Of a stretch of DNA of 64,000 nucleotides, positions 1 to 64,000 are shown in pieces. The DNA is from Paenibacillus lentus (GTDB lineage Bacteria; Bacillota; Bacilli; Paenibacillales; Paenibacillaceae), in assembly GCF_003931855.1 (NCBI RefSeq), contig NZ_CP034248.1:124001-188000 (forward strand), written 5' to 3'. Made by a program: the position numbers and the translations under genes. The notes under the pieces are model-generated. The model searched no databases, was not told the origin of the DNA, and saw only the letters and a program-made list of their open reading frames with translations. Each line of letters starts with the position of its first letter. The stretch's first letter is position 1.

Positions 1-312
1 CGCATCGACTGCAGCTTCTACGGCCTCCTGCACGACCATCCTGCGATATTCACTCCTTTCGCTTTGTCCAACCCGGGCTACGAATGTGCCGGTTCCTTGC
101 TTTGTAAGTAACAGCCCCTCGTTCTCCAAATCCTGATATACCCTGCGAACCGTAATTACACTGCATTTTAAACTGCTTGCAAATTCCCGGATAGAAGGAA
201 GCAGCGTCCCCTCTTCAATCTGTCCACTAACGATTAACGAGCGCAGCTGTGTCTCGATTTGAAAATATAATGGCTCTGCGCTATTCTCATTGATCTGAAT
301 GGGAATCCACAC
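1..312 (-). CDS. GntR-family (YtrA-type) transcriptional regulator, 3' end beyond the window
   Basis: The reverse strand reads an open frame of 104 codons into the window edge. It begins GTG-TGG-ATT (VWIPIQINENSAEPLYFQIE...) behind a GGAGGTG ribosome binding site, so the GTG at 312 is the likely start. The visible part is a winged helix-turn-helix typical of GntR regulators (PLYFQIETQLRSLIVSGQI, then LLPSIREFASSL, TVRRVYQDLENEGLL and a GTGTFVA wing). The short C-terminal part of YtrA-type regulators would lie outside. It follows a membrane permease gene by 45 bp on the same strand, which fits a YtrA-type regulator controlling its own ABC transporter. The palindromic sites upstream of the permease are its probable operators (inference). 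Confidence 0.85.
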   Translation of the reverse strand, partial: MWIPIQINENSAEPLYFQIETQLRSLIVSGQIEEGTLLPSIREFASSLKCSVITVRRVYQDLENEGLLLTKQGTGTFVARVGQSERSEYRRMVVQEAVEAAVDA

Positions 313-357
313 CTTTCATTCACCTCCGGGCCATACACTTCGAAAATGTAGCTATGA

Positions 358-1083
358 TCATATCAAGTCTCTCTTTCCGAGCTTAATTAAAGTTATTTTG
401 CACCATACAGCAAGGCTCACCCCGCCGATGATCAAGGAGCCCCACATGAGAGGCGATAATAAGGTATATTTCCCGGACTGTTCTAGAGTGAATACGAGTA
501 TGTTCCCGCCTAGCCCATAAATTAGAAATGTTAATATGGACATCGAAGCCATCCCCACTATACTTATCCAGAAATACTTCTGCCCTCGATTCAAAAGTTC
601 TAAATAAATGTATATACCGTTAATGAACAATCCGTACCCCGTCCAGGTCAAGGCGAAAGCGAGCAGTTCCCCAATATGCTTAATCGGTCCATCTGAGAGT
701 CCTGTAATCAAGTAAAATACTGGATAGAAAAGTACGCCATTAAAAAACAAAGCCGAAAGTAATTGAATGACCCGCCCCCTCATGACCGTAATCGCCGGAA
801 TGGGAAGCGTTCGGTAGTAATGAAGCATACGCGTGTACGAGTCATCCTTGATATAGTTAAATGATCGTTTAGAGAAGTAGAAGCCTGTAAACGGAATCAT
901 TACCAACATCATGAAATCACCGATTGGATTTATTAGCCATCTAGCCCTGCTTGAGGGGCTGGCGAACATGCTAATCGCGATAGCTGTATAAATCATAAAG
1001 ATTACGTTCCATATTAAATACAGGCGATCCAGTCTTAAATCTCTCTTGAATAAGATCCATCCGTCTTTCCAGGTGTTATTCAA
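358..1083 (-). CDS. Multi-pass membrane protein, ABC-transporter permease-like
   Basis: About 240 residues with six hydrophobic segments (for example LIWNVIFMIYTAIAISMF, FMMLVMIPFTGFYF, GMASMSILTFLIYGLG, LMWGSLIIGGVSLAVW). The first segment follows a basic amphipathic stretch (GWILFKRDLRLDRLY), a layout usual for ABC-2-like permeases of the Ytr type. No ATPase is visible beside it and may lie beyond the window. The longest frame starts at a TTG at 1092 directly abutting the SD. The TTG at 1083 has better spacing (9 nt from GAAGG), so it is used here. The exact family is not certain. The function is inferred from topology and the adjacent YtrA-like regulator. Confidence 0.7.
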   Translation of the reverse strand: MNNTWKDGWILFKRDLRLDRLYLIWNVIFMIYTAIAISMFASPSSRARWLINPIGDFMMLVMIPFTGFYFSKRSFNYIKDDSYTRMLHYYRTLPIPAITVMRGRVIQLLSALFFNGVLFYPVFYLITGLSDGPIKHIGELLAFALTWTGYGLFINGIYIYLELLNRGQKYFWISIVGMASMSILTFLIYGLGGNILVFTLEQSGKYTLLSPLMWGSLIIGGVSLAVWCKITLIKLGKRDLI

Positions 1084-1102
1084 CTTGCTCAACCTTCCTT
1101 CG

Positions 1103-1190
1103 TCAATAGTGTATAAATACTCTGTATGACCTCGGTATTAGTGTGTATACATGTGTGCTTACTGTATATAACGTTATACACAGTATACAC
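1103..1190. promoter_or_regulatory. Cluster of inverted repeats, candidate GntR/YtrA operators
   Basis: Upstream of the permease there are nested palindromes. One is AGTGTATAAATACT near 1105. Another is a near-perfect 24-bp palindrome centred on AACGTT at about 1172 (ACTGTATATAACGTTATACA, one mismatch pair). An outer GTGTATAC (1143-1150) faces GTATACAC (1183-1190). The density of GTGTA/TACAC half-sites is what a dimeric GntR regulator would bind. Binding is inferred, not shown. Confidence 0.5.
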
Positions 1191-1216
1191 GGCTACATTT
1201 TTACCGTCAATCTTTT

Positions 1217-1268
1217 TTTGACACAAAAAAAGACCCCTACCCAGCGGCTCCGCTTAATGATAGAGGCC
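1217..1268 (-). terminator. Rho-independent terminator of the cta operon
   Basis: Read on the minus strand, GGCCTCTA pairs with TAGGGGTC and AGCGG pairs with CCGCT around a short loop. The stem is followed by a run of seven T. It lies just past the ctaM stop codon and ends the oxidase operon. Confidence 0.75.
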
Positions 1269-1280
1269 TTGCTATTATTT

Positions 1281-1745
1281 TTAGATTCCAAGCAAAATAT
1301 CCCATACCGGCTTCGTATGACCGCCTGGATAAAGCACGTACAGCAATAAGTAGACCGCTACGCCCGTTATCGCCGTAAAAAACCAGATGATCGACGTCAC
1401 TTTTCCCCATTTACGATGCTTCGCATACTTTTCTTTGAAGCCTAGCGTCAAAGTCGTAATTCCAAAGACAGCTGCGACCGTCGCCAAAATAATGTGAAAA
1501 ATTAAAAACGTCTGGTAGTACATTTTGAGATCGTCCGGTCCACCCCAAGAGGTGTTGCCGATAAACGCAGTGCGGGACGTATAAATAATAAAGAAAATAA
1601 TTGCGGCTATCGCTGCAGCGATCATCGTTCTCTTGTGGGCTTCTCTCTTGCCCTTAATAATCTGTCCCCAGCCAATCGCCACCAAAATTGCACTAATGAC
1701 GATAAATGAAGTACTTAGTGTGGGGAATAGGGTGAATAAGTCCAT
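1281..1745 (-). CDS. ctaM: CtaM, DUF420 cytochrome oxidase maturation protein
   Basis: A 154-residue membrane protein with about five hydrophobic spans (FIVISAILVAIGWG, IAAAIAAIIFFIIYTSR, FLIFHIILATVAAVFGI, SIIWFFTAITGVAVYLLLYVLYP). It shows the DUF420 layout, including conserved His in YQTFLIFHIILA and KYAKHRKWGKV. The family (YozB/CtaM) is needed for assembly of heme A-type oxidases in Bacillota. It is last in the cta operon, 57 bp after ctaG. The start is put at the third codon of the longest frame, since the first ATG abuts the GGAGG and the next ATG has a 6-nt spacing. Confidence 0.9.
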   Translation of the reverse strand: MDLFTLFPTLSTSFIVISAILVAIGWGQIIKGKREAHKRTMIAAAIAAIIFFIIYTSRTAFIGNTSWGGPDDLKMYYQTFLIFHIILATVAAVFGITTLTLGFKEKYAKHRKWGKVTSIIWFFTAITGVAVYLLLYVLYPGGHTKPVWDILLGI

Positions 1746-1802
1746 TTCCATCCTCCTGCTTCAACATTTGACTTACAGAGGCCGTTCCTTTCTCTGAATG
1801 CC

Positions 1803-2729
1803 TTACACCTGATTAAGTTCAGGGGAAGGTACATCTGCGATGAGATCGTCCTCCTCATCCTCTTTATTCTCTTGCCGATACCACTGAAAAAATACATAGG
1901 CCAGCATCGACGCAAAAATGACCTCCTGTATAAATTTCATCAGTATGCCGCCCACCTGCTGATCAACGCGAGTCTCCAGGAATCCAAAAAACTCAGGGCC
2001 CCCAAATTGACTCAGCAGGGCAGTCGGGTCTCCACCCGGAACGCAGTAGCCCATCGCTCTAGCCCATGCGTTCGGATCGCTATAAGTCGCGTAAAGCGGT
2101 TCGCTGGCAAAAATGATGAGGCCACAGGCAGGCGTCAGCAGCACCATATTCAAATAAATGAAACCCAATTTTTTGAGGCCCTGAGGCGTTGCTCGCTCCG
2201 GTACCGGGCTAACGAACGTCCACCACATGAATACCGCCGTGATGAACAATATCAAGTAATACAGGCGGTGAACCCCAAAATTAAGCATAACATAATCGTG
2301 AACCACAGGTAGATGGTAGATTGAGAACAATCCGTTAAATAAAACCGCAGAAACAACAGGATGAACCATAAATTTCAAATTCCTCATCGGGGTTCGTTCC
2401 AAGTAGTTTACGATAGAGCGCCAAATCCACGGCGGTATCCCTAACATGATAAGCGGCGGAGCAACGATATAAGACAAGGCCATACTCAGCATATGAAAGC
2501 TGAACATCGTATGGCCCAGCAAATTGACGGGTCCACCCTGAGCCAAGTGTAAGAAAAACATTCCCGTAACGAACATGATTTTTCGACCAATAGCCGTTGG
2601 TTCATTTTGAGGATTCCTTTCGCTTAATGGACCAACAAGCAAAAAATAGCCGGCTGTAATTAACAGCATAAATGACAACAGTACGGGACTCCAAACATCG
2701 CTAAAGCTAAAATATTGTAATCCCAGCAA
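1803..2729 (-). CDS. ctaG: CtaG, cytochrome c oxidase assembly factor (caa3 type)
   Basis: A 308-residue polytopic protein of the caa3_CtaG family. The sequence carries typical motifs for the group: HLAQGGPVNLLGHTMFSFHM early on, the long PPLIMLGIPPWIWR stretch, and a late acidic tail. It is required for caa3 oxidase assembly, probably copper insertion, in Bacillus. The start is a TTG at 2729 behind GGAGGGAG with 8-nt spacing. It follows ctaF after a 100-bp gap that holds a hairpin, so its level may be lower than that of the structural genes. Confidence 0.92.
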   Translation of the reverse strand: MLGLQYFSFSDVWSPVLLSFMLLITAGYFLLVGPLSERNPQNEPTAIGRKIMFVTGMFFLHLAQGGPVNLLGHTMFSFHMLSMALSYIVAPPLIMLGIPPWIWRSIVNYLERTPMRNLKFMVHPVVSAVLFNGLFSIYHLPVVHDYVMLNFGVHRLYYLILFITAVFMWWTFVSPVPERATPQGLKKLGFIYLNMVLLTPACGLIIFASEPLYATYSDPNAWARAMGYCVPGGDPTALLSQFGGPEFFGFLETRVDQQVGGILMKFIQEVIFASMLAYVFFQWYRQENKEDEEDDLIADVPSPELNQV

Positions 2730-2792
2730 TTTAAAAACTCCCTCCGCCGCTTCGGAAATCTGTCCAAATTGTGAACTGACCCCATAATATGC

Positions 2793-2828
2793 AAAAGAGG
2801 GGGCTTATAGGCAAGCCCGCCTCTTTTA
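2793..2828 (-). terminator. Hairpin between ctaF and ctaG, possible attenuator
   Basis: AAAGAGG(C)GGGCTT and AAGCCC(C)CCTCTTT form a long stem with a small loop in the gap between ctaF and ctaG. On the minus strand it ends in TTTT only, so partial termination or mRNA processing is more likely than a full stop. Confidence 0.6.
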
Positions 2829-2830
2829 TT

Positions 2831-3151
2831 TTACCACCACATCCAGTAAAGTGCCGCAATGATACATAGCCCCGCGACAAAAAATCCCCCAGCCATAAAT
2901 ATAATCGGGATCATATGTCCCTTATCCTTCATATGCATCCAGTAGCCCAGTTGCACGAGCACTTGGAGAACCGCCATTGTAAGTAGCAGGATAACCGTGA
3001 AAGCTGTGTTCACACCCCCGGCTGCTACCGTCGCAAAGGCAATCGCCGTCAGTACGATCGAGAATATAAAAGCGACAACATGCTTCTGCGGCCCTTCATG
3101 GCGGTGCCGACGCTTCACCACTGAACCGGAATTGTTAGATTGATCCACCAT
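2831..3151 (-). CDS. ctaF: Cytochrome c oxidase subunit IV
   Basis: A small 106-residue protein with three membrane spans (VVAFIFSIVLTAIAFATVAA, FTVILLLTMAVLQVLVQLGYW, IIFMAGGFFVAGLCIIAALYWMWW) and the KHVVAFIFSI start and HMKDKG loop usual for prokaryotic COX4. It is the fourth structural subunit of the caa3 oxidase, which reduces oxygen at the cytoplasmic membrane. It starts 3 bp after ctaE, with only a weak GGTAGG site, so translational coupling is likely. Confidence 0.92.
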   Translation of the reverse strand: MVDQSNNSGSVVKRRHRHEGPQKHVVAFIFSIVLTAIAFATVAAGGVNTAFTVILLLTMAVLQVLVQLGYWMHMKDKGHMIPIIFMAGGFFVAGLCIIAALYWMWW

Positions 3152-3154
3152 CGT

Positions 3155-3784
3155 TTAGCCTACCACCTTTCCAAGCAGGTAAACTACTGTAAAGACAAAT
3201 ACCCAGACGACATCAACGAAGTGCCAATACATAGCAGAGACGTACACCTTTGGCGCGGTCACTACCGTCAATCCTTTTTTGGCGACCTGCCCGATCAAAA
3301 GAGAGATCCAGCAGATTCCGAAAATAACGTGCGCCCCGTGGAACCCAACCAGCGTATAGAACGCGGAACTGAAAGCACTTGTCGTCATACCATAACCATA
3401 GTGAACAACATATTCATAGAACTCATAAATTTCCAAGCATAGGAAACTGAAACCCAGCACTACCGTAACTGTCAGCCATGTTAGAAGCGACTTCTTATCT
3501 GCCCGGTGCATAGCCTGAATAGCAAACACGCTCGTCAAGCTACTTACCAGGAGGATTAATGTAGCCACAGCGGTGATCGGCAAGCTGAACAACTCGGAGG
3601 CTGATGGACCGTCAGCCACTTGATTCCGCAGCGTTAAAAAGGTGGCAAACAACGTACCGAACAGAACTGCCTCCCCTGCAAGGAAGAGCCAGAAGCCTAA
3701 AATTTTATTGCGGCCTTCCAGCGTTGCCTTCTCCGGTTCATGGGGTAAATTCTCTGTTGCCTGCTCTGCTTGAAGAGTGGTCAT
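3155..3784 (-). CDS. ctaE: Cytochrome c oxidase subunit III
   Basis: A 209-residue COX3 protein with five membrane spans. Recognisable pieces are NKILGFWLFLAGEAVLFGTLFATF near the N-terminus, FYTLVGFHGAHVIFG (the conserved GxHxxHV/I region) and the C-terminal YWHFVDVVWVFVFTVVYL. It stabilises the catalytic core. Its ATG overlaps the ctaD stop by 4 bp (ATGA), a classical coupled arrangement. Confidence 0.95.
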   Translation of the reverse strand: MTTLQAEQATENLPHEPEKATLEGRNKILGFWLFLAGEAVLFGTLFATFLTLRNQVADGPSASELFSLPITAVATLILLVSSLTSVFAIQAMHRADKKSLLTWLTVTVVLGFSFLCLEIYEFYEYVVHYGYGMTTSAFSSAFYTLVGFHGAHVIFGICWISLLIGQVAKKGLTVVTAPKVYVSAMYWHFVDVVWVFVFTVVYLLGKVVG

Positions 3785-5670
3785 GCTTCTACCCCCTTCC
3801 CACCCTGTTCTTCGGGTTCAATATGCCAGCCAGGGTCGTCATTCAAAGAATGGACAATCATAGAGCCAAATGTAATACCTAAGCCGATAATAACAACAAT
3901 GTACTTATTGAACATAAAGTTAAGGAAGCTATTTCCGAAATCATCAGTTGTGAACATGAATCCGAGACCGGCAATGAACAAACCAACAGACATGACAAAC
4001 GGAATAATCGTCGGTGAAGGCATATGAATCGGCCCTACCGGTTCAGCTGGTGTCATTTCCTTGTGGCCAGCCATCTTCTCCTTCCAGTATGCGTCAAGTC
4101 CACGCACAAGCGGAAGCTGTTTGAAGTTATACTCTGGCGGCGGTGACGGGATAGACCATTCCAATGTACGGCCATCTTCCCAAGGATCGTTCTCTACACC
4201 AGCAGGTTGTCTTGCTGTAATATATATATTTATCAGGAATACGATAACCCCAACACCCATTAAGAATGCACCAATCGTACTGAGTACGTTCATCATATCA
4301 AAGCCTTGATTCGGCAGATATGTATACACACGGCGCTGCATTCCAATCAGGCCAAGGAAATGCTGCAGGAAAAAGGTCAAGTGGAAACCGATAATAAACG
4401 TCCAGAATTCGATTTTTCCAAGCGTCTCGTTCAATACTCGACCAAACATCTTCGGCCACCAATAGTGCAGACCGGAGAACAATCCTAGAACAAGCCCACC
4501 AACGATAACATAGTGGAAATGCGCTACGACGAAATAAGTATCATGAAACTGATAGTCCGCAGGCGCAGAGCCGAGCATAACCCCAGTTACCCCGCCCATA
4601 ACGAAAGTAGGAATAAATCCAACGGCGAATAAGTTCGCGGTGTTAAATGTAATTTGTCCGCCCCACATGGTGAATAGCCAGTTAAAAATTTTAATCCCGG
4701 TCGGAACGGCGATCAGCATCGTCGCAATCGCGAACAAGGCGTTGGCCACCGGCCCCATGCCTGTCGTAAACATGTGGTGCGCCCATACCATGAAGCCCAA
4801 GAAGGCAATCAGAATGGTCGCAAATACCATGGAGCTATATCCGAACAAACGCTTACGTGAAAACGTACTTACTACTTCGGAAATAATTCCGAATGCCGGC
4901 AGGATCAGAATATAAACTTCGGGGTGCCCAAAGATCCAAAATATATGTTGCCAGAGAACCGGGTTCCCCCCGCCTTCTACGTTAAAGAAGTTAGCTCCCA
5001 ATATCCGGTCGAAGCTAAGAAGCACCAGGCCAACGGTGATAGCTGGGAATGCAAACAGAATCATTGCTGATGTAACAAAAGTCGTCCAGGTAAACATCGG
5101 CATACGCATAAAGGACATGCCCGGCGCGCGCATCGTTATAATGGTAGCCAGGAAGTTAATTCCCCCGATTAACGTTCCGAGACCGGCGATCTGCAGGCCG
5201 ATCGTATAGAAGTCAACTCCGTGCGTCGTACTGTAAGTCGTTGAGGATAATGGGGCATATGCTGTCCATCCTCCATCGGGAGCGCCTCCCATAAACCAGC
5301 TAAGGTTAAGCAGCAATCCCCCGAACAAAAAAGTCCAGAAACCCAGTGAGTTCAGAAACGGGAACGCCACGTCACGGGCTCCAATTTGGAGCGGTATAAC
5401 CGCATTCATGATCGCGAAAATAATCGGCATTACGCCAAGGAAGATCATGGTCGTTCCGTGCATCGTAATCAACTCATTAAATTGCTGAGCGTTCAGAAAT
5501 GTATTCATTGGCTTCCATAGCTGAACACGAATTAAGAGTGCTTCAATTCCGCCTATGCCAAAAAAGAAGCCGCCAGCAATCAAATACAGCGTGGCTATTT
5601 TCTTGTGGTCAACCGTTGTTAACCAATCCATCAAACCCTTGTGCCGCTTGACACTGTGAGCGTGAGCCAA
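3781..5670 (-). CDS. ctaD: Cytochrome c oxidase subunit I (caa3), catalytic subunit
   Basis: About 629 residues and at least 12 membrane spans. It contains the binuclear centre region HPEVYILILPAFG with the Tyr of the His-Tyr cross-link, the heme/CuB histidines in VWAHHMFTTG, and DTYFVVAHFHYVIVGG. This is the subunit where O2 is reduced and protons are pumped. The open frame extends to an ATG at 5709. A TTG at 5670, 8 nt behind AAAGGGGG, gives an N-terminus (MAHAHSVKRHKGLMDWLTTV) that fits the family better. The C-terminal extra spans are normal for the SoxM-type enzymes of Bacillus. Confidence 0.96.
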   Translation of the reverse strand: MAHAHSVKRHKGLMDWLTTVDHKKIATLYLIAGGFFFGIGGIEALLIRVQLWKPMNTFLNAQQFNELITMHGTTMIFLGVMPIIFAIMNAVIPLQIGARDVAFPFLNSLGFWTFLFGGLLLNLSWFMGGAPDGGWTAYAPLSSTTYSTTHGVDFYTIGLQIAGLGTLIGGINFLATIITMRAPGMSFMRMPMFTWTTFVTSAMILFAFPAITVGLVLLSFDRILGANFFNVEGGGNPVLWQHIFWIFGHPEVYILILPAFGIISEVVSTFSRKRLFGYSSMVFATILIAFLGFMVWAHHMFTTGMGPVANALFAIATMLIAVPTGIKIFNWLFTMWGGQITFNTANLFAVGFIPTFVMGGVTGVMLGSAPADYQFHDTYFVVAHFHYVIVGGLVLGLFSGLHYWWPKMFGRVLNETLGKIEFWTFIIGFHLTFFLQHFLGLIGMQRRVYTYLPNQGFDMMNVLSTIGAFLMGVGVIVFLINIYITARQPAGVENDPWEDGRTLEWSIPSPPPEYNFKQLPLVRGLDAYWKEKMAGHKEMTPAEPVGPIHMPSPTIIPFVMSVGLFIAGLGFMFTTDDFGNSFLNFMFNKYIVVIIGLGITFGSMIVHSLNDDPGWHIEPEEQGGKGVEA

Positions 5671-5724
5671 GGTTTGTACCCCCTTTAAATTCCTGTGCAT
5701 CAATGACATCTGATCAGCTGGCGA

Positions 5725-6783
5725 TTAATACTGCAGCTTGACGTTAGCCAAATACTCAGCGATTCCTTCAATTTCTTCATCTGTCAGTCCCAGATCTTCC
5801 TTAGGCGAAGGCATAAGGTTGCCAGGCTTAATTGCTTGTGGATCATTCATCCATTCGATCAAATTATCTTTGACCGGCTTGCCTGGGAACGGTTTGTTCG
5901 AGCCTTCTTCATTAATTAAAATACCAGCGACTGTCTCGCGGTTACCGATTCCCGTCAGGTTCGGCCCCATTGGCCCGCCTTGATCCCCTACGGCATGGCA
6001 GCTTAGACATTGCGTCTTGAACACTTCAGCAAGAGCCGGGTCTTGAATCGGCTCGACTGGCTGCTTTATCGCAGTGATCCAATTCTCAAATGCTTCCTCA
6101 CTTACCGCCTTCACCTTGAATTCCATCAAGGCGTGAGACGGGCCGCACAGCTCCGCGCATTTCCCTAAGTAAACGCCTTCTTTTTCAGCCTCAAGCCAGG
6201 CCGTGTTGATCGTTCCCTCGGTATTTGTGTCCGTCTTACCTCCAAGCGAGGGTACCCAAAAGGAATGAATGACGTCCGCTGTCTTCAGTTGAAAAGCAAT
6301 TTTCTTGTTCGTAGGAATAATTAGATCCTGAGCTGTCGTAATGTCATAATCCGGATAATGGAACTCCCACCAGAACAGATGCGACGTAACCTTTACCCGA
6401 ATGGCGTCCTTGTCCTCCCAATAGTTCTCCCCATAAGCAAACACCTTCTGCACCGTCGCTATGGCAAGGATGAGAACGAGTATGAGCGGAATTCCTGTCC
6501 AGATAATCTCCAGCAAATGGTTGCCTTCAACTTGCTTGGGCATCTCCTTGTCTCCGGGCTTGCGCCGGAATTTGATCAGTACATAGGCCGCGATACCGAA
6601 TACAATGACGAGTACTGAGAGCATAATCGTAATTGCCAGCTTCATCAAATCAAACTGTCCTTGTGCTACCGGGCCTTGCGGTCTAAGTGCAGACAGGTCT
6701 TCGCGACCGCACGCGGACAGCAAGAACATTAGCCCGACAAACAAAGGAACGAGCCTCTTCCCAGCCTTCCACCGTTTCATCAT
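5725..6783 (-). CDS. ctaC: Cytochrome c oxidase subunit II with fused cytochrome c domain
   Basis: A 352-residue lipoprotein. The signal peptide ends in FLLSACG (lipobox at about residues 20-25), followed by two membrane hairpin spans, a CuA-binding cupredoxin domain with CAELCGPSHALM, and a C-terminal cytochrome c domain with heme motif CLSCH. It takes electrons directly from menaquinol-linked cytochrome c and passes them through CuA to subunit I. The open frame runs 38 codons further upstream. The paired ATG at 6783 was chosen because it gives the lipoprotein signal and has a GGGG site in front. Confidence 0.95.
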   Translation of the reverse strand: MMKRWKAGKRLVPLFVGLMFLLSACGREDLSALRPQGPVAQGQFDLMKLAITIMLSVLVIVFGIAAYVLIKFRRKPGDKEMPKQVEGNHLLEIIWTGIPLILVLILAIATVQKVFAYGENYWEDKDAIRVKVTSHLFWWEFHYPDYDITTAQDLIIPTNKKIAFQLKTADVIHSFWVPSLGGKTDTNTEGTINTAWLEAEKEGVYLGKCAELCGPSHALMEFKVKAVSEEAFENWITAIKQPVEPIQDPALAEVFKTQCLSCHAVGDQGGPMGPNLTGIGNRETVAGILINEEGSNKPFPGKPVKDNLIEWMNDPQAIKPGNLMPSPKEDLGLTDEEIEGIAEYLANVKLQY

Positions 6784-6903
6784 TGATCTACCCCACTTTA
6801 CGTTTTCTTCCGACGATGACAGACCTTCTCCCCCACCCCGGGAAAAAATTTCCTGCCTTAACACGGAAACTGCAATCCTGTCAATTAAAACAATCACTTA
6901 TTA

Positions 6904-6932
6904 AATATAAGAGCGAACCCCTCTTTTGTCAA
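6904..6932 (-). promoter_or_regulatory. Sigma-A promoter of the cta operon
   Basis: On the minus strand TTGACA (6927-6932) is followed after exactly 17 bp by TATATT (6904-6909). That leaves a leader of about 115 nt to ctaC. Confidence 0.8.
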
Positions 6933-7145
6933 TGAGATCAAGTGAGTTCACAAATTGTTCAAATGTCTGAAAAAGCCCGTCACAACAAGGTTTGCGAGCG
7001 TTTCCATCATCCTTTCATCCTACCATCTCGTTTCTCAATCACTAGACTTCAAAAGTTATTTACCGATTTTCCCTCGGTCAAATTATTTTGAATCATTTTC
7101 GACATTTCAGCGAACTTCTTGTCACATTTGCTCAAAAAAGCTCAA
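6933..7145. other. Intergenic region map/cta with a cre-like site
   Basis: No ORF of note lies here. It contains a site at 6993-7006 (TGGAAACGCTCGCA on the minus strand) that matches the catabolite-responsive element consensus with two mismatches, about 60 bp upstream of the cta -35 box. CcpA control of cta genes is known in Bacillus. The site itself is only a weak match. Confidence 0.35.
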
Positions 7146-7195
7146 AAAAAAAGAGAATCCCGTCTTCCCCCTCATAGAGAGGTCAATACGACGGG
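7146..7195 (-). terminator. Terminator overlapping the 3' end of map
   Basis: CCCGTC pairs with GACGGG, with an inner CCTC/GAGG, and the stem is followed by TTCTC and nine T on the minus strand. The 5' arm lies within the last codons of map. Confidence 0.7.
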
Positions 7196-7924
7196 GCCCT
7201 CTTTAGTAATCGCCAGAGTATGCTCATAGTGTGCGCCTAAGCTTCCATCAGCCGTGCGGATCGTCCAGCCATCATCCTCCCATAAGACGGCGCCCGTATC
7301 CCCGGAAGTAAAAATTGGCTCAATCGTTAGAACCATCCCCTCCCTTAATTGCGTACCCGTACGGGCGCGACCAAAGTTCGGAACATCTGGCGGCTCGTGC
7401 ATAGATCGCCCTATACCATGACCGATCAGCGGTTTCACGATGCCGACTCCTGATTCTCTTGCCACGTTCTGAACAGCGGAGCTGATGTCTCCGACGCGAT
7501 TTCCCGGTACGGCTTGAGCAATGCCTTTCTCCAGCGCTTGGTGAGTTACAAGGAGCAATTTGTTAGCCTCTTCACTGACCTCGCCGATTCGGTAAGACCA
7601 GGCGGAATCAGCCAGCCAGCCATTTTTGTTCACGACGATATCGATTGTAATAATATCCCCATTTTCAAGTCGGCGATGATTCGGAAACCCGTGACATACA
7701 ACATCATTTACCGATGCACAGGTCGCAAATGGATATCCCCGGTACCCCTTCTGCTCTGGAGTAGCCTTTCTGCTGGCGAGGTAGCTTTCCACCCATTGAT
7801 CAATTTCCAAAGTCGTCATTCCCGGTCCGATTCGGCGCGCCAATTCCTGATGACATTCGGCAAGAATCTTTCCGGCTTCACGGATTTTTGCGATTTCATC
7901 CTGTGTTTTTAAAATAATCTTCAA
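7172..7924 (-). CDS. map: Methionine aminopeptidase, type I
   Basis: A 250-residue cytosolic metalloprotease that removes the initiator Met. The metal and substrate residues are visible in order: His in VCHGFPNHR, Asp in IITIDIVV, Asp in WLADSAWSY, His in PLIGHGIGRSMHE, Glu in VLTIEPIF and Glu in YEHTLAI. The length fits the class. The start is a TTG at 7924 behind GAGGAG with 9-nt spacing. A Ser replaces the usual Thr after the second Asp (ADSAWSY). It appears to be transcribed alone. Confidence 0.95.
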   Translation of the reverse strand: MKIILKTQDEIAKIREAGKILAECHQELARRIGPGMTTLEIDQWVESYLASRKATPEQKGYRGYPFATCASVNDVVCHGFPNHRRLENGDIITIDIVVNKNGWLADSAWSYRIGEVSEEANKLLLVTHQALEKGIAQAVPGNRVGDISSAVQNVARESGVGIVKPLIGHGIGRSMHEPPDVPNFGRARTGTQLREGMVLTIEPIFTSGDTGAVLWEDDGWTIRTADGSLGAHYEHTLAITKEGPVVLTSL

Positions 7925-7997
7925 TATTTCTATCTCCTCTCGCGAGCGTTAACACCACGTTAATAACTGATAATATAATATATGTAGGAGCATGCAG

Positions 7998-8033
7998 AAA
8001 AAAACCGTCCTGCGGCATGAAGCTACAAGACGG
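7998..8033 (-). terminator. Terminator after the small ORF at 8097-8294
   Basis: CCGTCTTG pairs with CAGGACGG (8 bp, one G-T pair) and is followed by a run of seven T on the minus strand. Confidence 0.75.
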
Positions 8034-8096
8034 ATATCAAAAGTGTTTCTAACTTGCAAATAAGCGTTACAATTCATTTACGCTCCTGAGAACGCG

Positions 8097-8294
8097 TCAA
8101 GATACGGACGAGTTTACTGAATTCAGCTTGCCCATTTCATGTTCAACCAAGTCCGTCAACTCTTCTTCGTATCCACCCATGATGCGATATTTACGGACGT
8201 ATTCCTTTACGAATTTTTTTGGGTCTTTCGGTTTAAATATCCGGGTCATTTCCCGCAGACTTTCCTTTACTTCATTGTGACCTTTCGTTGCCAT
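8097..8294 (-). CDS. Small conserved-looking protein, unknown function
   Basis: 65 residues (MATKGHNEVKESLREMTRIF...), charged and probably helical, with KPKDPKKFVKEYVRKYR in the middle and an acidic C-terminal half. GGGAGGGAAT precedes the ATG. It has its own terminator and a long, possibly structured leader (8300-8512), which supports a real gene. I do not recognise the family. Confidence 0.65.
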   Translation of the reverse strand: MATKGHNEVKESLREMTRIFKPKDPKKFVKEYVRKYRIMGGYEEELTDLVEHEMGKLNSVNSSVS

Positions 8295-8296
8295 AC

Positions 8297-8526
8297 ATAT
8301 TCCCTCCCAGAACGCTTGTAATTAATGCTCCGATTTCGAGAACGCCGAAAAGTGATGTTGTTTTCCATGAAGTTGTAGGCTGTAAACCAAGCCTTCTCGG
8401 CAGGCACCTGACATTATTACATACCCATAGAAATTCCCGCTTAATCAAGCGTGCTAGTCATATGTTGTCCGTGTGCTCAGGACTTCGCAAGCTTGATGGA
8501 ATAACCTCCTATCTCTTATATTGTAA
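8297..8526 (-). ncRNA. Structured leader or small RNA upstream of the 65-aa gene
   Basis: An extended -10 (TGT-TACAAT, 8520-8525) would start a transcript near 8512. The next 200 nt can fold. ATTCC-ATCAAGC pairs with GCTTGAT-(5 nt)-GGGAAT and encloses a GTCC/GGAC hairpin. Further on, GCCGAGAA pairs with TTTTCGGC around a GGCT/AGCC hairpin. No terminator is seen before the gene, so it may be a regulatory leader. It does not match the riboswitch consensus sequences I know. A 6S-like RNA cannot be excluded. Confidence 0.35.
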
Positions 8527-8677
8527 CATATTCAGTTGGTCGTTACAGCCTTCTTCCAATCGCACAGTTTTTTTGAAATAAAAAAGTTGGTAAAATGCTC
8601 CCGTATCAATAAAAATATTGCTCTGTCCGTTTTCTGGTTACAATAAATATAACAAGCCGAGAAAGGGAGGTATTGAC

Positions 8678-9703
8678 ATGCAGCCGACCAGCAGCATTCC
8701 CACTTCTTCTAATACTTCATACATCGCAGCCGCATCCCGCTCTTATCCTGCTCAGAGCAAGGAGACACTGGAGCTGCTTCACGCAGCGAATGAAGAAATC
8801 CTTAAGCACTTTCCAAAAATGCATAGCTTTATCGTCGCCCGACAAGGCGAACTTCTAACTGAGCGTTATTACAATGAATTTAATCGGACGGATCTTCATG
8901 ATTTAAGATCGGCAACGAAGTCGATCCTTTCCATTCTGTATGGAATCGCCAGCTATCGTGGAAAGCTCCCGCCACTGCATGCACCTATATGGGATACCAT
9001 ACAAAAGTATGCTGTCCAGAAGCCAGGCCCACACTGGGAAAAGCTTACCTTGCATCATTTATTGACAATGACCTCTGGATTTTGTTGGAAGACAGGTGCT
9101 AAAATGGGAGAAGCATTCATTCATCGTTTCCATCAAAGCCCAAACTGGACAAAATATATCCTGCATCTACAGATTGAGGAGCATAAAATCGGCACGTTTC
9201 AGTACTGTAGTGTAGATAGTCATTTACTCTCCATATTATTGACGGAATGGACAGGATTAAGCGCAGCAGACTATGCGAAAGAGTACTTATTTGGCCCTCT
9301 CGGCATAGAAGAATCAGTTTGGAAGGCGGCGCCTGAGGGCCATTCCATGGGTCATATCGGACTGCATTTAACCGCTAGGGACATGGCGAAGATCGGCCAA
9401 CTCTGTCTGCAAGGCGGCGTGTGGGAGGGGGGACGGATTCTTTCTGCCGATTGGCTGCGTCAATCCATGACGCCTCTTTCTACAGAGAGTCCTGGTTATG
9501 GCCGCTTCGGCTATCATTGGTGGACGACCAAGGTTCACGGGATTACTTATGCTTATGCACATGGCCATGGTGGCCAGCAGATCAATGTAATCCCTGCTCT
9601 CGATTCGGTTATCGTATTTACGGCGGCGAGCGATTTAAGCCGCTGGAAGAATTCTAGACCACTATTGGAGAAATTTATTATTCCTGCATTGAAGAACAGC
9701 TAA
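8678..9703 (+). CDS. Beta-lactamase-fold serine hydrolase (class C/penicillin-binding family)
   Basis: 341 residues from the ATG at 8678, chosen for its GGGAGG site rather than the longer frame at 8618. Motifs: the nucleophile SxxK in RSATKSILS at about residue 71, the YxN-equivalent YCSVDSH, and HGHGG near the C-terminus in place of KTG. There is no signal peptide, so it is probably cytosolic and acts as an esterase or peptidase rather than a true beta-lactamase. The substrate is unknown. The downstream glycosyltransferase is on the same strand, 64 bp away. Confidence 0.85.
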   Translation: MQPTSSIPTSSNTSYIAAASRSYPAQSKETLELLHAANEEILKHFPKMHSFIVARQGELLTERYYNEFNRTDLHDLRSATKSILSILYGIASYRGKLPPLHAPIWDTIQKYAVQKPGPHWEKLTLHHLLTMTSGFCWKTGAKMGEAFIHRFHQSPNWTKYILHLQIEEHKIGTFQYCSVDSHLLSILLTEWTGLSAADYAKEYLFGPLGIEESVWKAAPEGHSMGHIGLHLTARDMAKIGQLCLQGGVWEGGRILSADWLRQSMTPLSTESPGYGRFGYHWWTTKVHGITYAYAHGHGGQQINVIPALDSVIVFTAASDLSRWKNSRPLLEKFIIPALKNS

Positions 9704-9767
9704 CCATATTATTGAGGCACTTTTTCAAGGAGATTGTTATTCTGGAAATTATTCGGAGGGATTAGCT

Positions 9768-10922
9768 ATGTCTTCAGATTCGCCCAAGGTGTTGATTATG
9801 TATGCCAGCTATGGCGATGGGCATTATCAGGCTTCCAAAGCGCTTGAAGCAAGTTTTCGTCAATCGGGGATTACGAATATCGTGCTGCTGGACTTAATGG
9901 CTGAAGCGCATCCTTTTCTAAACGAGATGACCAAATTTGTCTATATGCAAAGCTTTAAAACAATTCCGTTGCTCTATGGGTGGGTCTACAATGCCACGAA
10001 GGGCATGCATCCGGATACCTCGTTGTTAAGTGTCCTAAACTCACTAGGCATGAGAAAAATGCAGCAGGCTATTTCCAGCATAGAACCTGATCTCATCATT
10101 CATACATTTCCTCAGCTAGCCATGCCGAAGCTGCTTAAAAAAACAGGACTAACGCTTCCCCTCGTAAATATCGTGACCGACTTTGACCTGCATGGCCGCT
10201 GGGTTCATCCAGATGTGGACCGATATTACGTGGCTACAGAGGATTTGAGGACGGAGGTTGTAAGACGCGGCATTCCTGCGGAGCGTGTGCTGGCGAGCGG
10301 TATTCCGCTCATGCCTGATTTTGGGCACAGCAGTCCTGTGGAAACGGAACGACTCTGTACACTCGAATCCTCCAAGAAAACTATACTGATTATGGCAGGA
10401 GCCTTCGGTGTCATGCAGGGCATTTTGGACATCTGCGAGAAGCTGCTCGCGAATGACAAGTACCAAGTCATGGCTGTCTGTGGAAGAAACAAGGAGCTCC
10501 ATCGTAAGCTTAAGCAGGTGTTGGGGCTGCATCCGCATTTTCATTTGTTCGGGTATGTCAGTGAAATCGCCCAGCTGATGCAGCTAAGCGATTGCATTAT
10601 TACCAAGCCTGGGGGAATTACACTCTCCGAATCACTCGTCAGCAGACTCCCCATTTTCCTATATCGCCCTGTACCTGGGCAAGAATTGAATAACGCCCTT
10701 TATTTAGAGCGCAAAGGAGTCGCCCATATCGCGAATGATTCAGAAATGCTATTCAAGCAAATCGACTCGCTCTTATGGGATGAGGAACGGCTCGCCTGCA
10801 TCTATCAACAGATTGATCATCTTCGTAAGCCCGAGGCCGCGGATATTATCGTTAAGGACATTGTAGAACAGTGGTTTACGCCTGCTCCCATGCTGGTCGG
10901 CGGCCAATCCTTCATACTGTAG
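9768..10922 (+). CDS. Glycosyltransferase of the MGDG synthase/UgtP family
   Basis: 384 residues. The N-terminal MGDG-synthase domain begins MYASYGDGHYQASKAL, a glycine-rich loop seen in diacylglycerol glycosyltransferases. The C-terminal GT28-like half has VMAVCGRNKELHRKL and DCIITKPGGITLSESL, the UDP-sugar-binding KPGGxTxxE motif. The probable role is adding a sugar to a membrane lipid, as UgtP does for glycolipids and lipoteichoic acid anchors. The sugar and acceptor cannot be told from sequence. GGAGG lies 8 nt before the ATG. Confidence 0.88.
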   Translation: MSSDSPKVLIMYASYGDGHYQASKALEASFRQSGITNIVLLDLMAEAHPFLNEMTKFVYMQSFKTIPLLYGWVYNATKGMHPDTSLLSVLNSLGMRKMQQAISSIEPDLIIHTFPQLAMPKLLKKTGLTLPLVNIVTDFDLHGRWVHPDVDRYYVATEDLRTEVVRRGIPAERVLASGIPLMPDFGHSSPVETERLCTLESSKKTILIMAGAFGVMQGILDICEKLLANDKYQVMAVCGRNKELHRKLKQVLGLHPHFHLFGYVSEIAQLMQLSDCIITKPGGITLSESLVSRLPIFLYRPVPGQELNNALYLERKGVAHIANDSEMLFKQIDSLLWDEERLACIYQQIDHLRKPEAADIIVKDIVEQWFTPAPMLVGGQSFIL

Positions 10923-10939
10923 CTCTATTGTTAGATGTA

Positions 10940-11605
10940 TTAATGATTTCGCATAAAAATAAACTTCTGACCAGCCAGCCCGACAGCGAACAACAATAGG
11001 CTGACCCATGGTGTCACTTCAAACGCAGGCAGCTTATCATGCAAAAAAACCGCGGATAATATGACCGCAAGCATATAAGCAGAATATACCGCGATTATTT
11101 TCAAATTAAAGGCATAGCCCTTGCCCTCTTTTTTGACGCTTTCCCGCTTCAGAAACCTAAGCACTAGCTCGATGACGGCGATCGAAGCGAATATAAGCAT
11201 TAATACGGTGAATAAGCTTATTCGATTAAACATTCCTGACTTGGCACCGAATAGGATGGATATAAAACCAAACAGAGCCTGCACTGCAAACATCCAGGTC
11301 AAGGCAATCCATGGGATCATGGCGTAATTAGAAATTTTCTCACCTAGGCTTTGCTTAGGCAGGTGCTCGATCAGTTCCTGGAAGTACTGCTCTGGATTCT
11401 CTCCAAAAACCTCCCGAGCGGTCTTCCCATCCCGTTGTGCTTCCAATAGATGCTGAGCCGTTTCCAGCAGCAGCTCCTCCGCTTTATTCTGAGCAATCCG
11501 GCTTGAGCGCAAATAGATGGCCAGATTGCCAAAATACTCCTCATTCTCTGGGTTCATTTGTGCTCTTAGCTGATTAGTCTCTTCTATGAACTCCTTCATC
11601 TTCAT
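10940..11605 (-). CDS. DUF1129-like membrane protein paired with PadR regulator
   Basis: About 221 residues. A soluble helical N-terminal region (NENEEYFGNLAIYL, AEELLLETAQHLLEAQRDG) is followed by four membrane spans. This layout is common for proteins co-encoded with PadR regulators. It overlaps the padR end by about 32 bp, so the two are translationally coupled. Three in-frame ATGs (11611, 11605, 11599) compete. The middle one has the best distance from AAGGGAG. The role is unknown, probably membrane stress or antibiotic response. Confidence 0.75.
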   Translation of the reverse strand: MKMKEFIEETNQLRAQMNPENEEYFGNLAIYLRSSRIAQNKAEELLLETAQHLLEAQRDGKTAREVFGENPEQYFQELIEHLPKQSLGEKISNYAMIPWIALTWMFAVQALFGFISILFGAKSGMFNRISLFTVLMLIFASIAVIELVLRFLKRESVKKEGKGYAFNLKIIAVYSAYMLAVILSAVFLHDKLPAFEVTPWVSLLLFAVGLAGQKFIFMRNH

Positions 11606-11942
11606 CCCCATGCTCTCCCTTCGCTAATACATAATCCACGCTTTGTCGCAGTCCATTCCAGGATCTCCGGAATCGCTGCAGGGCCTCGGCCCCTTGATCT
11701 GTTAAACTGTAATATTTGCGAGGCGGCCCCCCGGACACCCCGTCCCGGCGCAATTCCCCGTAAATCAGCTCCTCCTTCTGCATTCGCAAAAGCAGCGGAT
11801 AAATGCTTCCTTCGCTGACAAACGTTAAGCCAGATTGCTCCAGCAGTGTTGATAACTCATAACCATAAATCTCCTTATCCTCCATCAAGGCCAGAATACA
11901 GCCCTCCAAAATGCCCTTCAACATCTGGCTATAGGTGGTCAT
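11574..11942 (-). CDS. PadR-family transcriptional regulator
   Basis: 122 residues with the PadR winged helix: ILEGCILALMEDKEIYGYEL, then FVSEGSIYPLLLRMQKEELI and the wing SGGPPRKYYSLTDQGAEAL. These are usually autorepressors of an adjacent membrane protein gene. A strong promoter with an inverted repeat lies upstream (12048-12152). Confidence 0.93.
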   Translation of the reverse strand: MTTYSQMLKGILEGCILALMEDKEIYGYELSTLLEQSGLTFVSEGSIYPLLLRMQKEELIYGELRRDGVSGGPPRKYYSLTDQGAEALQRFRRSWNGLRQSVDYVLAKGEHGDEDEGVHRRD

Positions 11943-12047
11943 CCTTCATTTCTCCATTCCTTATTGCTGGCCGCGCGACGAATAAATCGAGACATAGTTC
12001 ACCGCCATCTTCCCTGTTATTATCGCCAAAAAAAACTATATTGCTTA

Positions 12048-12152
12048 GCAAGGTAGTTGGGTGAAATTCATCTTGTAAAACACTCATCGCAAATGCATAG
12101 CAACTACCTTGCATTGTAATATAGTATACTTTAGGGCAATTTTCGAAGTCAA
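12048..12152 (-). promoter_or_regulatory. padR promoter with 12-bp inverted repeat operator
   Basis: On the minus strand TTGACT (12147-12152) is spaced 18 bp from TATACT (12123-12128). Just downstream GCAAGGTAGTTG (12048-12059) and CAACTACCTTGC (12101-12112) form a perfect 12-bp inverted repeat separated by 41 bp. One arm lies at the start site. Such spaced arms could support looping or two dimers of the PadR protein (inference). Confidence 0.7.
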
Positions 12153-12248
12153 TATGTTCTGTGAAGGAATGGCTCGTCATACACTGACTATTGAGACAGG
12201 GAACAAGCCCATTCCCTTCATCTGTTCACGGAAAGAAGGTAGGTACCG

Positions 12249-12587
12249 ATGTCCCCTTTCAAATCCTCTACGGGTCTATATGAGAATGTAGCCGCATTTT
12301 TATGTTATCTGTTCGCATTTGTTGGCGGCGTCATTTTTCTTGCAGTAGAGAAAAGAAGCCGTTTTGTTCTTTTTCACGCGCTGCAATCCGTAATGCTGTT
12401 TGCCGGATTAATGATCGCCCATGCTGCCGCCGGATTTCTTCCTTTGATCGGTATTGTAGTGGGTTTGCTCTTGAATGGGCTTGGCATTGCCCTATGGCTT
12501 CTTCTAATGCTCACCTCGCTGCAAGGCAAATGGCTTAAGCTCCCCTGGATCGGCGAGCTTGCCGAACGACAGCTTAACCGAATGTGA
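12249..12587 (+). CDS. Small DUF4870-like membrane protein
   Basis: 112 residues with three hydrophobic spans and the motif ENVAAFLCYLFAFVGGVIF, then EKRSRFVLFHALQSV, the pattern of DUF4870/YlxA-type membrane proteins. AAGAAGGTAGG precedes the ATG. It is oriented away from padR. The function is unknown. Confidence 0.8.
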   Translation: MSPFKSSTGLYENVAAFLCYLFAFVGGVIFLAVEKRSRFVLFHALQSVMLFAGLMIAHAAAGFLPLIGIVVGLLLNGLGIALWLLLMLTSLQGKWLKLPWIGELAERQLNRM

Positions 12588-12708
12588 ACCGGGATTAGAC
12601 TGCCAGATCGGATTTAGCCCAACCTCCCAAAAAGCTGACTTCATACATACAACATTTGTTGCCGATCACATATCTAATATTAATCTTAATCCGATTCGAC
12701 AATTAAGA

Positions 12709-12745
12709 AACGGTGACCAAGCCTGCTCCAGGCTTGGTCACCGTT
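12709..12745 (-). terminator. Strong terminator after pbuX
   Basis: A perfect 17-bp inverted repeat (AACGGTGACCAAGCCTG and its complement) with a 3-nt loop. It is followed by TTTCTT on the minus strand and lies 36 bp past the pbuX stop. It may also stop transcription from the + strand gene. Confidence 0.85.
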
Positions 12746-12780
12746 CTATCTCAGCTCCCATAAAGCAAAAGTGTTCCTAC

Positions 12781-14109
12781 CTACTCGGATGCCGCTTTTA
12801 TTTTATGGCCCTTCAGTCCATTGAACAATAAATTCATCACGATAGCGGTAAAGCTACCTGCAACAATGCCATTGTCGACTAAAATACGGAGCCACTCCGG
12901 TACCCTCTGGAAAATATCTGGCACAACGGTAACGCCGAGCCCCATTCCCACGGAACAAGCGATAATCAACAGATTTTCATGACGATTAAGATCTACTTGC
13001 TCCCCCAGCATACGGATCCCCGAGGACAATACCAGACCAAAGAGCGCAATCATCGCACCGCCAAGGACGGAAGGCGGAACAAGCTGTGTCAATGCGGCGA
13101 TTTTCGGCACGAAGCCGATCAAGACGAGCAGGCCGCCGGCAACCGCGATCACATCCCGGGTTTTCACCCGGCTCATTTGAATCAGCCCTACGTTTTGGGA
13201 ATAAGTCGTATAAGGGAAGGAGTTGAACAGTCCACCGAGAACAATCGCTAATCCCTCGGCCCGGTAACCGCGAGCCAAATCCTTCGATGTAACGTCTTTA
13301 TCCACAATTTTTCCAAGTGCCATAAATACGCCAGTGGATTCTGCGACGCTTACGATCGCGACCAGAATCATCGTCAGGATGGCCGACGCATGGAAAGTAG
13401 GCGGCCCAAAGTAGAACAGCTGAGGCGTATGGAACCAGCTCGCTTCCCGGAGCGGCTGCAAGTTTACGGCGCCAGCGAATCCGGCGACAAGTGTTCCAAC
13501 AACTAGCCCAATCAATACGGATATGGAGCGTAGAAATCCTTTTGCAAAGCGATTCATCAAAATAATGAACAGCAAAACACCAAAGCCCAGCGACAAGTTC
13601 AAGAGGCTTCCAAAGTCTGGATTCGTCTCTGGTTCTCCACCGGCGAGATCGGTCAAAGCTACCGGGATCAGGGTCACCCCGATAATCGTTACCACAGAAC
13701 CTGTTACGACTGGCGGAAACAAAGCGATCAATTTACCGAACAGCCCCGAGAAGAGGAATACGAACAGTCCCGAGGCGATAATCGCACCATAAATCGCCGA
13801 TACACCCATGCCATCGGTCAGACCGATCGCGATCATCGGTGAAACCGCCTGGAACGCACAGCCGAGCATGACCGGCAGGCCGATCCCAAAGAAGCGGTTG
13901 CCCCATACTTGGAGCAGCGTTGCTACGCCGCAGGCCAGAAGGTCGATGGCAATCAAATAAGTGAGCTGCTCATGGGTGAGCTGCAATGCATTGCCAACGA
14001 TCAGCGGTACAATAATCGCTCCCGCGTACATCGCCAGTACATGCTGAATGCCTAATGATAGTGTTTTGATTGGATGTCTATTTTTCTGAAAAATGGCTTC
14101 CCGCTCCAT
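12781..14109 (-). CDS. pbuX: Xanthine/purine permease, NCS2 family
   Basis: 442 residues with about 14 membrane segments. The NCS2 features are LGIQHVLAMYAGAIIVPLIVG at the N-terminus, SVAESTGVFMALGK in the middle, and NSFPYTTYSQNVGLIQMS near span 10. It imports xanthine by cation symport. It lies 79 bp after xpt in a two-gene operon, the same arrangement as Bacillus subtilis xpt-pbuX, under a guanine riboswitch. Confidence 0.93.
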   Translation of the reverse strand: MEREAIFQKNRHPIKTLSLGIQHVLAMYAGAIIVPLIVGNALQLTHEQLTYLIAIDLLACGVATLLQVWGNRFFGIGLPVMLGCAFQAVSPMIAIGLTDGMGVSAIYGAIIASGLFVFLFSGLFGKLIALFPPVVTGSVVTIIGVTLIPVALTDLAGGEPETNPDFGSLLNLSLGFGVLLFIILMNRFAKGFLRSISVLIGLVVGTLVAGFAGAVNLQPLREASWFHTPQLFYFGPPTFHASAILTMILVAIVSVAESTGVFMALGKIVDKDVTSKDLARGYRAEGLAIVLGGLFNSFPYTTYSQNVGLIQMSRVKTRDVIAVAGGLLVLIGFVPKIAALTQLVPPSVLGGAMIALFGLVLSSGIRMLGEQVDLNRHENLLIIACSVGMGLGVTVVPDIFQRVPEWLRILVDNGIVAGSFTAIVMNLLFNGLKGHKIKAASE

Positions 14110-14188
14110 ATAAATCCAGTTCCTCCCCAGGTAGTATCTGATACTTCAGTCTATAATTTATTCATGGATCTATCGTTACAGCCTGTAA

Positions 14189-14815
<627 letters not shown>

Positions 14816-14835
14816 TCATTATTCCGCTCCAGAAT

Positions 14836-14873
14836 AAAAAAAAGCCCAGTTCTCAAAACTGAGAAATGGACTC
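14836..14873 (-). terminator. Riboswitch-controlled intrinsic terminator of xpt
   Basis: AGTCCATTTCTCA pairs with TGAGAACTGGGCT (one mismatch) around a GTTT loop and is followed by nine T on the minus strand. It lies about 95 nt after the purine aptamer and 55 nt before the xpt start. Confidence 0.85.
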
Positions 14874-14965
14874 ATGGCAGAATTCACCCACACCGGGGCA
14901 TTGGCATACCAAACTCCGGTCAAAACAACATCACGAACTAACCGTTGCCAGTACAACAATTTGAA

Positions 14966-15039
14966 TTCTCCCCGTAGTCCGATCATTTCCGGTGATCTGG
15001 TAGAGACATGCAGGCCAATTCCTGCACATATACGAGAAG
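14966..15039 (-). promoter_or_regulatory. Guanine-type purine riboswitch aptamer
   Basis: The minus strand holds the full purine aptamer: P1 arms CTTCTCGTA and TACGGGGAG, J1/2 TATG, loop 2 GGAATTGGC, J2/3 GTCTCTACC, loop 3 CCGGAAAT, then GGACTACG. The specificity base in GACTA is C, which selects guanine/hypoxanthine over adenine. High guanine should favour the downstream terminator. A TATACT -10 at 15083-15088 probably drives it. Its -35 is poor. Confidence 0.92.
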
Positions 15040-15178
15040 TTAATGAAGATTATTGTCGAAACTATTTCATGCAATGATTAGTAGTATAACGCAAACAATC
15101 CATAGAAATAAAGAGGTTTTTCACGGATTGCACAAATATTTAGCAAATTTATAGAACAGACACAGATAAGACATCATC

Positions 15179-15484
15179 TTAGATGGGTCTAGAATCCTTT
15201 GGAAGCAGATTTGAGATCAACGATTTCAGCTCTCTGTCTTCCTGATAACTCTCTTCTCCCGTGTCAAGACGGCGTATCCGGATTCTCTGGTATTCCGAGC
15301 TCGGCACGATCGGCGTAAACACTAAATTCTCAGGATCGGTCAGCCGGAGCTTGTACCCCATACCTTCAAACATGAGCAGAAAATCCTTCTCCGTCGGCTT
15401 CTCCCCTTCATCCAAAAATATCAATCCACGAAGCTCTTTCGTCTCCTGCTTATATTGCACTTCAAAATGAACGATGCATTCCAC
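15179..15484 (-). CDS. Hypothetical protein, about 101 residues
   Basis: The chosen start is a GTG at 15484, 10 nt behind AGGAG. The frame is open 15 codons further up, but without a site. The sequence (ECIVHFEVQYKQETKELRG...) is soluble and mixed alpha/beta, with LRLTDPENLVFTPIVPSSEYQ in the middle. I do not recognise the family. It stands alone between the riboswitch leader and a zinc-ribbon gene. Confidence 0.6.
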   Translation of the reverse strand: MECIVHFEVQYKQETKELRGLIFLDEGEKPTEKDFLLMFEGMGYKLRLTDPENLVFTPIVPSSEYQRIRIRRLDTGEESYQEDRELKSLISNLLPKDSRPI

Positions 15485-15697
15485 GATGTCCACACTCCTA
15501 AAAATAGTCATAGTAAATAGTTCAGGCACGGCAGTAACGGATCCTAACCTCCCGTGTACCTCCGTGCCGGCAATTTACACAACGCCTACTAATTACTACG
15601 GTTCAAATCCCTGTTCAACGGGCTGTATTTATAACAACTCCGTGAACATTCGCTTACGACCACTTCTATTCCCTACCTCTCCTACACACTCTGCGCA

Positions 15698-16429
15698 TTA
15701 AATTTGCTCCGATCCGCAGTGCGGGCACCATTTCGTTCCTTTTACCAGAACTGCCGAACAAATTTGGCAGGTCGATTCGCCTCGCAGAGCTTCCTTCGTC
15801 GCAGCCACATGGTCCGTCAGCTTTACGTTTTCCTTCCAAGTTCTTATGCGCCGATCCAGCTCCTCCTGACGCTCCCGCTCCCGTTCAAGCTCGCGCAATC
15901 GTCTCGTCATCTCCTCAGGATCAACACGCTCACGAGTCTCCGACACGACCGATTCTTCCTGATCTAAAGAAGCAAAAAGCGTACTTTCTTCCAGCAATGT
16001 CAACGGATCACTTACCGGCTCCTGCTTAGCGACAGACTCTTCCTCATCGGGATGCACCTGGACCTGCTTAGCTGGCTTCTCCAGCTTATGTCCGCAATAC
16101 TGGCAGAATAACGCTTCCTCAGTAACCGTTTTACTGCAGGCACCGCACAGGCGCTCATTTTTGAGCTCGGCAATTTTACCGCGGATCTCATCTCGCTCCT
16201 CAGCAAGCAGGTCACAGGTTTTTGCTAAATCGACCATTTCCTTCTCCGCTATAGACATGTCCTTAATCCGGTATCCCTCATAGAATACTTCGCCCATTCT
16301 TTGAAAATACAAATCCATTTCACGTTCAATATTGTTTATTTGCGTGTTCAACTTCCCAATTTCGACCGCGTTTTGTGCCTTATCGGTTACTTTCCCCGCA
16401 CCATCTTTAATCCGCTGTAAAAATTTCAT
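15698..16429 (-). CDS. Coiled-coil protein with two zinc ribbons
   Basis: 243 residues. The N-terminal 85 residues form a helical coiled coil (KLNTQINNIEREMDLYFQRM, KEMVDLAKTCDLLAEERDEI). A zinc ribbon CGAC...CQYCG is at about 95-115, an acidic linker follows, a strongly charged helix comes at about 170-195, and a second ribbon CQIC...CPHCG ends the protein. It is probably a cytoplasmic adaptor. The function is unknown and no partner gene is adjacent. Confidence 0.75.
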   Translation of the reverse strand: MKFLQRIKDGAGKVTDKAQNAVEIGKLNTQINNIEREMDLYFQRMGEVFYEGYRIKDMSIAEKEMVDLAKTCDLLAEERDEIRGKIAELKNERLCGACSKTVTEEALFCQYCGHKLEKPAKQVQVHPDEEESVAKQEPVSDPLTLLEESTLFASLDQEESVVSETRERVDPEEMTRRLRELERERERQEELDRRIRTWKENVKLTDHVAATKEALRGESTCQICSAVLVKGTKWCPHCGSEQI

Positions 16430-16671
16430 GACATACTCCTCCCATGTTCATAAAACGTCCTGATGTAATTGAAATTATATGTCCCATTAGTCGGGAATTC
16501 TTTCCTGTATGTTCTCAATAATTAAACAGCCTTGCAGTCTACGAAATCGTAATTATCATAACAGATTTAACAGCCTAGTGAAAATCCCTGTCCATCTCCC
16601 CTGATCCAGCCGCAGAGCCGTAGTGTATAAAGATATTAATCAAAGAAAATCAGACTGGAGGGGATATTCCG

Positions 16672-16773
16672 ATGAAAATAGACAAAAAGCCCTGTTACGC
16701 ATCCATCTCACATCGCATCGTCCAAGAGGCGCCAAATCAAAATTTATCCAAATTCAGAGGCAAAATCCTGTAA
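16672..16773 (+). CDS. Possible 33-residue peptide
   Basis: The ATG is preceded by TGGAGGGG at 8-nt spacing, a strong site. The frame of 33 residues begins MKIDKKPCYASISHRIVQ and ends at TAA 16771-16773. It is polar with one Cys. No family is recognised. The site quality is the only support. Confidence 0.35.
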   Translation: MKIDKKPCYASISHRIVQEAPNQNLSKFRGKIL

Positions 16774-16834
16774 ACAAATAAATCCATTTTTTGATTTTGC
16801 CGGGCCTTTCAAGGTACAATAGGGGGGAGGATAT

Positions 16835-16894
16835 ATGGAACTATTTTTAAACTTAGGGGTAGATTATTCTGGACAGAGTAGATGCAAAAAATAA
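16835..16894 (+). CDS. 19-residue upstream ORF before relP
   Basis: The best ribosome binding site in the area (AGGGGGGAGG) precedes this ATG. It encodes 19 residues (MELFLNLGVDYSGQSRCKK) and ends 19 bp before the relP start. It stops within CAAAAAATAA. Removing one A of the A6 run would fuse it in frame to the relP frame, which is open from 16863. It could be a leader peptide, a slippage site or a sequencing error. Confidence 0.45.
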   Translation: MELFLNLGVDYSGQSRCKK

Positions 16895-16913
16895 AGGCTC
16901 GCTGTTAAATCAA

Positions 16914-17603
16914 TTGGATTTGCGAGATTTATATCATTGGGAAGTCGGAGATGATGAGCTGCGCAAGTTGGAGGAATGGAAGAAGCTCCCTACGCTATAC
17001 CAGCTCGCGCTGGATGAACTGAAGAACAAAGTGAAGCTGATTCAAACCGAATGGAAAATTCTTAACGGATACAGCCCTATCGAACATATCAAAACTCGAA
17101 TCAAAGAACCCAAAAGCATACTCGACAAGTTGGAACGGAAGGGTCTGGAAATGACCGTTGATAATATGGTGAACAAAATTCACGATATCGCCGGCATGCG
17201 GATCGTCTTCTCGTTTGTGAAGGACATCTACAAGCTGCTGGATCATCTCCGCCATAGAGAGGATATTACCATCATTGAAATTAAAGATTACATTGCTAAG
17301 CCGAAACCCAATGGGTATCAAAGCCTGCACGTCATCGTGGCGGTTCCGCTGACGCTGTTCGAGGGACAGCGCTGGATGAAGGTAGAAATTCAAATGCGCA
17401 CGCTGGCGATGGATTTCTGGGCCAGTATGGAGCATATTTTGTTCTACAAATATGACAAGCAGGTGCCATCTCATGTCGTTCGAGAGCTAACGGAAGCCGC
17501 CAAGGCCGCCGATGCGCTCGATAAGAAGATGCACGGCCTACGCAAGGAAATTATGGGCGCTGCCGAAGCCAACCTTCCCGAACCCGGCACGTCGCTGCCA
17601 TAG
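16914..17603 (+). CDS. relP: Small alarmone synthetase (RelP/YwaC type)
   Basis: 229 residues of a single RelA/SpoT synthetase domain with no hydrolase domain. Motifs: YSPIEHIKTRIKEPKSIL, HDIAGMRIVFSFVKDIY, KDYIAKPKPNGYQSLHVIV (synthetase G-loop region) and EIQMRTLAMDFWASMEH. It makes (p)ppGpp from ATP and GDP/GTP under stress. The PKPNGYQSLH and MDFWASMEH pieces are closer to YwaC/RelP than to RelQ. The TTG start at 16914 gives MDLRDL..., in register with YwaC, but has no good SD. See the upstream ORF. Confidence 0.88.
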   Translation: MDLRDLYHWEVGDDELRKLEEWKKLPTLYQLALDELKNKVKLIQTEWKILNGYSPIEHIKTRIKEPKSILDKLERKGLEMTVDNMVNKIHDIAGMRIVFSFVKDIYKLLDHLRHREDITIIEIKDYIAKPKPNGYQSLHVIVAVPLTLFEGQRWMKVEIQMRTLAMDFWASMEHILFYKYDKQVPSHVVRELTEAAKAADALDKKMHGLRKEIMGAAEANLPEPGTSLP

Positions 17604-17615
17604 CCGAGATGCAGC

Positions 17616-17663
17616 AAACAGGACAGCCGTAGAGGTTACTACACCTCGGTCGGCTGTCCTGTT
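17616..17663. terminator. Bidirectional terminator between relP and the SWIM-protein gene
   Basis: AACAGGACAGCCG (17617-17629) and CGGCTGTCCTGTT (17650-17662) form a perfect 13-bp inverted repeat. An inner GAGGT/ACCTC pair closes the loop, and short T runs lie on both sides. It serves both convergent genes. Confidence 0.8.
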
Positions 17664-17724
17664 TGGCTTAACCGGATATTCGATTCGTGCAGGCGTGAAT
17701 GGCTGTCGAAAGAGCGCCTCAAAT

Positions 17725-18636
17725 TTAGTGCGGGTTGTTCCGCAATCGGCGGGCCAGCTCCTCTGCCCGCTTCATCGTGCCCTCGCGCACGAGGCCAAGC
17801 CCCTTGACCGCTCCGGGCACGCCAGGAAGCAGCTTGGCCCAAGCCTCGCTTTCGCTATTCGGGGCGCCTGGCGCGGTAGAGGTGAGTGCAACTGCAGACG
17901 GCGGGGCAGCGCTGCTGATGGCCGATGTCGGGCTCCGCCGCGTTGTTGCACGGGAGGTCGCGCGCGTGCTCGGCGGAGAAGGGGCAGGCTCCACACGGTC
18001 CAATTGAATTTGGACGTCGTGAACCTGCGGGCCAGGCGCATGCAGGCTGCCCTGCTCCGCCATCTCCGCGAGCCACTCGGCGATGCTCGGCCCGCCCGAC
18101 CGGGGGCGAGCCTCCTCTTTCAAAGGCCCCAGCGCCGCGCGCAGGGCCCTCTCAGCATCGGGCAGTGGCTTCGCCTCCGCCCATGCCGCAAACACCGCCG
18201 CGAGCAGCGTCTCGCGCGTCCAGCCGAGCAGCTCAAGCCGCTGCTCGGGGGTGGCCGCGCGCCATGCTGCCGCGCCAAAGCTTGCGGCCTGCGCTGCATG
18301 GCCGCAAGGCTCGCCCCCGCAGCAGTCGCAGCGGCTGCGCGGCGCCCCCTCCGCCGGTTGCCACGGCGGAGTCTTGGGCAGGAGGCCGGCGATTGCCGCC
18401 GGGCCGGCCTCCTGCAGCGCAGCCAGCCGCTGCGGCTGCTGCGCCAGAGCCTGGAGCAGACGCTGGCCTGCGGCAGGCGTGTCTGCTTCCAGCAGGAACA
18501 CAGAACACACGGGCTGTTCTGTGTTCTTGGCCGGGGCTGGAACGTCAATTCTCCAGCCCCCGGAACCAGGTTCATACCGGACTCCCGCGACGACTTTTGA
18601 TCTATTTTCAACTAAATTATCCATAGCCTGCCCCAT
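17725..18636 (-). CDS. SWIM zinc-finger protein partner of the SNF2 helicase
   Basis: About 303 residues. It carries the SWIM signature CxCx5CxH (CDCCGGEPCGH at about 105-115) after a domain with GGWRIDVPAPAKNTEQPVCS, and has an Ala/Pro/Ser/Thr-rich low-complexity C-terminal half. It begins 15 bp after the SNF2 stop, with its AAGGAGGGGG site overlapping that stop, so the two are coupled. The same pairing is known as ywqA-ywqB in Bacillus subtilis. DNA or protein binding is expected, but the process is not known. The gene is much richer in G+C than its neighbours. Confidence 0.8.
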   Translation of the reverse strand: MGQAMDNLVENRSKVVAGVRYEPGSGGWRIDVPAPAKNTEQPVCSVFLLEADTPAAGQRLLQALAQQPQRLAALQEAGPAAIAGLLPKTPPWQPAEGAPRSRCDCCGGEPCGHAAQAASFGAAAWRAATPEQRLELLGWTRETLLAAVFAAWAEAKPLPDAERALRAALGPLKEEARPRSGGPSIAEWLAEMAEQGSLHAPGPQVHDVQIQLDRVEPAPSPPSTRATSRATTRRSPTSAISSAAPPSAVALTSTAPGAPNSESEAWAKLLPGVPGAVKGLGLVREGTMKRAEELARRLRNNPH

Positions 18637-18651
18637 CGCCAATCCCCCTCC

Positions 18652-21600
18652 TTACGAATCGGTCTGCAACGTAATCAAATGCTGCAGCTCCTCATTCGAC
18701 ATCTCCGTTAACCACTGCTCGCCGGAGCCGACCACCTGCTCGGACAGTGATCGCTTGCGTTCAATCAGCTCATCAATCCGCTCCTCCAGCGTTCCCTGGC
18801 AAATCAGCTTGTGAACCTCTACATTTCGCTGCTGTCCAATCCGGAATACCCGATCCGTCGCTTGATTCTCTACAGCGGGGTTCCACCAGCGATCATAATG
18901 AATGACGTGATTGGCTCTAGTTAGGTTCAAGCCGACTCCTCCCGCTTTAAGCGACAATACGAAGAAAGGAGAACTCTCTCCCTGTTGAAAGACTTCCACC
19001 ATGCGGTCCCGCTCCGCTTTGCCGACTCCCCCGTGAAGAAATGCCGGGGCCATACCGTATCGATGCTCCAAAGCAGAAACCAGCAGCTCGCCCATCCGCA
19101 CATATTGCGTAAAAATTAGCGCAGCCTCCTGATTATCATTTATTAAATCTAGCAATTCGAGCAGGCGCTCCATTTTACCAGAAGCCTCCGCCTTCAGCCT
19201 CGCTCCCCTCGACTCTTGCAGCAGCTGGGGATGATCACAAACCTGCTTCAGCCGAGTCAGTGTGGACAGCACGATCCCTTTACGGGCCATTCCCGCGCTC
19301 TCTGCAATCCGTCCCATAAGATCTTCCGTGATTTCCCGGTACAGCTCCGCTTGGGCCGGCATGAGCGTGCAATACGATTTTAACTCTATTTTTTCCGGCA
19401 AATCCTTGCGAATATCGGGATCACTCTTCAGACGGCGCAGCAGGAACGGAGAAATTAGTTTGCGGAGCTTCTCGAGCTCCACCGACTGCTGCTCTCCGCT
19501 CCCGGTATACTTCGCCTTGAAGGCGGAATGCGTACCCAAATAACCAGGGTTCAGAAATTGAAAAATAGACCACAGCTCGCTCAGTCTATTCTCGACCGGA
19601 GTACCTGTCATCGCGATCCGGTGTGGTGCTTTCAGTTTCATGACGCTTTGCGCCTGCTTCGTACCGTAATTTTTAATGTACTGCGCTTCATCAAGTACGA
19701 TCGAGGCCCATTCGACGGATTGAAGCTCCTGAATATCCCGTCCGGCCAGCGGGTACGTTGTCAGAACAACCTGCTGCTTGGCGCACTCCTGCCGGAAGCT
19801 CTCCCCGTGAAGCCGATTGCTGCCATGGTGGACATGCAGCCTTAACTCCGGGGCGAACCTGGAGAGCTCCTTCTGCCAATTGCCCAACAACGATGTCGGA
19901 CAAATGATCAGCGCCTTCCCGGCCGAAATTCCGTCAAGCAGCGCCGTAATGACCTGTACCGTCTTACCAAGACCCATATCATCAGCGAGCAGGGCCCCGA
20001 AGCCAAGCTGACGCAGCATGACTAGCCAGCGATAGCCCCGCTCCTGATAAGGCCGCAGTGTGCCATGAAGCGAGCGGGGAATCGGCTTGAGCTCCATTCC
20101 TGCTGCAGAACGCCCCTCCATAAGCAGCGACAACAGGCCCGCGGTTTCCACCTCTTCTACCTGCAGACCCTCCCAGCGGATCTCGCCGTCTTTCTGAGCG
20201 GTTAGATGCATCAATTCACGGAAGCTCATCACTCCTGCCCCATGACGCTTCATAAACTTTAACACCTGGCGGATTTCCTTCATGTCGATTTCGACCCACT
20301 CGCCCCGAAAGAAAACAAGCGGGGACTTGGATGCAGCCAGTTCACTAAGTTCATCCGCGGTTAACAAGCTGCCGTTCAGGACTACCTCTGCTTCATAATT
20401 GACAAGCTGCTCCACCCCTAATGGAGGCGAACTCCCTTGTTGTCCGGCATCTAAGACTTCTCCCCACTTCCCCGTCCGCAGCCTGATTCCGGCTGAACGG
20501 CGGCCTTCCTTCGTCCAGCGGGAAGGCATTTGCACCGTGACACCATGTTTCCGCAGCCGGGCCACCTCTTTGCTTAGAAAAACGTACACCTCTTCCGGCT
20601 GAAGAACAACGCCCTCCGGGCGGGTCCCCTCCATTGCCTGTCGTACTGCGCCGGATAGCTGGGCGGCTTTGCCGAGCCGATGCAGCAAGCTCTCCCTTAC
20701 ATGGTGATACACTCTGCCGCGCATTTCGATGTCTTGCTGCGGATAACTCCAAAGCAGTCCATAAGGAAGCAGGACGCTGGGGTCCTCCACGCCTTCAGCC
20801 CACAATGACAGACGCCATATGGGCTTACCCTCTTCCGCTTCGGTCGGTTCCAGCCGCAGGCATAAGCGGAAAGTCCCTGTACTTCGACCCTCTTCTTCCT
20901 CCCGCTGAGCCTCTGGCTGGCCTCCTCCGGCGCCGGCGATGCCTTCCGCAAGCTCGGTCACTTCAGCGACAGTCCCCTGAAAATCGCCGTGCGGCACTCC
21001 AGCCAGCAAGCCGTTCCACCATAATTCCGCCAGCGGAGAAGCTCCCCGGCGATAATCGGCCCGGCTCGCATTCAATTTTCTTCCTAGTCCGCTAACGACT
21101 TTGCGAATCTCATCATCTAGTACCGCGCTTATAAAAGAATAGAGGATAGACAACTGCCTCGATTCGATATCCTCCTCCTCTTGCCCGCCTCCAGCCTGAA
21201 CAGCGGACAAGCAGATCGGGGGCATGCTGCCAGCCAATTGCCGAAACCTCTCTTCATCGCCCGGATCGCTAAGCTCCGGTGCCCAGCGCGAACGGCCGGC
21301 TGCGACCCCTTTCGGGCGACGATTCCCGGTCAGTGGAACCTCCAGCAGACCTGGAGCGATCCGGCCCCTTAGCATGAGCTCCAGCGCAAACCGGGCCACT
21401 TTACTCCAATAACTTAGCTCTTGCCCGGGGACAATCCCCTGCTGCTTCACATGAGATTCATTCCAGAAGAGCAGCAGAGGCCAAGCCTCTTGAATCGGCA
21501 GTGCAAGACCTTCCAGCGTTCGTCCCATAAGCGCCTTGCGCTCGCCGGATTTGAAAGCGCTTCGCCCGGAAGATGCCGGATAACGCACTTCCGCGAGCCG

Positions 21601-21750
21601 GAGCGCTGCTTGCTGGAACGGCCGCTGTCCTTCCGCTGACTCCAGCCTCCGCATAGCCGCCGCCCAGGCGTCGACCTTAGGTTCCGATGTTTCCCCAGAG
21701 AAGCAGAACAATACCTCTCCAAGCCATATAGCATAAAGACGTTGATTCAT
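18652..21750 (-). CDS. SNF2-family DNA translocase/helicase
   Basis: 1032 residues. An N-terminal SNF2-associated region (about 1-560) is followed by the ATPase core: motif I LLADDMGLGKTVQ, motif II VLDEAQYIKN (DEAQ), motif III AMTGTPVENRLSELWS, motif V LSLKAGGVGLNLTRANHVIHYD and motif VI DRVFRIGQQRNVEVHKL. This is the RapA/YwqA class of double-stranded DNA translocases. GGGAG lies 6 nt before the ATG. It is the first gene of a pair with the SWIM protein. Confidence 0.93.
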   Translation of the reverse strand: MNQRLYAIWLGEVLFCFSGETSEPKVDAWAAAMRRLESAEGQRPFQQAALRLAEVRYPASSGRSAFKSGERKALMGRTLEGLALPIQEAWPLLLFWNESHVKQQGIVPGQELSYWSKVARFALELMLRGRIAPGLLEVPLTGNRRPKGVAAGRSRWAPELSDPGDEERFRQLAGSMPPICLSAVQAGGGQEEEDIESRQLSILYSFISAVLDDEIRKVVSGLGRKLNASRADYRRGASPLAELWWNGLLAGVPHGDFQGTVAEVTELAEGIAGAGGGQPEAQREEEEGRSTGTFRLCLRLEPTEAEEGKPIWRLSLWAEGVEDPSVLLPYGLLWSYPQQDIEMRGRVYHHVRESLLHRLGKAAQLSGAVRQAMEGTRPEGVVLQPEEVYVFLSKEVARLRKHGVTVQMPSRWTKEGRRSAGIRLRTGKWGEVLDAGQQGSSPPLGVEQLVNYEAEVVLNGSLLTADELSELAASKSPLVFFRGEWVEIDMKEIRQVLKFMKRHGAGVMSFRELMHLTAQKDGEIRWEGLQVEEVETAGLLSLLMEGRSAAGMELKPIPRSLHGTLRPYQERGYRWLVMLRQLGFGALLADDMGLGKTVQVITALLDGISAGKALIICPTSLLGNWQKELSRFAPELRLHVHHGSNRLHGESFRQECAKQQVVLTTYPLAGRDIQELQSVEWASIVLDEAQYIKNYGTKQAQSVMKLKAPHRIAMTGTPVENRLSELWSIFQFLNPGYLGTHSAFKAKYTGSGEQQSVELEKLRKLISPFLLRRLKSDPDIRKDLPEKIELKSYCTLMPAQAELYREITEDLMGRIAESAGMARKGIVLSTLTRLKQVCDHPQLLQESRGARLKAEASGKMERLLELLDLINDNQEAALIFTQYVRMGELLVSALEHRYGMAPAFLHGGVGKAERDRMVEVFQQGESSPFFVLSLKAGGVGLNLTRANHVIHYDRWWNPAVENQATDRVFRIGQQRNVEVHKLICQGTLEERIDELIERKRSLSEQVVGSGEQWLTEMSNEELQHLITLQTDS

Positions 21751-22024
21751 GGTGATCTCCCGTCATTTCTAATCGCCTCATAATTTAAAGATTCATCATA
21801 CCTCAAATCAGTTTGCCCATCTTCCCATCATTCTCAAACGCCTCGTTTAACGATTGGCATTCCATTTGACATCCCGTTTGCGCTCCAATGGCGCTCCATG
21901 AATATGATAACATAGCCGAAGGTCAGCCTGATATCCTTCGCTTGAATTGGGTATATTCATATAGTAAACAGAACAACTAACTTGATCATCCAACACTTAG
22001 ACAAGCTTTATAGGAGGCGAAGGC

Positions 22025-22780
22025 ATGTTTCGTTACCATATATATCGTTGGTGCAATTTGCTGTTTTATTGTGCCGTTCTGGTCGTCAATTATTTGGCCA
22101 TGTCGATTCCACTTGGCGGAATGACCACCGGGCAACTGTCCGACAAATATCACACTTCGATCACGCCAGCAGGATACGCATTCATGATCTGGATGGTGAT
22201 CTACATCCTGCTCGCCGGTTATATCATCTATCAATTTCGTAAAGACACCAGCAAGCAAGACTCCGTTCAGGCCATTTCCTTCTGGTTCATCCTAACCTGT
22301 GTTTGCAATATGGCATGGGTTTTCTTATGGCAATATCAATATATCGGCCTATCCTTTGTCTCCATGATCGCCCTGTTAGTTTCGCTAGCCATCATTTACA
22401 CGAAAACACGATACATCCCGGCTCCAACTTCGGGAGAGACTTGGCTGATCCGCCTGCCTTTCAGCATTTATTTAGGCTGGATTTGCGTTGCTACGCTAGT
22501 TAATCTCGCTGTCATCCTATTCCATACGAATCATGGTATGAACCTGGAACCGAAGACGATCGGCATCATCTTACTATGCTTAGGCGTCGTTGCCGCGATC
22601 ATGATTACTCTCCGTGCCCGTGATGCCATATTGCCACTGGTTTTCGTATGGGCTTATATCGCCATTGCCATCGAACAACGGAATATTTCAAGCTTCAGCT
22701 TCATGGCAAGCAATCTAGCCTTCATCTTATTGCTATATGCATTCTGGATTGTACTCATGCGCGCCCGCGAACGGGACTAA
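22025..22780 (+). CDS. TspO/MBR-like membrane protein
   Basis: 251 residues and about eight hydrophobic segments. Motifs SITPAGYAFMIWMVIYILLAG, NMAWVFLWQYQYIGLS and FSIYLGWICVATLVN recall the tryptophan-rich sensory protein (TspO) group in its longer bacterial form. A role in tetrapyrrole or small-molecule handling is only a family-level guess. AGGAGGCGAAGGC precedes the ATG. It is monocistronic. Confidence 0.75.
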   Translation: MFRYHIYRWCNLLFYCAVLVVNYLAMSIPLGGMTTGQLSDKYHTSITPAGYAFMIWMVIYILLAGYIIYQFRKDTSKQDSVQAISFWFILTCVCNMAWVFLWQYQYIGLSFVSMIALLVSLAIIYTKTRYIPAPTSGETWLIRLPFSIYLGWICVATLVNLAVILFHTNHGMNLEPKTIGIILLCLGVVAAIMITLRARDAILPLVFVWAYIAIAIEQRNISSFSFMASNLAFILLLYAFWIVLMRARERD

Positions 22781-22803
22781 ACATATTTCTCTAGAATTTC
22801 TCT

Positions 22804-22853
22804 AAAAAAAAACCACCTACATCCCCTCGCGATAATCCAGGTAATGTATGTGG
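22804..22853 (-). terminator. Terminator after ridA
   Basis: CCACATACAT pairs with ATGTAGGTGG (one mismatch) around a 20-nt loop and is followed by nine T on the minus strand. It lies just past the ridA stop. Confidence 0.8.
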
Positions 22854-22870
22854 CTATCTGGCTCATTTAT

Positions 22871-23248
22871 TTATTTAAGCGCGATGACTTCAATTTCGAC
22901 CAGGCCATCCTTCGGAAGACGCGCAACCTCTACCGCACTGCGTGCCGGATAAGGCTCGGCAAAGAAGGAACCGTATACTTCATTCACTTTTGCAAAATCA
23001 TTCATATCCTTAAGAAAAACGGTTGTCTTCACGACCTTGTCCAAACCGCTGCCGGCCGATTCGAGAATCGCCTTCACATTATTCAACGCTTGAGCAGTTT
23101 GAGCCTCCACGCCTTCTGCAAATTGGCCCGTATCCGGTACGAGGCCGAGCTGCCCAGACGTATATATCATCTCGCCGATAACCACACCCTGAGAATAGGG
23201 CCCGATGGCTCCCGGTGCTGCGGGTGTCGATAGTACCTTTTTTTCCAT
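22871..23248 (-). CDS. RidA family enamine/imine deaminase
   Basis: About 125 residues from the ATG at 23248 (MEKKVLSTPAAPGAIGPYSQ). It has the RidA substrate-pocket Arg in PYPARSAVEVARLP and the final EIEVIALK. The enzyme hydrolyses reactive 2-aminoacrylate-type intermediates from PLP enzymes. The open frame begins seven codons earlier. The inner start matches the family. It follows the histidine kinase by 38 bp. Confidence 0.93.
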   Translation of the reverse strand: MEKKVLSTPAAPGAIGPYSQGVVIGEMIYTSGQLGLVPDTGQFAEGVEAQTAQALNNVKAILESAGSGLDKVVKTTVFLKDMNDFAKVNEVYGSFFAEPYPARSAVEVARLPKDGLVEIEVIALK

Positions 23249-23286
23249 ACCTATCCCAACCTTTCTCATTTTTCATTGTTTAAATT

Positions 23287-24759
23287 TTAACCGGATATGT
23301 CTCGTCCGGCAAATATAGCTTGATTCTGAGCAGAAGCAGCAGAGCTTTGCAATAATGGTTCTTGTGAAGTTAGCGGCAGATAAAGCATAAAAGTACTCCC
23401 CCGCCCCTCCGCACTCTGCACCTCAATCCTGCCACCGAGCAGACAGGCCAAGTGCCTGCTGATCGGTAAACCAAGTCCTGTCCCCCCGTATTTCCGGCTA
23501 ATCGAGCCATCCGCCTGTTGAAATGCCTCAAAGATGACCGCATGCTTGTCTTGTGGAATTCCGATTCCAGTATCTTTTACAGTGAACACAATAGACTCCC
23601 CGGCCTGCTCTCCCTCTGTTTTCGATCGATATACCTCCAGCTTTACATAACCTTCGTCCGTAAACTTAAAGGCATTGGAGAGCAGGTTGCGTAAAATTTG
23701 TCCTATGCGCTGCGGATCGGAGCTGATGGTTGCCGGCAAGTCGCCCGCTAGGTTGATTTCAAACGCCAATCCCTTCTGCCGCGCTGTCTGCTCGAACTGC
23801 AAATAGAGCATTTGCGGAAGCTCCAGCACATTCACAGCTTCTTGGACAACCTCCAGCCGTCCTGCTTCAACCTTGGATAAATCAAGAATATCATTAATAA
23901 TTTGCAGCAGTTCCTGTCCCGACCTGTAAATGATTCGCCCATAATCTGCAGACGCTGATGCCTCCTCCGGATCGTTCTCGGATATCATCTGCGCCAAATT
24001 AATAATACTGTTGAGCGGCGTTCTTAATTCATGAGACATATTCGCCAAAAATTCCGATTTATGATGAGAGGCGAGCGCCAACTGCTCAGCTCTTTCCTCC
24101 AGTATATGCTTCGCCTTTTGCAGCTCCTTCGTCTGGGTTCGCAGCCGCTCATTAGCATATTTCAGCTCAAGCGACCTCCGACGATCCAATTGAAAGTCTC
24201 GCAAGATCAAAGCAAACACAATACTTAACCCAATACTGAGCGGCAACACAGACGGCATAATCTCCAGCATATACTGTTTAAAGGGAATTACGCCGAGTAC
24301 AGCGATATTTATCGTATTTACCGCGTTTACAATCAAAATAGCAATCAAGCCTTTAATAACAAAACGATATTGGCTTCGCCTCATCCATATATTAATTCCT
24401 GCACACACGATACCGAGTATCGCCAAATTCAAAAAACCGGCGAGAGCTGCCTCCGTAATGCCAAACGTGAAACGCGCTAAGCCGATACCAAAACCAATAA
24501 TCATTATGGTAAGCGGTTGGGAATACACAGCCGTCGCAATCAGAAGAGGAACGAATCTCAAGTCAAAGATGACATTATCGCTTAACTTAAAGCCAAACAT
24601 CATGCAAATCCAGCCGGAGAAAATCATGAGCAGCACCGACAATATATAATTCATCGTCCGCGAGGTTCTCGTAAACCAGTACTTATAGAGAACATTAGCC
24701 AAATAAGCGACAGTAATGAGCATACCAAGATTTATTAAGAATGAATTTCCAAGACCCAT
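23287..24759 (-). CDS. Membrane sensor histidine kinase with 5TM LytS-like input domain
   Basis: About 490 residues. Five to six N-terminal spans (5TMR-LYT-like, with FGIGLARFTFGITEAALAG) are followed by a coiled coil (ANERLRTQTKELQKAKHI), the HisKA box FLANMSHELRTPLNSI, and HATPase motifs: N-box RNLLSNAFKFTDEG, G1 DTGIGIP and G2 GGTGLGLPIS. There is no receiver domain and no response regulator gene nearby, so it is an orphan kinase. The ATG at 24759 follows GGTGAG. The gene is downstream of an HD-GYP gene on the same strand. Confidence 0.9.
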   Translation of the reverse strand: MGLGNSFLINLGMLITVAYLANVLYKYWFTRTSRTMNYILSVLLMIFSGWICMMFGFKLSDNVIFDLRFVPLLIATAVYSQPLTIMIIGFGIGLARFTFGITEAALAGFLNLAILGIVCAGINIWMRRSQYRFVIKGLIAILIVNAVNTINIAVLGVIPFKQYMLEIMPSVLPLSIGLSIVFALILRDFQLDRRRSLELKYANERLRTQTKELQKAKHILEERAEQLALASHHKSEFLANMSHELRTPLNSIINLAQMISENDPEEASASADYGRIIYRSGQELLQIINDILDLSKVEAGRLEVVQEAVNVLELPQMLYLQFEQTARQKGLAFEINLAGDLPATISSDPQRIGQILRNLLSNAFKFTDEGYVKLEVYRSKTEGEQAGESIVFTVKDTGIGIPQDKHAVIFEAFQQADGSISRKYGGTGLGLPISRHLACLLGGRIEVQSAEGRGSTFMLYLPLTSQEPLLQSSAASAQNQAIFAGRDISG

Positions 24760-24853
24760 GATCTCACCCGCTTTATTCAAAGTTAAAAGGTATTGGAACT
24801 TTTTGCATTTCTCTTGCCCATATCATATTAACATGAAGCGGCACAAGGAATCA

Positions 24854-26383
24854 TCAAGACGTTTGCTTTCTCGTTTGTTCTCTCATTTGTTTTCTATGGT
24901 ATGCTTCGACAAATAGACCGACAAAATAAGGATCCCACTGCGTTCCTTTGCCTTCCTGCAAAATAGAAATCGCCGTATCCGCATCCATACCTTTGCGATA
25001 AGGACGGTCCGAGGTCATCGCATCAAAGGCGTCTGCAACGGCAATGATTCTGCCGAACAGCGGAATTTCCTCCCCCTTGAGACCGTCCGGGTAGCCCTCG
25101 CCGTCATAGCGTTCATGATGGGAGCGAATGCCAGGCAGATATGCCGCCATCTCATCCGCAGGCTCAACTTGTCTCAGAATCACTTCTCCCAATACGGGAT
25201 GAGCCTTGATTTGCTCCCACTCCTGTTCACTAAGCTTCCCTTCCTTCAACAGCACGGCATCGCGTATGCCGATTTTTCCGATATCATGAAGCAGCGCTGT
25301 TTTGCGGAGCTGATCAACGACTTGCTTCGGCAACCTGGCTAACGTGCCGATCTGGACGGCATATTCCGCCACCCTTAAAGAATGCCCCGCGGTGTATGGA
25401 TCCCGGGCATCGAGCGCGGCCGCCAGTGTTGCAAAGTAACTCTCCACGAGCTGATCATTTCTGTCCGCCTGGATTCGCACCCCTAGCAGCATATGATTAA
25501 ATCCCGAGACAAGCCGGGAAAATTCGTCCGAGAACAAATCACTGGCCTCCATTTGCAAACATCCGCTTCTCACCTCTGTCATTCTTCTGTACAAGTATTG
25601 AATCGGTGTTTCCAGCTCCCGGGTTAGCAGCCGCGAAGCAAAAAATGAAAAACCAAGCCCTAAAAGCAGGACAATTCCAGCCCATTTCCAGTAGGCATAA
25701 TGATTGATGTTCCAGTCCCCAAGCCGCAGTTGTACCGCCAGACTATATAATAATAGCGGGGAGGCACCTATTAAGAACAAGCTCCATCGCAGCTTGCGTT
25801 TAAGCGGAATAAGCACTCGTCCGCCAAGCGTCAGCTCTCTACCGAATAAATGCAAGGAACGAAGCTGCAGCTCTTCCAGAACCGGCCGAATATAATAGGA
25901 GGTAAGGTAGAACTCGATCAGTGCATGCATGCCAGCAAGAAGAAAGCCTCCCAGCAATGCAAGCAGTACGTAATACGGAGAGATTGATAATTGGCCCGTA
26001 TAAATAAGCCAGATTGTTAAGCCCGCTGCGGGTAAAGCGAGGCCGAACAAATGGGGGCCGAGAATTCTTTTTACAATTAACATAGGCAAAAGGTGCGTTC
26101 TTAAATATATCGTCTGCATGGTAACAAAGCTATCGATGCTTTCATAAAAGGCTAATCGGATCGGCCTAATCTGTCTAGTAAACACCGCCCATTCCAACCC
26201 AAGCATAATCAGCATAGAGAAGAGCATGATGGCAATCAGCCAAACACACTCATCATACGCAATATCCTGAAGCGTGAAAGTGATAAGACTAGCAACCGAA
26301 AGCGCAGCTACGAGTAAGCCAGCTAAGTAATTAAGCAATAGCCGAGAATAAAATGTCCTGTACACTGACAATGAGATGCTCAT
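24854..26383 (-). CDS. Membrane HD-GYP domain protein
   Basis: 509 residues. There are about five to seven membrane segments, then a HAMP-like linker (ELETPIQYLYRRMTEVRSG). The C-terminal HD-GYP domain has TAGHSLRVAEYAVQIG, LLHDIGKIGI (HD), HHERYDGEGYPDGLKGEEIP (GYP) and DAFDAMTSDRPYR. HD-GYP proteins hydrolyse cyclic di-GMP or related dinucleotides, and the metal-binding residues look intact. It forms a probable operon with the histidine kinase and ridA and is divergent from the PplA-like gene. Confidence 0.92.
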   Translation of the reverse strand: MSISLSVYRTFYSRLLLNYLAGLLVAALSVASLITFTLQDIAYDECVWLIAIMLFSMLIMLGLEWAVFTRQIRPIRLAFYESIDSFVTMQTIYLRTHLLPMLIVKRILGPHLFGLALPAAGLTIWLIYTGQLSISPYYVLLALLGGFLLAGMHALIEFYLTSYYIRPVLEELQLRSLHLFGRELTLGGRVLIPLKRKLRWSLFLIGASPLLLYSLAVQLRLGDWNINHYAYWKWAGIVLLLGLGFSFFASRLLTRELETPIQYLYRRMTEVRSGCLQMEASDLFSDEFSRLVSGFNHMLLGVRIQADRNDQLVESYFATLAAALDARDPYTAGHSLRVAEYAVQIGTLARLPKQVVDQLRKTALLHDIGKIGIRDAVLLKEGKLSEQEWEQIKAHPVLGEVILRQVEPADEMAAYLPGIRSHHERYDGEGYPDGLKGEEIPLFGRIIAVADAFDAMTSDRPYRKGMDADTAISILQEGKGTQWDPYFVGLFVEAYHRKQMREQTRKQTS

Positions 26384-26622
26384 CCCTTCCCTTATAGCAC
26401 AATTAATGGATGTTACCCTTAAATCAATATCGGTACAAAAGTATGAAGATTTGACACCTTTTTCCGTTTAATCCTAAGTATGAAAGAGAAAAATGGCGCA
26501 TAACAACGAAAAAAGTAATTTAAAAAAAAATATTTCAAAATGTTAGTAATCGCTTCCAACCGCTATATATCAAGCTTTACATATTTCCCCTCATAACAAA
26601 AGATGTTTTTTGTCACATATTA

Positions 26623-26665
26623 AGTGATTTATTTCACATATGTGTCTTTATTTCTGTGCTAAACT
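26623..26665 (+). promoter_or_regulatory. Crp/Fnr-like box and extended -10 promoter of pplA-ndh2
   Basis: AGTGA-TTTATT-TCACA (26623-26638) matches the TGTGA-N6-TCACA consensus at nine of ten positions. TGC-TAAACT (26657-26665) is an extended -10. The box centre lies about 41.5 bp before the expected start near 26672, the classical place for a Crp/Fnr activator, and no good -35 is present. The 5' leader to pplA is about 128 nt. The rest of 26384-26800 has no ORF and is A+T-rich. Confidence 0.65.
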
Positions 26666-26799
26666 TTGCTCAAACAAAGGTATTCCTTCCTATTTTATTA
26701 GGATTTAGGTACCTAAATTTCCCATATTATATGCCCTACGTTATTAAAATGGTTCACATTTTAATATATACAATTTTATTATTTTGGAGGTCATTTAAC

Positions 26800-27708
26800 A
26801 TGAAAAAAGCATCCATTATTCTCTGCAGTGCACTGCTGCTAGGACTTCTCGCAGGGTGCGGGGCAAAAAATGAGGCTAATACGGCGGAACCTGCCAACAA
26901 TGCTCCTGCTACTGAGAATACCGCCAACAATTCCAACGCCGAAGCTCCTGCTGCAGAAGGCAATTTCCAAGACGGTCTGTACTTCGCACTAGACAAAGAA
27001 GATCCAAAAACCGGCTGGCAATATTTCGTGAAGCTGCAAGTTGAAGGCGGCAAAATTACAGACGTGGAATGGAATGGTACAAATGCAACCGTACCGGTAG
27101 ACAAAGTCACTTACTCCGAGCAAGGCAAGTACGGCATGAAGGAAAAAGGCAACGCACAAGCCGAATGGCATGAGCAAGCTGCTAAAGCTGAGCAATTTTT
27201 GATTGAGAAACAGGACACCAAAGCTGTAACTCTTGACGAAGAAGGCAGAACAGACGCTATTTCCGGCGTATCCATCCATGTGAACGAGTTGTTTGATCTT
27301 GCCGACAAAGCTCTTGCTGCCGGACCAATCGAGCCAGGCCCTTATAAAGACGGCAACTACCATGCTGAAGCTGACAAATTTGCAGAAGGCTCCGGTTGGA
27401 AAGAGACCGTTGATGTTATCGTATCTGCAGGCAACATTGTAAGAGTGAATTTCAGCGGTGTGAATGAAGCTGGCGAGGACAAGAGACAAAACTCCATCGA
27501 CGGTAAATACGCTATGGTAGCTAACGGCGGCGCACAAGCTGAATGGCATGAGCAAGCTGCTAAAGCTGAGCAATACTTGATCGAGAAACAAGATCCTGCT
27601 GCATTAAGCTTCACTGAAGATGGCAAAACAGACGCTATTTCCGGTGTATCCATCAGCTTGAAATCGTATTACGATCTTGCTGCAAAAGCGCTAGAACAAG
27701 CGAAATAA
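26800..27708 (+). CDS. PplA-like lipoprotein with two FMN-binding domains
   Basis: 302 residues from the ATG behind GGAGG. The signal peptide ends LLGLLAGCG (lipobox), followed by an Asn/Ala/Glu-rich linker. Two homologous domains (about 50-170 and 180-300) each end in TDAISGVSI, which resembles the DxxSGA[ST] flavinylation site of NqrC/RnfG/PplA proteins. Covalent FMN would be attached by an ApbE enzyme, and one is encoded at 44357. In Listeria PplA is the surface flavoprotein that passes electrons to outside acceptors. Val replaces the usual Ala in both motifs, leaving Ser as the probable acceptor. The first gene with ndh2, 74 bp apart. Confidence 0.82.
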   Translation: MKKASIILCSALLLGLLAGCGAKNEANTAEPANNAPATENTANNSNAEAPAAEGNFQDGLYFALDKEDPKTGWQYFVKLQVEGGKITDVEWNGTNATVPVDKVTYSEQGKYGMKEKGNAQAEWHEQAAKAEQFLIEKQDTKAVTLDEEGRTDAISGVSIHVNELFDLADKALAAGPIEPGPYKDGNYHAEADKFAEGSGWKETVDVIVSAGNIVRVNFSGVNEAGEDKRQNSIDGKYAMVANGGAQAEWHEQAAKAEQYLIEKQDPAALSFTEDGKTDAISGVSISLKSYYDLAAKALEQAK

Positions 27709-27782
27709 TACTAATTCATTTATATATAAGTTTTATATAGCAACCCAGCCCCATGATTACCAGCTAAAGTAAGAAGGTGAAT

Positions 27783-29666
27783 ATGTTGAAGAAAATAGTC
27801 GTTCTAGGCGGCGGTTACGGTGGTGTCGTCACAACGAAGCACCTAGCCAAATTATTCAAAAAAGATAAAGATGTCGAAATCCAGCTGATTGACAAGGACC
27901 CCTATCATACGCTGTTGACGGAGCTGCATGAAGTCGCGGCGAACCGGGCACCTGAGGAATCAATTCAAATTGAATTGAAGAAGATTTTTGCAGGACAGAA
28001 CGTGGATGTTGTACTGGACTACATCGACAACATTGATTTTAACTCCAAGGAGCTGCGCTCCAAGAAGCACACTTACAAGTACGATTACCTAGTTATCGGT
28101 ACTGGATGTAAGCCAACCTTCTTCGGCATTCCAGGCGCAGAGGAACATGCAATGACCTTATGGTCATACGAAGATGCCGTTAAATTGAAGATACAGGTTC
28201 GACGCATGTTTAGCGAAGCGGCTAAAGAAACAGATCCGGCCATTCGCAAGAAGAAGTTATCCTTCGTCGTTGTCGGAGCGGGCTTTACCGGAGTTGAGCT
28301 CGTTGGTGAGCTGGCAGAGTTCCGTGATGAACTGTGCAAGGAATTCTACATCGATCCGAGTGAGGTGCGCCTCGTCGTAGCGGATATGGCACCGAAGATT
28401 CTGCCGATCCTGCCTGACAAACTGATCGATAAAGCGGTCAAACGACTAAACAAGATGAATGTTGAAATCGTGACAAACGCCAAAATTACCGGGGTAACGA
28501 AGTCAAGCGTTCTGCTTGGAGAGAAAGAGCTTGAGGCAGCTACGATCGTTTGGACGGCTGGTGTCGAAGGCTCCGATCTCGTTGGTAAGCTTGACGTTCA
28601 ACAAGAAGGACGTAAACGCATCGTTACTAACGATAAGCTGCAAAGCGTGGATCACGAGGATGTATACATCGTTGGCGACAATATTTTCTACATCCCGGAA
28701 GGTGAGACCCGCCCTGTTCCGCAAATGGTTGAGAATGCTGAACAAGCCGGCCCAATCATTGCTCATAACATTCATGCCGATGTTAAGGGCAAACCGAAGA
28801 AGTCTTATAAACCAGGCTTCCACGGTACGATGGTATGTATCGGCAGCCGCTATGGTGTAGCGAACGTAGGTTTGCCGAATAAAATGTTCATGGTCAGCGG
28901 ATTCTTCGCGATGTTCTGCAAGCACTTGATCAATATGTACTATTTGTTCACTGTGGCAGGCTTTAACAAGGTCTGGACTTACATGATGCATGAGTTCTTC
29001 CACGTGAATAATAATAGAAGCTTCGTAGGCGGCCATTTCGCCAAACGTTCACCTAACTTCTGGCTTTTACCGCTTCGCATATTCGTAGGCTACAAATGGT
29101 TGCAGGAAGGTCTTGATAAACTGCCTAAGGTGCTTAAGAATCCTTCAGATATCTTCCTGATTCCTGCTGCACCTCAGGCCAAAGGCGATGCAGTATCCGC
29201 AGCAAGTGCAGCGGCGGAAGCCGTAACGTCAACCGTTGATGCTCAAGCGGCTGCATCTGCAGTACAGAGTGCTTCAACCGCAGTTACCGCGCTGCCGGTA
29301 CCTGATTTCATTACAAATACAGTAAATTGGTTTATGAATATCTTCTTCTATACTTCCGATGGCGGATATACCGGACTTGCTTCCGTATTCCAGACCGGAA
29401 TGGTATTTGCAGAAATTATTATCGGTATCTTGCTTATTGCTGGCCTGTTCACAGCAGTATCCTCGATCGTCACCGTTGCACTTGGCATTATGATCTGGTC
29501 CTCCAGTATGGCCTCGAGCGAGATGTTGTGGTACATGACGGCTGGCGTAGCACTGATCGGCGGATCAGGCAGCATGTTTGGTCTTGATTACTACGTACTG
29601 CCTTGGCTTAAGAAACAATGGAGGAGAATACCGCTTGTTCGCAGATGGTATCTCTACACGGATTAA
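27783..29666 (+). CDS. ndh2: Type II NADH dehydrogenase with C-terminal membrane extension (EET type)
   Basis: 627 residues. The first 400 are a typical NDH-2: FAD-binding VVLGGGYGGVVT, second Rossmann FVVVGAGFTGVELVGELAE, and AD-binding VYIVGDNIFY. The remaining 220 add DoxX-like membrane segments (WLLPLRIFVGYKWLQEGLDKL, VFAEIIIGILLIAGLFTAVSSI, MASSEMLWYMTAGVALIGGSG) separated by an Ala-rich linker. Ordinary NDH-2 enzymes are about 400 residues. The fused membrane domain is known for Ndh2 of the Listeria electron transfer locus. It oxidises NADH and reduces a quinone. The ATG at 27783 fits the AAGAAGG site; the GTG two codons earlier does not. Confidence 0.9.
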   Translation: MLKKIVVLGGGYGGVVTTKHLAKLFKKDKDVEIQLIDKDPYHTLLTELHEVAANRAPEESIQIELKKIFAGQNVDVVLDYIDNIDFNSKELRSKKHTYKYDYLVIGTGCKPTFFGIPGAEEHAMTLWSYEDAVKLKIQVRRMFSEAAKETDPAIRKKKLSFVVVGAGFTGVELVGELAEFRDELCKEFYIDPSEVRLVVADMAPKILPILPDKLIDKAVKRLNKMNVEIVTNAKITGVTKSSVLLGEKELEAATIVWTAGVEGSDLVGKLDVQQEGRKRIVTNDKLQSVDHEDVYIVGDNIFYIPEGETRPVPQMVENAEQAGPIIAHNIHADVKGKPKKSYKPGFHGTMVCIGSRYGVANVGLPNKMFMVSGFFAMFCKHLINMYYLFTVAGFNKVWTYMMHEFFHVNNNRSFVGGHFAKRSPNFWLLPLRIFVGYKWLQEGLDKLPKVLKNPSDIFLIPAAPQAKGDAVSAASAAAEAVTSTVDAQAAASAVQSASTAVTALPVPDFITNTVNWFMNIFFYTSDGGYTGLASVFQTGMVFAEIIIGILLIAGLFTAVSSIVTVALGIMIWSSSMASSEMLWYMTAGVALIGGSGSMFGLDYYVLPWLKKQWRRIPLVRRWYLYTD

Positions 29667-29703
29667 GCCTACAACTGCACAATCGTTTTTGATCTCTTTA
29701 CTC

Positions 29704-29742
29704 CAGAGTAATGTGCGGCTGTTGCACATTACTCTGATTTTT
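29704..29742 (+). terminator. Terminator after ndh2
   Basis: CAGAGTAATGTGC and GCACATTACTCTG form a perfect 13-bp stem with a 7-nt loop, followed by ATTTTT. It separates pplA-ndh2 from the prenyl synthase genes, or gives partial read-through. Confidence 0.88.
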
Positions 29743-29834
29743 AACAATGACTATCGTTCGTTAGTGGATATTTAACCGCCAATATCGGTGCGAAATCCCC
29801 TGCAAACCTACTTGCTTGTTAAGGAGTGTTCCTC

Positions 29835-30287
29835 ATGATTACTGCTCTCATTCAAGATGCTTGTCATTTCTTGCAGGGCGAAATATCGCCCGAAACCGGC
29901 ATTACCCTAAATCTGAAGATAGAGGATGCACTGCCTGCAGCTCTCCTTCTCTCAGAATATGATATGACGGCAGAACGGAGAATCCGTCTGCTCTCCATTT
30001 ACATCGCAATCAAGCTCGCCCTCCAGCGTCACCAGGATTGTCACCTTCTGGAACCGGGTGATATGCTCACTCGCAAAGTACTGGATGGCGATTACTTATA
30101 CAGCTTCTACGTGCAGCTCTGCCTGCGCTTTGAAGAGTTCGATCTCCTTACTCATCTAGCTCCACTAGTCAAGCAAATCCAAATCAAACGCGTCGAGGGA
30201 CAGCCTGACGACGAACGTCTCGCTAAAGGCTTCGAAGTGTTCCTTCGTCTGGAGCACAATCGAAATCATGCCCGCCAGGCGATTTAG
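29835..30287 (+). CDS. HepS-like small subunit of long-chain prenyl diphosphate synthase
   Basis: About 150 residues from the ATG behind AAGGAG (8-nt spacing). It is helical, with the local pattern VLDGDYLYSFYVQLCLR and LLTHLAPLVKQIQIKR, which resembles VLAGDYFSGLYYSLLSE in Bacillus HepS (component I of heptaprenyl diphosphate synthase). The similarity is weak elsewhere and the protein is shorter than HepS (about 250). The next gene encodes the catalytic component II, which supports the reading. Component I sets product chain length with component II. Confidence 0.65.
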   Translation: MITALIQDACHFLQGEISPETGITLNLKIEDALPAALLLSEYDMTAERRIRLLSIYIAIKLALQRHQDCHLLEPGDMLTRKVLDGDYLYSFYVQLCLRFEEFDLLTHLAPLVKQIQIKRVEGQPDDERLAKGFEVFLRLEHNRNHARQAI

Positions 30288-30390
30288 ATTTAACAAAATA
30301 AACTGAATAAACGCTTGCACCAATATAGATGTGTGGCTAAAAAAAACTTTTGAATGAACACCTGCACTTCAATTCGAGGAGGGGAACATC

Positions 30391-31371
30391 ATGAAGATAA
30401 ATGAACAGCTTGGCATCTCCCTTAGAACAGTAGACAAAGAAATTGAGAACATAGTCAAATTCGACAAGGATGTCCCCCGCTCCTCGGATCTTGCCCAAAG
30501 CATTATTGGGCTTATTCGCTCAGGAGGAAAACGAGTTCGCCCATTGATGGTGATCGTGGGGAGCCGCTTCGGCCCTGCGCCTGATGAACGCAAAGTATGG
30601 CGCCTGGCTGCGGCCGCTGAATTCATTCATGCTGCTTCCTTAATCCATGATGACGTCATCGACGATTCGCCCGTTCGCCGAGGAGACAAAGCCATGCACA
30701 TCAAGCTTGGCGTAAACCGTGCCATCCACGTCGGCAATTACATGTCGGCGCGGGTCATTGAATTAATCTCTGTCTATTCTGCCGACCGCGAGCGATATGT
30801 GTACGATCTCTCCTCCTTAGTGACAACGCAATTATGCCTGGGAGAATATCAGCAGTTATCCCATTTATTCGATTATGACGTGACGATTGAACAATATTTA
30901 GAGAAGTCCAGAAACAAAACCGCCCAGCTTATTGCAGCCTGCCTGCGAATCGGAGCGCTGTCAGCAGAAGCCGACGAAGAGACAGCTGACCAGCTATACA
31001 ATTTCGGGGAAAAACTGGGCATGGCATTTCAAATTCGTGATGATATCCTGGATTTTACCCAATCCTCGGAGAAGCTCGGCAAGCCTGCTGGAAGCGATCT
31101 GCGCAGCGGTCAAGTAACGCTTCCCGTCCTATTCGCGCTACAGGATGAGGCGCTTGCTCCTAAGATCAGAGCGGTGAACGAGCACACGCCAGCCGAATAT
31201 ACCGATGAAATTATCGCAGCAATCCAGAACAGCGATGCGCTGGAGAAAACCGAAGCGTTAAGCCAGCAATATTTAACCGAGGCTCAGCAAATTATTGATC
31301 GCTTAAGCCATTATCCGGCTCATCGCGACTTAAAGGTACTACTCAAATTCTTCAGCGGACGGGAGAATTAG
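30391..31371 (+). CDS. Long-chain polyprenyl diphosphate synthase, catalytic component (HepT/DmkB-like)
   Basis: 326 residues of the trans-isoprenyl synthase family. The first Asp-rich motif is LIHDDVIDDSPVRRG and the second FQIRDDILDF. GGKRVRPL binds the substrate. It makes the long prenyl tail of menaquinone or demethylmenaquinone from FPP and IPP. GAGGAGGGG precedes the ATG. In Listeria a homologue (DmkB) sits in the electron transfer locus and serves a separate quinone pool. A general menaquinone role is the alternative. Confidence 0.9.
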   Translation: MKINEQLGISLRTVDKEIENIVKFDKDVPRSSDLAQSIIGLIRSGGKRVRPLMVIVGSRFGPAPDERKVWRLAAAAEFIHAASLIHDDVIDDSPVRRGDKAMHIKLGVNRAIHVGNYMSARVIELISVYSADRERYVYDLSSLVTTQLCLGEYQQLSHLFDYDVTIEQYLEKSRNKTAQLIAACLRIGALSAEADEETADQLYNFGEKLGMAFQIRDDILDFTQSSEKLGKPAGSDLRSGQVTLPVLFALQDEALAPKIRAVNEHTPAEYTDEIIAAIQNSDALEKTEALSQQYLTEAQQIIDRLSHYPAHRDLKVLLKFFSGREN

Positions 31372-31398
31372 AAGCTGTTAAAAATGTTCATATCCAAT

Positions 31399-31472
31399 AG
31401 ACACCTCTTGTTCTGAATGTAGCGGAAGCATCAGCCTCTCGCTGCATCAAACCAATGAGGTGTCTTCTTTTT
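31399..31472 (+). terminator. Terminator after the prenyl synthase gene
   Basis: AGACACCTC pairs with GAGGTGTCT across a 49-nt loop, followed by TCTTTTT. Inner pairing between AGCGG.. and ..CGCT is possible. Confidence 0.7.
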
Positions 31473-31488
31473 CTAAATGAAGAAAAAT

Positions 31489-31527
31489 TTAACGGTGCAT
31501 TAACCCCGCGTTGACGTTCTGTTAATC
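31489..31527 (+). promoter_or_regulatory. PhoP box upstream of ugpAEB
   Basis: Four hexamers TTAACG, TTAACC, TTGACG and TTAATC begin at 31489, 31500, 31511 and 31522, an exact 11-bp period. That is the layout of Bacillus Pho boxes (TTAACA-like hexamers with 5-bp spacers). It lies 100 bp before the first permease gene and predicts induction on phosphate starvation. Confidence 0.75.
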
Positions 31528-31626
31528 CCCTCCATCTAAACTAGGATTGATCTTTGTTCACTAGCTCCGCTAGAGTTCCTCGATCGCTTGATACAGTAGG
31601 TTCATCTTCCAAGGAGGGAATCATCC

Positions 31627-32583
31627 ATGAACACCACGGTCAGAAACGCACCGGCCTCAGCTGCAGTCACGACTTCCTCATACAAAATCGTACATAAGAG
31701 AGGGTTGACCGCAAGCTTCAAGGAGCATATGCTGGCCTACCTTTTTCTCGCCCCGTCTATCGTGCTATTCGGTCTATTCCTCCTCTATCCTCTGATCAAA
31801 TCGGTATATCTCAGCTTCTTTCTGACAGACCCGCGCGGCAATATTGCGGCTTACGTCGGACTGGACAATTTCAAGCAGCTCCTGGGCTCCTCCCAATTCT
31901 GGAACAGTCTCGCTGTTACCGGCAAATTCGTGCTGCTTACCGTTCCGGGCGGACTTCTCCTCGGCTTGATCATGGCCGCATTCGCTCATTCTCGATTAAA
32001 GGGGATACGGCTGTTTCAGTTTATTTTTTCCCTTCCCCTCGCCCTTTCGGTTAGTACGTCAGCGGTGATCTGGATGATGCTATTCCATCCGACACTGGGC
32101 ATGTTCAACTATTTTCTAGATTTAGCGGGGCTTCCCGCCATACAATGGCTAACCGATTCACGCTGGGCGCTCATATCGATATCAATCATGACCGTGTGGA
32201 TGAACTCCGGGTTTAACTTCATCGTGCTGCTCAGCGGCCTGCAAGGAATTCCTGAGGATATGTATGACAGCGCCAAAGTGGATGGGGCAGGACCGTTCCG
32301 CACGTTCATCCGCATCATTCTGCCGCTGCTATCGCCTACGCTGTTCTTCCTGCTTATCGTATCTGTTATCGGCTCATTTCAAGCGTTCGGGCAAATGCAC
32401 ATTTTGACCAAGGGCGGTCCAGCAGGCTCAACCGAAGTATTTGTCTATTCCATTTATAAGGAAGCCTTCGTGAATTACCAGTTTGGCACGGGCAGCGCCA
32501 TGGCCCTCGTCCTGTTTCTGCTCATTCTGATTCTGACGCTTATTCAATTCACCATTTTGGAAAAGAAGGTGCACTATCAATGA
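31627..32583 (+). CDS. ugpA: ABC sugar-type permease, UgpA-like
   Basis: 318 residues with six spans. The MalF/UgpA pattern shows AYLFLAPSIVLFGLFLLYPLI near the start and the EAA loop DMYDSAKVDGAGPFRTFIRIILPLL. A long cytoplasmic N-terminus precedes span 1. AAGGAGGGAAT precedes the ATG. With UgpE and UgpB it forms an importer, probably for sn-glycerol-3-phosphate. Its stop overlaps ugpE by 4 bp. No ATPase gene is nearby, so a shared UgpC/MsmX-type ATPase is expected. Confidence 0.88.
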   Translation: MNTTVRNAPASAAVTTSSYKIVHKRGLTASFKEHMLAYLFLAPSIVLFGLFLLYPLIKSVYLSFFLTDPRGNIAAYVGLDNFKQLLGSSQFWNSLAVTGKFVLLTVPGGLLLGLIMAAFAHSRLKGIRLFQFIFSLPLALSVSTSAVIWMMLFHPTLGMFNYFLDLAGLPAIQWLTDSRWALISISIMTVWMNSGFNFIVLLSGLQGIPEDMYDSAKVDGAGPFRTFIRIILPLLSPTLFFLLIVSVIGSFQAFGQMHILTKGGPAGSTEVFVYSIYKEAFVNYQFGTGSAMALVLFLLILILTLIQFTILEKKVHYQ

Positions 32584-33407
32584 CGTTATCCCGCCCCCTT
32601 CGCCACGGCGCTGTATACTTCGTCCTGTGCTTACTGTCCTTATTCATCCTATACCCGCTTCTCTACACCTTCCTCTCCGTATTTATGACGCCGGAAGAGA
32701 CGAGCCAATTCCCCCCCGCTCTCTTCCCGTCCAGCTTGTATTTAGGTAGCCTTGAGGCGGTCATCCAGCTCATCCCTGTGTTTCGCTTCATCGCTAACAG
32801 CTTCATCGTCTCCACGCTCGTCATGGTCGGACAACTCGTGACGGCGAGCCTGGCCGCATATGCTTTTGCTTTTATTGCTTTTCGCGGCAAGGCGTTCTGG
32901 TTTGCGGTCTTTTTGTCAACGATGATGATTCCTTGGGAAGTGACGATGATCCCTAACTTCCTCCTTATCAAATCATGGAACTGGCTGGACTCTTATCCGG
33001 GACTCGTCCTCCCCTTCCTCGCCTCTGCCTTTGGCGTATTCCTGCTGCGGCAATTCTTTCTGCAATTGCCCCGGGAGCTGTTTGAAGCAGCGCGAATGGA
33101 CGGCTGCGGTCATCTACGCTATTTCGCGGGCATCGTTCTGCCGTTGGCCAGGCCCGGTCTTGCCACGCTTGCTGTGTATGTGTTCCTGAATACCTGGAAT
33201 ATGTATTTATGGCCGCTGCTCATTACGAATACCGCGAATATGCGCACCGTACAAATCGGGATCAGCATGCTGCAATTCGAGGAAATGACGGCCTGGAACA
33301 TCGTTCTTGCCGGAGTCGCGCTCGTACTGCTTCCTTCGCTCATCCTCATTGTTCTTGGGCTTAAACAGCTCGTGCGCGGATTAACTGCAGGGGCCATCAA
33401 GGGCTAG
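32580..33407 (+). CDS. ugpE: ABC sugar-type permease, UgpE-like
   Basis: 275 residues and six spans of the MalG/UgpE family. The EAA loop reads LFEAARMDGCGHLRYFAGIVLPL. LYTFLSVFMTPEETSQFPPALFP is the usual periplasmic-side start. It begins within the last codon of ugpA (ATGA overlap). Confidence 0.88.
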   Translation: MTLSRPLRHGAVYFVLCLLSLFILYPLLYTFLSVFMTPEETSQFPPALFPSSLYLGSLEAVIQLIPVFRFIANSFIVSTLVMVGQLVTASLAAYAFAFIAFRGKAFWFAVFLSTMMIPWEVTMIPNFLLIKSWNWLDSYPGLVLPFLASAFGVFLLRQFFLQLPRELFEAARMDGCGHLRYFAGIVLPLARPGLATLAVYVFLNTWNMYLWPLLITNTANMRTVQIGISMLQFEEMTAWNIVLAGVALVLLPSLILIVLGLKQLVRGLTAGAIKG

Positions 33408-33537
33408 CCCCCTAGGAAATAAATTTATAGGTATCTGCCTAAAGGCACTACCGCTACGCCCCAGGATGACAGGATCAGCAACTCCCGTCCACCGACGGAT
33501 AAAATAAAGGATTAGATCAAAAGGGAGAGAAAAAACA

Positions 33538-34947
33538 ATGAAACCGTTCAAGCTTAAACACTCATTATTGCTCGCTACGATTTTGCTTCTATCCATGCTC
33601 ATATCTGCCTGCGGAGCAGCAGGCGGCGGCTCGGGAGCAACGGCCGACGGGGAAGCCCCGGCAAACAACTCATCGACTTCTAGCAATGCGAAAAATGGAG
33701 ATTCCGCACCCGAAGACAAAACCAAAGTCGTGTGGTGGCATTCCATGGGCGGCGAGTTGGGCACAGCCACGGATCAACTCGTAGCCGACTTCAACGCTTC
33801 CCAGGACAAAGTGGAAGTAGAAGCGATTTTCCAAGGAACCTATGACGAAAGCTTGAATAAAATGAAAGCTTCTATGGATTCCAAATCCGGCCCGTCTCTC
33901 ATTCAGGTGTACGAAATCGGCTCTCGCTTCATGATTGACTCAGGAGCAATTACTCCGGTACAGCAGTTTATCGATGAAGAAAACTATGATCTCGGCCAAT
34001 TAGAAGAGAACATCATGAATTACTATACTTTTGAAGGCAAGCAGTACTCCATGCCCTTCAATACGTCGAACCCGATTCTCTATTACAATAAGGACTTGTT
34101 CAAAGCCGCAGGTCTTGACCCGGACAAAGCTCCGGCAACCTATGAAGAGCTGAAGAAAGCAGCTGAAACGCTGAGCAAAAGCGGAGCACCGGCCTCCTTT
34201 GCCATTTACGGCTGGTTTATGGAGCAGTTCTTTGCCAACCAAGGCGCAGAATATGTCGACAATGGTAACGGTCGTACCGCCCCGGCAACCCAATCCTTGT
34301 TGAACACGGAGGCAGGCGTTAATACGCTGGAATGGTGGAAAAGCCTCATCGATAGCCAGGCTGCAATCAACCTGGGGCGTAAAACCGATGACACGAAGAA
34401 AGCCTTTGTCGCCGGACAGGTCAGCATGACGCTGGACTCCACGGCGGGACTCCGGGGGATCGTAGACAGTGTTGGCGATAAATTCGAGGTCGGTACCGCG
34501 TTTCTCCCTAACCCCGAAGGCGCCTCTGACGGTGGCGTCATTATCGGCGGAGCAAGCCTCTGGATTCTCAACAATAAACCGGAAGCGGAGCAAAAGGCGG
34601 CCTGGGAGTTCATTAAGTTCCTTGCCGAGCCGCAAACGCAAGCGAAATGGCATATTTCCACCGGATATTTCCCTATTACGAAGAAGGCTTATGACGAGCA
34701 AATCGTCCAGGATAATTTGACGAAATATCCGCAGTTCCAAACGGCCGTCGATCAGCTGCATGCCAGCAAGCCTAGCCTGGCAACGCAGGGAGCCGTAATG
34801 GGCGTGTTCCCGGAAGCCCGCCAAATCGTGGAGAGTGCGATCGAAGAAGCGCTAGGCGGCAGCAAGTCCGCCAAGCAGGCGCTGGACGATGCCGCCAAAT
34901 CGATTACGGATAAAATTGGCAACTATAATAGAACAGTGCAAAAGTGA
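33538..34947 (+). CDS. ugpB: ABC transporter substrate-binding lipoprotein, UgpB-like
   Basis: 469 residues. The lipoprotein signal ends MLISACGAAGGG, followed by a Gly/Ala/Ser linker. The binding domain has VVWWHSMGGELG, YNKDLFKAAGLDPDKAPATYEEL and WHISTGYFPITKKAYDE, close to UgpB of glycerol-3-phosphate importers (WWHSMxG and GYxPVTxxAY). AAAGGGAGAG precedes the ATG. The Pho box upstream agrees with phosphate-ester uptake. Confidence 0.88.
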   Translation: MKPFKLKHSLLLATILLLSMLISACGAAGGGSGATADGEAPANNSSTSSNAKNGDSAPEDKTKVVWWHSMGGELGTATDQLVADFNASQDKVEVEAIFQGTYDESLNKMKASMDSKSGPSLIQVYEIGSRFMIDSGAITPVQQFIDEENYDLGQLEENIMNYYTFEGKQYSMPFNTSNPILYYNKDLFKAAGLDPDKAPATYEELKKAAETLSKSGAPASFAIYGWFMEQFFANQGAEYVDNGNGRTAPATQSLLNTEAGVNTLEWWKSLIDSQAAINLGRKTDDTKKAFVAGQVSMTLDSTAGLRGIVDSVGDKFEVGTAFLPNPEGASDGGVIIGGASLWILNNKPEAEQKAAWEFIKFLAEPQTQAKWHISTGYFPITKKAYDEQIVQDNLTKYPQFQTAVDQLHASKPSLATQGAVMGVFPEARQIVESAIEEALGGSKSAKQALDDAAKSITDKIGNYNRTVQK

Positions 34948-34960
34948 CGGAATGCAATGA

Positions 34961-34997
34961 AGCTCCCCTCCACAGACGTGGAAGGGAGCTGTTTTTT
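34961..34997 (+). terminator. Terminator after ugpB
   Basis: AGCTCCC-CTCCAC and GTGGA-AGGGAGCT form a stem with an AGAC loop, followed by GTTTTTT. Confidence 0.9.
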
Positions 34998-35024
34998 GCG
35001 CTAAACTAGGACATTTTATATTAA

Positions 35025-35897
35025 TTACTTCATATAGAAATCAATTAACGTCGTAAATAAAATAACCATACTGATGACCTGATTGAGATTGTAGGACGCA
35101 ATCTTCATGACCTGCCGGTTGCCCGGTTTAATGATGCGATGCTCCGTGAGCAGTAGAATGACAGCCATCCCGATCCCTGCTCCATAAATCCAGCCGAGCC
35201 CCCGTATAGGAATGAGCGCAAGCAGCAGAATAACCATCCATAGATGGAGGACAGCGGCAATGCGTAAACCATTTTTCAAGCCAAAATAGCTTGGAATCGA
35301 CCATAGTCCGTGGCTACGATCGAATTCGATGTCCTGCGAGCCATAGATAATGTCAAAGCCAGCAATCCACAGCATCACGATCGTCCCCAGCACAAAGGGC
35401 GTGAACGCAAACTTGCCGGTAACGGCGAACCAGGCGCCAATCGGTGCGGAAGCAATCGTAAACCCTAAATACAAATGACTTAAGTATGTAAATCGTTTCG
35501 TATAGGAATATGACGAGATCAGAAAGATTGCCACAGGCGACAGCAGAAAGCACAGCGGATTCAGCATCGCCGAGGCAGCGATAAAGATGCCATAATTAAC
35601 GATTACGAACACCAGCACTTCTTTCGATTCCAGCAGCTTTTGCGGCAAATGGCGATGCGCGGTACGCGGATTCTGGGCATCGTATACCCGATCCACAACG
35701 CGATTAAAGGCATTGGCCCCATTGCGCGCACCTACAAGGGCAATCAGCCCCCAAATCATCACATGGGCGGACGGCAAGCCATTCGCTGCCCATACCATCG
35801 AAATAATCGCAAAGGGCAGCGAAAATAAGGTATGGGAGAACATGACTAACTCACTATACAGCTTGATTTTAGTCCCGACTTTGCGGGCGTATTCCAT
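35025..35897 (-). CDS. UbiA-family prenyltransferase (quinone headgroup; MqnP/DmkA candidate)
   Basis: About 290 residues and eight to nine spans. The two Asp-rich sites are NRVVDRVYD (NxxxDxxxD) and YGSQDIEFDR. The sequence type (HTLFSLPFAIISMVWAANG, RNGANAFNRVVDRVYDAQNP) is that of the 4-hydroxybenzoate polyprenyltransferase-like group, which includes MqnP. It would join the prenyl tail to an aromatic quinone precursor in the membrane. Near an electron transfer locus it may fill the DmkA role, although Listeria DmkA is MenA-like. The ATG at 35897 follows GAGGAG with 10-nt spacing. Confidence 0.85.
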   Translation of the reverse strand: MEYARKVGTKIKLYSELVMFSHTLFSLPFAIISMVWAANGLPSAHVMIWGLIALVGARNGANAFNRVVDRVYDAQNPRTAHRHLPQKLLESKEVLVFVIVNYGIFIAASAMLNPLCFLLSPVAIFLISSYSYTKRFTYLSHLYLGFTIASAPIGAWFAVTGKFAFTPFVLGTIVMLWIAGFDIIYGSQDIEFDRSHGLWSIPSYFGLKNGLRIAAVLHLWMVILLLALIPIRGLGWIYGAGIGMAVILLLTEHRIIKPGNRQVMKIASYNLNQVISMVILFTTLIDFYMK

Positions 35898-35988
35898 AGT
35901 ATCCACACTCCTCGATGCATTGCACATTAGCGAAGCTTACTAGTTGACTGCGAAATTCCGTTACAGGATCTGACCGCTTGCGGACGCC

Positions 35989-36062
35989 TTTGTACGATTT
36001 TTCGTACAAAACCGTCGCGACCAACGACATCACAAGCTCTTATACACGATCATTCGTACAAA
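35989..36062. promoter_or_regulatory. Operator-like inverted repeat upstream of the UbiA gene
   Basis: TTTGTACGA (35989-35997) and TCGTACAAA (36002-36010) form a perfect 22-bp palindrome with a 4-bp centre. A third TCGTACAAA is at 36054-36062. It sits about 90-165 bp upstream of the UbiA-family start, between it and the aminotransferase stop. The binding protein is unknown. Confidence 0.45.
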
Positions 36063-36141
36063 GATCTTGCTGCGCCAGGCGATCAGATCGGATTTCGCTA
36101 GTTTTGCTTTTCCTTTCTATTTCGAGATCATCCACGCTGAT

Positions 36142-37428
36142 TCAACACGTTATGGAACGCAGCGTCTCCTCAAGAGCCGTCAACATGCCCGCGATATCCT
36201 CCTCCGTGATGACGAGCGGCGGCTGGAAGGCCAGTACGTTGCGATCCACGCCATTCTTGCCGATGATGTATCCTTTGTCCTTCATATGCTCAAGCACCTC
36301 ATCCACCAGTGCTGCGCCACGCGATGTATCCTCGCCGAACAGCTCGGCACCGATCATCAGACCAGCCCCGCGCACCTCGGTAATCACTTCTGGAAAACGG
36401 ACTGCCAAATCGCGCAAACCTTGTTGCAGGACATCTCCAAGCTCCCTAGAGCGCTGTACCAGTTGATGCGACTCAATGTAGTCCAGCACCGCCATAGCCG
36501 TGACAGCCGACACCGGATTGCCACCGAACGTAGACGCCGAAGGCCGGTTGAAGCTGGCCGCGATCTCGTCCGTTGTAGCAAACGCGGCAACCGGCACGCC
36601 ATTACCCAGCGCCTTGGCCATCGTGATGATGTCCGGCTGTACGCCGTAACGATCTATCGCGAACATTTCCCCCGTCCGGCCAAAGCCGGTTTGGATCTCA
36701 TCCGCGATGAGGAGCACGCCGTACTGCTCCAGCAGCGCCTTCACTTCGGCGAAATACCCCGCAGGCGGCACGATGATGCCGGCGTTGCCCTGAATCGGCT
36801 CGGCAATCATGGCGGCAATGTCGCCGCCCTTTTCGTCGAGCACCTTTTTCAGGGCTGCAAGGGAGCGCTGTGCCGCCTCTTCGCCGCTCATCCCCCGTTC
36901 ATAGGGCCGGGGAATGAACGTCACGCTGCGATCCGCCTCCAGCTGCGGATCCGTCCGCCACATGCGCAGCCCGGTCATGCTCATCGTCAGATACGTGCGC
37001 CCATGCAGCCCTTGCTCCAGCGCGATAAAGCCTCTTTTTCCCGTATGCAGACGGGCCAGCAGCAGAGCTCCTTCGTTGGCCTCGGAACCACTATTGACGA
37101 AGAAGCTCCGCTTCAGGTCACCCGGCAGCACTTCTGCCATCCGCTGCGCCAAATCTACGTTCGGCTGGGTCAAATAAATCGTACAAGTATGCTGCAGCGT
37201 TCTCAGCTGTTCCTCCGTACGTCGAACGATTTCCGGGTTGCAATGCCCACAGGCAACGACCGATACCCCCGCAAAAAAGTCCGTATAGCGTCTGTTCTCG
37301 TGGTCATACAGATATTGCATGTCCCCTTTGACGATCTGCGGCGGAGTTCGGTAAAAATGACTCGTGCACGGATAAAAATACTGCTGCCGCTTCTGTAATA
37401 TGTGATCTGATCCGATGTACTGCTCCAT
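36142..37428 (-). CDS. Class III PLP-dependent aminotransferase
   Basis: 428 residues from the ATG behind AAAGGAG. Motifs: FFVNSGSEANEGALLLAR, GLHGRTYLTMSMTG, the aspartate region LLIADEIQTGFGRTG, and the PLP lysine in IITMAKALGNGVP. It resembles alanine-glyoxylate/beta-alanine-type aminotransferases (AGXT2/PydD group). The amino donor cannot be fixed from sequence. It is on the same strand as the UbiA-family gene, with a 240-bp gap. Confidence 0.88.
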   Translation of the reverse strand: MEQYIGSDHILQKRQQYFYPCTSHFYRTPPQIVKGDMQYLYDHENRRYTDFFAGVSVVACGHCNPEIVRRTEEQLRTLQHTCTIYLTQPNVDLAQRMAEVLPGDLKRSFFVNSGSEANEGALLLARLHTGKRGFIALEQGLHGRTYLTMSMTGLRMWRTDPQLEADRSVTFIPRPYERGMSGEEAAQRSLAALKKVLDEKGGDIAAMIAEPIQGNAGIIVPPAGYFAEVKALLEQYGVLLIADEIQTGFGRTGEMFAIDRYGVQPDIITMAKALGNGVPVAAFATTDEIAASFNRPSASTFGGNPVSAVTAMAVLDYIESHQLVQRSRELGDVLQQGLRDLAVRFPEVITEVRGAGLMIGAELFGEDTSRGAALVDEVLEHMKDKGYIIGKNGVDRNVLAFQPPLVITEEDIAGMLTALEETLRSITC

Positions 37429-38248
37429 CGTTCCCGCTCCTTTTCTATGCGATACATTCACTCTTAATACGATATATACACCTTGCGCTTGTACCTTGCG
37501 TTTGGCACTCTACATGGCGCACGGGACTTGGGACTTGTCCCCAGCACTTAGTCCAAGCACTTACACCAACTCTTACATAACATTTAGATGACGCTTAGTT
37601 GCACCTACGCCGCTATCTAAATACACGCATAATACTCCCATAACACTCGCCTAACTCTTGGCACCACCAGTCCCCGATCCAGCACCAGCACTTAATACGA
37701 GCACTGGGACAAGCACTTAGATTTCACTCTGGCAAAAAAATCCGCCTTGAAGCCTTGCTTCACTTGGCGATTAGTTTAGATTAACTTAGCCTAAACCTCT
37801 GCTCTGGCGGGCGTTTCACCTTTGGCCTTCGTGTAATATTAAGGTTGTCTAACTAACTGTATTTTAGGTATTTAAAAACATACGATTGCAGCTATTCAGC
37901 CTTTTAACTGGATTTCGTGCAGCTAAAACTATGCCTCTCGCAACAGCGAACGGATATATCCAAATTTACATACGTGAAATCCAGTTAATTCGCCACAAGC
38001 CCAGAATTCTCAAAAGTAACAACATGAAATCCAGTTAATCTAGTACTTCGGACAAGATACCTTTTTCCATCTTACTTTTGCCGTGCCCCACTCGTCTATA
38101 TTGCCATCCATTCGTTTTGTCGTTCATTCGCTCGTTGGACACCATAGTCACCGCTCACTATTCGCACGTTTGACCGCCACAGTTCACCGCTCACCATTCG
38201 CTCGCTTGGCCGCTCAACTTTTTACGCGCTCGCTCGTTCATCCTACCG
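37429..38248. repeat. Gene-free stretch with inverted repeat TTAACTGGATTTC and degenerate repeats
   Basis: No convincing gene. TTAACTGGATTTC at 37904-37916 faces two copies of its complement GAAATCCAGTTAA at 37976-37988 and 38026-38038, so it can form alternative hairpins. The left part repeats AGCACTTA-like words (about 37545, 37560, 37695, 37720). Near 38148 and 38184 a 30-bp unit beginning CACCGCTCAC recurs with a 36-bp period. It may be an intergenic repeat family. Confidence 0.55.
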
Positions 38249-40312
38249 TTACTGCCCTGTTATTTGCATCTGCCCTTGCCCCGGCTCGACTTCACAAGCT
38301 TCCGCTTCTGCAGCGACAGGACGCCCGGCCACGCCTCCGTCGAACTGAAGCGCCCCTAGCGTATAGCCTGCATAGACTGGGGTCATTCCGGTAAACAGCT
38401 CCCCAGCAGCTTCAGGCTGCTCTATAGCGGTTTTATAGACGCTTACGATCGACTTTAACTGCTCTGGCTGATAAGTCGCCCCTTCGATGCGGCAAACGGA
38501 CAGTCCAGCGTCCTGAAGCTCCTTAATGACTGGCAATAGGCAAAGCTCTTTGGCGAGCATCAGATGGCAGCGTCCATGAACATCACGGTAAACTGGGTTC
38601 TCCCCCTTGTCGGTCATCAGCACCAAAATACGGTTGTCTACGTAAAGATTATTTTCCTCGGCGATCGGTTCGAATACCTCGGTGTTCTCATACAAATCAT
38701 GCTCCATGTACATCAGAGCCGGGGAGCCATGCACGACCGCCTCGAGTGGAACATCGGCATTCTCCAGCAGCTTGCTGAATTCGTACAGCGGCAGCTCCAC
38801 GGATGCTGTAAATCGCTCGACGCCAAGCTTTGCGTACATTTCCGCAGACAGATGATTAAAAATATTCAAATTGATGTCGCCCACAAGCGGATATCCCTTC
38901 GAGGCAAATTTATGAATCGCACCAAGGTTGGTTACGAGAATCCCGTCAATCGGCAGACGTTCTCCGGACAATAGTGCGTCGTACATCTCAAAATGCAGCT
39001 CCGTCATCATCCTCGGCAGGCCCAAGTACAGCTTAGCCTCCCCTTTGATCTCAGCCAGCTGTGCAATCTCCTGCTTCGTAAAAGGGCGATCCGGCTCAAA
39101 CACATCGCCTGACAAATAAACATGATCCGCCCCGCCTTCAAGCGCTGCGCGCGCCTGGGCCGCATTGTTCACATGCACGGACAGCTCCATCCGATTTTGA
39201 CCATTTCGACAGTTTCGGTTAGTGCCTTGCTGCCCGCACTGCTCCGCTCCGCCCCTTTCCGCAGCCCTGACCAGAACGTTCGCAACCTCGCCCAGCCGTT
39301 TCTCTCCTAGTCTCCGTTCTTCCGTCGGCGTACTGAACACCTTGCCTGTGCTGTAAAACTTCCCTGTTCCCTCATAGCGTTTATTTATATAGGACAACCC
39401 TGGACGACCAAAGGCATAGCCTGTGGAAAAATCCCGCTTGCGATTGTCATATAGCAGCTTGGTATCCCGGTTCCGCTCAAAGCCTACCGGATCCTCGATA
39501 TAGCGATCAATTGCATCTCCATAGGCATTAACGAGCATGAGCACAAATTCTGTATCACGCATGCGCCCTTCGATTTTAAACGATGTCACTCCGCCATGGA
39601 TCAGTTCAGGAATATGCTCGTACATGAACATATCCTTCACGGCAAGCGGATATTCAGACGGATACACATAGCCATCCTTCTTCACCCGATAATCCCAGCG
39701 GCACGGCTTAAGACATTTGCCGCGATTGCTGCTCATCCCGAATACTAGTGAGCTGAAATAGCAATTTGCGCCATGCACGGAACACATATCTCCATGAATA
39801 AAATATTCCAATTCCATGCCTGTCGTTTCACGCAAATATCGCGTTGTCGTCAGATCCATTTCCCTAGAGGTTACGACCCGGGTTACTCCCATCTCGCTTA
39901 GCGCCGTAATCATCTCACGATTATGTACGTTCATCATGACCGAGGAATGCACTGGAAGCTGCAGCTTCATCTCCTGAATCAGAGCCAGAATGGCAAAATC
40001 CTGAACAATAATCGCATCTGGCCCAGCCTGTTCCAAGAAACGCAAATAATCACGAGCCTCTTCGATTTCCCCTTCATTCAGCAAGTTATTCACCGTGACG
40101 TACGCTTTTTTATGAAGAGCATGTGCATGCTTGATTGCCTCGATGATCTCTGGCCGACTGAAATTATAGCCTTTGCGCATCATGCGCATATTAAGGCTCG
40201 GCCCTCCAAAATAAACAGCGTCACAATTCGCGTGGATGACTTCCTTGAAAATTTCAAACGTCCCAGTCGGCGCAAGCAGTTCGACTTCTTTTCCATTAAA
40301 ATAACGTGCCAC
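38249..40312 (-). CDS. U32-family peptidase-like protein, long form
   Basis: 687 residues. The N-terminal peptidase U32 domain begins VELLAPTGTFEIFKEVIHANCDAVYFGG and has the conserved region HGDMCSVHGANCYFSSLVFG followed by RGKCLKPCRWDY, with four Cys likely to bind an iron-sulfur cluster. The family includes enzymes for tRNA and rRNA base hydroxylation (TrhP, RlhA). This long form has a second U32-like half with LPIDGILVTNLGAIHKFA and a C-terminal Cys-containing stretch. The GTG start at 40312 is behind GGGAG. No catalytic claim beyond the family is made. Confidence 0.87.
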   Translation of the reverse strand: MARYFNGKEVELLAPTGTFEIFKEVIHANCDAVYFGGPSLNMRMMRKGYNFSRPEIIEAIKHAHALHKKAYVTVNNLLNEGEIEEARDYLRFLEQAGPDAIIVQDFAILALIQEMKLQLPVHSSVMMNVHNREMITALSEMGVTRVVTSREMDLTTTRYLRETTGMELEYFIHGDMCSVHGANCYFSSLVFGMSSNRGKCLKPCRWDYRVKKDGYVYPSEYPLAVKDMFMYEHIPELIHGGVTSFKIEGRMRDTEFVLMLVNAYGDAIDRYIEDPVGFERNRDTKLLYDNRKRDFSTGYAFGRPGLSYINKRYEGTGKFYSTGKVFSTPTEERRLGEKRLGEVANVLVRAAERGGAEQCGQQGTNRNCRNGQNRMELSVHVNNAAQARAALEGGADHVYLSGDVFEPDRPFTKQEIAQLAEIKGEAKLYLGLPRMMTELHFEMYDALLSGERLPIDGILVTNLGAIHKFASKGYPLVGDINLNIFNHLSAEMYAKLGVERFTASVELPLYEFSKLLENADVPLEAVVHGSPALMYMEHDLYENTEVFEPIAEENNLYVDNRILVLMTDKGENPVYRDVHGRCHLMLAKELCLLPVIKELQDAGLSVCRIEGATYQPEQLKSIVSVYKTAIEQPEAAGELFTGMTPVYAGYTLGALQFDGGVAGRPVAAEAEACEVEPGQGQMQITGQ

Positions 40313-40615
40313 AGTAATACTCCCTCTCTCTATCCGCAGGTAAGTTCATTTTTGTGATTAATTTCACTAACTTCTTTGCAATTCTTCCATCTCTATTCTA
40401 GTAATTCTGTGAGATGCTTCTATTAGGTAACTCTATAGAATACTTCATAAGATACTTCATAAGATACTTCACAAGGTGCTTCAGTTCTTCATAGAGTGCT
40501 TCATAAGGCGCTTCAAGACTTCATAAGAGATTCATAAATCTTCTATGGTGCTACTGAAGCCCACTTGGGCTTCCTCATAGACTTTCTAAACATTCGCTGC
40601 CGCACCAATATCCCC
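40313..40615. repeat. Intergenic stretch with degenerate tandem repeat of a 12-bp unit
   Basis: From about 40438 the unit ATACTTCATAAG is repeated twice exactly and once as ATACTTCACAAG. Degraded copies such as GTGCTTCATAAG and GCGCTTCAAGAC follow to about 40535. There is no ORF. It may be slippage-derived and lies just after the ecfT stop. Confidence 0.6.
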
Positions 40616-41419
40616 CTATATGAAAAATCGGTACAGCAGCACCGCCACAGCCAAAAGAGCAAATGATAAAACGAACCAAGTGTCACGACTCTTCCATTCG
40701 AGCCTATGATACTCTGAACGGGGTGCTCCGATTCGATAGCCTCTTGATTCCATTGACAAAACCAATTCCTCAGCCCGGCGAAAAGCACCTACCGTAACGG
40801 GAACGAGCAAGGATACTAGCATCTTCCCCTTCTCTTTCCATGGCAGCTCCCGCAAATCAGCGCCCCGGGCTGCCTGTGCCTTCACGATCTTCTGCGACTC
40901 ATCGAGGATCGTCGGAATGAACCGCAGCGCAATGCTCATCATCAATGTCAAGCGCTGTGCCGATATGCCGATCGCCTCGAACGGCTTGAGCACGCCGGCC
41001 ATCCCTTGATTCAACCGCCCAGGCGTCGTTGTGAACGTAAGGATCGCGGTAAACGAGACAAGCATTGCCATACGCGAAGCCGAAATAAGCCCAAGGCTAA
41101 CTCCTCCAGAATAGAGAGTCCATGAGCCGATCTGCCAGAGCGCAGTTCCTTCGGTCACAGTAAAGCACTGCACGGCAAAAATAAACACCATGAGCACCCA
41201 GAGTGGCTTAGCCGCCTTGACGTAATACTTAAGCGGAATTTTCGTTGACGACATATAAGCGAGTGAAAAGACCGCGGCAGCTCCAAGCGCAGGCCATGAG
41301 CCCACGGCAACGATCGCGATAAGATACAACACCATCGCCGTCAGCTTCGCCCGCGGGTCAAGCCCGTGAATCCACGATCCGGTATCGATGCTTCGGCCTA
41401 TCACAAGCTTTCCCCGCAT
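40616..41419 (-). CDS. ecfT: ECF transporter membrane subunit EcfT
   Basis: 267 residues with about five spans. The EcfT signature is present: GSWIHGLDPRAKLTAMV near the start, the coupling helix motif AQAARGADLRELPWKEK (ARG) and a second ALRFIPTI...RAEELVLSMESRGYR. It links an S-component to the two ATPases. It overlaps the upstream EcfA gene by 19 bp. It is the last gene of the minus-strand eetA-eetB-ecfA1-ecfA2-ecfT run. Confidence 0.93.
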   Translation of the reverse strand: MRGKLVIGRSIDTGSWIHGLDPRAKLTAMVLYLIAIVAVGSWPALGAAAVFSLAYMSSTKIPLKYYVKAAKPLWVLMVFIFAVQCFTVTEGTALWQIGSWTLYSGGVSLGLISASRMAMLVSFTAILTFTTTPGRLNQGMAGVLKPFEAIGISAQRLTLMMSIALRFIPTILDESQKIVKAQAARGADLRELPWKEKGKMLVSLLVPVTVGAFRRAEELVLSMESRGYRIGAPRSEYHRLEWKSRDTWFVLSFALLAVAVLLYRFFI

Positions 41420-42309
41420 GCCAATCTCTCCTCTCTGTCTTTTGATCTACCCGCAGCCAAGAACGCCTGCTCCAGCCGCTCGGCTAATGAGTCCGGCGTC
41501 AAGCACGGCTTCTCTCCCTCCATTCCGTACTGGGCGGCAAGCTGATTCCAAAGGGTGATGCATTCCGGAAGAGCCAGCCCCTCCTGCTCCAGAACGGCGG
41601 ATTCGCGGACAAGCGCATCAGTCGTGCCCTGGAACAGCGTCCGGCCGCTCTTCATAATAATCCACCCATCGACGTAGGGCAGCAGTTCTTCCATCCGGTG
41701 CGTCACGACGATTACCGTCTTGCCCTGCTCGCGGTGCAGCTTGGATAGCAATGCGGCAAGCTCAGCCCGGCTCTGCGGATCAAGAGTGGCCGTGGGCTCA
41801 TCCAAAGCAATCACCTCGGGGTCCATGGCCAGCACTGAAGCTATGGCGACTTTGCGCATTTGACCGCCGCTTAGATGAAAGGGATTTCGCGAAAGAAGCG
41901 ACTCGTCCAGACCCAGCAGGTCCAGCGCCCATCTTGCCCGTTCCCTCGCTTCCGCCAGAGACATTCCAAAATTAAGCGGGCCAAAACAAAGGTCTTTTTC
42001 CACCGTGTCCTCGAATAACTGCTGCTCGGGAAATTGAAAGACAAGCCCCACACGTCTGCGCAGCTCGCTCATTTTAGGCGCTTTTTCCCGGGCATTCACC
42101 ACCACGTCCAAAATCCGCACACGGCCTTCTGTCGGCCTCAGGATGCCATTGAAATGCTGCAGCAGCGTCGATTTGCCAGAGCCTGTCGTACCGGCAATAC
42201 CCGTAAATGTTCCAGGCGGAATATCAAGATTGACGCCCTCCAGCGCCCCGCTTCGCCATAAGGTTCGATCATCGTAGGCGTAGCTTACCTCATCGAATGT
42301 AATAGCCAT
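41401..42309 (-). CDS. ecfA2: ECF transporter ATPase EcfA2
   Basis: 302 residues from the ATG behind AAGGAGGTGG. Walker A is GTTGSGKSTLLQHFNG, the Q-loop lies in LVFQFPEQQLFEDTV, the signature is LSGGQMRKVAIASVLAM and Walker B is VIALDEPTATLDP, with the H-loop in VVTHRME. EcfA2-specific features include the TTGSGKST P-loop. It would energise vitamin/flavin transport or FAD export together with EcfA1 and EcfT. Confidence 0.94.
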   Translation of the reverse strand: MAITFDEVSYAYDDRTLWRSGALEGVNLDIPPGTFTGIAGTTGSGKSTLLQHFNGILRPTEGRVRILDVVVNAREKAPKMSELRRRVGLVFQFPEQQLFEDTVEKDLCFGPLNFGMSLAEARERARWALDLLGLDESLLSRNPFHLSGGQMRKVAIASVLAMDPEVIALDEPTATLDPQSRAELAALLSKLHREQGKTVIVVTHRMEELLPYVDGWIIMKSGRTLFQGTTDALVRESAVLEQEGLALPECITLWNQLAAQYGMEGEKPCLTPDSLAERLEQAFLAAGRSKDREERLACGESL

Positions 42310-42313
42310 AATG

Positions 42314-43135
42314 TCACCACCTCCTTGTATGCCGGCCTCGGAGAATAGCTTCTCCATCCATCCCCCGCTTCCTTAGCTCCTGCTGAAGCCTCACCCGATA
42401 AGGCGCGATCAAACGACACGCCTGCAGCAGCTCCTCATCTTCGAATAGCTCCGCAGGAGCTCTATCGGCCGCAATGGCCCCGCCCCGAAGCACAATCGCC
42501 CGGTCCGAGGCCATAATCTCTTCCGCATCATGCGTAATCGAAATGAGCGTGTAATCCCCGCTCTTCCGCATCTCCTGCCAAATTTGCAGCAGCTCCCCGC
42601 GTGCTTTCTCATCCAACATGGAGGATGCTTCATCAAAAATAACGATACCAGGCTCCATCGCCAGAATAGAGGCGAGGGCTACGCGCTGCTTCTGTCCCCC
42701 TGACAGCTCCGATGGATGCTTGGATAACAGATGACTGATTCCCAGCTTCTCGGCGTATCGCTGTACCCGCTCCCTCATCTCCTCACGAGCAAGACAACGT
42801 CCCTCCAACCCGAAGGCGATATCCTCTTCCACCGTGGCCCCGATAAATTGGTTATCGGGATTTTGGAATACCATACCGATCCGCGGGCGAATATCCCAGA
42901 CCGATTCCCGCGTCAGCTCGCGGCCCTCCACAGTAATCGAACCGCTATTTACAGCAAGTAATCCGCCTAGTAGCTTGGCAAGCGTTGATTTTCCGCAACC
43001 GTTGGGGCCGACGATCGACACCCAGCTTCCAGAAGCAATACGGAATGTCACCTCATCCAAAATCGGGGTTTCCGGCACATAAGCAAAGGATACCTGCTCC
43101 AATTCATAAGCATATTCCGCTTCCGCTGCAGCCAT
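42314..43135 (-). CDS. ecfA1: ECF transporter ATPase EcfA1
   Basis: 273 residues. Walker A is GPNGCGKSTLAKLLGG, the Q-loop VFQNPDNQFIGATVEEDIAFGL, the signature LSGGQKQRVALASILAM and Walker B IVIFDEASSMLD (Ala for the usual Pro after Glu). It starts 12 bp after eetB behind AAGGGGG and ends 4 bp before ecfA2, so the two ATPases are coupled. Confidence 0.94.
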   Translation of the reverse strand: MAAAEAEYAYELEQVSFAYVPETPILDEVTFRIASGSWVSIVGPNGCGKSTLAKLLGGLLAVNSGSITVEGRELTRESVWDIRPRIGMVFQNPDNQFIGATVEEDIAFGLEGRCLAREEMRERVQRYAEKLGISHLLSKHPSELSGGQKQRVALASILAMEPGIVIFDEASSMLDEKARGELLQIWQEMRKSGDYTLISITHDAEEIMASDRAIVLRGGAIAADRAPAELFEDEELLQACRLIAPYRVRLQQELRKRGMDGEAILRGRHTRRW

Positions 43136-43147
43136 CTCCTCACCCCC

Positions 43148-43726
43148 TTAATCATTCAAAAACGATTCAAACAAAGATAGCCTGGACAGAGCTGGGATCA
43201 AATAGCGAACCGCAATCCCAACCGCAATCCCCGTCAACACTCCTGTAATGAGGAGCATCGGCAGGTAATAAAATATTTTCGTTGTCAGGAAATATAGTGA
43301 TGCCGCCGTAAGCTGCCCGATATTATGAGCAATCCCTCCCACGATGCTTATGCCGATCATGCTCAGTCTCTTGCGTCCTACCAGAAGCAGGAACCACATT
43401 GCCGCAAAGCTAAACAGCGCGCCCATAATGCTAAATAAAAAACTGGAGAACGTACCAAATATAAAGGCAGTAAGCAAAGTCTTCAGCAATACCATCATCA
43501 GGGCATCCCTTGCCTTCAGGAAATAAAGGCAGGTCAGTACCATAATATTAGCCAGTCCCAGCTTGGCCCCCGGAACTCCCATGTTAATGGGAATAAGCGA
43601 TTCGATCAGACTTAACACGACTGCAACCGCAGCGAAAATAGCCACGATCACCGTTCTTTTCAATATGAGGGTGGACGATTCGCTGCCCAGCGACCTCTGC
43701 GCAGTTTGCTTATTTAACAATGGCAT
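43148..43726 (-). CDS. eetB: EetB-like membrane protein (Gx transporter family)
   Basis: 192 residues and about five to six spans. PGAKLGLANIMVL and GGIAHNIGQLTAASL are typical of the Gx transporter/heptaprenyl synthase component I Pfam family. The latter name is misleading, since these are integral membrane proteins. In Listeria EetB is needed for electron transfer to outside acceptors together with EetA. It overlaps eetA by 17 bp. An S-component-like function for the ECF module is a possible alternative reading. Confidence 0.85.
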   Translation of the reverse strand: MPLLNKQTAQRSLGSESSTLILKRTVIVAIFAAVAVVLSLIESLIPINMGVPGAKLGLANIMVLTCLYFLKARDALMMVLLKTLLTAFIFGTFSSFLFSIMGALFSFAAMWFLLLVGRKRLSMIGISIVGGIAHNIGQLTAASLYFLTTKIFYYLPMLLITGVLTGIAVGIAVRYLIPALSRLSLFESFLND

Positions 43727-44105
43727 CTATATCATCTCCTTCCCCCAGGTCTCCTTCGATTTCAACAATCATTTTATGCGGAAGGCAGACAATCGCCCCC
43801 CCATCGCGCTTAACAAAGCCGAAGGTTAGACATAACTGATCGGGACAGTCCGCCTCAATCATCTCTATACCATAGTCATGCACCTTCAAAATGTTGAGAC
43901 CATCCTCGGTTTCAATTTCAATAATTTGCTCCTCCTCCGTGAGTTCCACGGATCGAACCAGCTTACCGTCTACTTTAATATTTGCGACAAGCGGAGTATT
44001 ATTGTGATTTTTTTCACTTAAATCTGCAAAAAGCCACCTTGGAATTAGAAATGCCAGAGCAATAACGACGATCAAGCTAACCAGCAGGACGTCTCCACGT
44101 TTCAT
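43710..44105 (-). CDS. eetA: EetA-like protein (NusG domain II)
   Basis: 131 residues. One N-terminal membrane anchor (VLLVSLIVVIALAFLIP) is followed by an extracytoplasmic NusG-domain-II fold with the signature CPDQLCLTFGFVKR and IVCLPHKMIVEIEG; three Cys are visible. It is the first gene after a good promoter. Listeria EetA has the same architecture and lies next to EetB. It probably carries electrons from quinol towards the flavoprotein. The mechanism is not established. Confidence 0.87.
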   Translation of the reverse strand: MKRGDVLLVSLIVVIALAFLIPRWLFADLSEKNHNNTPLVANIKVDGKLVRSVELTEEEQIIEIETEDGLNILKVHDYGIEMIEADCPDQLCLTFGFVKRDGGAIVCLPHKMIVEIEGDLGEGDDIDAIVK

Positions 44106-44151
44106 AGAGAAAACCCCTTATTTTTTAATTATATAAATTCTAGACGAACTC

Positions 44152-44180
44152 ATTATAACCCCTGTTTTTCAAACCTTCAA
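44152..44180 (-). promoter_or_regulatory. Sigma-A promoter of the eetA operon
   Basis: On the minus strand TTGAAG (44175-44180) is spaced exactly 17 bp from TATAAT (44152-44157). A degenerate Crp/Fnr-like site (TGTGC-N6-TCTCA on the plus strand, 44190-44205) lies upstream of it. Confidence 0.78.
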
Positions 44181-44265
44181 TGACTAACCTGTGCGATTTC
44201 TCTCATTTTCCTGATTGTCACAAAACCCTCACTTTGTAAGGAATTTAATGGAATAATCATTACTT

Positions 44266-44309
44266 TGTGAAAAATATTACTTTTAACAAATTGCTATTCT
44301 TGATACAAT
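44266..44309 (+). promoter_or_regulatory. Crp/Fnr-like site and extended -10 promoter of fmnB
   Basis: TGTGA-AAAATA-TTACT (44266-44281) matches eight of ten consensus positions of TGTGA-N6-TCACA. TGA-TACAAT (44301-44309) is an extended -10. The distance from box centre to -10 (30.5 bp) is almost the same as at pplA (29.5 bp). Confidence 0.5.
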
Positions 44310-44356
44310 AAATTTGAATCAATAAATTTAGAAAGAAATGAAATGAGGCGGCACAC

Positions 44357-45451
44357 ATGAACCACAACAGACTGATTACCCTCGGGCTAACCGTACTATT
44401 ATCCATGACCTTATTGGCTGGATGTGGCACAAATTCGAACCCGTCAACCAACTCCGTCTCTAAGAATCAAAAAACGGCAAATGATCATGAATCTATTAAG
44501 CCGATGGCAGAAACATTCTTTATATTCGATACCGTTGTCAACGTGAAAATATACGATAACCGAGCGACTAGAGAGCATTTTAACGAAATCGAAGCTCTAT
44601 TGAAGGACATCGACAGCAAAATCAGCCGTACGCTGGAGAGCAGCGAGATCTACCAGGTTAATGTAAACTCCGGAAAATCCGCCGTTAAAGTATCCTCTGA
44701 AACCTTCGAGCTTGTCATCAAAGCTCTGGATTATGCTAAGCGTACTGACGGGAAATTCAATCCCGCCATCGGCAACTTGGTTACACTGTGGAATATCGGC
44801 CATGAGAACGCCAAAGTGCCCGATGCTAATCTGATTGAGGCGGCCAGGACACTTAACGACTACCGTCTGATTGACCTGAATCAGGACACGCAGGAAATCT
44901 ATTTGCAGAAGGAAGGCATGGCTATCGACCTCGGTTCGATCGGTAAAGGCTATGCGGCGGATGCAATTTACGACTATTTACAGGAGCAGGGCTTCAGCAG
45001 CGCCATCATCGATCTTGGCGGAAATATTTATGCGATGGGCCAGAAGCCGGGAGGTAAAATGTGGAATATCGGCATTCAAGACCCCGACAAGAACCGAGGC
45101 AATTCCATCGGCACGCTTCAGGTGGAAGATAAGACCGTCGTCACCTCCGGTATATATGAACGTTTCTTCATCGAGGATGGCAAGCTGTATCAGCACATTC
45201 TCGATCCCGAAACCGGCTATCCGGTAGACAACGGCATCAGCAGCGTTACGGTCGTCACGAAGCATTCCACGGATGCGGATGCCCTCTCCACTACGCTGTT
45301 CGTACTCGGCATTGAGGAAGGACTCAAGTTTATCGAGGATACCCCGGATACAGAGGCACTGTTCATTTCCAAAGAGCAGAAACTCTATGCAACATCAGGC
45401 TTCAAAAACATGCTGAATAAGACGAACGATAGTTATACCTTTGCCAACTAG
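44357..45451 (+). CDS. fmnB: FmnB/ApbE-like FAD:protein FMN transferase lipoprotein
   Basis: 364 residues. The signal peptide ends MTLLAGCG (lipobox). The ApbE domain shows FIFDTVVNVKIYD, the FAD-binding region AIDLGSIGKGYAADAIYDYL, HILDPETGYPVDN and the Mg-binding STDADALSTTLFVLG. It moves FMN from FAD onto Ser/Thr of target proteins outside the membrane. The two-domain lipoprotein at 26800 is the obvious target. It is divergent from eetA across a 250-bp promoter region. GAGGCGG precedes the ATG. Confidence 0.93.
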   Translation: MNHNRLITLGLTVLLSMTLLAGCGTNSNPSTNSVSKNQKTANDHESIKPMAETFFIFDTVVNVKIYDNRATREHFNEIEALLKDIDSKISRTLESSEIYQVNVNSGKSAVKVSSETFELVIKALDYAKRTDGKFNPAIGNLVTLWNIGHENAKVPDANLIEAARTLNDYRLIDLNQDTQEIYLQKEGMAIDLGSIGKGYAADAIYDYLQEQGFSSAIIDLGGNIYAMGQKPGGKMWNIGIQDPDKNRGNSIGTLQVEDKTVVTSGIYERFFIEDGKLYQHILDPETGYPVDNGISSVTVVTKHSTDADALSTTLFVLGIEEGLKFIEDTPDTEALFISKEQKLYATSGFKNMLNKTNDSYTFAN

Positions 45452-45702
45452 GCAATGGGCAGCTGCCGTCGCTAGGCGCGGCAACCCTGGGAGAGAGATA
45501 GGCCTGTTTGATCGCTTGGACGAAGCGAAGCTCCTAGCAACATCCATACGCCTGTATCATTGCCTGAGGAAGCGAATTTGCCACAGTACAGCAATACAAG
45601 CCTGCCTGCGCCACTACCTCGGTGCAGCGAGATTACCTCAGTACAACAATAGAAGCCTGCTGCTTCACTTCCTGAGTGCAGCAATAACCACGCATGCCAC
45701 TT
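45452..45702. repeat. Degenerate repeats between fmnB and its terminator
   Basis: Units of about 55-60 bp containing CAGTACARCAATASAAGCCTGC recur near 45592 and 45640, with partial copies near 45555 and 45680. The reading frame over this stretch (45441-45779) does not look like protein. Confidence 0.45.
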
Positions 45703-45733
45703 ACCGCTTCTGCTATATGCTGAAGCGGTTTTT
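45703..45733 (+). terminator. Terminator after fmnB
   Basis: ACCGCTTC pairs with GAAGCGGT around an 11-nt loop, followed by TTTTT. Confidence 0.8.
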
Positions 45734-46043
45734 ACTGACGAAACACTTGCTTTCTATAAAAATCTATAGTAAAATATAATTTCGAGTTGCAAAAGTAAGT
45801 TTTGAATGTAGTTCCTCACAAGATTATAGCCCTCCTATACCTGACCCAGGTAAGAAAATTCCTATGAATGACCCAAAATAAGGATTTAATGTATTTCTGA
45901 TTCACACTGGCGCGGTCATCGGAGCCGCAAGGACAAAAGAGAGGTAGGGCTTTTGTTGTTTTAGAAAATGATTGTGGTTGTAGTCTGAACAGGAACCCAA
46001 GTTGTTCTTCCCGTGTACAGAAGAACAGTAATTATATAAAGCA
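45734..46043. other. Gene-free boundary between the EET locus and the accessory region
   Basis: Low-complexity A+T-rich sequence followed by a G+C-richer patch (about 45905-45950). No ORF, promoter or repeat stands out. Confidence 0.5.
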
Positions 46044-46083
46044 GAAACGCCCGTTACCGCTTTAGCCGTGGTAACGGGCGTTT
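46044..46083. terminator. Hairpin terminator next to the IS4-type element
   Basis: AAACGCCCGTTACC and GGTAACGGGCGTTT form a perfect 14-bp stem with a 12-nt loop. TTT follows on the plus strand and TCTG on the minus strand. It shields the region from transposase transcripts. Confidence 0.75.
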
Positions 46084-46114
46084 TGGTTATGTAACGCGAT
46101 GTTTAAAGTAATTA

Positions 46115-47633
46115 ACTCAACTTTCGCAGCTTGAAATCGGCAAATAAGCCTTGATGTAACTGGGCAAGCCAGCGATCCATTGCTGTAGTTGTGTTTGAAT
46201 GAGTGTTGTGATCTTCTTACTGGCTTTCTTGGAGATATCTTCGATTAATTCAATCAGTTGTTTTAAGGCTACAGCCCAATCTAGCTGACCTACTTCATCA
46301 CATAGCAAATAAAACAAGCCACCAAGCGTACGGTTGTCGGTACTTTGTCGGTGTTGCCACGCTAGCAAAATATACCGTGAAAAAACAATCGTGGTATGGC
46401 TGATAAGGAGATCATATGAGCGTCCTTGAAACTCTTTTTGTAGGCGCAGTAAGGATTTGGCACACTTAAAGAAGACTTCGATATCCCAGCGAATGCCGTA
46501 TATCTGAATCATTTTTTCTTCCGAAATCGTTAGGTCGGTGCATAGAATGGCAAGCCATTCTTTCTTTTTTGAGCGGTGACGCACGAAAACCATCATGACT
46601 GGAATCCCTGGAGACAACTCGGTACGGATAGAGCGTAAGATTCCCTTGTTTTTTCCTTGAACAGGGATGGCTTCATAATAAAGTTCTTGCAAAGATAATC
46701 GGCGTTCGTCAACAAGATAACGCTTCTTATCCGCTTTGACCATGCCGATCACATCTAGGCCTCGATCAACGATGGCTTGGATTAATGGAGCATGTGTGAA
46801 CCAACTATCCATTAGCACGTATGAAGCCTGCACACCAGCGGAAAGCGCACGATCAATCATCGATGGAATAATTTCAGGAGCAGGAAGCAAAGCTTCGACC
46901 CGACGCTTGTAGCCAGACGTTCTCTTGTCGATCCCTTGCATGATCCCATTTATTTGCGATTTCATCGAAGCTAGCAAGGAGAAGTCAACGGGAATAAACG
47001 TATGACCATCCGACCAGCCTAGCGTAAGCATCCGAAATCCTTTATAAAAGGAACCCGTTGCATGATCTTTAAATCGAGAAAGCAGTTCAACCTTCTTGCT
47101 ACGATTGCGCTCAAACATGGAGTCGTCAACAACAAATGCAGACATGCGATCTTCACCTGTCAGTGGGCGAATTTTATCGATAGTGGAGGAACTAAGCAAT
47201 GACAGAAATTTGCGCCATGCATAGCCGCTGTGATTCAGGAATCGATAGATCGCATCCTTCCCAGGAAACGTATCACCTTTCTCGCTTTCCAACAGGCGGA
47301 ACCAGTTTTTGTGGTGAAACAAAAGGACAAAGACAAGCTGGAATAAAAACGAACAGGTATAACCAAATCTCTTTTTAAATCCAGCTGTTCTTAAATGTTG
47401 CAATACTTTCAGCTCTTTAAAAGCGGGTTTAATTTCATTTGGAAGTTGATTTTGTAATATGCTTTGCTCTATCATGTAGAGGACACCTCTTCTGTATGGT
47501 AGTGATTGATTCGACACTCTCACTTTACCAAATGAAGCGGTGTTTTTCTATTATTGCAACATCCATATTCTAATCAGGGTTTATCTAATCACATCAAGCA
47601 AGTAAGCCGATTTTCGCTCTGCGAAAGTTGAGT
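46115..47633 (-). mobile_element. IS4-family insertion sequence
   Basis: Bounded by imperfect inverted repeats: ACTCAACTTTCGCAG at 46115-46129 and CTGCGAAAGTTGAGT at 47619-47633, both continuing into a related GAAATCGGC/GCCGATTTTCGC inner part. AATTA directly flanks both ends (46110-46114 and 47634-47638), a possible target duplication. It holds one intact transposase gene, so it may be active. Total length is about 1.52 kb. Confidence 0.88.
46117..47475 (-). CDS. IS4-family transposase
   Basis: 452 residues from the ATG at 47475, chosen for its AGAGG site over a longer frame. The DDE residues are visible in FVVDDSMFERN, VLMDSWFTHAP and YGIRWDIEVFFKCAKSLLRL (the Y-(2)-R-(3)-E-(6)-K signature of IS4). 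The frame is complete and its stop lies inside the left terminal repeat. Confidence 0.93.
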   Translation of the reverse strand: MIEQSILQNQLPNEIKPAFKELKVLQHLRTAGFKKRFGYTCSFLFQLVFVLLFHHKNWFRLLESEKGDTFPGKDAIYRFLNHSGYAWRKFLSLLSSSTIDKIRPLTGEDRMSAFVVDDSMFERNRSKKVELLSRFKDHATGSFYKGFRMLTLGWSDGHTFIPVDFSLLASMKSQINGIMQGIDKRTSGYKRRVEALLPAPEIIPSMIDRALSAGVQASYVLMDSWFTHAPLIQAIVDRGLDVIGMVKADKKRYLVDERRLSLQELYYEAIPVQGKNKGILRSIRTELSPGIPVMMVFVRHRSKKKEWLAILCTDLTISEEKMIQIYGIRWDIEVFFKCAKSLLRLQKEFQGRSYDLLISHTTIVFSRYILLAWQHRQSTDNRTLGGLFYLLCDEVGQLDWAVALKQLIELIEDISKKASKKITTLIQTQLQQWIAGLPSYIKAYLPISSCES

Positions 47634-47818
47634 AATTAAGAAATTTATTACTAATCAATTATAAAAAAATCATCTTCTATTTGACCATCAAAAGTAAACA
47701 AGATCTTATACACGCCAATGTTCTCACCTTTGTATCTTATGGGGATGAGTGTGTTTTGCAAGTAGAAAATGCTTAGTTTTGCAGCCAAAAGTGCTAAACC
47801 CACTTGCCAGCATCAAAG

Positions 47819-48544
47819 TTACATAGGAATTCGTTCCATTGCTTGCTTGAAGCGGAAGCTCTCACCTGTGAAGGAAAGAATATGAGCATGGTGCACCAGA
47901 CGATCGACGAGTGCTGACGTGAGTTTGGTATCGCCGAATATCGATGTCCATTGACCAAACTCTAAGTTAGATGTAACGATCACACTCTTTTGTTCATAGC
48001 AATCCGCTATCACGTTAAATAATAGTTCAGAACCGGTTTGGTTGAATGGGACGTAACCAACCTCATCAAGAATGAGCAAGTCAACTTTTCTCAACTTATC
48101 TCGAAATCGGTTAAGTGTTCCCGTCGTAAATTTCTCCTGAAGCATGGCAACTAAATCGGAGGCTCGGTAGAACTGCACCGCATTGCCACGGCGACAAGCC
48201 TCCACACCCAATGCCGTTGCCATATGCGTCTTGCCTGTGCCTACGGCACCCATTAAGAGTAAATTCTCCTTGCGCTCTAACCATTCCAATCCCTGAATTT
48301 TCTCTGGACTGCTGCCGTTCGGAAAAGTGATATGGTCATAGGCATACCCCTCAAAGGTCTTAATATGCGGAAATCCTGCCTGCTGGACGAGCTTTCCCAG
48401 CTTGGCACGGCGGCGTCCGTCCAGTTCCGCACTTAGAATCTGTTCCACAATGCTTCGAATCTCTTCATTTTGTTGAAGCGATACATAGTCCATGACATGG
48501 GCCAATCGTAGCTGCCGACATAAATTGGCTAATTCTGTTGGCAT
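47819..48544 (-). CDS. istB: IS21 ATP-binding helper protein IstB
   Basis: 241 residues of the DnaC-like AAA+ family. Walker A is LLMGAVGTGKTHMATALG and Walker B LLILDEVGYVPF, then SVIVTSNLEFGQW and FKQAMERIP at the end. It directs IstA to target DNA. It starts 1 bp after the istA stop (TAACATG), so it is coupled. Confidence 0.95.
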   Translation of the reverse strand: MPTELANLCRQLRLAHVMDYVSLQQNEEIRSIVEQILSAELDGRRRAKLGKLVQQAGFPHIKTFEGYAYDHITFPNGSSPEKIQGLEWLERKENLLLMGAVGTGKTHMATALGVEACRRGNAVQFYRASDLVAMLQEKFTTGTLNRFRDKLRKVDLLILDEVGYVPFNQTGSELLFNVIADCYEQKSVIVTSNLEFGQWTSIFGDTKLTSALVDRLVHHAHILSFTGESFRFKQAMERIPM

Positions 48545-48545
48545 G

Positions 48546-50033
48546 TTAGCTCACCCCCACAAGCTGGTCGTAGCGCTCAAGAGAGCCCTCCAAACGAGTT
48601 CCCGGGGGCGACAGCTTCTCCTCCCACGTAATGGGCAAGTCTCGGCTTCCATATTTCATACCAAGGATACCCGTGACGCGGGAAACTGCCGCATCCTGGC
48701 CTAGCAAAGCGATTGCCTCTTGGATCTGTTCTATGGTGTACACATCGCTCCAGTGCAACAGCGCCTGAAGGCGCTCTTTTCGCTCAGCCAGATCCTTCAC
48801 CGTCACATACACGTGCAGTGTCTCCGGCAGCATGCGAAGGAACTGCGAATGTGTAACACTGCGCGGTTTTCTCAACCATCCGCTAAATACTTTCGACCAC
48901 GGAACGTCCGCCGTTCGTCCCGTGTAAGGTCTAGGCACCTCCCGAATCTTCTGGTGGTGACCGTTCAGGATAACCAGACGATCCCAGAACGTTTGGATCA
49001 GCACCTCGCTACCTGGCGCAACCATTCCTAGTAACGGAATCGTCGTATCTTCAATCCGAATTTCCCCGTACTTATTGACTACCGCAGCAGCCAAGCGAAA
49101 AGCATCAAATCCATGCTCCGGCAATGTAAGGAGCTTACGTCGGTCATCCTCCCACAGATCAGCGATTCGGCGGTTTTGAGCATAATGCTTACGCTGGTGA
49201 TCTTGAGTTGCCTGCTCAGCGAAATACGCGACAAGTTGTTCATGGTTTTCATAGATGGGAATGGGGACGGCCCAGTTCCTCTTAGAGTAGCCGCATTTAT
49301 TTTCCACATGCCCCTTTTCATGACCGCTATACGGATTGCAGAAGACAGCTTCAAACCGGTAATGGGCACAGAATCGCAGAAAGCCTTCGGTTAATTGCCG
49401 CTCGCCTCCTTTCTCGATATGCACGACGGCGGCAGACAGGTTGTCGAACCATATCCGCTGAGGAACACCGCCCATCTGTTCGAAGCATTGCTTCATCGCT
49501 TCTAAGAAGCATTCCTGATTTTCCGCCGGTGTCGGATAAACGAATGCAGCGTTGCTATGCGGGAAAGACATCACCAGAAGTTTATATGTAAGCATTTGGT
49601 GCCCTTGGCTTACCTCAAGGGTCGTAAAGTCGACTTGAGCCTCTCCAGGCGGATGTTCTAGTCGTTCATACGTTTTGGCACGTTCCAGTTCCATTTCACT
49701 CTTTCGTTTCTGCACATAGGCTAGCACTGTACGTTGTCCGCCTGTAAATTGATGTTCGTCACGTAACCTTTGAAAAATGCGTACACCTGTATGACGTTGC
49801 TTTCGGGGGAGCAAGCGGTCCTCTTCCAACCACGTATCGACAATCTCCATAAATGCCCCCATGACTGGACTTCTACTTTTTCGTTTGGCCACAGATACAT
49901 TCCAGTTAGTTTGATCGGCATATTTTTTTGCTGTTCGCCAATGAACCCCCACACGTTCAGCTATTTCATTTACAGAACAGCCTTCTACTTCGCGTAGAAA
50001 TCTGATATAGTCTTGTTGAGGCATTTTCAACAT
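48546..50033 (-). CDS. istA: IS21 transposase IstA
   Basis: About 495 residues. An N-terminal helix-turn-helix (CSVNEIAERVGVHWRTAKKYA) is followed by the rve DDE core: QVDFTTLEVS with the first Asp, RIWFDNLSAAV with the second, and GHEKGHVENKCGY with the Glu, then a C-terminal beta-rich domain. The frame is open further upstream. ATGs at 50033 and 50024 lie near AGAGGAG/AAAGG, and the first is used. Confidence 0.93.
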   Translation of the reverse strand: MLKMPQQDYIRFLREVEGCSVNEIAERVGVHWRTAKKYADQTNWNVSVAKRKSRSPVMGAFMEIVDTWLEEDRLLPRKQRHTGVRIFQRLRDEHQFTGGQRTVLAYVQKRKSEMELERAKTYERLEHPPGEAQVDFTTLEVSQGHQMLTYKLLVMSFPHSNAAFVYPTPAENQECFLEAMKQCFEQMGGVPQRIWFDNLSAAVVHIEKGGERQLTEGFLRFCAHYRFEAVFCNPYSGHEKGHVENKCGYSKRNWAVPIPIYENHEQLVAYFAEQATQDHQRKHYAQNRRIADLWEDDRRKLLTLPEHGFDAFRLAAAVVNKYGEIRIEDTTIPLLGMVAPGSEVLIQTFWDRLVILNGHHQKIREVPRPYTGRTADVPWSKVFSGWLRKPRSVTHSQFLRMLPETLHVYVTVKDLAERKERLQALLHWSDVYTIEQIQEAIALLGQDAAVSRVTGILGMKYGSRDLPITWEEKLSPPGTRLEGSLERYDQLVGVS

Positions 50034-50476
50034 CCTTTCATTTCTCCTCTCGCTACGTTGTCGCAAACATAACGATAGGATGATAATGGGATGCTGACAA
50101 GTGTCTCTTTTTTGCATCAAAGTTCGGCATTTTTACGCTGCAATATTAGGCACTTTTATTATGCAAGAAACAGATGAGAACATGATTGTAATTAAATTCT
50201 GGAAAATTATCAAATGTAATTGATACTGATTGAACTTCGATTTCTAGAAACGCTGGATCATAATTCGGGAAATTCTTCGGGATCCTCCTCACTATACAAT
50301 TTAATATTTTCCCAAAAACCCTCAATTGCTCTCATTACGACTTGCATTTTATCCATCCAATTTCAAAGATGTAACTTCAATAAGACTCCCCATAAAAATA
50401 CCTCCAGAAGTTTATATATGTGTTTTTTTCAAACACTTCAAATAGTATGTTTCCGAGGATTTACCATCTTTTATTC

Positions 50477-50806
50477 TCACTTATCTTCAAAACTTAAAAC
50501 ATCGTCCATAACCTCACCCTCAAGGGTTGAGAGATAATGGTACTGCGCAATCAATCGTTCATCTAATATTACGTTTAAGGTTGCCTGTACATATTCAATA
50601 GGATGATCAAATCGATAATTGATCACGAGAGCTATTCTCTCTCTTTCTAGCTTTACAACTGAAATATCGAATGTTTTAAAGGCTTCTAAAAAACTAGCTG
50701 GCTCTTCCTTTTTCCATGAGTTAACGTGATTCCAGAATCCTTTTACTGCTTTATCAAAAACCTTTTCTTTAACTTCAAAAGTCTTTAAATCCCTGGTATC
50801 CATCAT
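50477..50806 (-). CDS. Small immunity-like protein, intact paralogue of the broken gene
   Basis: 109 residues (MMDTRDLKTFEVKEKVFDKA...), acidic, alpha/beta, with FWNHVNSWKKEEPASFLEAF and a C-terminal DVLSFEDK. It shares the FW(N/E) ... EEP..F ... D..EVMDD pattern with the disrupted gene next door. AGGTGATAG precedes the ATG pair. Small acidic proteins in runs near Rhs toxins are commonly immunity proteins. Here that is inference only. Confidence 0.7.
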   Translation of the reverse strand: MMDTRDLKTFEVKEKVFDKAVKGFWNHVNSWKKEEPASFLEAFKTFDISVVKLERERIALVINYRFDHPIEYVQATLNVILDERLIAQYHYLSTLEGEVMDDVLSFEDK

Positions 50807-50863
50807 CTATCACCTGTCTAGTGTTCTTACCTGTGTAGAGGGGAATAGTAAACTATATTGTGA

Positions 50864-51265
50864 CTAATCAACCTTACCCAAAGAAAGTATATGAACCTCT
50901 AACCGTATCTTTAATTCAGATAATATTGTAATGTTCTCTGTGGATAGCTCAAATCCCATTTGTCCATACTCAGAGTTAAGATATAATCCTATAACAGCAT
51001 CATTACAGGTTTGTGTAATGCGTTGTATGTTTTCTTTTTGTAGCTGATTGAGAAGTCTTGTGATTACTTCGGAAGGCTCCTCTCCCTCATTTAAAACTTC
51101 TTTATACATCCACTTATTTGAATCAGCATTTTTATTAATTGCTTCACTAATGACTTGTCCTTTTGTAATAATTTTTGTAGGGGTTATCTTTAGTATGTTA
51201 TGTATTTCGTCCATAGTTAGCGAGCTATCAATAAAACTAATCGTGCAATTACCTTTTAGATTCAA
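50864..51265 (-). CDS. DUF4279-like protein
   Basis: 133 residues. NCTISFIDSSLTMDEIHNIL followed by KITPTKIITKGQ fits the DUF4279 pattern (a short beta strand, then a helix and a xxPTxxxxKG turn). DUF4279 proteins are frequent in polymorphic toxin immunity arrays. It begins 14 bp after the DUF4085-like gene on the same strand. Confidence 0.7.
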   Translation of the reverse strand: MNLKGNCTISFIDSSLTMDEIHNILKITPTKIITKGQVISEAINKNADSNKWMYKEVLNEGEEPSEVITRLLNQLQKENIQRITQTCNDAVIGLYLNSEYGQMGFELSTENITILSELKIRLEVHILSLGKVD

Positions 51266-51279
51266 AATGGCATCCCTCT

Positions 51280-51771
51280 CTATTGTTTAGATATTTCTAT
51301 CATTTTATTGCTGAAGTGTATGAGAATTTTAGAGCCTGATGAAAAAAGAATTTCATGAGACAGGACATCCTCGTTTACATCTAGTATTTCCTCGTACCCC
51401 CAATCACCAAATCCATAAGGTCTAACTGCAGCGTCATTCTCAGAATAATCAATTTGAAGTTTAATAATCTTCTTATAAATAATTCGCCAACAACTCTCTC
51501 CGTCCGTTAATGTTATTTCTACATTAATCGGTCTTTTAATGCTTGTGTCTAGTTGATTAATTTTAACTTCGATCAGATTTGAATCATGAAAACTCCTAGA
51601 GTTATATAAATCAAATACTTGCCTAGGCAATTTATCTTTTAACTTTTGAAATCGCTGAAGGTATAGAGCTTCATTTTCATCCCATACACGGTTCGCTTCG
51701 TTTCGCTCTTCTTCATCTTCACTGTTTATCTTAGACCACAATTTGTCTGTAAAATACTGCATCTTAATCAC
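51280..51771 (-). CDS. DUF4085-like protein
   Basis: 163 residues. The start MQYFTDKLWSKINSEDEEER and SFHDSNLIEVKINQLDTSIK match the DUF4085 style (MKYFTxxxW... HDxxI). It is acidic and probably cytosolic. It overlaps the 3' end of the 223-residue gene by 8 bp. It is an immunity-cluster member by context. Confidence 0.65.
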   Translation of the reverse strand: MIKMQYFTDKLWSKINSEDEEERNEANRVWDENEALYLQRFQKLKDKLPRQVFDLYNSRSFHDSNLIEVKINQLDTSIKRPINVEITLTDGESCWRIIYKKIIKLQIDYSENDAAVRPYGFGDWGYEEILDVNEDVLSHEILFSSGSKILIHFSNKMIEISKQ

Positions 51772-52435
51772 CTCTATTATCAGATAGGCTGTAGAGTTGC
51801 TGAGCCTTATTAAATAATTTCTCTTTCAACTTTCTATCATTTTCTTGAGGGCTTGGTTTGCGAATTTCAAGTAAGGCATCATTAGAAACTGCATGCTGAT
51901 CTATTGCAAATTCAAGCGATGTATACGCTCGGTATTTTAATAGTGTTACGACCTGTTCCTTGTCAAGGATTCCTCCATTTCGAACAATTTCCCTATATTT
52001 AAAAACAACCGTTTCTTTTATGAATGCCTTACTAAAAAAGATTTTTTCTAAATTTAAGATTTGATTTAATTGAATTCTGTCTGTTTTCAATGCATCAATA
52101 ATTACACTTTCCAGCCCTAAATACTTACTTTCCGTAAAAGTCTCAACGATTTCTTCAAGCAAATCTTCGCTGATATACCTTGTATTCGTTTCCTCATATT
52201 TATTCTTAAAATAATTCCATGCTATATGCTCTTTCACTGATGAATCCATATCAACTAAGTGAAGAACACTATAGAGTCTAGCTAATTGTTGCTTATTAAT
52301 ACTTCCATTTAGCTCTAGCTGCTCGCTAAGCTCATGCTGCGAAATGATATGATTAATTTCAGCAGCCATTTCACTTAAACTTAACCGATCACAATCCAAT
52401 GATTCACTAATTTTTAAAAGGAGAGTCTTGTTCAT
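51764..52435 (-). CDS. Helical hypothetical protein, 223 residues
   Basis: Almost all-helical (LDCDRLSLSEMAAEINHIIS, HIAWNYFKNKYEET, ISEDLLEEIVETF), with no signal peptide or membrane span. The family is not recognised. It is first in the 52435-50477 run of closely spaced small genes. Confidence 0.65.
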   Translation of the reverse strand: MNKTLLLKISESLDCDRLSLSEMAAEINHIISQHELSEQLELNGSINKQQLARLYSVLHLVDMDSSVKEHIAWNYFKNKYEETNTRYISEDLLEEIVETFTESKYLGLESVIIDALKTDRIQLNQILNLEKIFFSKAFIKETVVFKYREIVRNGGILDKEQVVTLLKYRAYTSLEFAIDQHAVSNDALLEIRKPSPQENDRKLKEKLFNKAQQLYSLSDNRGD

Positions 52436-52467
52436 ACTTCCTTCCCTTTCTAACCACCAGATGCATT

Positions 52468-52800
52468 TTAAGAACTAATCCAATACCAATGTTCATTCAT
52501 TTGAATAATGTTACTAAAATCCTCTAAAACTTCTTTAATGCTATTCACATTTTTATCAACTACAAAAATAAAACCATTATAATTATCAAGAATTCCCCTA
52601 TAAGAATAAAAGAAAAATATCGTTTTTGACTGATTAATAATAATCTCTCCACCATCTGAAAGATAACGAAATTTTGGCGGTAATAACAATAATTCGCTAC
52701 CCACTTTTTGGTAGTCATTTCCCAGGCCGCCTTGCTTAATTATCTCAATAATTTCATTTCGTTTAGATTCATAGATCTTAAATTCAATCCATGCCTGGAT
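52468..52800 (-). pseudogene. 5'-truncated hypothetical gene
   Basis: The frame continues upstream of its only plausible start (GTG at 52701) to about 52800 as WIEFKIYESKRNEIIEIIKQ GGLGNDYQ, then KVGSELLLLPPKFRYL and IDQ-like beta strands ending MNEHWYWISS. It then breaks abruptly near a GGATCC-containing junction. The missing N-terminal part suggests a deletion or recombination scar. The product family is unknown. Confidence 0.5.
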
Positions 52801-52916
52801 CCGATATGGGAAGACAACGGAGTAAGCCTTCTATCAGTGAACTGAGTTTGCGAAGCTCAATCGTGATGCATGTTTGCGCAGAGAAATCATCCTTGAAGCT
52901 TTTTGGAAGTGGTTAA

Positions 52917-53168
52917 AAATGGACATATAACTTAGGGAAAACAATATATAAACGGTGGGGGTATCAGGAGCACACCCCTGACAAGCAAATTTGGAAGGCC
53001 AAATTCAGTGTTTCTACAACGAGACAGTTGTCCCGTGTTGCTTTTAACATTCACCTGGCCGAGAAAAAGGGGAGCGAATGGCAGCTCACCTTCAGCGTTA
53101 CCCATCTTTCGGAAAATGGACTGAAAGCTCCCCCTGCATTCGTTCCCCATAATCAAAATATCACTTAG
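52917..53168 (+). pseudogene. Possible gene remnant on the plus strand
   Basis: An open frame of 83 codons without a good start reads KRWGYQEHTPDKQIWKAKFS, then TTRQLSRVAFNIHLAEKKGS and ends PHNQNIT. Codon choice looks protein-like, but the origin is not recognised. Its stop overlaps the stop of the convergent broken gene at 53165. The antisense frame (52932-53156) is the alternative. Confidence 0.3.
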
Positions 53169-53491
53169 TTACCATACATCATCATTTCTCTAGCAATCGC
53201 CCGAGCAAAGGACTTGTCTTGGAAGTGAACAGTAAGCTGTTCCTCCAAGTCGCTTTGCTGCTTTACTCTGGTGTATCCCTAGGCAAATTGCCTCATATCG
53301 CGTTGAAAGACAAGCTCAGCAAATGCATATGGTTCAATTTCCTTTAACCATCTTAGACGGGAACGCGCCGCTGTGTGCATTTCCATTGAGTTTTCAATTT
53401 CATAGCAATGATAGCGGTAGATTATCCCGTCTGAATCAACAACTGTTAATATGTCGCTATTGTCATCATAATGACATGCTCGAAGCTGAAT
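53165..53491 (-). pseudogene. Small gene with internal amber codon
   Basis: One frame of 109 codons is coherent on both sides of a TAG at 53279-53281: before it VVDSDGIIYRYHCYEIE and RLRWLKEIEPYAFAELV, after it GYTRVKQQSDLEEQLTVHF and AIAREMMMYGN. The beginning overlaps the end of the DUF6809-like gene and has only an ATT at the natural start. It is probably an inactivated helix-rich small phage or mobile-element protein. Confidence 0.5.
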
Positions 53492-53780
53492 TAGGAACTA
53501 GTTCCTCTCTGTTGCTCATTACCTCGATGAGCAAGTTCGCTCCAAGCTTGAATCCATGGAGAAAGGCAGCTTCTACATGCATACTATCTACACTGTCGCA
53601 CAGGTCAAAATATTCCTCTAGCTCACGAAATACTTCCTCACCTAATCGCTCACGCCATTGCTCCGTCTGTGCAGCCACCTGATGGCTTACAGTACGGTAT
53701 TCCGGCTGAGACGGAACAATCACCTCATCGGGGTGAATTTGACCACGGTACATGGCTTCCAAAATGGTTTTCATGTTCAT
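53466..53780 (-). CDS. DUF6809-like small protein
   Basis: 104 residues (MNMKTILEAMYRGQIHPDEV...), helical, with EYRTVSHQVAAQTEQWRERL and a C-terminal FLHGFKLGANLLIEVM. It matches the DUF6809 pattern of small proteins found in prophage-like and mobile regions of Bacillota. GGGAGGATG precedes the start. It is downstream of the ribbon-helix-helix gene on the same strand. Confidence 0.7.
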   Translation of the reverse strand: MNMKTILEAMYRGQIHPDEVIVPSQPEYRTVSHQVAAQTEQWRERLGEEVFRELEEYFDLCDSVDSMHVEAAFLHGFKLGANLLIEVMSNREELVPNSASSMSL

Positions 53781-53913
53781 CCTCCCATTAATTCATCGCA
53801 TCGCTTGAATGAGATTCCTGCACATGGTAGGATATTTATGCAGTCTGCTTATTTAAGCGGTTGCGGGATAGGAAGTAGCGGTGTTCTTCTCGGGATGCTC
53901 GCTGCTTCCTTCT

Positions 53914-54093
53914 TTATTTTTGGAGCTCGTCATACACCTTTTCAATCCCTTTGCGGACAATTGCAGATCGTGACGTATTCAACTTTTCGGCAGAAGCATC
54001 AAGCTTGCTCATAGTTTCCTGATCGACACGTATCTCAATCGTTTTGTTTTTGGGTTTGTCAGATGGAGGACGCCCCATCTTTTTGGAGGACAT
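53914..54093 (-). CDS. Ribbon-helix-helix DNA-binding protein
   Basis: 59 residues: MSSKKMGRPPSDKPKNKTIE, then the ribbon-helix-helix IEIRVDQETMSKLDASAEKL and SAIVRKGIEKVYDELQK. GAGGTGAAGCG precedes the ATG at 54093. Such proteins bind inverted repeats as dimers or tetramers and act as autorepressors or antitoxins. The 44-bp palindromic promoter directly upstream is its probable operator. No toxin partner is recognised next to it. Confidence 0.85.
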   Translation of the reverse strand: MSSKKMGRPPSDKPKNKTIEIRVDQETMSKLDASAEKLNTSRSAIVRKGIEKVYDELQK

Positions 54094-54104
54094 CGCTTCA
54101 CCTC

Positions 54105-54151
54105 ACTTTTTGTCCTGACAATAATATATTATTGTCAGGACAAAAAGTCAA
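54105..54151 (-). promoter_or_regulatory. Autoregulated promoter inside a perfect 44-bp palindrome
   Basis: 54105-54126 is the exact reverse complement of 54127-54148 with no spacer. Each arm holds TTGTC-NN-GACAA, itself a palindrome. On the minus strand -35 TTGACT (54146-54151) and -10 TATATT (54123-54128) are 17 bp apart. One operator lies between the boxes and the other covers the start site, which is ideal for repression. Confidence 0.85.
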
Positions 54152-54488
54152 CGTAATCATTCTCGTACTAACCGTTTTTTTCGGCAAGTTAAGTATTTGC
54201 TATATAGCACTGTTTTCTCGTATTGTAGCAAGCACTGAATATGGCTGGCCATATTCGTTTTTTGGGGGCCTGCCCCTAAGTCCATTGTTTAGAGTTTGTA
54301 GTTGCTGCTCGTAAAAAACTGAAAATTGGTATTCAGCAGATTAATCTCATAACTGGCAATAGAAGCAAACTTCGTAACAAAGCTAAACACATGAAAAAAA
54401 CAGTTGAAAAGTGCAACTAGTTTAATAAATTTCTTCAGTGCTTCTGCTATTCAATTATGTCAAAACTACAAAATTATTTAAATTAAAT
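54152..54488. other. Gene-free stretch with one terminator-like hairpin
   Basis: GAATATGG (54237-54244) pairs with CCATATTC (54249-54256), loop CTGG, then GTTTTTT on the plus strand. No gene lies upstream of it on that strand, so it may be a relic. Otherwise the stretch is A+T-rich without ORFs. Confidence 0.6.
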
Positions 54489-56285
54489 TCACTCTATCCA
54501 ATAGCATCTTACAAACTCCTCCACTTTTGGTTCCTCCCACTCGGAAATGGCTTGATTCAATTCTGTCCAAGAAGCCCTTTCATAACGTGGAAGCAAGGTA
54601 TTATTAGAATGATCCAAAGGGGTACTTAACGCCAAGCCAAAGGCTGACTTAATAATGTCGATTAGTCCGAGAGGTAACTCACCAATTGATTTAGGATTTA
54701 TGTATTCATAAGCTGAGAATGATTTTGAAGAACCTTTCTCATAATCGTGTGGCATTTCGGCTTCAAAAGTATGTTGAAATACAAATCGACCATTATTTCT
54801 TAACCCCGCTAAATATTCCAGCTTGTGATTGATAGTTAGAACAGCTTTCAGCGCAGCAGGACTTCTTCTATCTCCTTTTGCATTTACTTCAGTAATGTCA
54901 AAATCATGTATGACGGTATACTTAACTCCAAAATTATTAAGTACATTCATTACTACATACATTGTTGGTTTTCCAGAGCAATTTACTACGGTTGTTCTAT
55001 TAAATACATCTAAGTCTAAATATCCTTCTTGTGCAAGTTTCTCTCCAATAAGCCGTAGCGTCACAACTTCAGTATCGCCTTCAACTAAAATAACTTGATC
55101 AGCAAAAAATGCTTCATTCACATGTGGGTTAAATTTTAAAAGCGCTTGAAATCTTGATTTTTCATCATCTGGCAAACCGTAAATGTCTGAATCCACTTGA
55201 TGAATACAAACTATCTTGTCACTATTTAGCGATACTTTAGCTAAAGTTCTATTAGGCTTAGAAAGATCAATAAAATTGGGAGAGTGTGAAGTAGCGATAA
55301 CCTGGAAGTAATTATCATCGGCTAATGAATATAGAGTATCTTTAAAAATCCTTGCAATCTGGGGATGCAAATATAACTCAGGTTCTTCAATCGCAATAAT
55401 TAATTGCCGTCTGAACAAGGCCTGTTCTTTAGTCTCAGTAGCATATTTGCTTTTGTATTTACGAAAACCCTTCAAAATCGAAACAATAAAAGTTCTTTGG
55501 ACTCCATTACCTTGAAAATCAAGTTCCGTCTCAATTCCATTATAATTAAATAATGGATTGACAGATGTACTGACAAACTCAGCAAGAGGCTGAACGTTGA
55601 CTTTGAAATTTACCTTAGTTGACGTAACATCTGTTAAAAAACTTTGGATTTCGGACTCGAAATAATTTATTTTCTCATTATCATGCTGATTGATCTTGTC
55701 TTGTAGCGCCTTTGTTTTTGTTTCTGCTTCTGTGTACTCCTCTAATGAATGAATAACCTCTTTATAGAGTGTGGTTAATGTTTTAATATTATCTGATGTG
55801 GCTTTTATTTCATCGCTAGCATTTTTTACAGCAGGAATGTAAATTACCTCAGGGAAAATATTAACAAAATGAGACGCGTTATTGCCCCCGCCCATTTTTC
55901 CCAACCATCCTTCGTCATCTAAATCGTGAGTTGGTTCTCCAACCGTTTTCGATAACCGCTTAACATCTTCTCCAAAATTATATACTGCTCTTACAATAAA
56001 GCTTTCTGTTGCTTCATGCATTGAAGCTCTTAGCCCATGCATGGCAGCCTCCTCTTCTGAAATATCAATGAACGTTGCATGAAAAGAAATAGGATTACTG
56101 GTATCATGATTATTGTAGTACTTTATATCCAATTTCTTATCAGAGCTGCCAAATTGTTTTAATGCTTGTAGCACAGTACTTTTACAACAATTGTTTGGAC
56201 CTATAATGATTGATATATTTTCAACATTTACAGTTAACTCCTTGATACCTTTATAATTTCTTATCGTAAACTTGGATAATTTCAT
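54489..56285 (-). CDS. OLD-family ATPase/TOPRIM nuclease
   Basis: 598 residues. The N-terminal ABC-type ATPase has MKLSKFTIRNYKGIKELTVN and P-loop GPNNCCKSTVLQAL, a coiled-coil middle (EYTEAETKTKALQDKINQHD) and Walker B-type IIAIEEPELYLHPQIARIF. The C-terminal TOPRIM has VILVEGDTEVVTLRLIGEKL and VIHDFDITE. The usual Gly before the P-loop Lys is Cys. OLD nucleases act in phage defence alone or with a helicase (Gabija); no UvrD-like helicase is adjacent. It is divergent from the Shedu gene. Confidence 0.9.
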   Translation of the reverse strand: MKLSKFTIRNYKGIKELTVNVENISIIIGPNNCCKSTVLQALKQFGSSDKKLDIKYYNNHDTSNPISFHATFIDISEEEAAMHGLRASMHEATESFIVRAVYNFGEDVKRLSKTVGEPTHDLDDEGWLGKMGGGNNASHFVNIFPEVIYIPAVKNASDEIKATSDNIKTLTTLYKEVIHSLEEYTEAETKTKALQDKINQHDNEKINYFESEIQSFLTDVTSTKVNFKVNVQPLAEFVSTSVNPLFNYNGIETELDFQGNGVQRTFIVSILKGFRKYKSKYATETKEQALFRRQLIIAIEEPELYLHPQIARIFKDTLYSLADDNYFQVIATSHSPNFIDLSKPNRTLAKVSLNSDKIVCIHQVDSDIYGLPDDEKSRFQALLKFNPHVNEAFFADQVILVEGDTEVVTLRLIGEKLAQEGYLDLDVFNRTTVVNCSGKPTMYVVMNVLNNFGVKYTVIHDFDITEVNAKGDRRSPAALKAVLTINHKLEYLAGLRNNGRFVFQHTFEAEMPHDYEKGSSKSFSAYEYINPKSIGELPLGLIDIIKSAFGLALSTPLDHSNNTLLPRYERASWTELNQAISEWEEPKVEEFVRCYWIE

Positions 56286-56792
56286 TTAGAACACCCCCAG
56301 GTTTATTTGAATCCCGTAATCGTTTACATTCGACAAAAGATTCTAACAACCTCCTTCTTTTACTAATTTGACCAAATAGCTATCGAGACTATTCTACTAT
56401 CAAAATAGGATCAACTCCCCTATTTATTTTGGTTGAGAGGTTATCTGACATGCAACGGGTTGCTGAAGGCACCGGCTAAGCACAAACAAATCGAACAGAA
56501 CTTTTACCCATAGTGTGTTTAGCAACCTGGCCTCTATCATGAAACAATAAGCCGAGCAACAATTGCAAAAGAAACGGGTTGATTTAGTTGAAATATATTG
56601 AGTACCGAATTGGTTGGAATTTGCATAAACGAGTCATAGCAATGCCTATGCTTCTCATTTTCAACGATGCATGGTACTTCCTCCTACGTACGGAGAATCA
56701 CTTACTCTACAAGTTAATTTTAGAAATTGGATTTCATTACTTTAAATGGAAAACTGAAATTAATAATACTCAAATACGAGGGGAATTTGTTA
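56286..56792. other. Divergent intergenic region between the OLD and Shedu genes
   Basis: No solid gene. A 72-codon frame (56588-56806) has no good site and overlaps the Shedu start. The region should hold the promoters of both defence genes, but no clear boxes were assigned. Confidence 0.45.
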
Positions 56793-57596
56793 ATGGGGAA
56801 ATATAAAAGAAACTATATGCAGTTAACAGAAGAAGAAATAAATCAATGGAACGAAATGAAACAACGAGAAATCATAAGAAAGTTTTACGGATTGGAAGTG
56901 AGGAAAAGTTTATTTAGAGAATATCCCAAAGCAGCGCGACACTATTTAAGCCTGTTCCCTAATCATTATTTGGATATAGTGGATTTGAAGAACGAACAAG
57001 AGCTTAATGACTTAGCAGATAAATACCTAGAAATGTTGGATAGTTCGGGAACGCCTGAACGTACAGTTTTAAACTGGATAAGAGATAATAGAGCTTATTT
57101 CATTATTGGATCAATTTTGCAAAACTACAATTTTGGACATCATAACGCTTTCATTTTTCCAGAACTTAAATTAGGTACCACACTCCAAGTTGATTTCTTG
57201 ATTATCGGTAAAAATTCAGGTGGTTACGAATTTATTTTTGTTGAACTGGAAGCGCGACACGGGAAAATAACAATGGCTAACGGCGAGTTAGGTGACGTAT
57301 TCAGAAAAGGGATTCGACAGGTAAAAGACTGGGGGGATTGGCTTGAAATGTACTTTCAATCCTTCCAAGAAACTCTGCTAAAATATAAGAATCCAGAACA
57401 ACAATTACCTATAGAGTTTATGAAGCCTGATAGAACTCGATTGCATTACGTAGTTGTCGCTGGTCGTAGGTCTGATTTTAATGAGAAAACATATCGAATC
57501 AAGCGACGTACAAAAGATGAACAAAAGATTGAATTACTTCACTACGATAACCTCTATGATACAGCTAAAGCAGTAATCGGGAAATCGACATATTAA
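56793..57596 (+). CDS. Shedu-type anti-phage nuclease (SduA, DUF4263)
   Basis: 267 residues from the ATG behind GAGGGG (9-nt spacing). The longer frame from 56727 has no site. The C-terminal half is a PD-(D/E)xK fold: FIFPELKLGTTLQVDFLIIG with the Glu and Asp, FIFVELEARHGKI with the ExE part, then IRQVKDWGDWLE. WIRDNRAYFIIGSIL before it is usual for DUF4263. Shedu proteins nick DNA in response to phage. The N-terminal 100 residues would be the sensor part. Confidence 0.85.
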   Translation: MGKYKRNYMQLTEEEINQWNEMKQREIIRKFYGLEVRKSLFREYPKAARHYLSLFPNHYLDIVDLKNEQELNDLADKYLEMLDSSGTPERTVLNWIRDNRAYFIIGSILQNYNFGHHNAFIFPELKLGTTLQVDFLIIGKNSGGYEFIFVELEARHGKITMANGELGDVFRKGIRQVKDWGDWLEMYFQSFQETLLKYKNPEQQLPIEFMKPDRTRLHYVVVAGRRSDFNEKTYRIKRRTKDEQKIELLHYDNLYDTAKAVIGKSTY

Positions 57597-57759
57597 CATA
57601 AATACAACAATAATTAAGTTTAACATCGAAACTTACAGATAGAGGAACGGATGTTTTCAAGCTATTGTATGCCCCAAGGGGCATTTAAGTCGAAATGCTT
57701 CATACGACTAGAAGAAAAACCCAATTAAAAAAACTATTAACCACTGAGTAGGTGATGGA
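57597..57759. other. Intergenic Shedu/nSTAND with small hairpin
   Basis: ATGCCCC and GGGGCAT (57668-57683) form a tight hairpin followed by TTTAAG, possibly a weak terminator. Confidence 0.4.
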
Positions 57760-60099
57760 ATGTATAATTATCACAACTTAAATGATATCGAATTTGAAGA
57801 GCTATGCAAAGATGTAATGCAAAGAAGACTTTCGGCTAACTTAAGATTATTTTCAAGAGGAAGAGACGGTGGAATTGATTTAACAGATAATACTCACAGT
57901 CATAACATTGTTGTACAAGTTAAACATTACATTCGAAGCAGCTATGCCAATCTTAAAACAGCTTTGAAGAATGAAGTAGAGAAAGTTAATAACTGGCGTC
58001 CTAAGCAATACTACATTTGTTGTGGAAAGGAACTAACTGCAGCAAACATTAGAGAAATATATGAAATGTTTTCAGAATTCATGATGACAGACCACAACAT
58101 AGTAACATTAAAAGAAATCGACGAATTCCTCCAAAATACAGAGAATGCTGATATAGTACGAAAACATTACAAGCTATGGCTTTATTCATCTAATATTTTA
58201 GGTGAGATTTATAACCAAAACGTATTTATCGACTGCGAAACACTCTTAAGTGACATAAACGAAGATTGCAAATCTTTTGTACCTACACATATCTATGAAG
58301 TTTGTATGGAGCATTTAATTAATCATGGAACGCTTATGCTTACAGGCGGTCCTGGAGTCGGAAAAACACTCACTTCTAAGATGCTCGTTCTATACTTTGC
58401 TACACAAGGTTATAGAATTAGATACACCACAAATGGGGATATCACAAATATAAAGAACTCCCTATCGCATGATAAGGAACAAAAGGAAGTCGTTTTATTA
58501 GACGATTGCTTGGGCCAGCACTATTTTAAGATGAAACAAAGTCAAGAGGATGAGTTACTTAGTTTAATAAAATATACAAAGTTATTTACAAACAAAAAGC
58601 TGATTCTAAATTCTAGAATTACTATTTTCAATGAAGCGAAAGAAAGATCGTATGAATTTAATAATATTTTCGAACAAAAAAAATTGGTAAATTATATTAT
58701 AAATATGGATGAAATAACCCCTCTTGAGAAAGCGAAAATTTTATATAATCATCTGAAACTAAAAAATATACCAGAAGATTACTACTCTGCAATTATAGAA
58801 AATAAAAACTATTTAAAAATTGTTCAACATAAGAACTACACACCTCGCATTATTGAACACGTGACTTTTGAACATAATTACTCAAGGGTGTTGCCCAAAT
58901 TATTTTTTAACTTTATAATTGACAATCTCACAAATCCACATGATGTTTGGAAAAATGAATTTGAACAGCGCCTACAAAGTATCGATAGAGCTTTTTTAAC
59001 AACACTATATTCTTTAACTGATACCTATATTAGGCATGACATATTAAAAAAATGCTTTTTGAAACGACTATCAACTATGAACAATATTGATTCTACAGTT
59101 GACCAGTGGAGTCTAGTTTTAGCTCGATTGAATCAGTCCATTATTAATATCGTTGATTTAAAAGGTAAACAACTTATCGGAGTAATTAATCCTTCTGTAA
59201 ATGATTACCTGAAGCTTGTGTTTACAAATAATCTTTTAGAGCTAAATACTATTCGTGATTCCATATGTAATGCCCTTCAGTTTGAGAGATGCTACTCAAA
59301 AGAAGAACTTCCTAATATCTACTATCAGCTAATCATTGATGAAACAATTCACGAAATTGATTTTGCCGATATACATCAAAAAAATTATTTTATTACATCA
59401 CAAATCTTTGAACATCACATAAAGAATATAAATTATACACCCATAATCTTTGACTATCTATCCAATTCCTATTATTATAACTACTCACACGGAAATTGGC
59501 TGACTCATTTTGAGGTCTTATCTGCTTCGCTCAGTGATGAATTTTACCATTTCTATTCCATAGATCAATTTATTCACTCAAAAGATAGCATTTCCAATCT
59601 ATTAGACGGCGTGGATTTAGATGAATTGGTTATGACTATAAACCTTTTAAATGAATTCTTTGAAGCACAAGAAACTGGTCCTCCTTGGTTCGAACAAATC
59701 TGCAAAGAAAAATTAGATGAAAGCATATTGAATTATATTGAGGGTATTAATACTTCAGATTATTGTGGTAATTATGATATGGGTGAGTTAATTAGGGAAC
59801 ATACCAAATCATACTGGTATAAAGGAGATGTCGATGAGGATGTTGACAAGTCTTCTGTAGTATCCGATTTAGAGAAAAAGATTATTAGCGATATTGAAGA
59901 GGAAGTTCAAGAAAAACTATCTTCGCTAGAAGTGAGGTTTCAACAGTTATTGCACACACCAACAGATTTTTATATCGATACAACTGACATTGAAAATGCT
60001 GTTGACTCCTATCTACGAGATTCATATCAAGAAAGTTACCATAATAATAGTTCAGATCAATCACTTATTGCAGAAATTGAAGCTATATTTGAACGCTGA
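57760..60099 (+). CDS. REase-nSTAND3 NTPase, candidate anti-phage protein
   Basis: 779 residues. An N-terminal Mrr/REase-like domain (ELCKDVMQRRL, GRDGGIDLTD, VVQVKHYIRS: D-(Q)-x-K) is followed by an nSTAND3-type NTPase with Walker A LTGGPGVGKTLTSKMLV, Walker B VVLLDDCLG and an Arg sensor ILNSRITIF, then a long helical C-terminus that probably senses a trigger. Such STAND proteins degrade DNA on activation and abort infection. AGGTGATGGA precedes the ATG. A+T-rich, unlike the core genes. Confidence 0.85.
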   Translation: MYNYHNLNDIEFEELCKDVMQRRLSANLRLFSRGRDGGIDLTDNTHSHNIVVQVKHYIRSSYANLKTALKNEVEKVNNWRPKQYYICCGKELTAANIREIYEMFSEFMMTDHNIVTLKEIDEFLQNTENADIVRKHYKLWLYSSNILGEIYNQNVFIDCETLLSDINEDCKSFVPTHIYEVCMEHLINHGTLMLTGGPGVGKTLTSKMLVLYFATQGYRIRYTTNGDITNIKNSLSHDKEQKEVVLLDDCLGQHYFKMKQSQEDELLSLIKYTKLFTNKKLILNSRITIFNEAKERSYEFNNIFEQKKLVNYIINMDEITPLEKAKILYNHLKLKNIPEDYYSAIIENKNYLKIVQHKNYTPRIIEHVTFEHNYSRVLPKLFFNFIIDNLTNPHDVWKNEFEQRLQSIDRAFLTTLYSLTDTYIRHDILKKCFLKRLSTMNNIDSTVDQWSLVLARLNQSIINIVDLKGKQLIGVINPSVNDYLKLVFTNNLLELNTIRDSICNALQFERCYSKEELPNIYYQLIIDETIHEIDFADIHQKNYFITSQIFEHHIKNINYTPIIFDYLSNSYYYNYSHGNWLTHFEVLSASLSDEFYHFYSIDQFIHSKDSISNLLDGVDLDELVMTINLLNEFFEAQETGPPWFEQICKEKLDESILNYIEGINTSDYCGNYDMGELIREHTKSYWYKGDVDEDVDKSSVVSDLEKKIISDIEEEVQEKLSSLEVRFQQLLHTPTDFYIDTTDIENAVDSYLRDSYQESYHNNSSDQSLIAEIEAIFER

Positions 60100-60102
60100 G
60101 TG

Positions 60103-60144
60103 GAAAGGCCACCTTCGTTTTTTCACTTTCGAAGGTGGCCTTTC
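60103..60144 (+). terminator. Terminator after the nSTAND gene
   Basis: GAAAGGCCACCTTCG and CGAAGGTGGCCTTTC form a perfect 15-bp stem with a 12-nt loop. Confidence 0.8.
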
Positions 60145-60163
60145 ATGCCAATTGCTGACCTAC

Positions 60164-60360
60164 ATAAGTATACAAGTTCTGGCTTAACGGGTTAGTAATG
60201 TGCCTCTCATAGCTATCCTTTGACGAATCTTATCCCATTCGGGTCATACCAACGGAACGAAGGTATTGCAAATCCGTTAATTATCCCAATACTCTCCGAT
60301 TAGCGGAATGTTCGGTACCAAATCTTACTGAAGCTCCGGGTTGCCCCAAATACCGTAGCC
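60164..60360 (-). pseudogene. Degenerate Rhs-core remnant
   Basis: This stretch is a decayed copy of 62212-62415 in the main Rhs gene. Shared blocks include GTATACAAGTTCTGGCT, CGGGTTAGTAATGT, TAGCTATCCTTTGA and CTCCGGGTTGCCCCAAATA. Several small indels break the frame. It represents the hyperconserved C-terminal core of an older Rhs gene whose toxin tail is gone. Confidence 0.85.
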
Positions 60361-60398
60361 AACCAAAAGAATAGCCTACACGGGCTATTCTTTTGGTT
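60361..60398 (-). terminator. Terminator overlapping the DUF3885 gene end
   Basis: AACCAAAAGAATAGCC and GGCTATTCTTTTGGTT form a perfect 16-bp stem with a 6-nt loop. The 5' arm contains the last codons of the gene. Confidence 0.8.
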
Positions 60399-61026
60399 TG
60401 AATATTTTATCAATTTTATCTCTATCAAATTCTAATATCCATTCATTGTGGATCGTGTAAATCTCCTTTAATATTTTTAAATCATTTGAGATTATATCCA
60501 TACCTCTAATATCATACGGATGAATTATAACTTTCTTTGTTTCATTGATTATAAAAAAATCTCCTAATGCTGTTTGCTCCCCAGTTCCAGAAAATACAGA
60601 AATAAATTTTTTTACATCAAAATCAATATTCATTACTTTGATGCAATAACGAAAGGTTTTAACTTCATCCGTGTCATCTTGATCAGGATATCTGTAATCT
60701 TGTTTCAATAAAGATACATTATCAGTATCTTTATTAAATAGTGTATTATACAATTCTGCTATATTTTTTTCAAAAACCGATTGAGGATTTCCTTCCCAGC
60801 AATCAATAAACACTATAAAATAAACCAAATCTGATGATTTAGTAATAGCTTCCCAAATTTTAAGAAATCTATGTTCAATTTGTCTAGTTCGTAGTACTTT
60901 ATTTTCTATATCTGAGGCTAGATCAAATCTTATACCGGTTGGATAGTTATAGAAAAGCGGACTTTTTAAGTCAACATTTTCAAAAAAGGTAGTTAAAAAA
61001 TTATTTAGTTCTTCATTAGGATCCAT
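60385..61026 (-). CDS. DUF3885-like protein, candidate immunity protein
   Basis: 213 residues from the ATG at 61026 (SD AAAGGAG; longer frame at 61047 has no site). LFYNYPTGIRFDLASD, then RALxIWEAI-type RFLKIWEAITKSSDLVYFIV and a C-terminal HNEWILEFDRDKIDKIF, fit DUF3885. The family is often next to Rhs/WapA toxin tails. It follows a toxin-tail fragment by 42 bp, the position expected of the matching immunity gene (inference). Confidence 0.78.
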   Translation of the reverse strand: MDPNEELNNFLTTFFENVDLKSPLFYNYPTGIRFDLASDIENKVLRTRQIEHRFLKIWEAITKSSDLVYFIVFIDCWEGNPQSVFEKNIAELYNTLFNKDTDNVSLLKQDYRYPDQDDTDEVKTFRYCIKVMNIDFDVKKFISVFSGTGEQTALGDFFIINETKKVIIHPYDIRGMDIISNDLKILKEIYTIHNEWILEFDRDKIDKIFKPKE

Positions 61027-61068
61027 TTTTACTCCTTTCTTTATCAAAGAAAATGTTTTTATTTAATT

Positions 61069-61210
61069 TTAATCCGATTGGCCTTTATGCTTATCTGTTA
61101 TAAAATTCTCATATTTATCTGCATCCGATATCCAATGGAGTTCATTCCCCTTTTTCAAATACTTTAAGGCTAAATTACCTTGGCCCGTTAAGTCCTTAAC
61201 CCACCAATAT
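61069..61210 (-). pseudogene. Displaced Rhs/WapA toxin C-terminal fragment
   Basis: The minus strand reads YWWVKDLTGQGNLALKYLKK, then GNELHWISDADKYENFITDK and HKGQSD before TAA (61069-61071). This is a toxin-tail end without start, cut off at 61210 by the IS-end relic. It has no Rhs core in front. With the DUF3885 gene it looks like an orphan toxin/immunity cassette. Confidence 0.7.
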
Positions 61211-61264
61211 TGAACTGCACCCCCCAATATGTTAGATGGTGTCTAACATTAGGGGTGCAGTTCA
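61211..61264. mobile_element. 54-bp relic made of two facing IS3-type terminal repeats
   Basis: TGAACTGCACCCC at the left and GGGGTGCAGTTCA at the right are perfect inverted ends, with TGTTAGA/TCTAACA pairing inside and nothing between. It is probably the minimal remains of an IS3-family copy or a tiny MITE. No clear target duplication was found. Confidence 0.65.
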
Positions 61265-61313
61265 CCACTAGCTGAAGTGTGAATGGGAGAAATATTACCA
61301 TTCGTATCGAATT

Positions 61314-61351
61314 GAAAAAACTCATTTCGAAAAACGAGTTTCGAAATGAGT
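61314..61351 (-). terminator. Terminator of the Rhs-immunity operon
   Basis: On the minus strand ACTCATTTCGA pairs with TCGAAATGAGT (11 bp, 10-nt loop), followed by TTTTT. Confidence 0.85.
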
Positions 61352-61382
61352 TCAATCATTGTATTTATTAAGTTCTCACCTT

Positions 61383-61544
61383 CTATAAATATCTATAATA
61401 AAAAAAATAGACCACAATAAAAATGACATTACTAAAGAATAAAATAGAGAGTATTGTTTTCTTTTCATATCTCATGGACCAAAATTTTAAAAATGCCAGT
61501 ATGTCAACTATTATGAGCATAAGAATCAATTCTACAAATTCCAC
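61383..61544 (-). CDS. 53-residue membrane protein, candidate immunity to the Rhs toxin
   Basis: A GTG start behind GGTGGTGATT, just 15 bp after the Rhs stop, gives 53 residues: MEFVELILMLIIVDILAFLK, then RYEKKTILSILFFSNVIFIV and VYFFYYRYL. Two membrane spans are separated by a short basic loop. The gene sits exactly where the cognate immunity gene of a polymorphic toxin is expected and ends in front of a good terminator. Function is inferred from position and size. Confidence 0.6.
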   Translation of the reverse strand: MEFVELILMLIIVDILAFLKFWSMRYEKKTILSILFFSNVIFIVVYFFYYRYL

Positions 61545-61559
61545 ACAATCACCACCAAA

Positions 61560-64000
61560 TTATTTAATTAATTCTGCTTCCTTTCTGATTGATTTTATTA
61601 AGTTATCGTTCCATCCCCAGCCGGTTACAGTATCTTTAGTCCAGAAAACGAAGTGTTTCTTCTTCTCTGTATATTTTGTAATCGATCCTTCTTCCAATGC
61701 TCCAAATACTCTTACTTTGATATATAAGTATCTAGCTAATAATACGTCCGTTGAATCTGCGACTAATACATTTGAAAATTGAGAGCTTATAAATTTATCA
61801 ACATCATAGTCTTTATATCCAAAGTTTGTTTTATATATATCTTCAATTGTAGGTAACGTACCAACAACCCCAAGGATTTTTGAAAATACACCTGAAACTT
61901 TACTATATTTCGCTCCTTTTTTAGAATATTCACTTCCAAGATTTCCAGCTAGCTCTAATAACAATGCCTCTGTATTTGACATTTCAAAAATTCTTTTTAC
62001 TCCTTCTACATCTTTGTTGTTAAATTGATGAACGTCAAGTACCGAATCTATTCCATCAAGAAGAAACCCACCTACGTAAGGAATAAAACCGTATACATCT
62101 CGTATAGATTGTGTAGTTTTCGTAGTAAAATCCATATACCAACTGCCACCGTATAAAAATGCGTATGGCTTATGCCCACTAGGATCCGTATACATCAAAG
62201 GATTATTATGCACATACGTATACAAGTTCTGGCTCAGCGGGTTAGTAATGTCCCCCTCATAGCTATCCTTTGATACGAATCTTCCGGCGTTCGGGTCATA
62301 CCAGCGGGCTCGGAGATACTGCAAATCGGTCGTTGCATCCCAATATTCGCCCGAGTAGCGGAAGATATTCGGAACGGTCTCTTCCTCAAGCTCCGGGTTG
62401 CCCCAAATATCGTAGGTGTAGCTGTTCAGCTGGTTCCCCGCGCTATCGACCAGTCCTACTACATCGCCATGTCCGTTAAATTGATAATACTGGACTTCTC
62501 CGGTTGCTTGATCCACCCGGGACCATAGCCGACCGGCTAAATCGTAGATGTAGGTGTAGGTTAAGCTTGGTGTCCCATTGCTTACGTCTGCTTCTGCAAT
62601 CAGTTTCGCTTGTTCATCATAGTAATAGCGGGTACGCTCGGTTCCTTCAGCCCGCTCGTATAGCAAGCCGTCTCCGTTATAGCTATAGCTGACTTCTGTA
62701 CCATCTTCGCCTGTTACCTTTGTTAAACGGTTGAGGCTATCGAAGGTGAATTCGGCATTCGTCATGCCTCGAACTTGCTGACCCTCTACTTCGAGGCGAT
62801 TGCCGCGCTCATCGTAGACGTACTTCTTGTTGAGGTCTTGCCCATTCTCCTCTTGGATGCGATTCAACGAATCATAAGCGAAAGTATCGGCAGCTCCGTC
62901 CTGGCTGCGGGAAATAATGTTCTTGTTGTCGTCGTATTGATAAGTAAACTGCAAGCCCGCGGCACGCTGTACTTCTGCATTCTCACTCATCTCGCCCATA
63001 AGAGCTGCAGAGCCGCTTCTGAGCGTCCTTCCCGCCGCCCCAGGCGCGAGCGTCATCGCCGTCAAATCATAGCCTTCATACGTGTATGAGGTGCTTAGTC
63101 CATTACTGGAAGACTGAATCTCCAGCAGACCGTTCGCTTGGTAGTCAAAGGTCATCCGATCGACGGCCGACCCGGACCCGGCAGCAAAAGCCGCCATTCT
63201 TCCATTGCCTGAGCCATCATGGACTACATCCAGAGCGCTAACCCGGTTCATGGCATCCAATGTATACTGAGCGCCTGTCGTTTTACCGGAGGCATCCTTC
63301 AGTGTGTATCCCGTCCGCATCTGCTTGTTATAGGAATATTCGATTTGCGTGCCGTCAGGATAGGCGATCTTCGTTAGCAACCCGCTTTGTGGATCATAGT
63401 TATACGTCGTATTCCCTGTAGCATCGGTCATTCCCGTACGGCGCCCCATCGCATCGTAACTATATTTTATCTGCAGGCCAGGCGCTTTGATCAAGGTAAG
63501 CAAGTTATCGCTATTATACTCGTATTCCGTAAATTGACTCGCGTGATCCAGCGACCTGATCAGGTTTCCTCGCGAATCGTAAAAGAAAGCCTTAACCAGC
63601 CGCTCCTCATTCACTTGCCGGATCAGGTTGCCTGCTTGGTTGTATTCTTTCTCCACATACGTATTATCCGGATATTGGATTTTGGCCAGATAGCCTGCCA
63701 AGCTGTACGTATAACGCGTCGAACGCTGCTCAGGATCGGTGACTGATACCACACGGCCAAGCGCATCATATTCATATCGGGTCTGTCCGCCATTTCCGTC
63801 TGTGACGATCACCGGATGGCCTTCCAAATCGTAGACCGTCTGCTCCAAAGGAACATATGCCCCGCTTCTCGATTCCTCGATTGACAATACATTTCCAAGC
63901 AGATCCGTCTTCTCCTGATGCTTCACGCCAGCAGGGTCGGTGTAAGTCGTCGTGCGGCCAACCAAATCGTACTCGACTCTGTCCTGAGAACCGTCTGCAA
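61560..64000 (-). CDS. Rhs/YD-repeat polymorphic toxin, N-terminal part beyond the window
   Basis: At least 813 codons, open through the window edge (the residue at 63965 is an internal Leu codon, not a start). YD repeats run over most of it (YEYDALGRVVSVTDPEQRST, YNYDPQSGLLTKIAYPDGTQ). The Rhs core ends in YDIWGNPELEEE, FRYSGEYWDATTDLQYLRARW YDP and NPLMYTDPSG. After the DPSG junction about 190 residues form the variable tail (GSWYMDFTTKTTQSIRDVYG, a hydrophobic VYGFIPYVGGFLLDGIDSVL stretch, C-terminal GWGWNDNLIKSIRKEAELIK). The tail is not a family I recognise. A surface-delivered contact toxin is likely. Confidence 0.9.
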   Translation of the reverse strand, partial: ADGSQDRVEYDLVGRTTTYTDPAGVKHQEKTDLLGNVLSIEESRSGAYVPLEQTVYDLEGHPVIVTDGNGGQTRYEYDALGRVVSVTDPEQRSTRYTYSLAGYLAKIQYPDNTYVEKEYNQAGNLIRQVNEERLVKAFFYDSRGNLIRSLDHASQFTEYEYNSDNLLTLIKAPGLQIKYSYDAMGRRTGMTDATGNTTYNYDPQSGLLTKIAYPDGTQIEYSYNKQMRTGYTLKDASGKTTGAQYTLDAMNRVSALDVVHDGSGNGRMAAFAAGSGSAVDRMTFDYQANGLLEIQSSSNGLSTSYTYEGYDLTAMTLAPGAAGRTLRSGSAALMGEMSENAEVQRAAGLQFTYQYDDNKNIISRSQDGAADTFAYDSLNRIQEENGQDLNKKYVYDERGNRLEVEGQQVRGMTNAEFTFDSLNRLTKVTGEDGTEVSYSYNGDGLLYERAEGTERTRYYYDEQAKLIAEADVSNGTPSLTYTYIYDLAGRLWSRVDQATGEVQYYQFNGHGDVVGLVDSAGNQLNSYTYDIWGNPELEEETVPNIFRYSGEYWDATTDLQYLRARWYDPNAGRFVSKDSYEGDITNPLSQNLYTYVHNNPLMYTDPSGHKPYAFLYGGSWYMDFTTKTTQSIRDVYGFIPYVGGFLLDGIDSVLDVHQFNNKDVEGVKRIFEMSNTEALLLELAGNLGSEYSKKGAKYSKVSGVFSKILGVVGTLPTIEDIYKTNFGYKDYDVDKFISSQFSNVLVADSTDVLLARYLYIKVRVFGALEEGSITKYTEKKKHFVFWTKDTVTGWGWNDNLIKSIRKEAELIK

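Follow-up and report, generated by a model that had tools for sequence, protein, structure and literature searches.

Genes of the electron-export locus

The window, a stretch of 64,000 nucleotides from the Paenibacillus lentus genome, carries, between 26.8 and 45.5 kb, homologues of almost every component of the Listeria-type system for flavin-based extracellular electron transfer (EET). A reading of the sequence alone had claimed this, and both profile searches and matches to solved structures bear it out. The genes are as follows:

26800..27708, plus strand: PplA-like lipoprotein with two FMN-binding repeats, TDAISGVS in each (NF041941)
27777..29666, plus strand: Ndh2, type II NADH dehydrogenase with a fused DoxD-like membrane domain (PF07992, 1.5e-38)
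29826..30287, plus strand: probable HepS-like small subunit of prenyl diphosphate synthase, 153 aa (hhalign and structure model)
30391..31371, plus strand: HepT-like polyprenyl diphosphate synthase, DmkB role (PF00348, 2.2e-66)
31627..34947, plus strand: ugpA-ugpE-ugpB-like transporter, outside the system, apparently a local insertion
35025..35927, minus strand: UbiA, MqnP-like prenyltransferase, putative DmkA role (TIGR01475)
36142..37461, minus strand: class III PLP aminotransferase (AT) of the module (TIGR00707, 333.9 bits, under cut-off)
38249..40312, minus strand: U32-family protein of the module (PF01136, 7.2e-92)
40616..41419, minus strand: EcfT, FmnA role (PF02361, 1.1e-36)
41401..42357, minus strand: EcfA2 ATPase (TIGR04521, 336.9 bits, above the cut-off of 330)
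42314..43135, minus strand: EcfA1 ATPase (TIGR04520, 314.5 bits against a cut-off of 315)
43148..43726, minus strand: EetB, ECF-S-like FAD export subunit (PF07456, 5.5e-44)
43710..44105, minus strand: EetA (PF07009, 2.3e-28)
44357..45451, plus strand: FmnB (ApbE lipoprotein), divergent from eetA (PF02424, 6e-91)

EetA, EetB and FmnB were matched by their profiles. The PplA-like lipoprotein scored 67.4 bits against NF041941, below the cut-off of 325 (E 1.2e-18), and the membrane part of Ndh2 gave a weak DoxD-like match just under the limit (PF04173, 1.3e-4). The lipoprotein has a LAGC lipobox and both TDAISGVS motifs, its second repeat matched the solved structure 2kzx (E 1.1e-33), and it carries two predicted FMN sites. 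The closest solved chains of Ndh2 are NADH dehydrogenase-like proteins, that of FmnB is 7esa_A (E 5.5e-79), and three cysteines of EetA are invariant in 45 of 45 rows. An Rfam search of 22-50 kb gave a single above-threshold match, a BsrC-like sRNA.

The 153-aa reading frame was matched by none of the family profiles. Its confident structure model (pLDDT 90) gave 9kp1_A as top PDB match (E 4.1e-3, TMq 0.66), which belongs, as chain A, to the heptaprenyl diphosphate synthase heterodimer of B. subtilis. With hhalign, a small HepS alignment from the same and related genomes was matched partially, over 54 columns, at a probability of 77.5. On this weaker evidence the frame probably encodes the HepS-like subunit that had been proposed. 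The adjacent HepT-like synthase is a paralogue of the genome's own HepT (34% identity).

FmnB adjoins EetA and EetB, these are accompanied by ECF-T/A genes, and the locus has an Ndh2 and a polyprenyl synthase (DmkB) of its own. A MenA-type DmkA is absent from the locus, and its slot holds the U32, AT and UbiA genes. The architecture is unlike that of Listeria, as the sequence-only reading had noted, and the key difference, which it missed, is this replacement. It had also described three blocks split by a glycerol-3-phosphate transporter, the AT and the U32 gene, and this holds for the transporter only, the other two forming a module with UbiA. Of the named loci L012-L028, 17 in all, only that of P. 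bouchesdurhonensis (L012) has a UgpB-type gene next to UbiA, and in 11 of the 17 a HepT-like gene lies past UbiA with no ugp match between them; the remaining loci of this set stop too early for the presence of ugp to be judged. Only ugpAEB has the look of a local insertion.

A U32, aminotransferase and UbiA module

The prenyltransferase scored 279.6 bits against TIGR01475, above the cut-off of 180.8, and both of its Asp motifs were kept in 49 of 49 rows. It stayed under all three MqnP cut-offs (266.1/430, 221.4/375 and 217.8/420 bits), as did the housekeeping MqnP of the genome (330.2/430, 236.3/375 and 283.9/420 bits). The earlier assignment to the MqnP type stands, but with scores under these curated cut-offs we class the enzyme as MqnP-like only. 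It is a paralogue of the genome's own MqnP (42% identity). That MqnP lies elsewhere in a housekeeping operon, HepS-MenG-MqnP-UbiX-MqnA-HepT, and because this operon exists, the UbiA and HepT of the window are second copies. Judged by these genes, menaquinone is made via the futalosine route in this genome. We rejected the window UbiA as sole, housekeeping MqnP, given the second MqnP in the futalosine operon. We built a UbiA tree from the window, 20 of 54 EET-type UbiA places, 6 of 9 housekeeping MqnP (>250 aa) and 10 of 15 MenA rows, the other five MenA rows being dropped as duplicate copies. Housekeeping MqnP formed a separate clade (100/100). Rows from f23 genomes, which belong to another family, grouped with housekeeping MqnP with weak support (83/78), and the EET type is not established as a single clade.

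The other two proteins keep the residues of their families. In the AT, the PLP lysine K283 is conserved in 45 of 45 rows, after removal of three short ones, and the closest solved relatives are generic. The U32 protein is a single 687-aa chain with two U32 matches. Its motif CX6CX15CX3C (C177, C184, C200, C204) and E169 are invariant in 49 of 49 rows and fit the published CX6CX15CX3/4C motif (PMC6747719). The spacing of E169, C177 and C184 equals that of E162, C170 and C177 in TrhP, which are reported as essential (PMC6599085). The genome has further U32 genes at 2394964/2395979 and 1540934, and the best local matches of the window protein to their products are 34-36% identical. The U32 structure model was poor (pLDDT 67) with generic barrel enzymes among the PDB matches listed, and a sequence search at E<=0.001 found no solved U32 relative. 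In the window the module genes are separated by 214-787 bp.

We then counted these genes in 394 Paenibacillaceae genomes. Both EetB and the window-type U32 were present in 152, EetB only in 8, U32 only in 1 and neither in 233, so that the U32 occurs in 152 of the 160 genomes with EetB versus 1 of the 234 without. Fisher's test gave p=2.5e-98, a value that exaggerates the link because the genomes are related. In the same count AT was present in 150 and UbiA in 152 genomes, where absences of U32, AT or UbiA depend on E-value limits that we chose. AT was under threshold in G064, G177 and G184, and UbiA in G064 and G199; completeness is 85% for G064 and 72% for G199. The lone genome with U32 only, G177, is split into about 900 contigs. 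Since EET-type HepT and HepS-like genes adjoin its UbiA (L130), its EetB possibly lies in an assembly gap.

Gene order gave a corresponding picture. The U32 gene lay less than 8 kb from EetB in 136 of the 149 genomes with listed places (G045, G072 and G073 being omitted, as their split U32 matches were unlisted). The module's usual place is after ecfT in the FAD-export operon. Of the 62 loci with EetB that we fetched, 39 contain the complete trio; the set is partly redundant, and in it some loci end at contig ends, L080 and L150 are one genome, and named contigs overlap with G genomes. The full module was not seen in L018, where the contig stops after U32, and in L029, a divergent MAG; in G168 a module-type UbiA occupies the EET slot, with U32 and AT under thresholds. 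In 12 genomes the trio is kept together apart from the EET genes (L061-L072, versus EET loci L073-L078 and L143-L148), and UbiA is absent from those fetched EET loci. U32, AT and UbiA are a conserved three-gene module that relatives carry almost only together with EET. AT and U32 regularly adjoin UbiA and EcfT and are not breaks in the locus. We rejected them as interruptions because co-occurrence and synteny tie both to EET and UbiA.

Exchange with a MenA-type prenyltransferase

Among the eight genomes with EetB but without U32, five carry a MenA-type prenyltransferase in the slot after ecfT, an enzyme found in none of the fetched trio-bearing loci. G207 and G217 have EET genes, and their fetched loci contain neither the module nor a MenA-type gene. 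Two of the slot enzymes were scored, and both were under the MenA cut-offs. In a tree of the EET core (44 hand-picked rows, with L144, one of the 12 module-apart genomes, omitted), sister loci use different solutions, MenA-type or module, in G343/G324 (99/97) and in G279/G276 (100/100), where the row of G279 (L146) was flagged, like L138, for a long branch and unusual composition. MenA-type enzyme and module have been swapped on more than one occasion in one operon slot among relatives. The menaquinone route alone is insufficient to explain which solution is used, since the futalosine operon is present as well in four of the five genomes with a MenA-type slot enzyme.

Possible role of the module and comparison with known systems

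From the gene content, residue conservation, co-occurrence and MenA-type exchange that we observed, we infer substrates, products and electron flow as follows. The quinone branch of EET has probably been rebuilt from futalosine-type parts, a protein of the U32 hydroxylase family and an aminotransferase. The Ndh2 fusion would oxidise NADH and reduce a naphthoquinone dedicated to EET. EcfA1-EcfA2-EcfT-EetB would export FAD, FmnB would load the two FMN sites of PplA, and PplA, EetA and free flavins would pass electrons to the outside. The quinone side chain would come from the HepT-like/HepS-like pair, and the MqnP-like UbiA would prenylate the head group, probably 1,4-dihydroxy-6-naphthoate from the cell's own futalosine pathway. 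This step would stand in for a MenA-type DmkA acting on DHNA. U32 and AT would belong to the same branch, where they probably modify the ring or a ring precursor; U32 relatives have a part in hydroxylations that depend on prephenate (TrhP, RlhA) or need no O2 (UbiU-UbiV). The module points to a quinone route that has so far gone unrecognised. A point against this reading is that EET can do without a prenyltransferase of its own in some cases, since L. plantarum DmkA mutants are described as keeping a somewhat lower DHNA-dependent EET (PMC10746273).

What U32 and AT contribute could be read differently. They may supply or protect the precursor, for example around chorismate or prephenate, while UbiA makes ordinary DMK from 1,4-dihydroxy-6-naphthoate and the final quinone stays undecorated, which is possible but not what we expect. 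In three of four f23 genomes a UbiD-family gene for a menaquinone-type decarboxylase lies between AT and UbiA, one of which (L102) scored 657.6 bits against TIGR03701 (cut-off 495.9), the remaining two being 97% and 99% identical to it. Such an MqnL-type enzyme within the module speaks for the rebuilt quinone branch and also agrees with a precursor role, as does the prephenate-dependent hydroxylation in which the U32 relatives TrhP and RlhA take part (PMC6599085); the decarboxylase could also be a relocated housekeeping MqnL. However, with Mqn genes for 1,4-dihydroxy-6-naphthoate already present in the genome, extra precursor enzymes would be redundant.

We regard it as unlikely that U32 and AT are hitch-hikers with other jobs, for instance in RNA hydroxylation or amino-acid metabolism, and that UbiA alone serves EET. 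RNA hydroxylation involves TrhP and RlhA (PMC6599085), and G168 has UbiA in the slot without the other two. Yet the genome has its separate U32 genes, the module U32 is nearly confined to EetB-bearing genomes, and in genomes where the trio has left the EET genes it is still accompanied by AT and UbiA. A service to the flavin half, through a modified flavin cofactor or shuttle, is very improbable: the module mostly follows ecfT in the FAD-export operon, but away from EET it accompanies a prenyltransferase and not ecf, eet or fmnB, and it alternates with a MenA-type prenyltransferase.

Within the favoured reading, a rebuilt quinone branch, one specific product can be named, although we hold it to be rather doubtful. 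Without O2, U32 would hydroxylate a naphthoquinone that is already prenylated, or the precursor of one, and AT would aminate the keto tautomer of this hydroxyquinone to give an undescribed quinone, amino-demethylmenaquinone. If true, the compound would correspond to the EET shuttle ACNQ in lipid form and, among naphthoquinones, to rhodoquinone.

The private quinone is a poorly understood piece of Gram-positive EET, and the slot exchange is a natural experiment on what this quinone must be. It bears on the wiring of EET in bacteria that use the futalosine route, and on a possible modification of quinones by U32 proteins and aminotransferases in Bacillota. The module is also a marker set for EET annotation in Paenibacillaceae, where dmkA may seem missing. 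We found no literature on the module, none joining U32, extracellular electron transfer and Firmicutes, and none joining the U32 family, menaquinone, aminotransferase and operon. Quinone pathways of bacteria were surveyed in 2026, and the main text of that survey contains neither Paenibacillus nor extracellular electron (PMC13386864).

EET in Paenibacillus itself is already published (PMC10373932). Paenibacillus sp. Cedars is described as reducing iron minerals, with an operon of seven of the eight Listeria EET homologues plus ecfA1-ecfA2-ecfT (PMC10373932). By that description its dmkA is sited elsewhere in the genome, and the section on the operon names neither U32 nor an aminotransferase in it (PMC10373932).

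With the FLEET system of Listeria monocytogenes the window shares PplA, FmnB, Ndh2, EetA, EetB, ECF-T and a prenyl synthase. In place of the Listeria DmkA, which we take to be MenA-type, it has the MqnP-like UbiA, U32 and AT. It adds a HepS-like subunit and has EcfA1/EcfA2 inside the locus, a placement compared on the basis of the Listeria EET gene order. In Listeria, FAD export is described as having EetB for its ECF-S subunit (PMC9973259). UbiU-UbiV, U32 proteins of the O2-independent ubiquinone pathway (PMC6747719), and TrhP/RlhA share with the window U32 the four-cysteine motif and the essential Glu/Cys/Cys spacing, whereas the window has one long chain with two U32 matches. With the futalosine MqnP/MqnL step it shares the UbiA family and, in three relatives, an adjoining MqnL-type decarboxylase, while its UbiA differs from the genome's own MqnP to the extent given above.

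Components of the EET locus

Genes for Listeria-type flavin-based extracellular electron transfer (EET) are arranged as follows:

From 26.8 kb, one strand, in order: PplA-like, Ndh2, 153-aa ORF, HepT-like, ugpA/E/B
Opposite strand, in order: UbiA, aminotransferase, U32 protein, EcfT, EcfA2, EcfA1, EetB, EetA
Divergent gene closing the 26.8-45.5 kb interval: FmnB

Family E-values place the EET components beyond doubt, except for the 153-aa ORF, which had no match in family searches. In the PDB, its structural model (pLDDT 90) was closest to the heptaprenyl diphosphate synthase heterodimer of B. subtilis (chain A, E 4.1e-3), and alignment-to-alignment comparison with HepS matched the GDY region. 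The solved chain closest to FmnB was 7esa_A, which we take to be Listeria FmnB. PplA contains the TDAISGVS motif twice; its final residue, presumably the FMN acceptor, is serine versus threonine in the solved relative. Cysteines 87, 92 and 107 of EetA (43710-44105, minus strand) were invariant in 45/45 rows. At one fetched locus (L079, 8260-9765, minus strand), EetB and EcfA1 are apparently fused in a single 501-aa reading frame. Similarly long EetB frames (502-576 aa) were found in genus g9 (G168, G257, G258, G262-G266, G271, G272, G274), which would agree with a role of EetB as an ECF subunit.

An HD-GYP protein, likely a c-di-GMP phosphodiesterase, adjoins pplA (24854-26383, minus strand). 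Relatives (>250 bits) occurred in 10 of the 62 fetched EetB loci (L027, L028, L044, L048, L049, L052, L057, L060, L076, L077), and the protein is a possible regulator. An IS4-family transposase (46117-47523, minus strand; NF049925, 588.8 bits, above cut-off) also adjoins the locus, with a BsrC-family sRNA match (45882-45969, minus strand; 76.2 bits versus a gathering score of 38) between it and FmnB.

The U32-aminotransferase-UbiA module

The aminotransferase and U32 genes had been read as interruptions of the locus. This was not borne out: the order eetA-eetB-ecfA1-ecfA2-ecfT-U32-AT-ubiA was found in 16 of 17 named loci (Paenibacillus, Paenibacillaceae, Fontibacillus or Bacillus sp. FJAT-27264, fetched by EetB similarity), and the sequence of the 17th (L018) stops after U32. 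An 18th match, from a MAG (L029), was too divergent for comparison. Among 394 Paenibacillaceae genomes, EetB was present in 160, window-type U32 in 153 (E<=1e-150), module-type aminotransferase in 150 (E<=1e-125) and module-type UbiA in 152 (E<=1e-95), the latter three limits being chosen by us to exclude paralogues. EetB and U32 occurred together in 152 genomes, EetB without U32 in 8, U32 without EetB in 1 and neither in 233. In the sole U32-only genome (G177, about 900 contigs), EET-type HepT and HepS-like genes adjoin its UbiA (L130). In three close relatives (G045, G072, G073), the U32 gene appeared as two separate matches, perhaps a broken or frameshifted copy.

U32 lay <=8 kb from EetB in 136 of the 149 genomes with both positions listed; one (G255) was fragmented, and in 12 the two were apart. 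In these 12 genomes, U32, aminotransferase and UbiA were adjacent to each other (L061-L072), and no UbiA was found in the fetched EET loci (L073-L078, L143-L148). Thus, the three genes belong together as one unit, in which U32 and the aminotransferase go with the prenyltransferase rather than with the flavin exporter.

The U32 protein retains C177, C184, C200, C204 and E169 in 49/49 aligned rows; its best local matches to other U32 proteins of the same genome reach 34-36% identity. The cysteines match the CX6CX15CX3/4C motif, linked to 4Fe-4S clusters in PMC6747719, and E169, C177 and C184 show the same spacing as E162, C170 and C177, given as essential for TrhP in PMC6599085. The PLP lysine of the aminotransferase is kept in 45/45 rows, and its closest solved relatives are a phospho-lyase, a racemase and GABA transaminase, so the sequence does not reveal its reaction. 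Both UbiA aspartate motifs are kept in 49/49 rows.

Exchange with a MenA-type prenyltransferase and the menaquinone route

In five of the eight genomes with EetB but without U32 (G014, G276, G324, G328, G391), a MenA-type UbiA immediately follows ecfT, the usual place of the module (MenA slot). The best models for the two scored enzymes (G324, G014) were DHNA polyprenyltransferases, under cut-off (118.1 and 115.1 of 277 bits). Of the three module genes, G168 carries UbiA alone, and the fetched EET loci of G207 and G217 had neither type. A tree of EetA, EetB, EcfA1 and EcfT (44 chosen rows) placed module-apart G343 as sister to MenA-slot G324 (99/97), and module-apart G279 (whose locus L146 was flagged for composition) as sister to MenA-slot G276 (100/100). 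Well-supported branches force at least four changes for the MenA-slot label and at least five for module-apart; the exchange was therefore more than one event. Since both types occupy the same slot and no fetched locus contained both, they appear interchangeable in function; this is the chief argument for the module supplying the quinone of EET.

The window's genome, a single 5.29 Mb contig, most likely makes menaquinone by the futalosine route, judging from two PF02621 (MqnA/MqnD family) genes and a HepS-MenG-MqnP-UbiX-MqnA-HepT-ndk operon elsewhere (MqnA, HepT and UbiA named by family search, the others by eye from sequence and order). By sequence, the window's UbiA and HepT-like genes are second copies of operon genes (42% identity to MqnP and 34% to HepT). 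The genome also holds two MenA-family genes (L031 4919-5872 and 8931-9863; G000:C1, about 1.285-1.290 Mb), one above a curated MenA cut-off (386.2 bits versus 289). A HepS-MenG-MqnP-UbiX row was present in seven of the eight genomes with EetB but without U32, with MqnA adjoining in six of them (not G207). In G328, none of the PF01040 matches (L111, L125, L131, L139) was a UbiA of MqnP-like type, and menaquinone may be formed there through a different pathway. Thus, of the five MenA-slot genomes, four have futalosine genes, so the menaquinone route by itself does not decide between module and MenA type.

A UbiA tree separated the EET type and housekeeping MqnP from MenA types (100/100). Housekeeping MqnP formed its own clade (100/100); the EET type was not recovered as one clade (2 changes), and rows of another family, f23, fell near MqnP (83/78). 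A class-level search found U32 in 21/398 genomes, 17 Paenibacillaceae and 4 f23. In three of the four f23 loci, a UbiD-family gene lies between aminotransferase and UbiA; the one copy scored (L102) matched TIGR03701 (menaquinone-biosynthesis decarboxylase) with 657.6 bits (cut-off 495.9), and the remaining copies share 97% and 99% identity with it. The gene fits a UbiA prenylating an aromatic acid that would be decarboxylated later, by analogy with the futalosine branch; it may also be a relocated housekeeping gene.

Proposed quinone branch and known systems

Electron path and flavin loading would be as in Listeria, where, according to PMC9973259, EetB is the ECF-S for FAD export and PplA is flavinylated at two sites. 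The new step proposed here is the quinone branch. The HepT-like/HepS-like pair would make the quinone side chain, UbiA would join it to a naphthoate, and U32 and the aminotransferase would act on the ring or a ring precursor.

Of the quinones that PMC10746273 tested with L. plantarum, ACNQ led to the most ferrihydrite reduction, which makes an amino-naphthoquinone a sensible, if bold, candidate product of the module. In that paper, L. plantarum made no use of externally supplied long-chain menaquinones, and mutants without DmkA, EetB/DmkB or EetA retained DHNA-dependent EET, somewhat reduced; what a prenylated quinone does in EET thus differs between species. We found no literature linking U32 to EET, or to menaquinone together with an aminotransferase, in a search that covered subscription papers thinly and does not prove absence. 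EET genes of an iron-reducing Paenibacillus have been published; in that report (PMC10373932), dmkA lies elsewhere in the genome.
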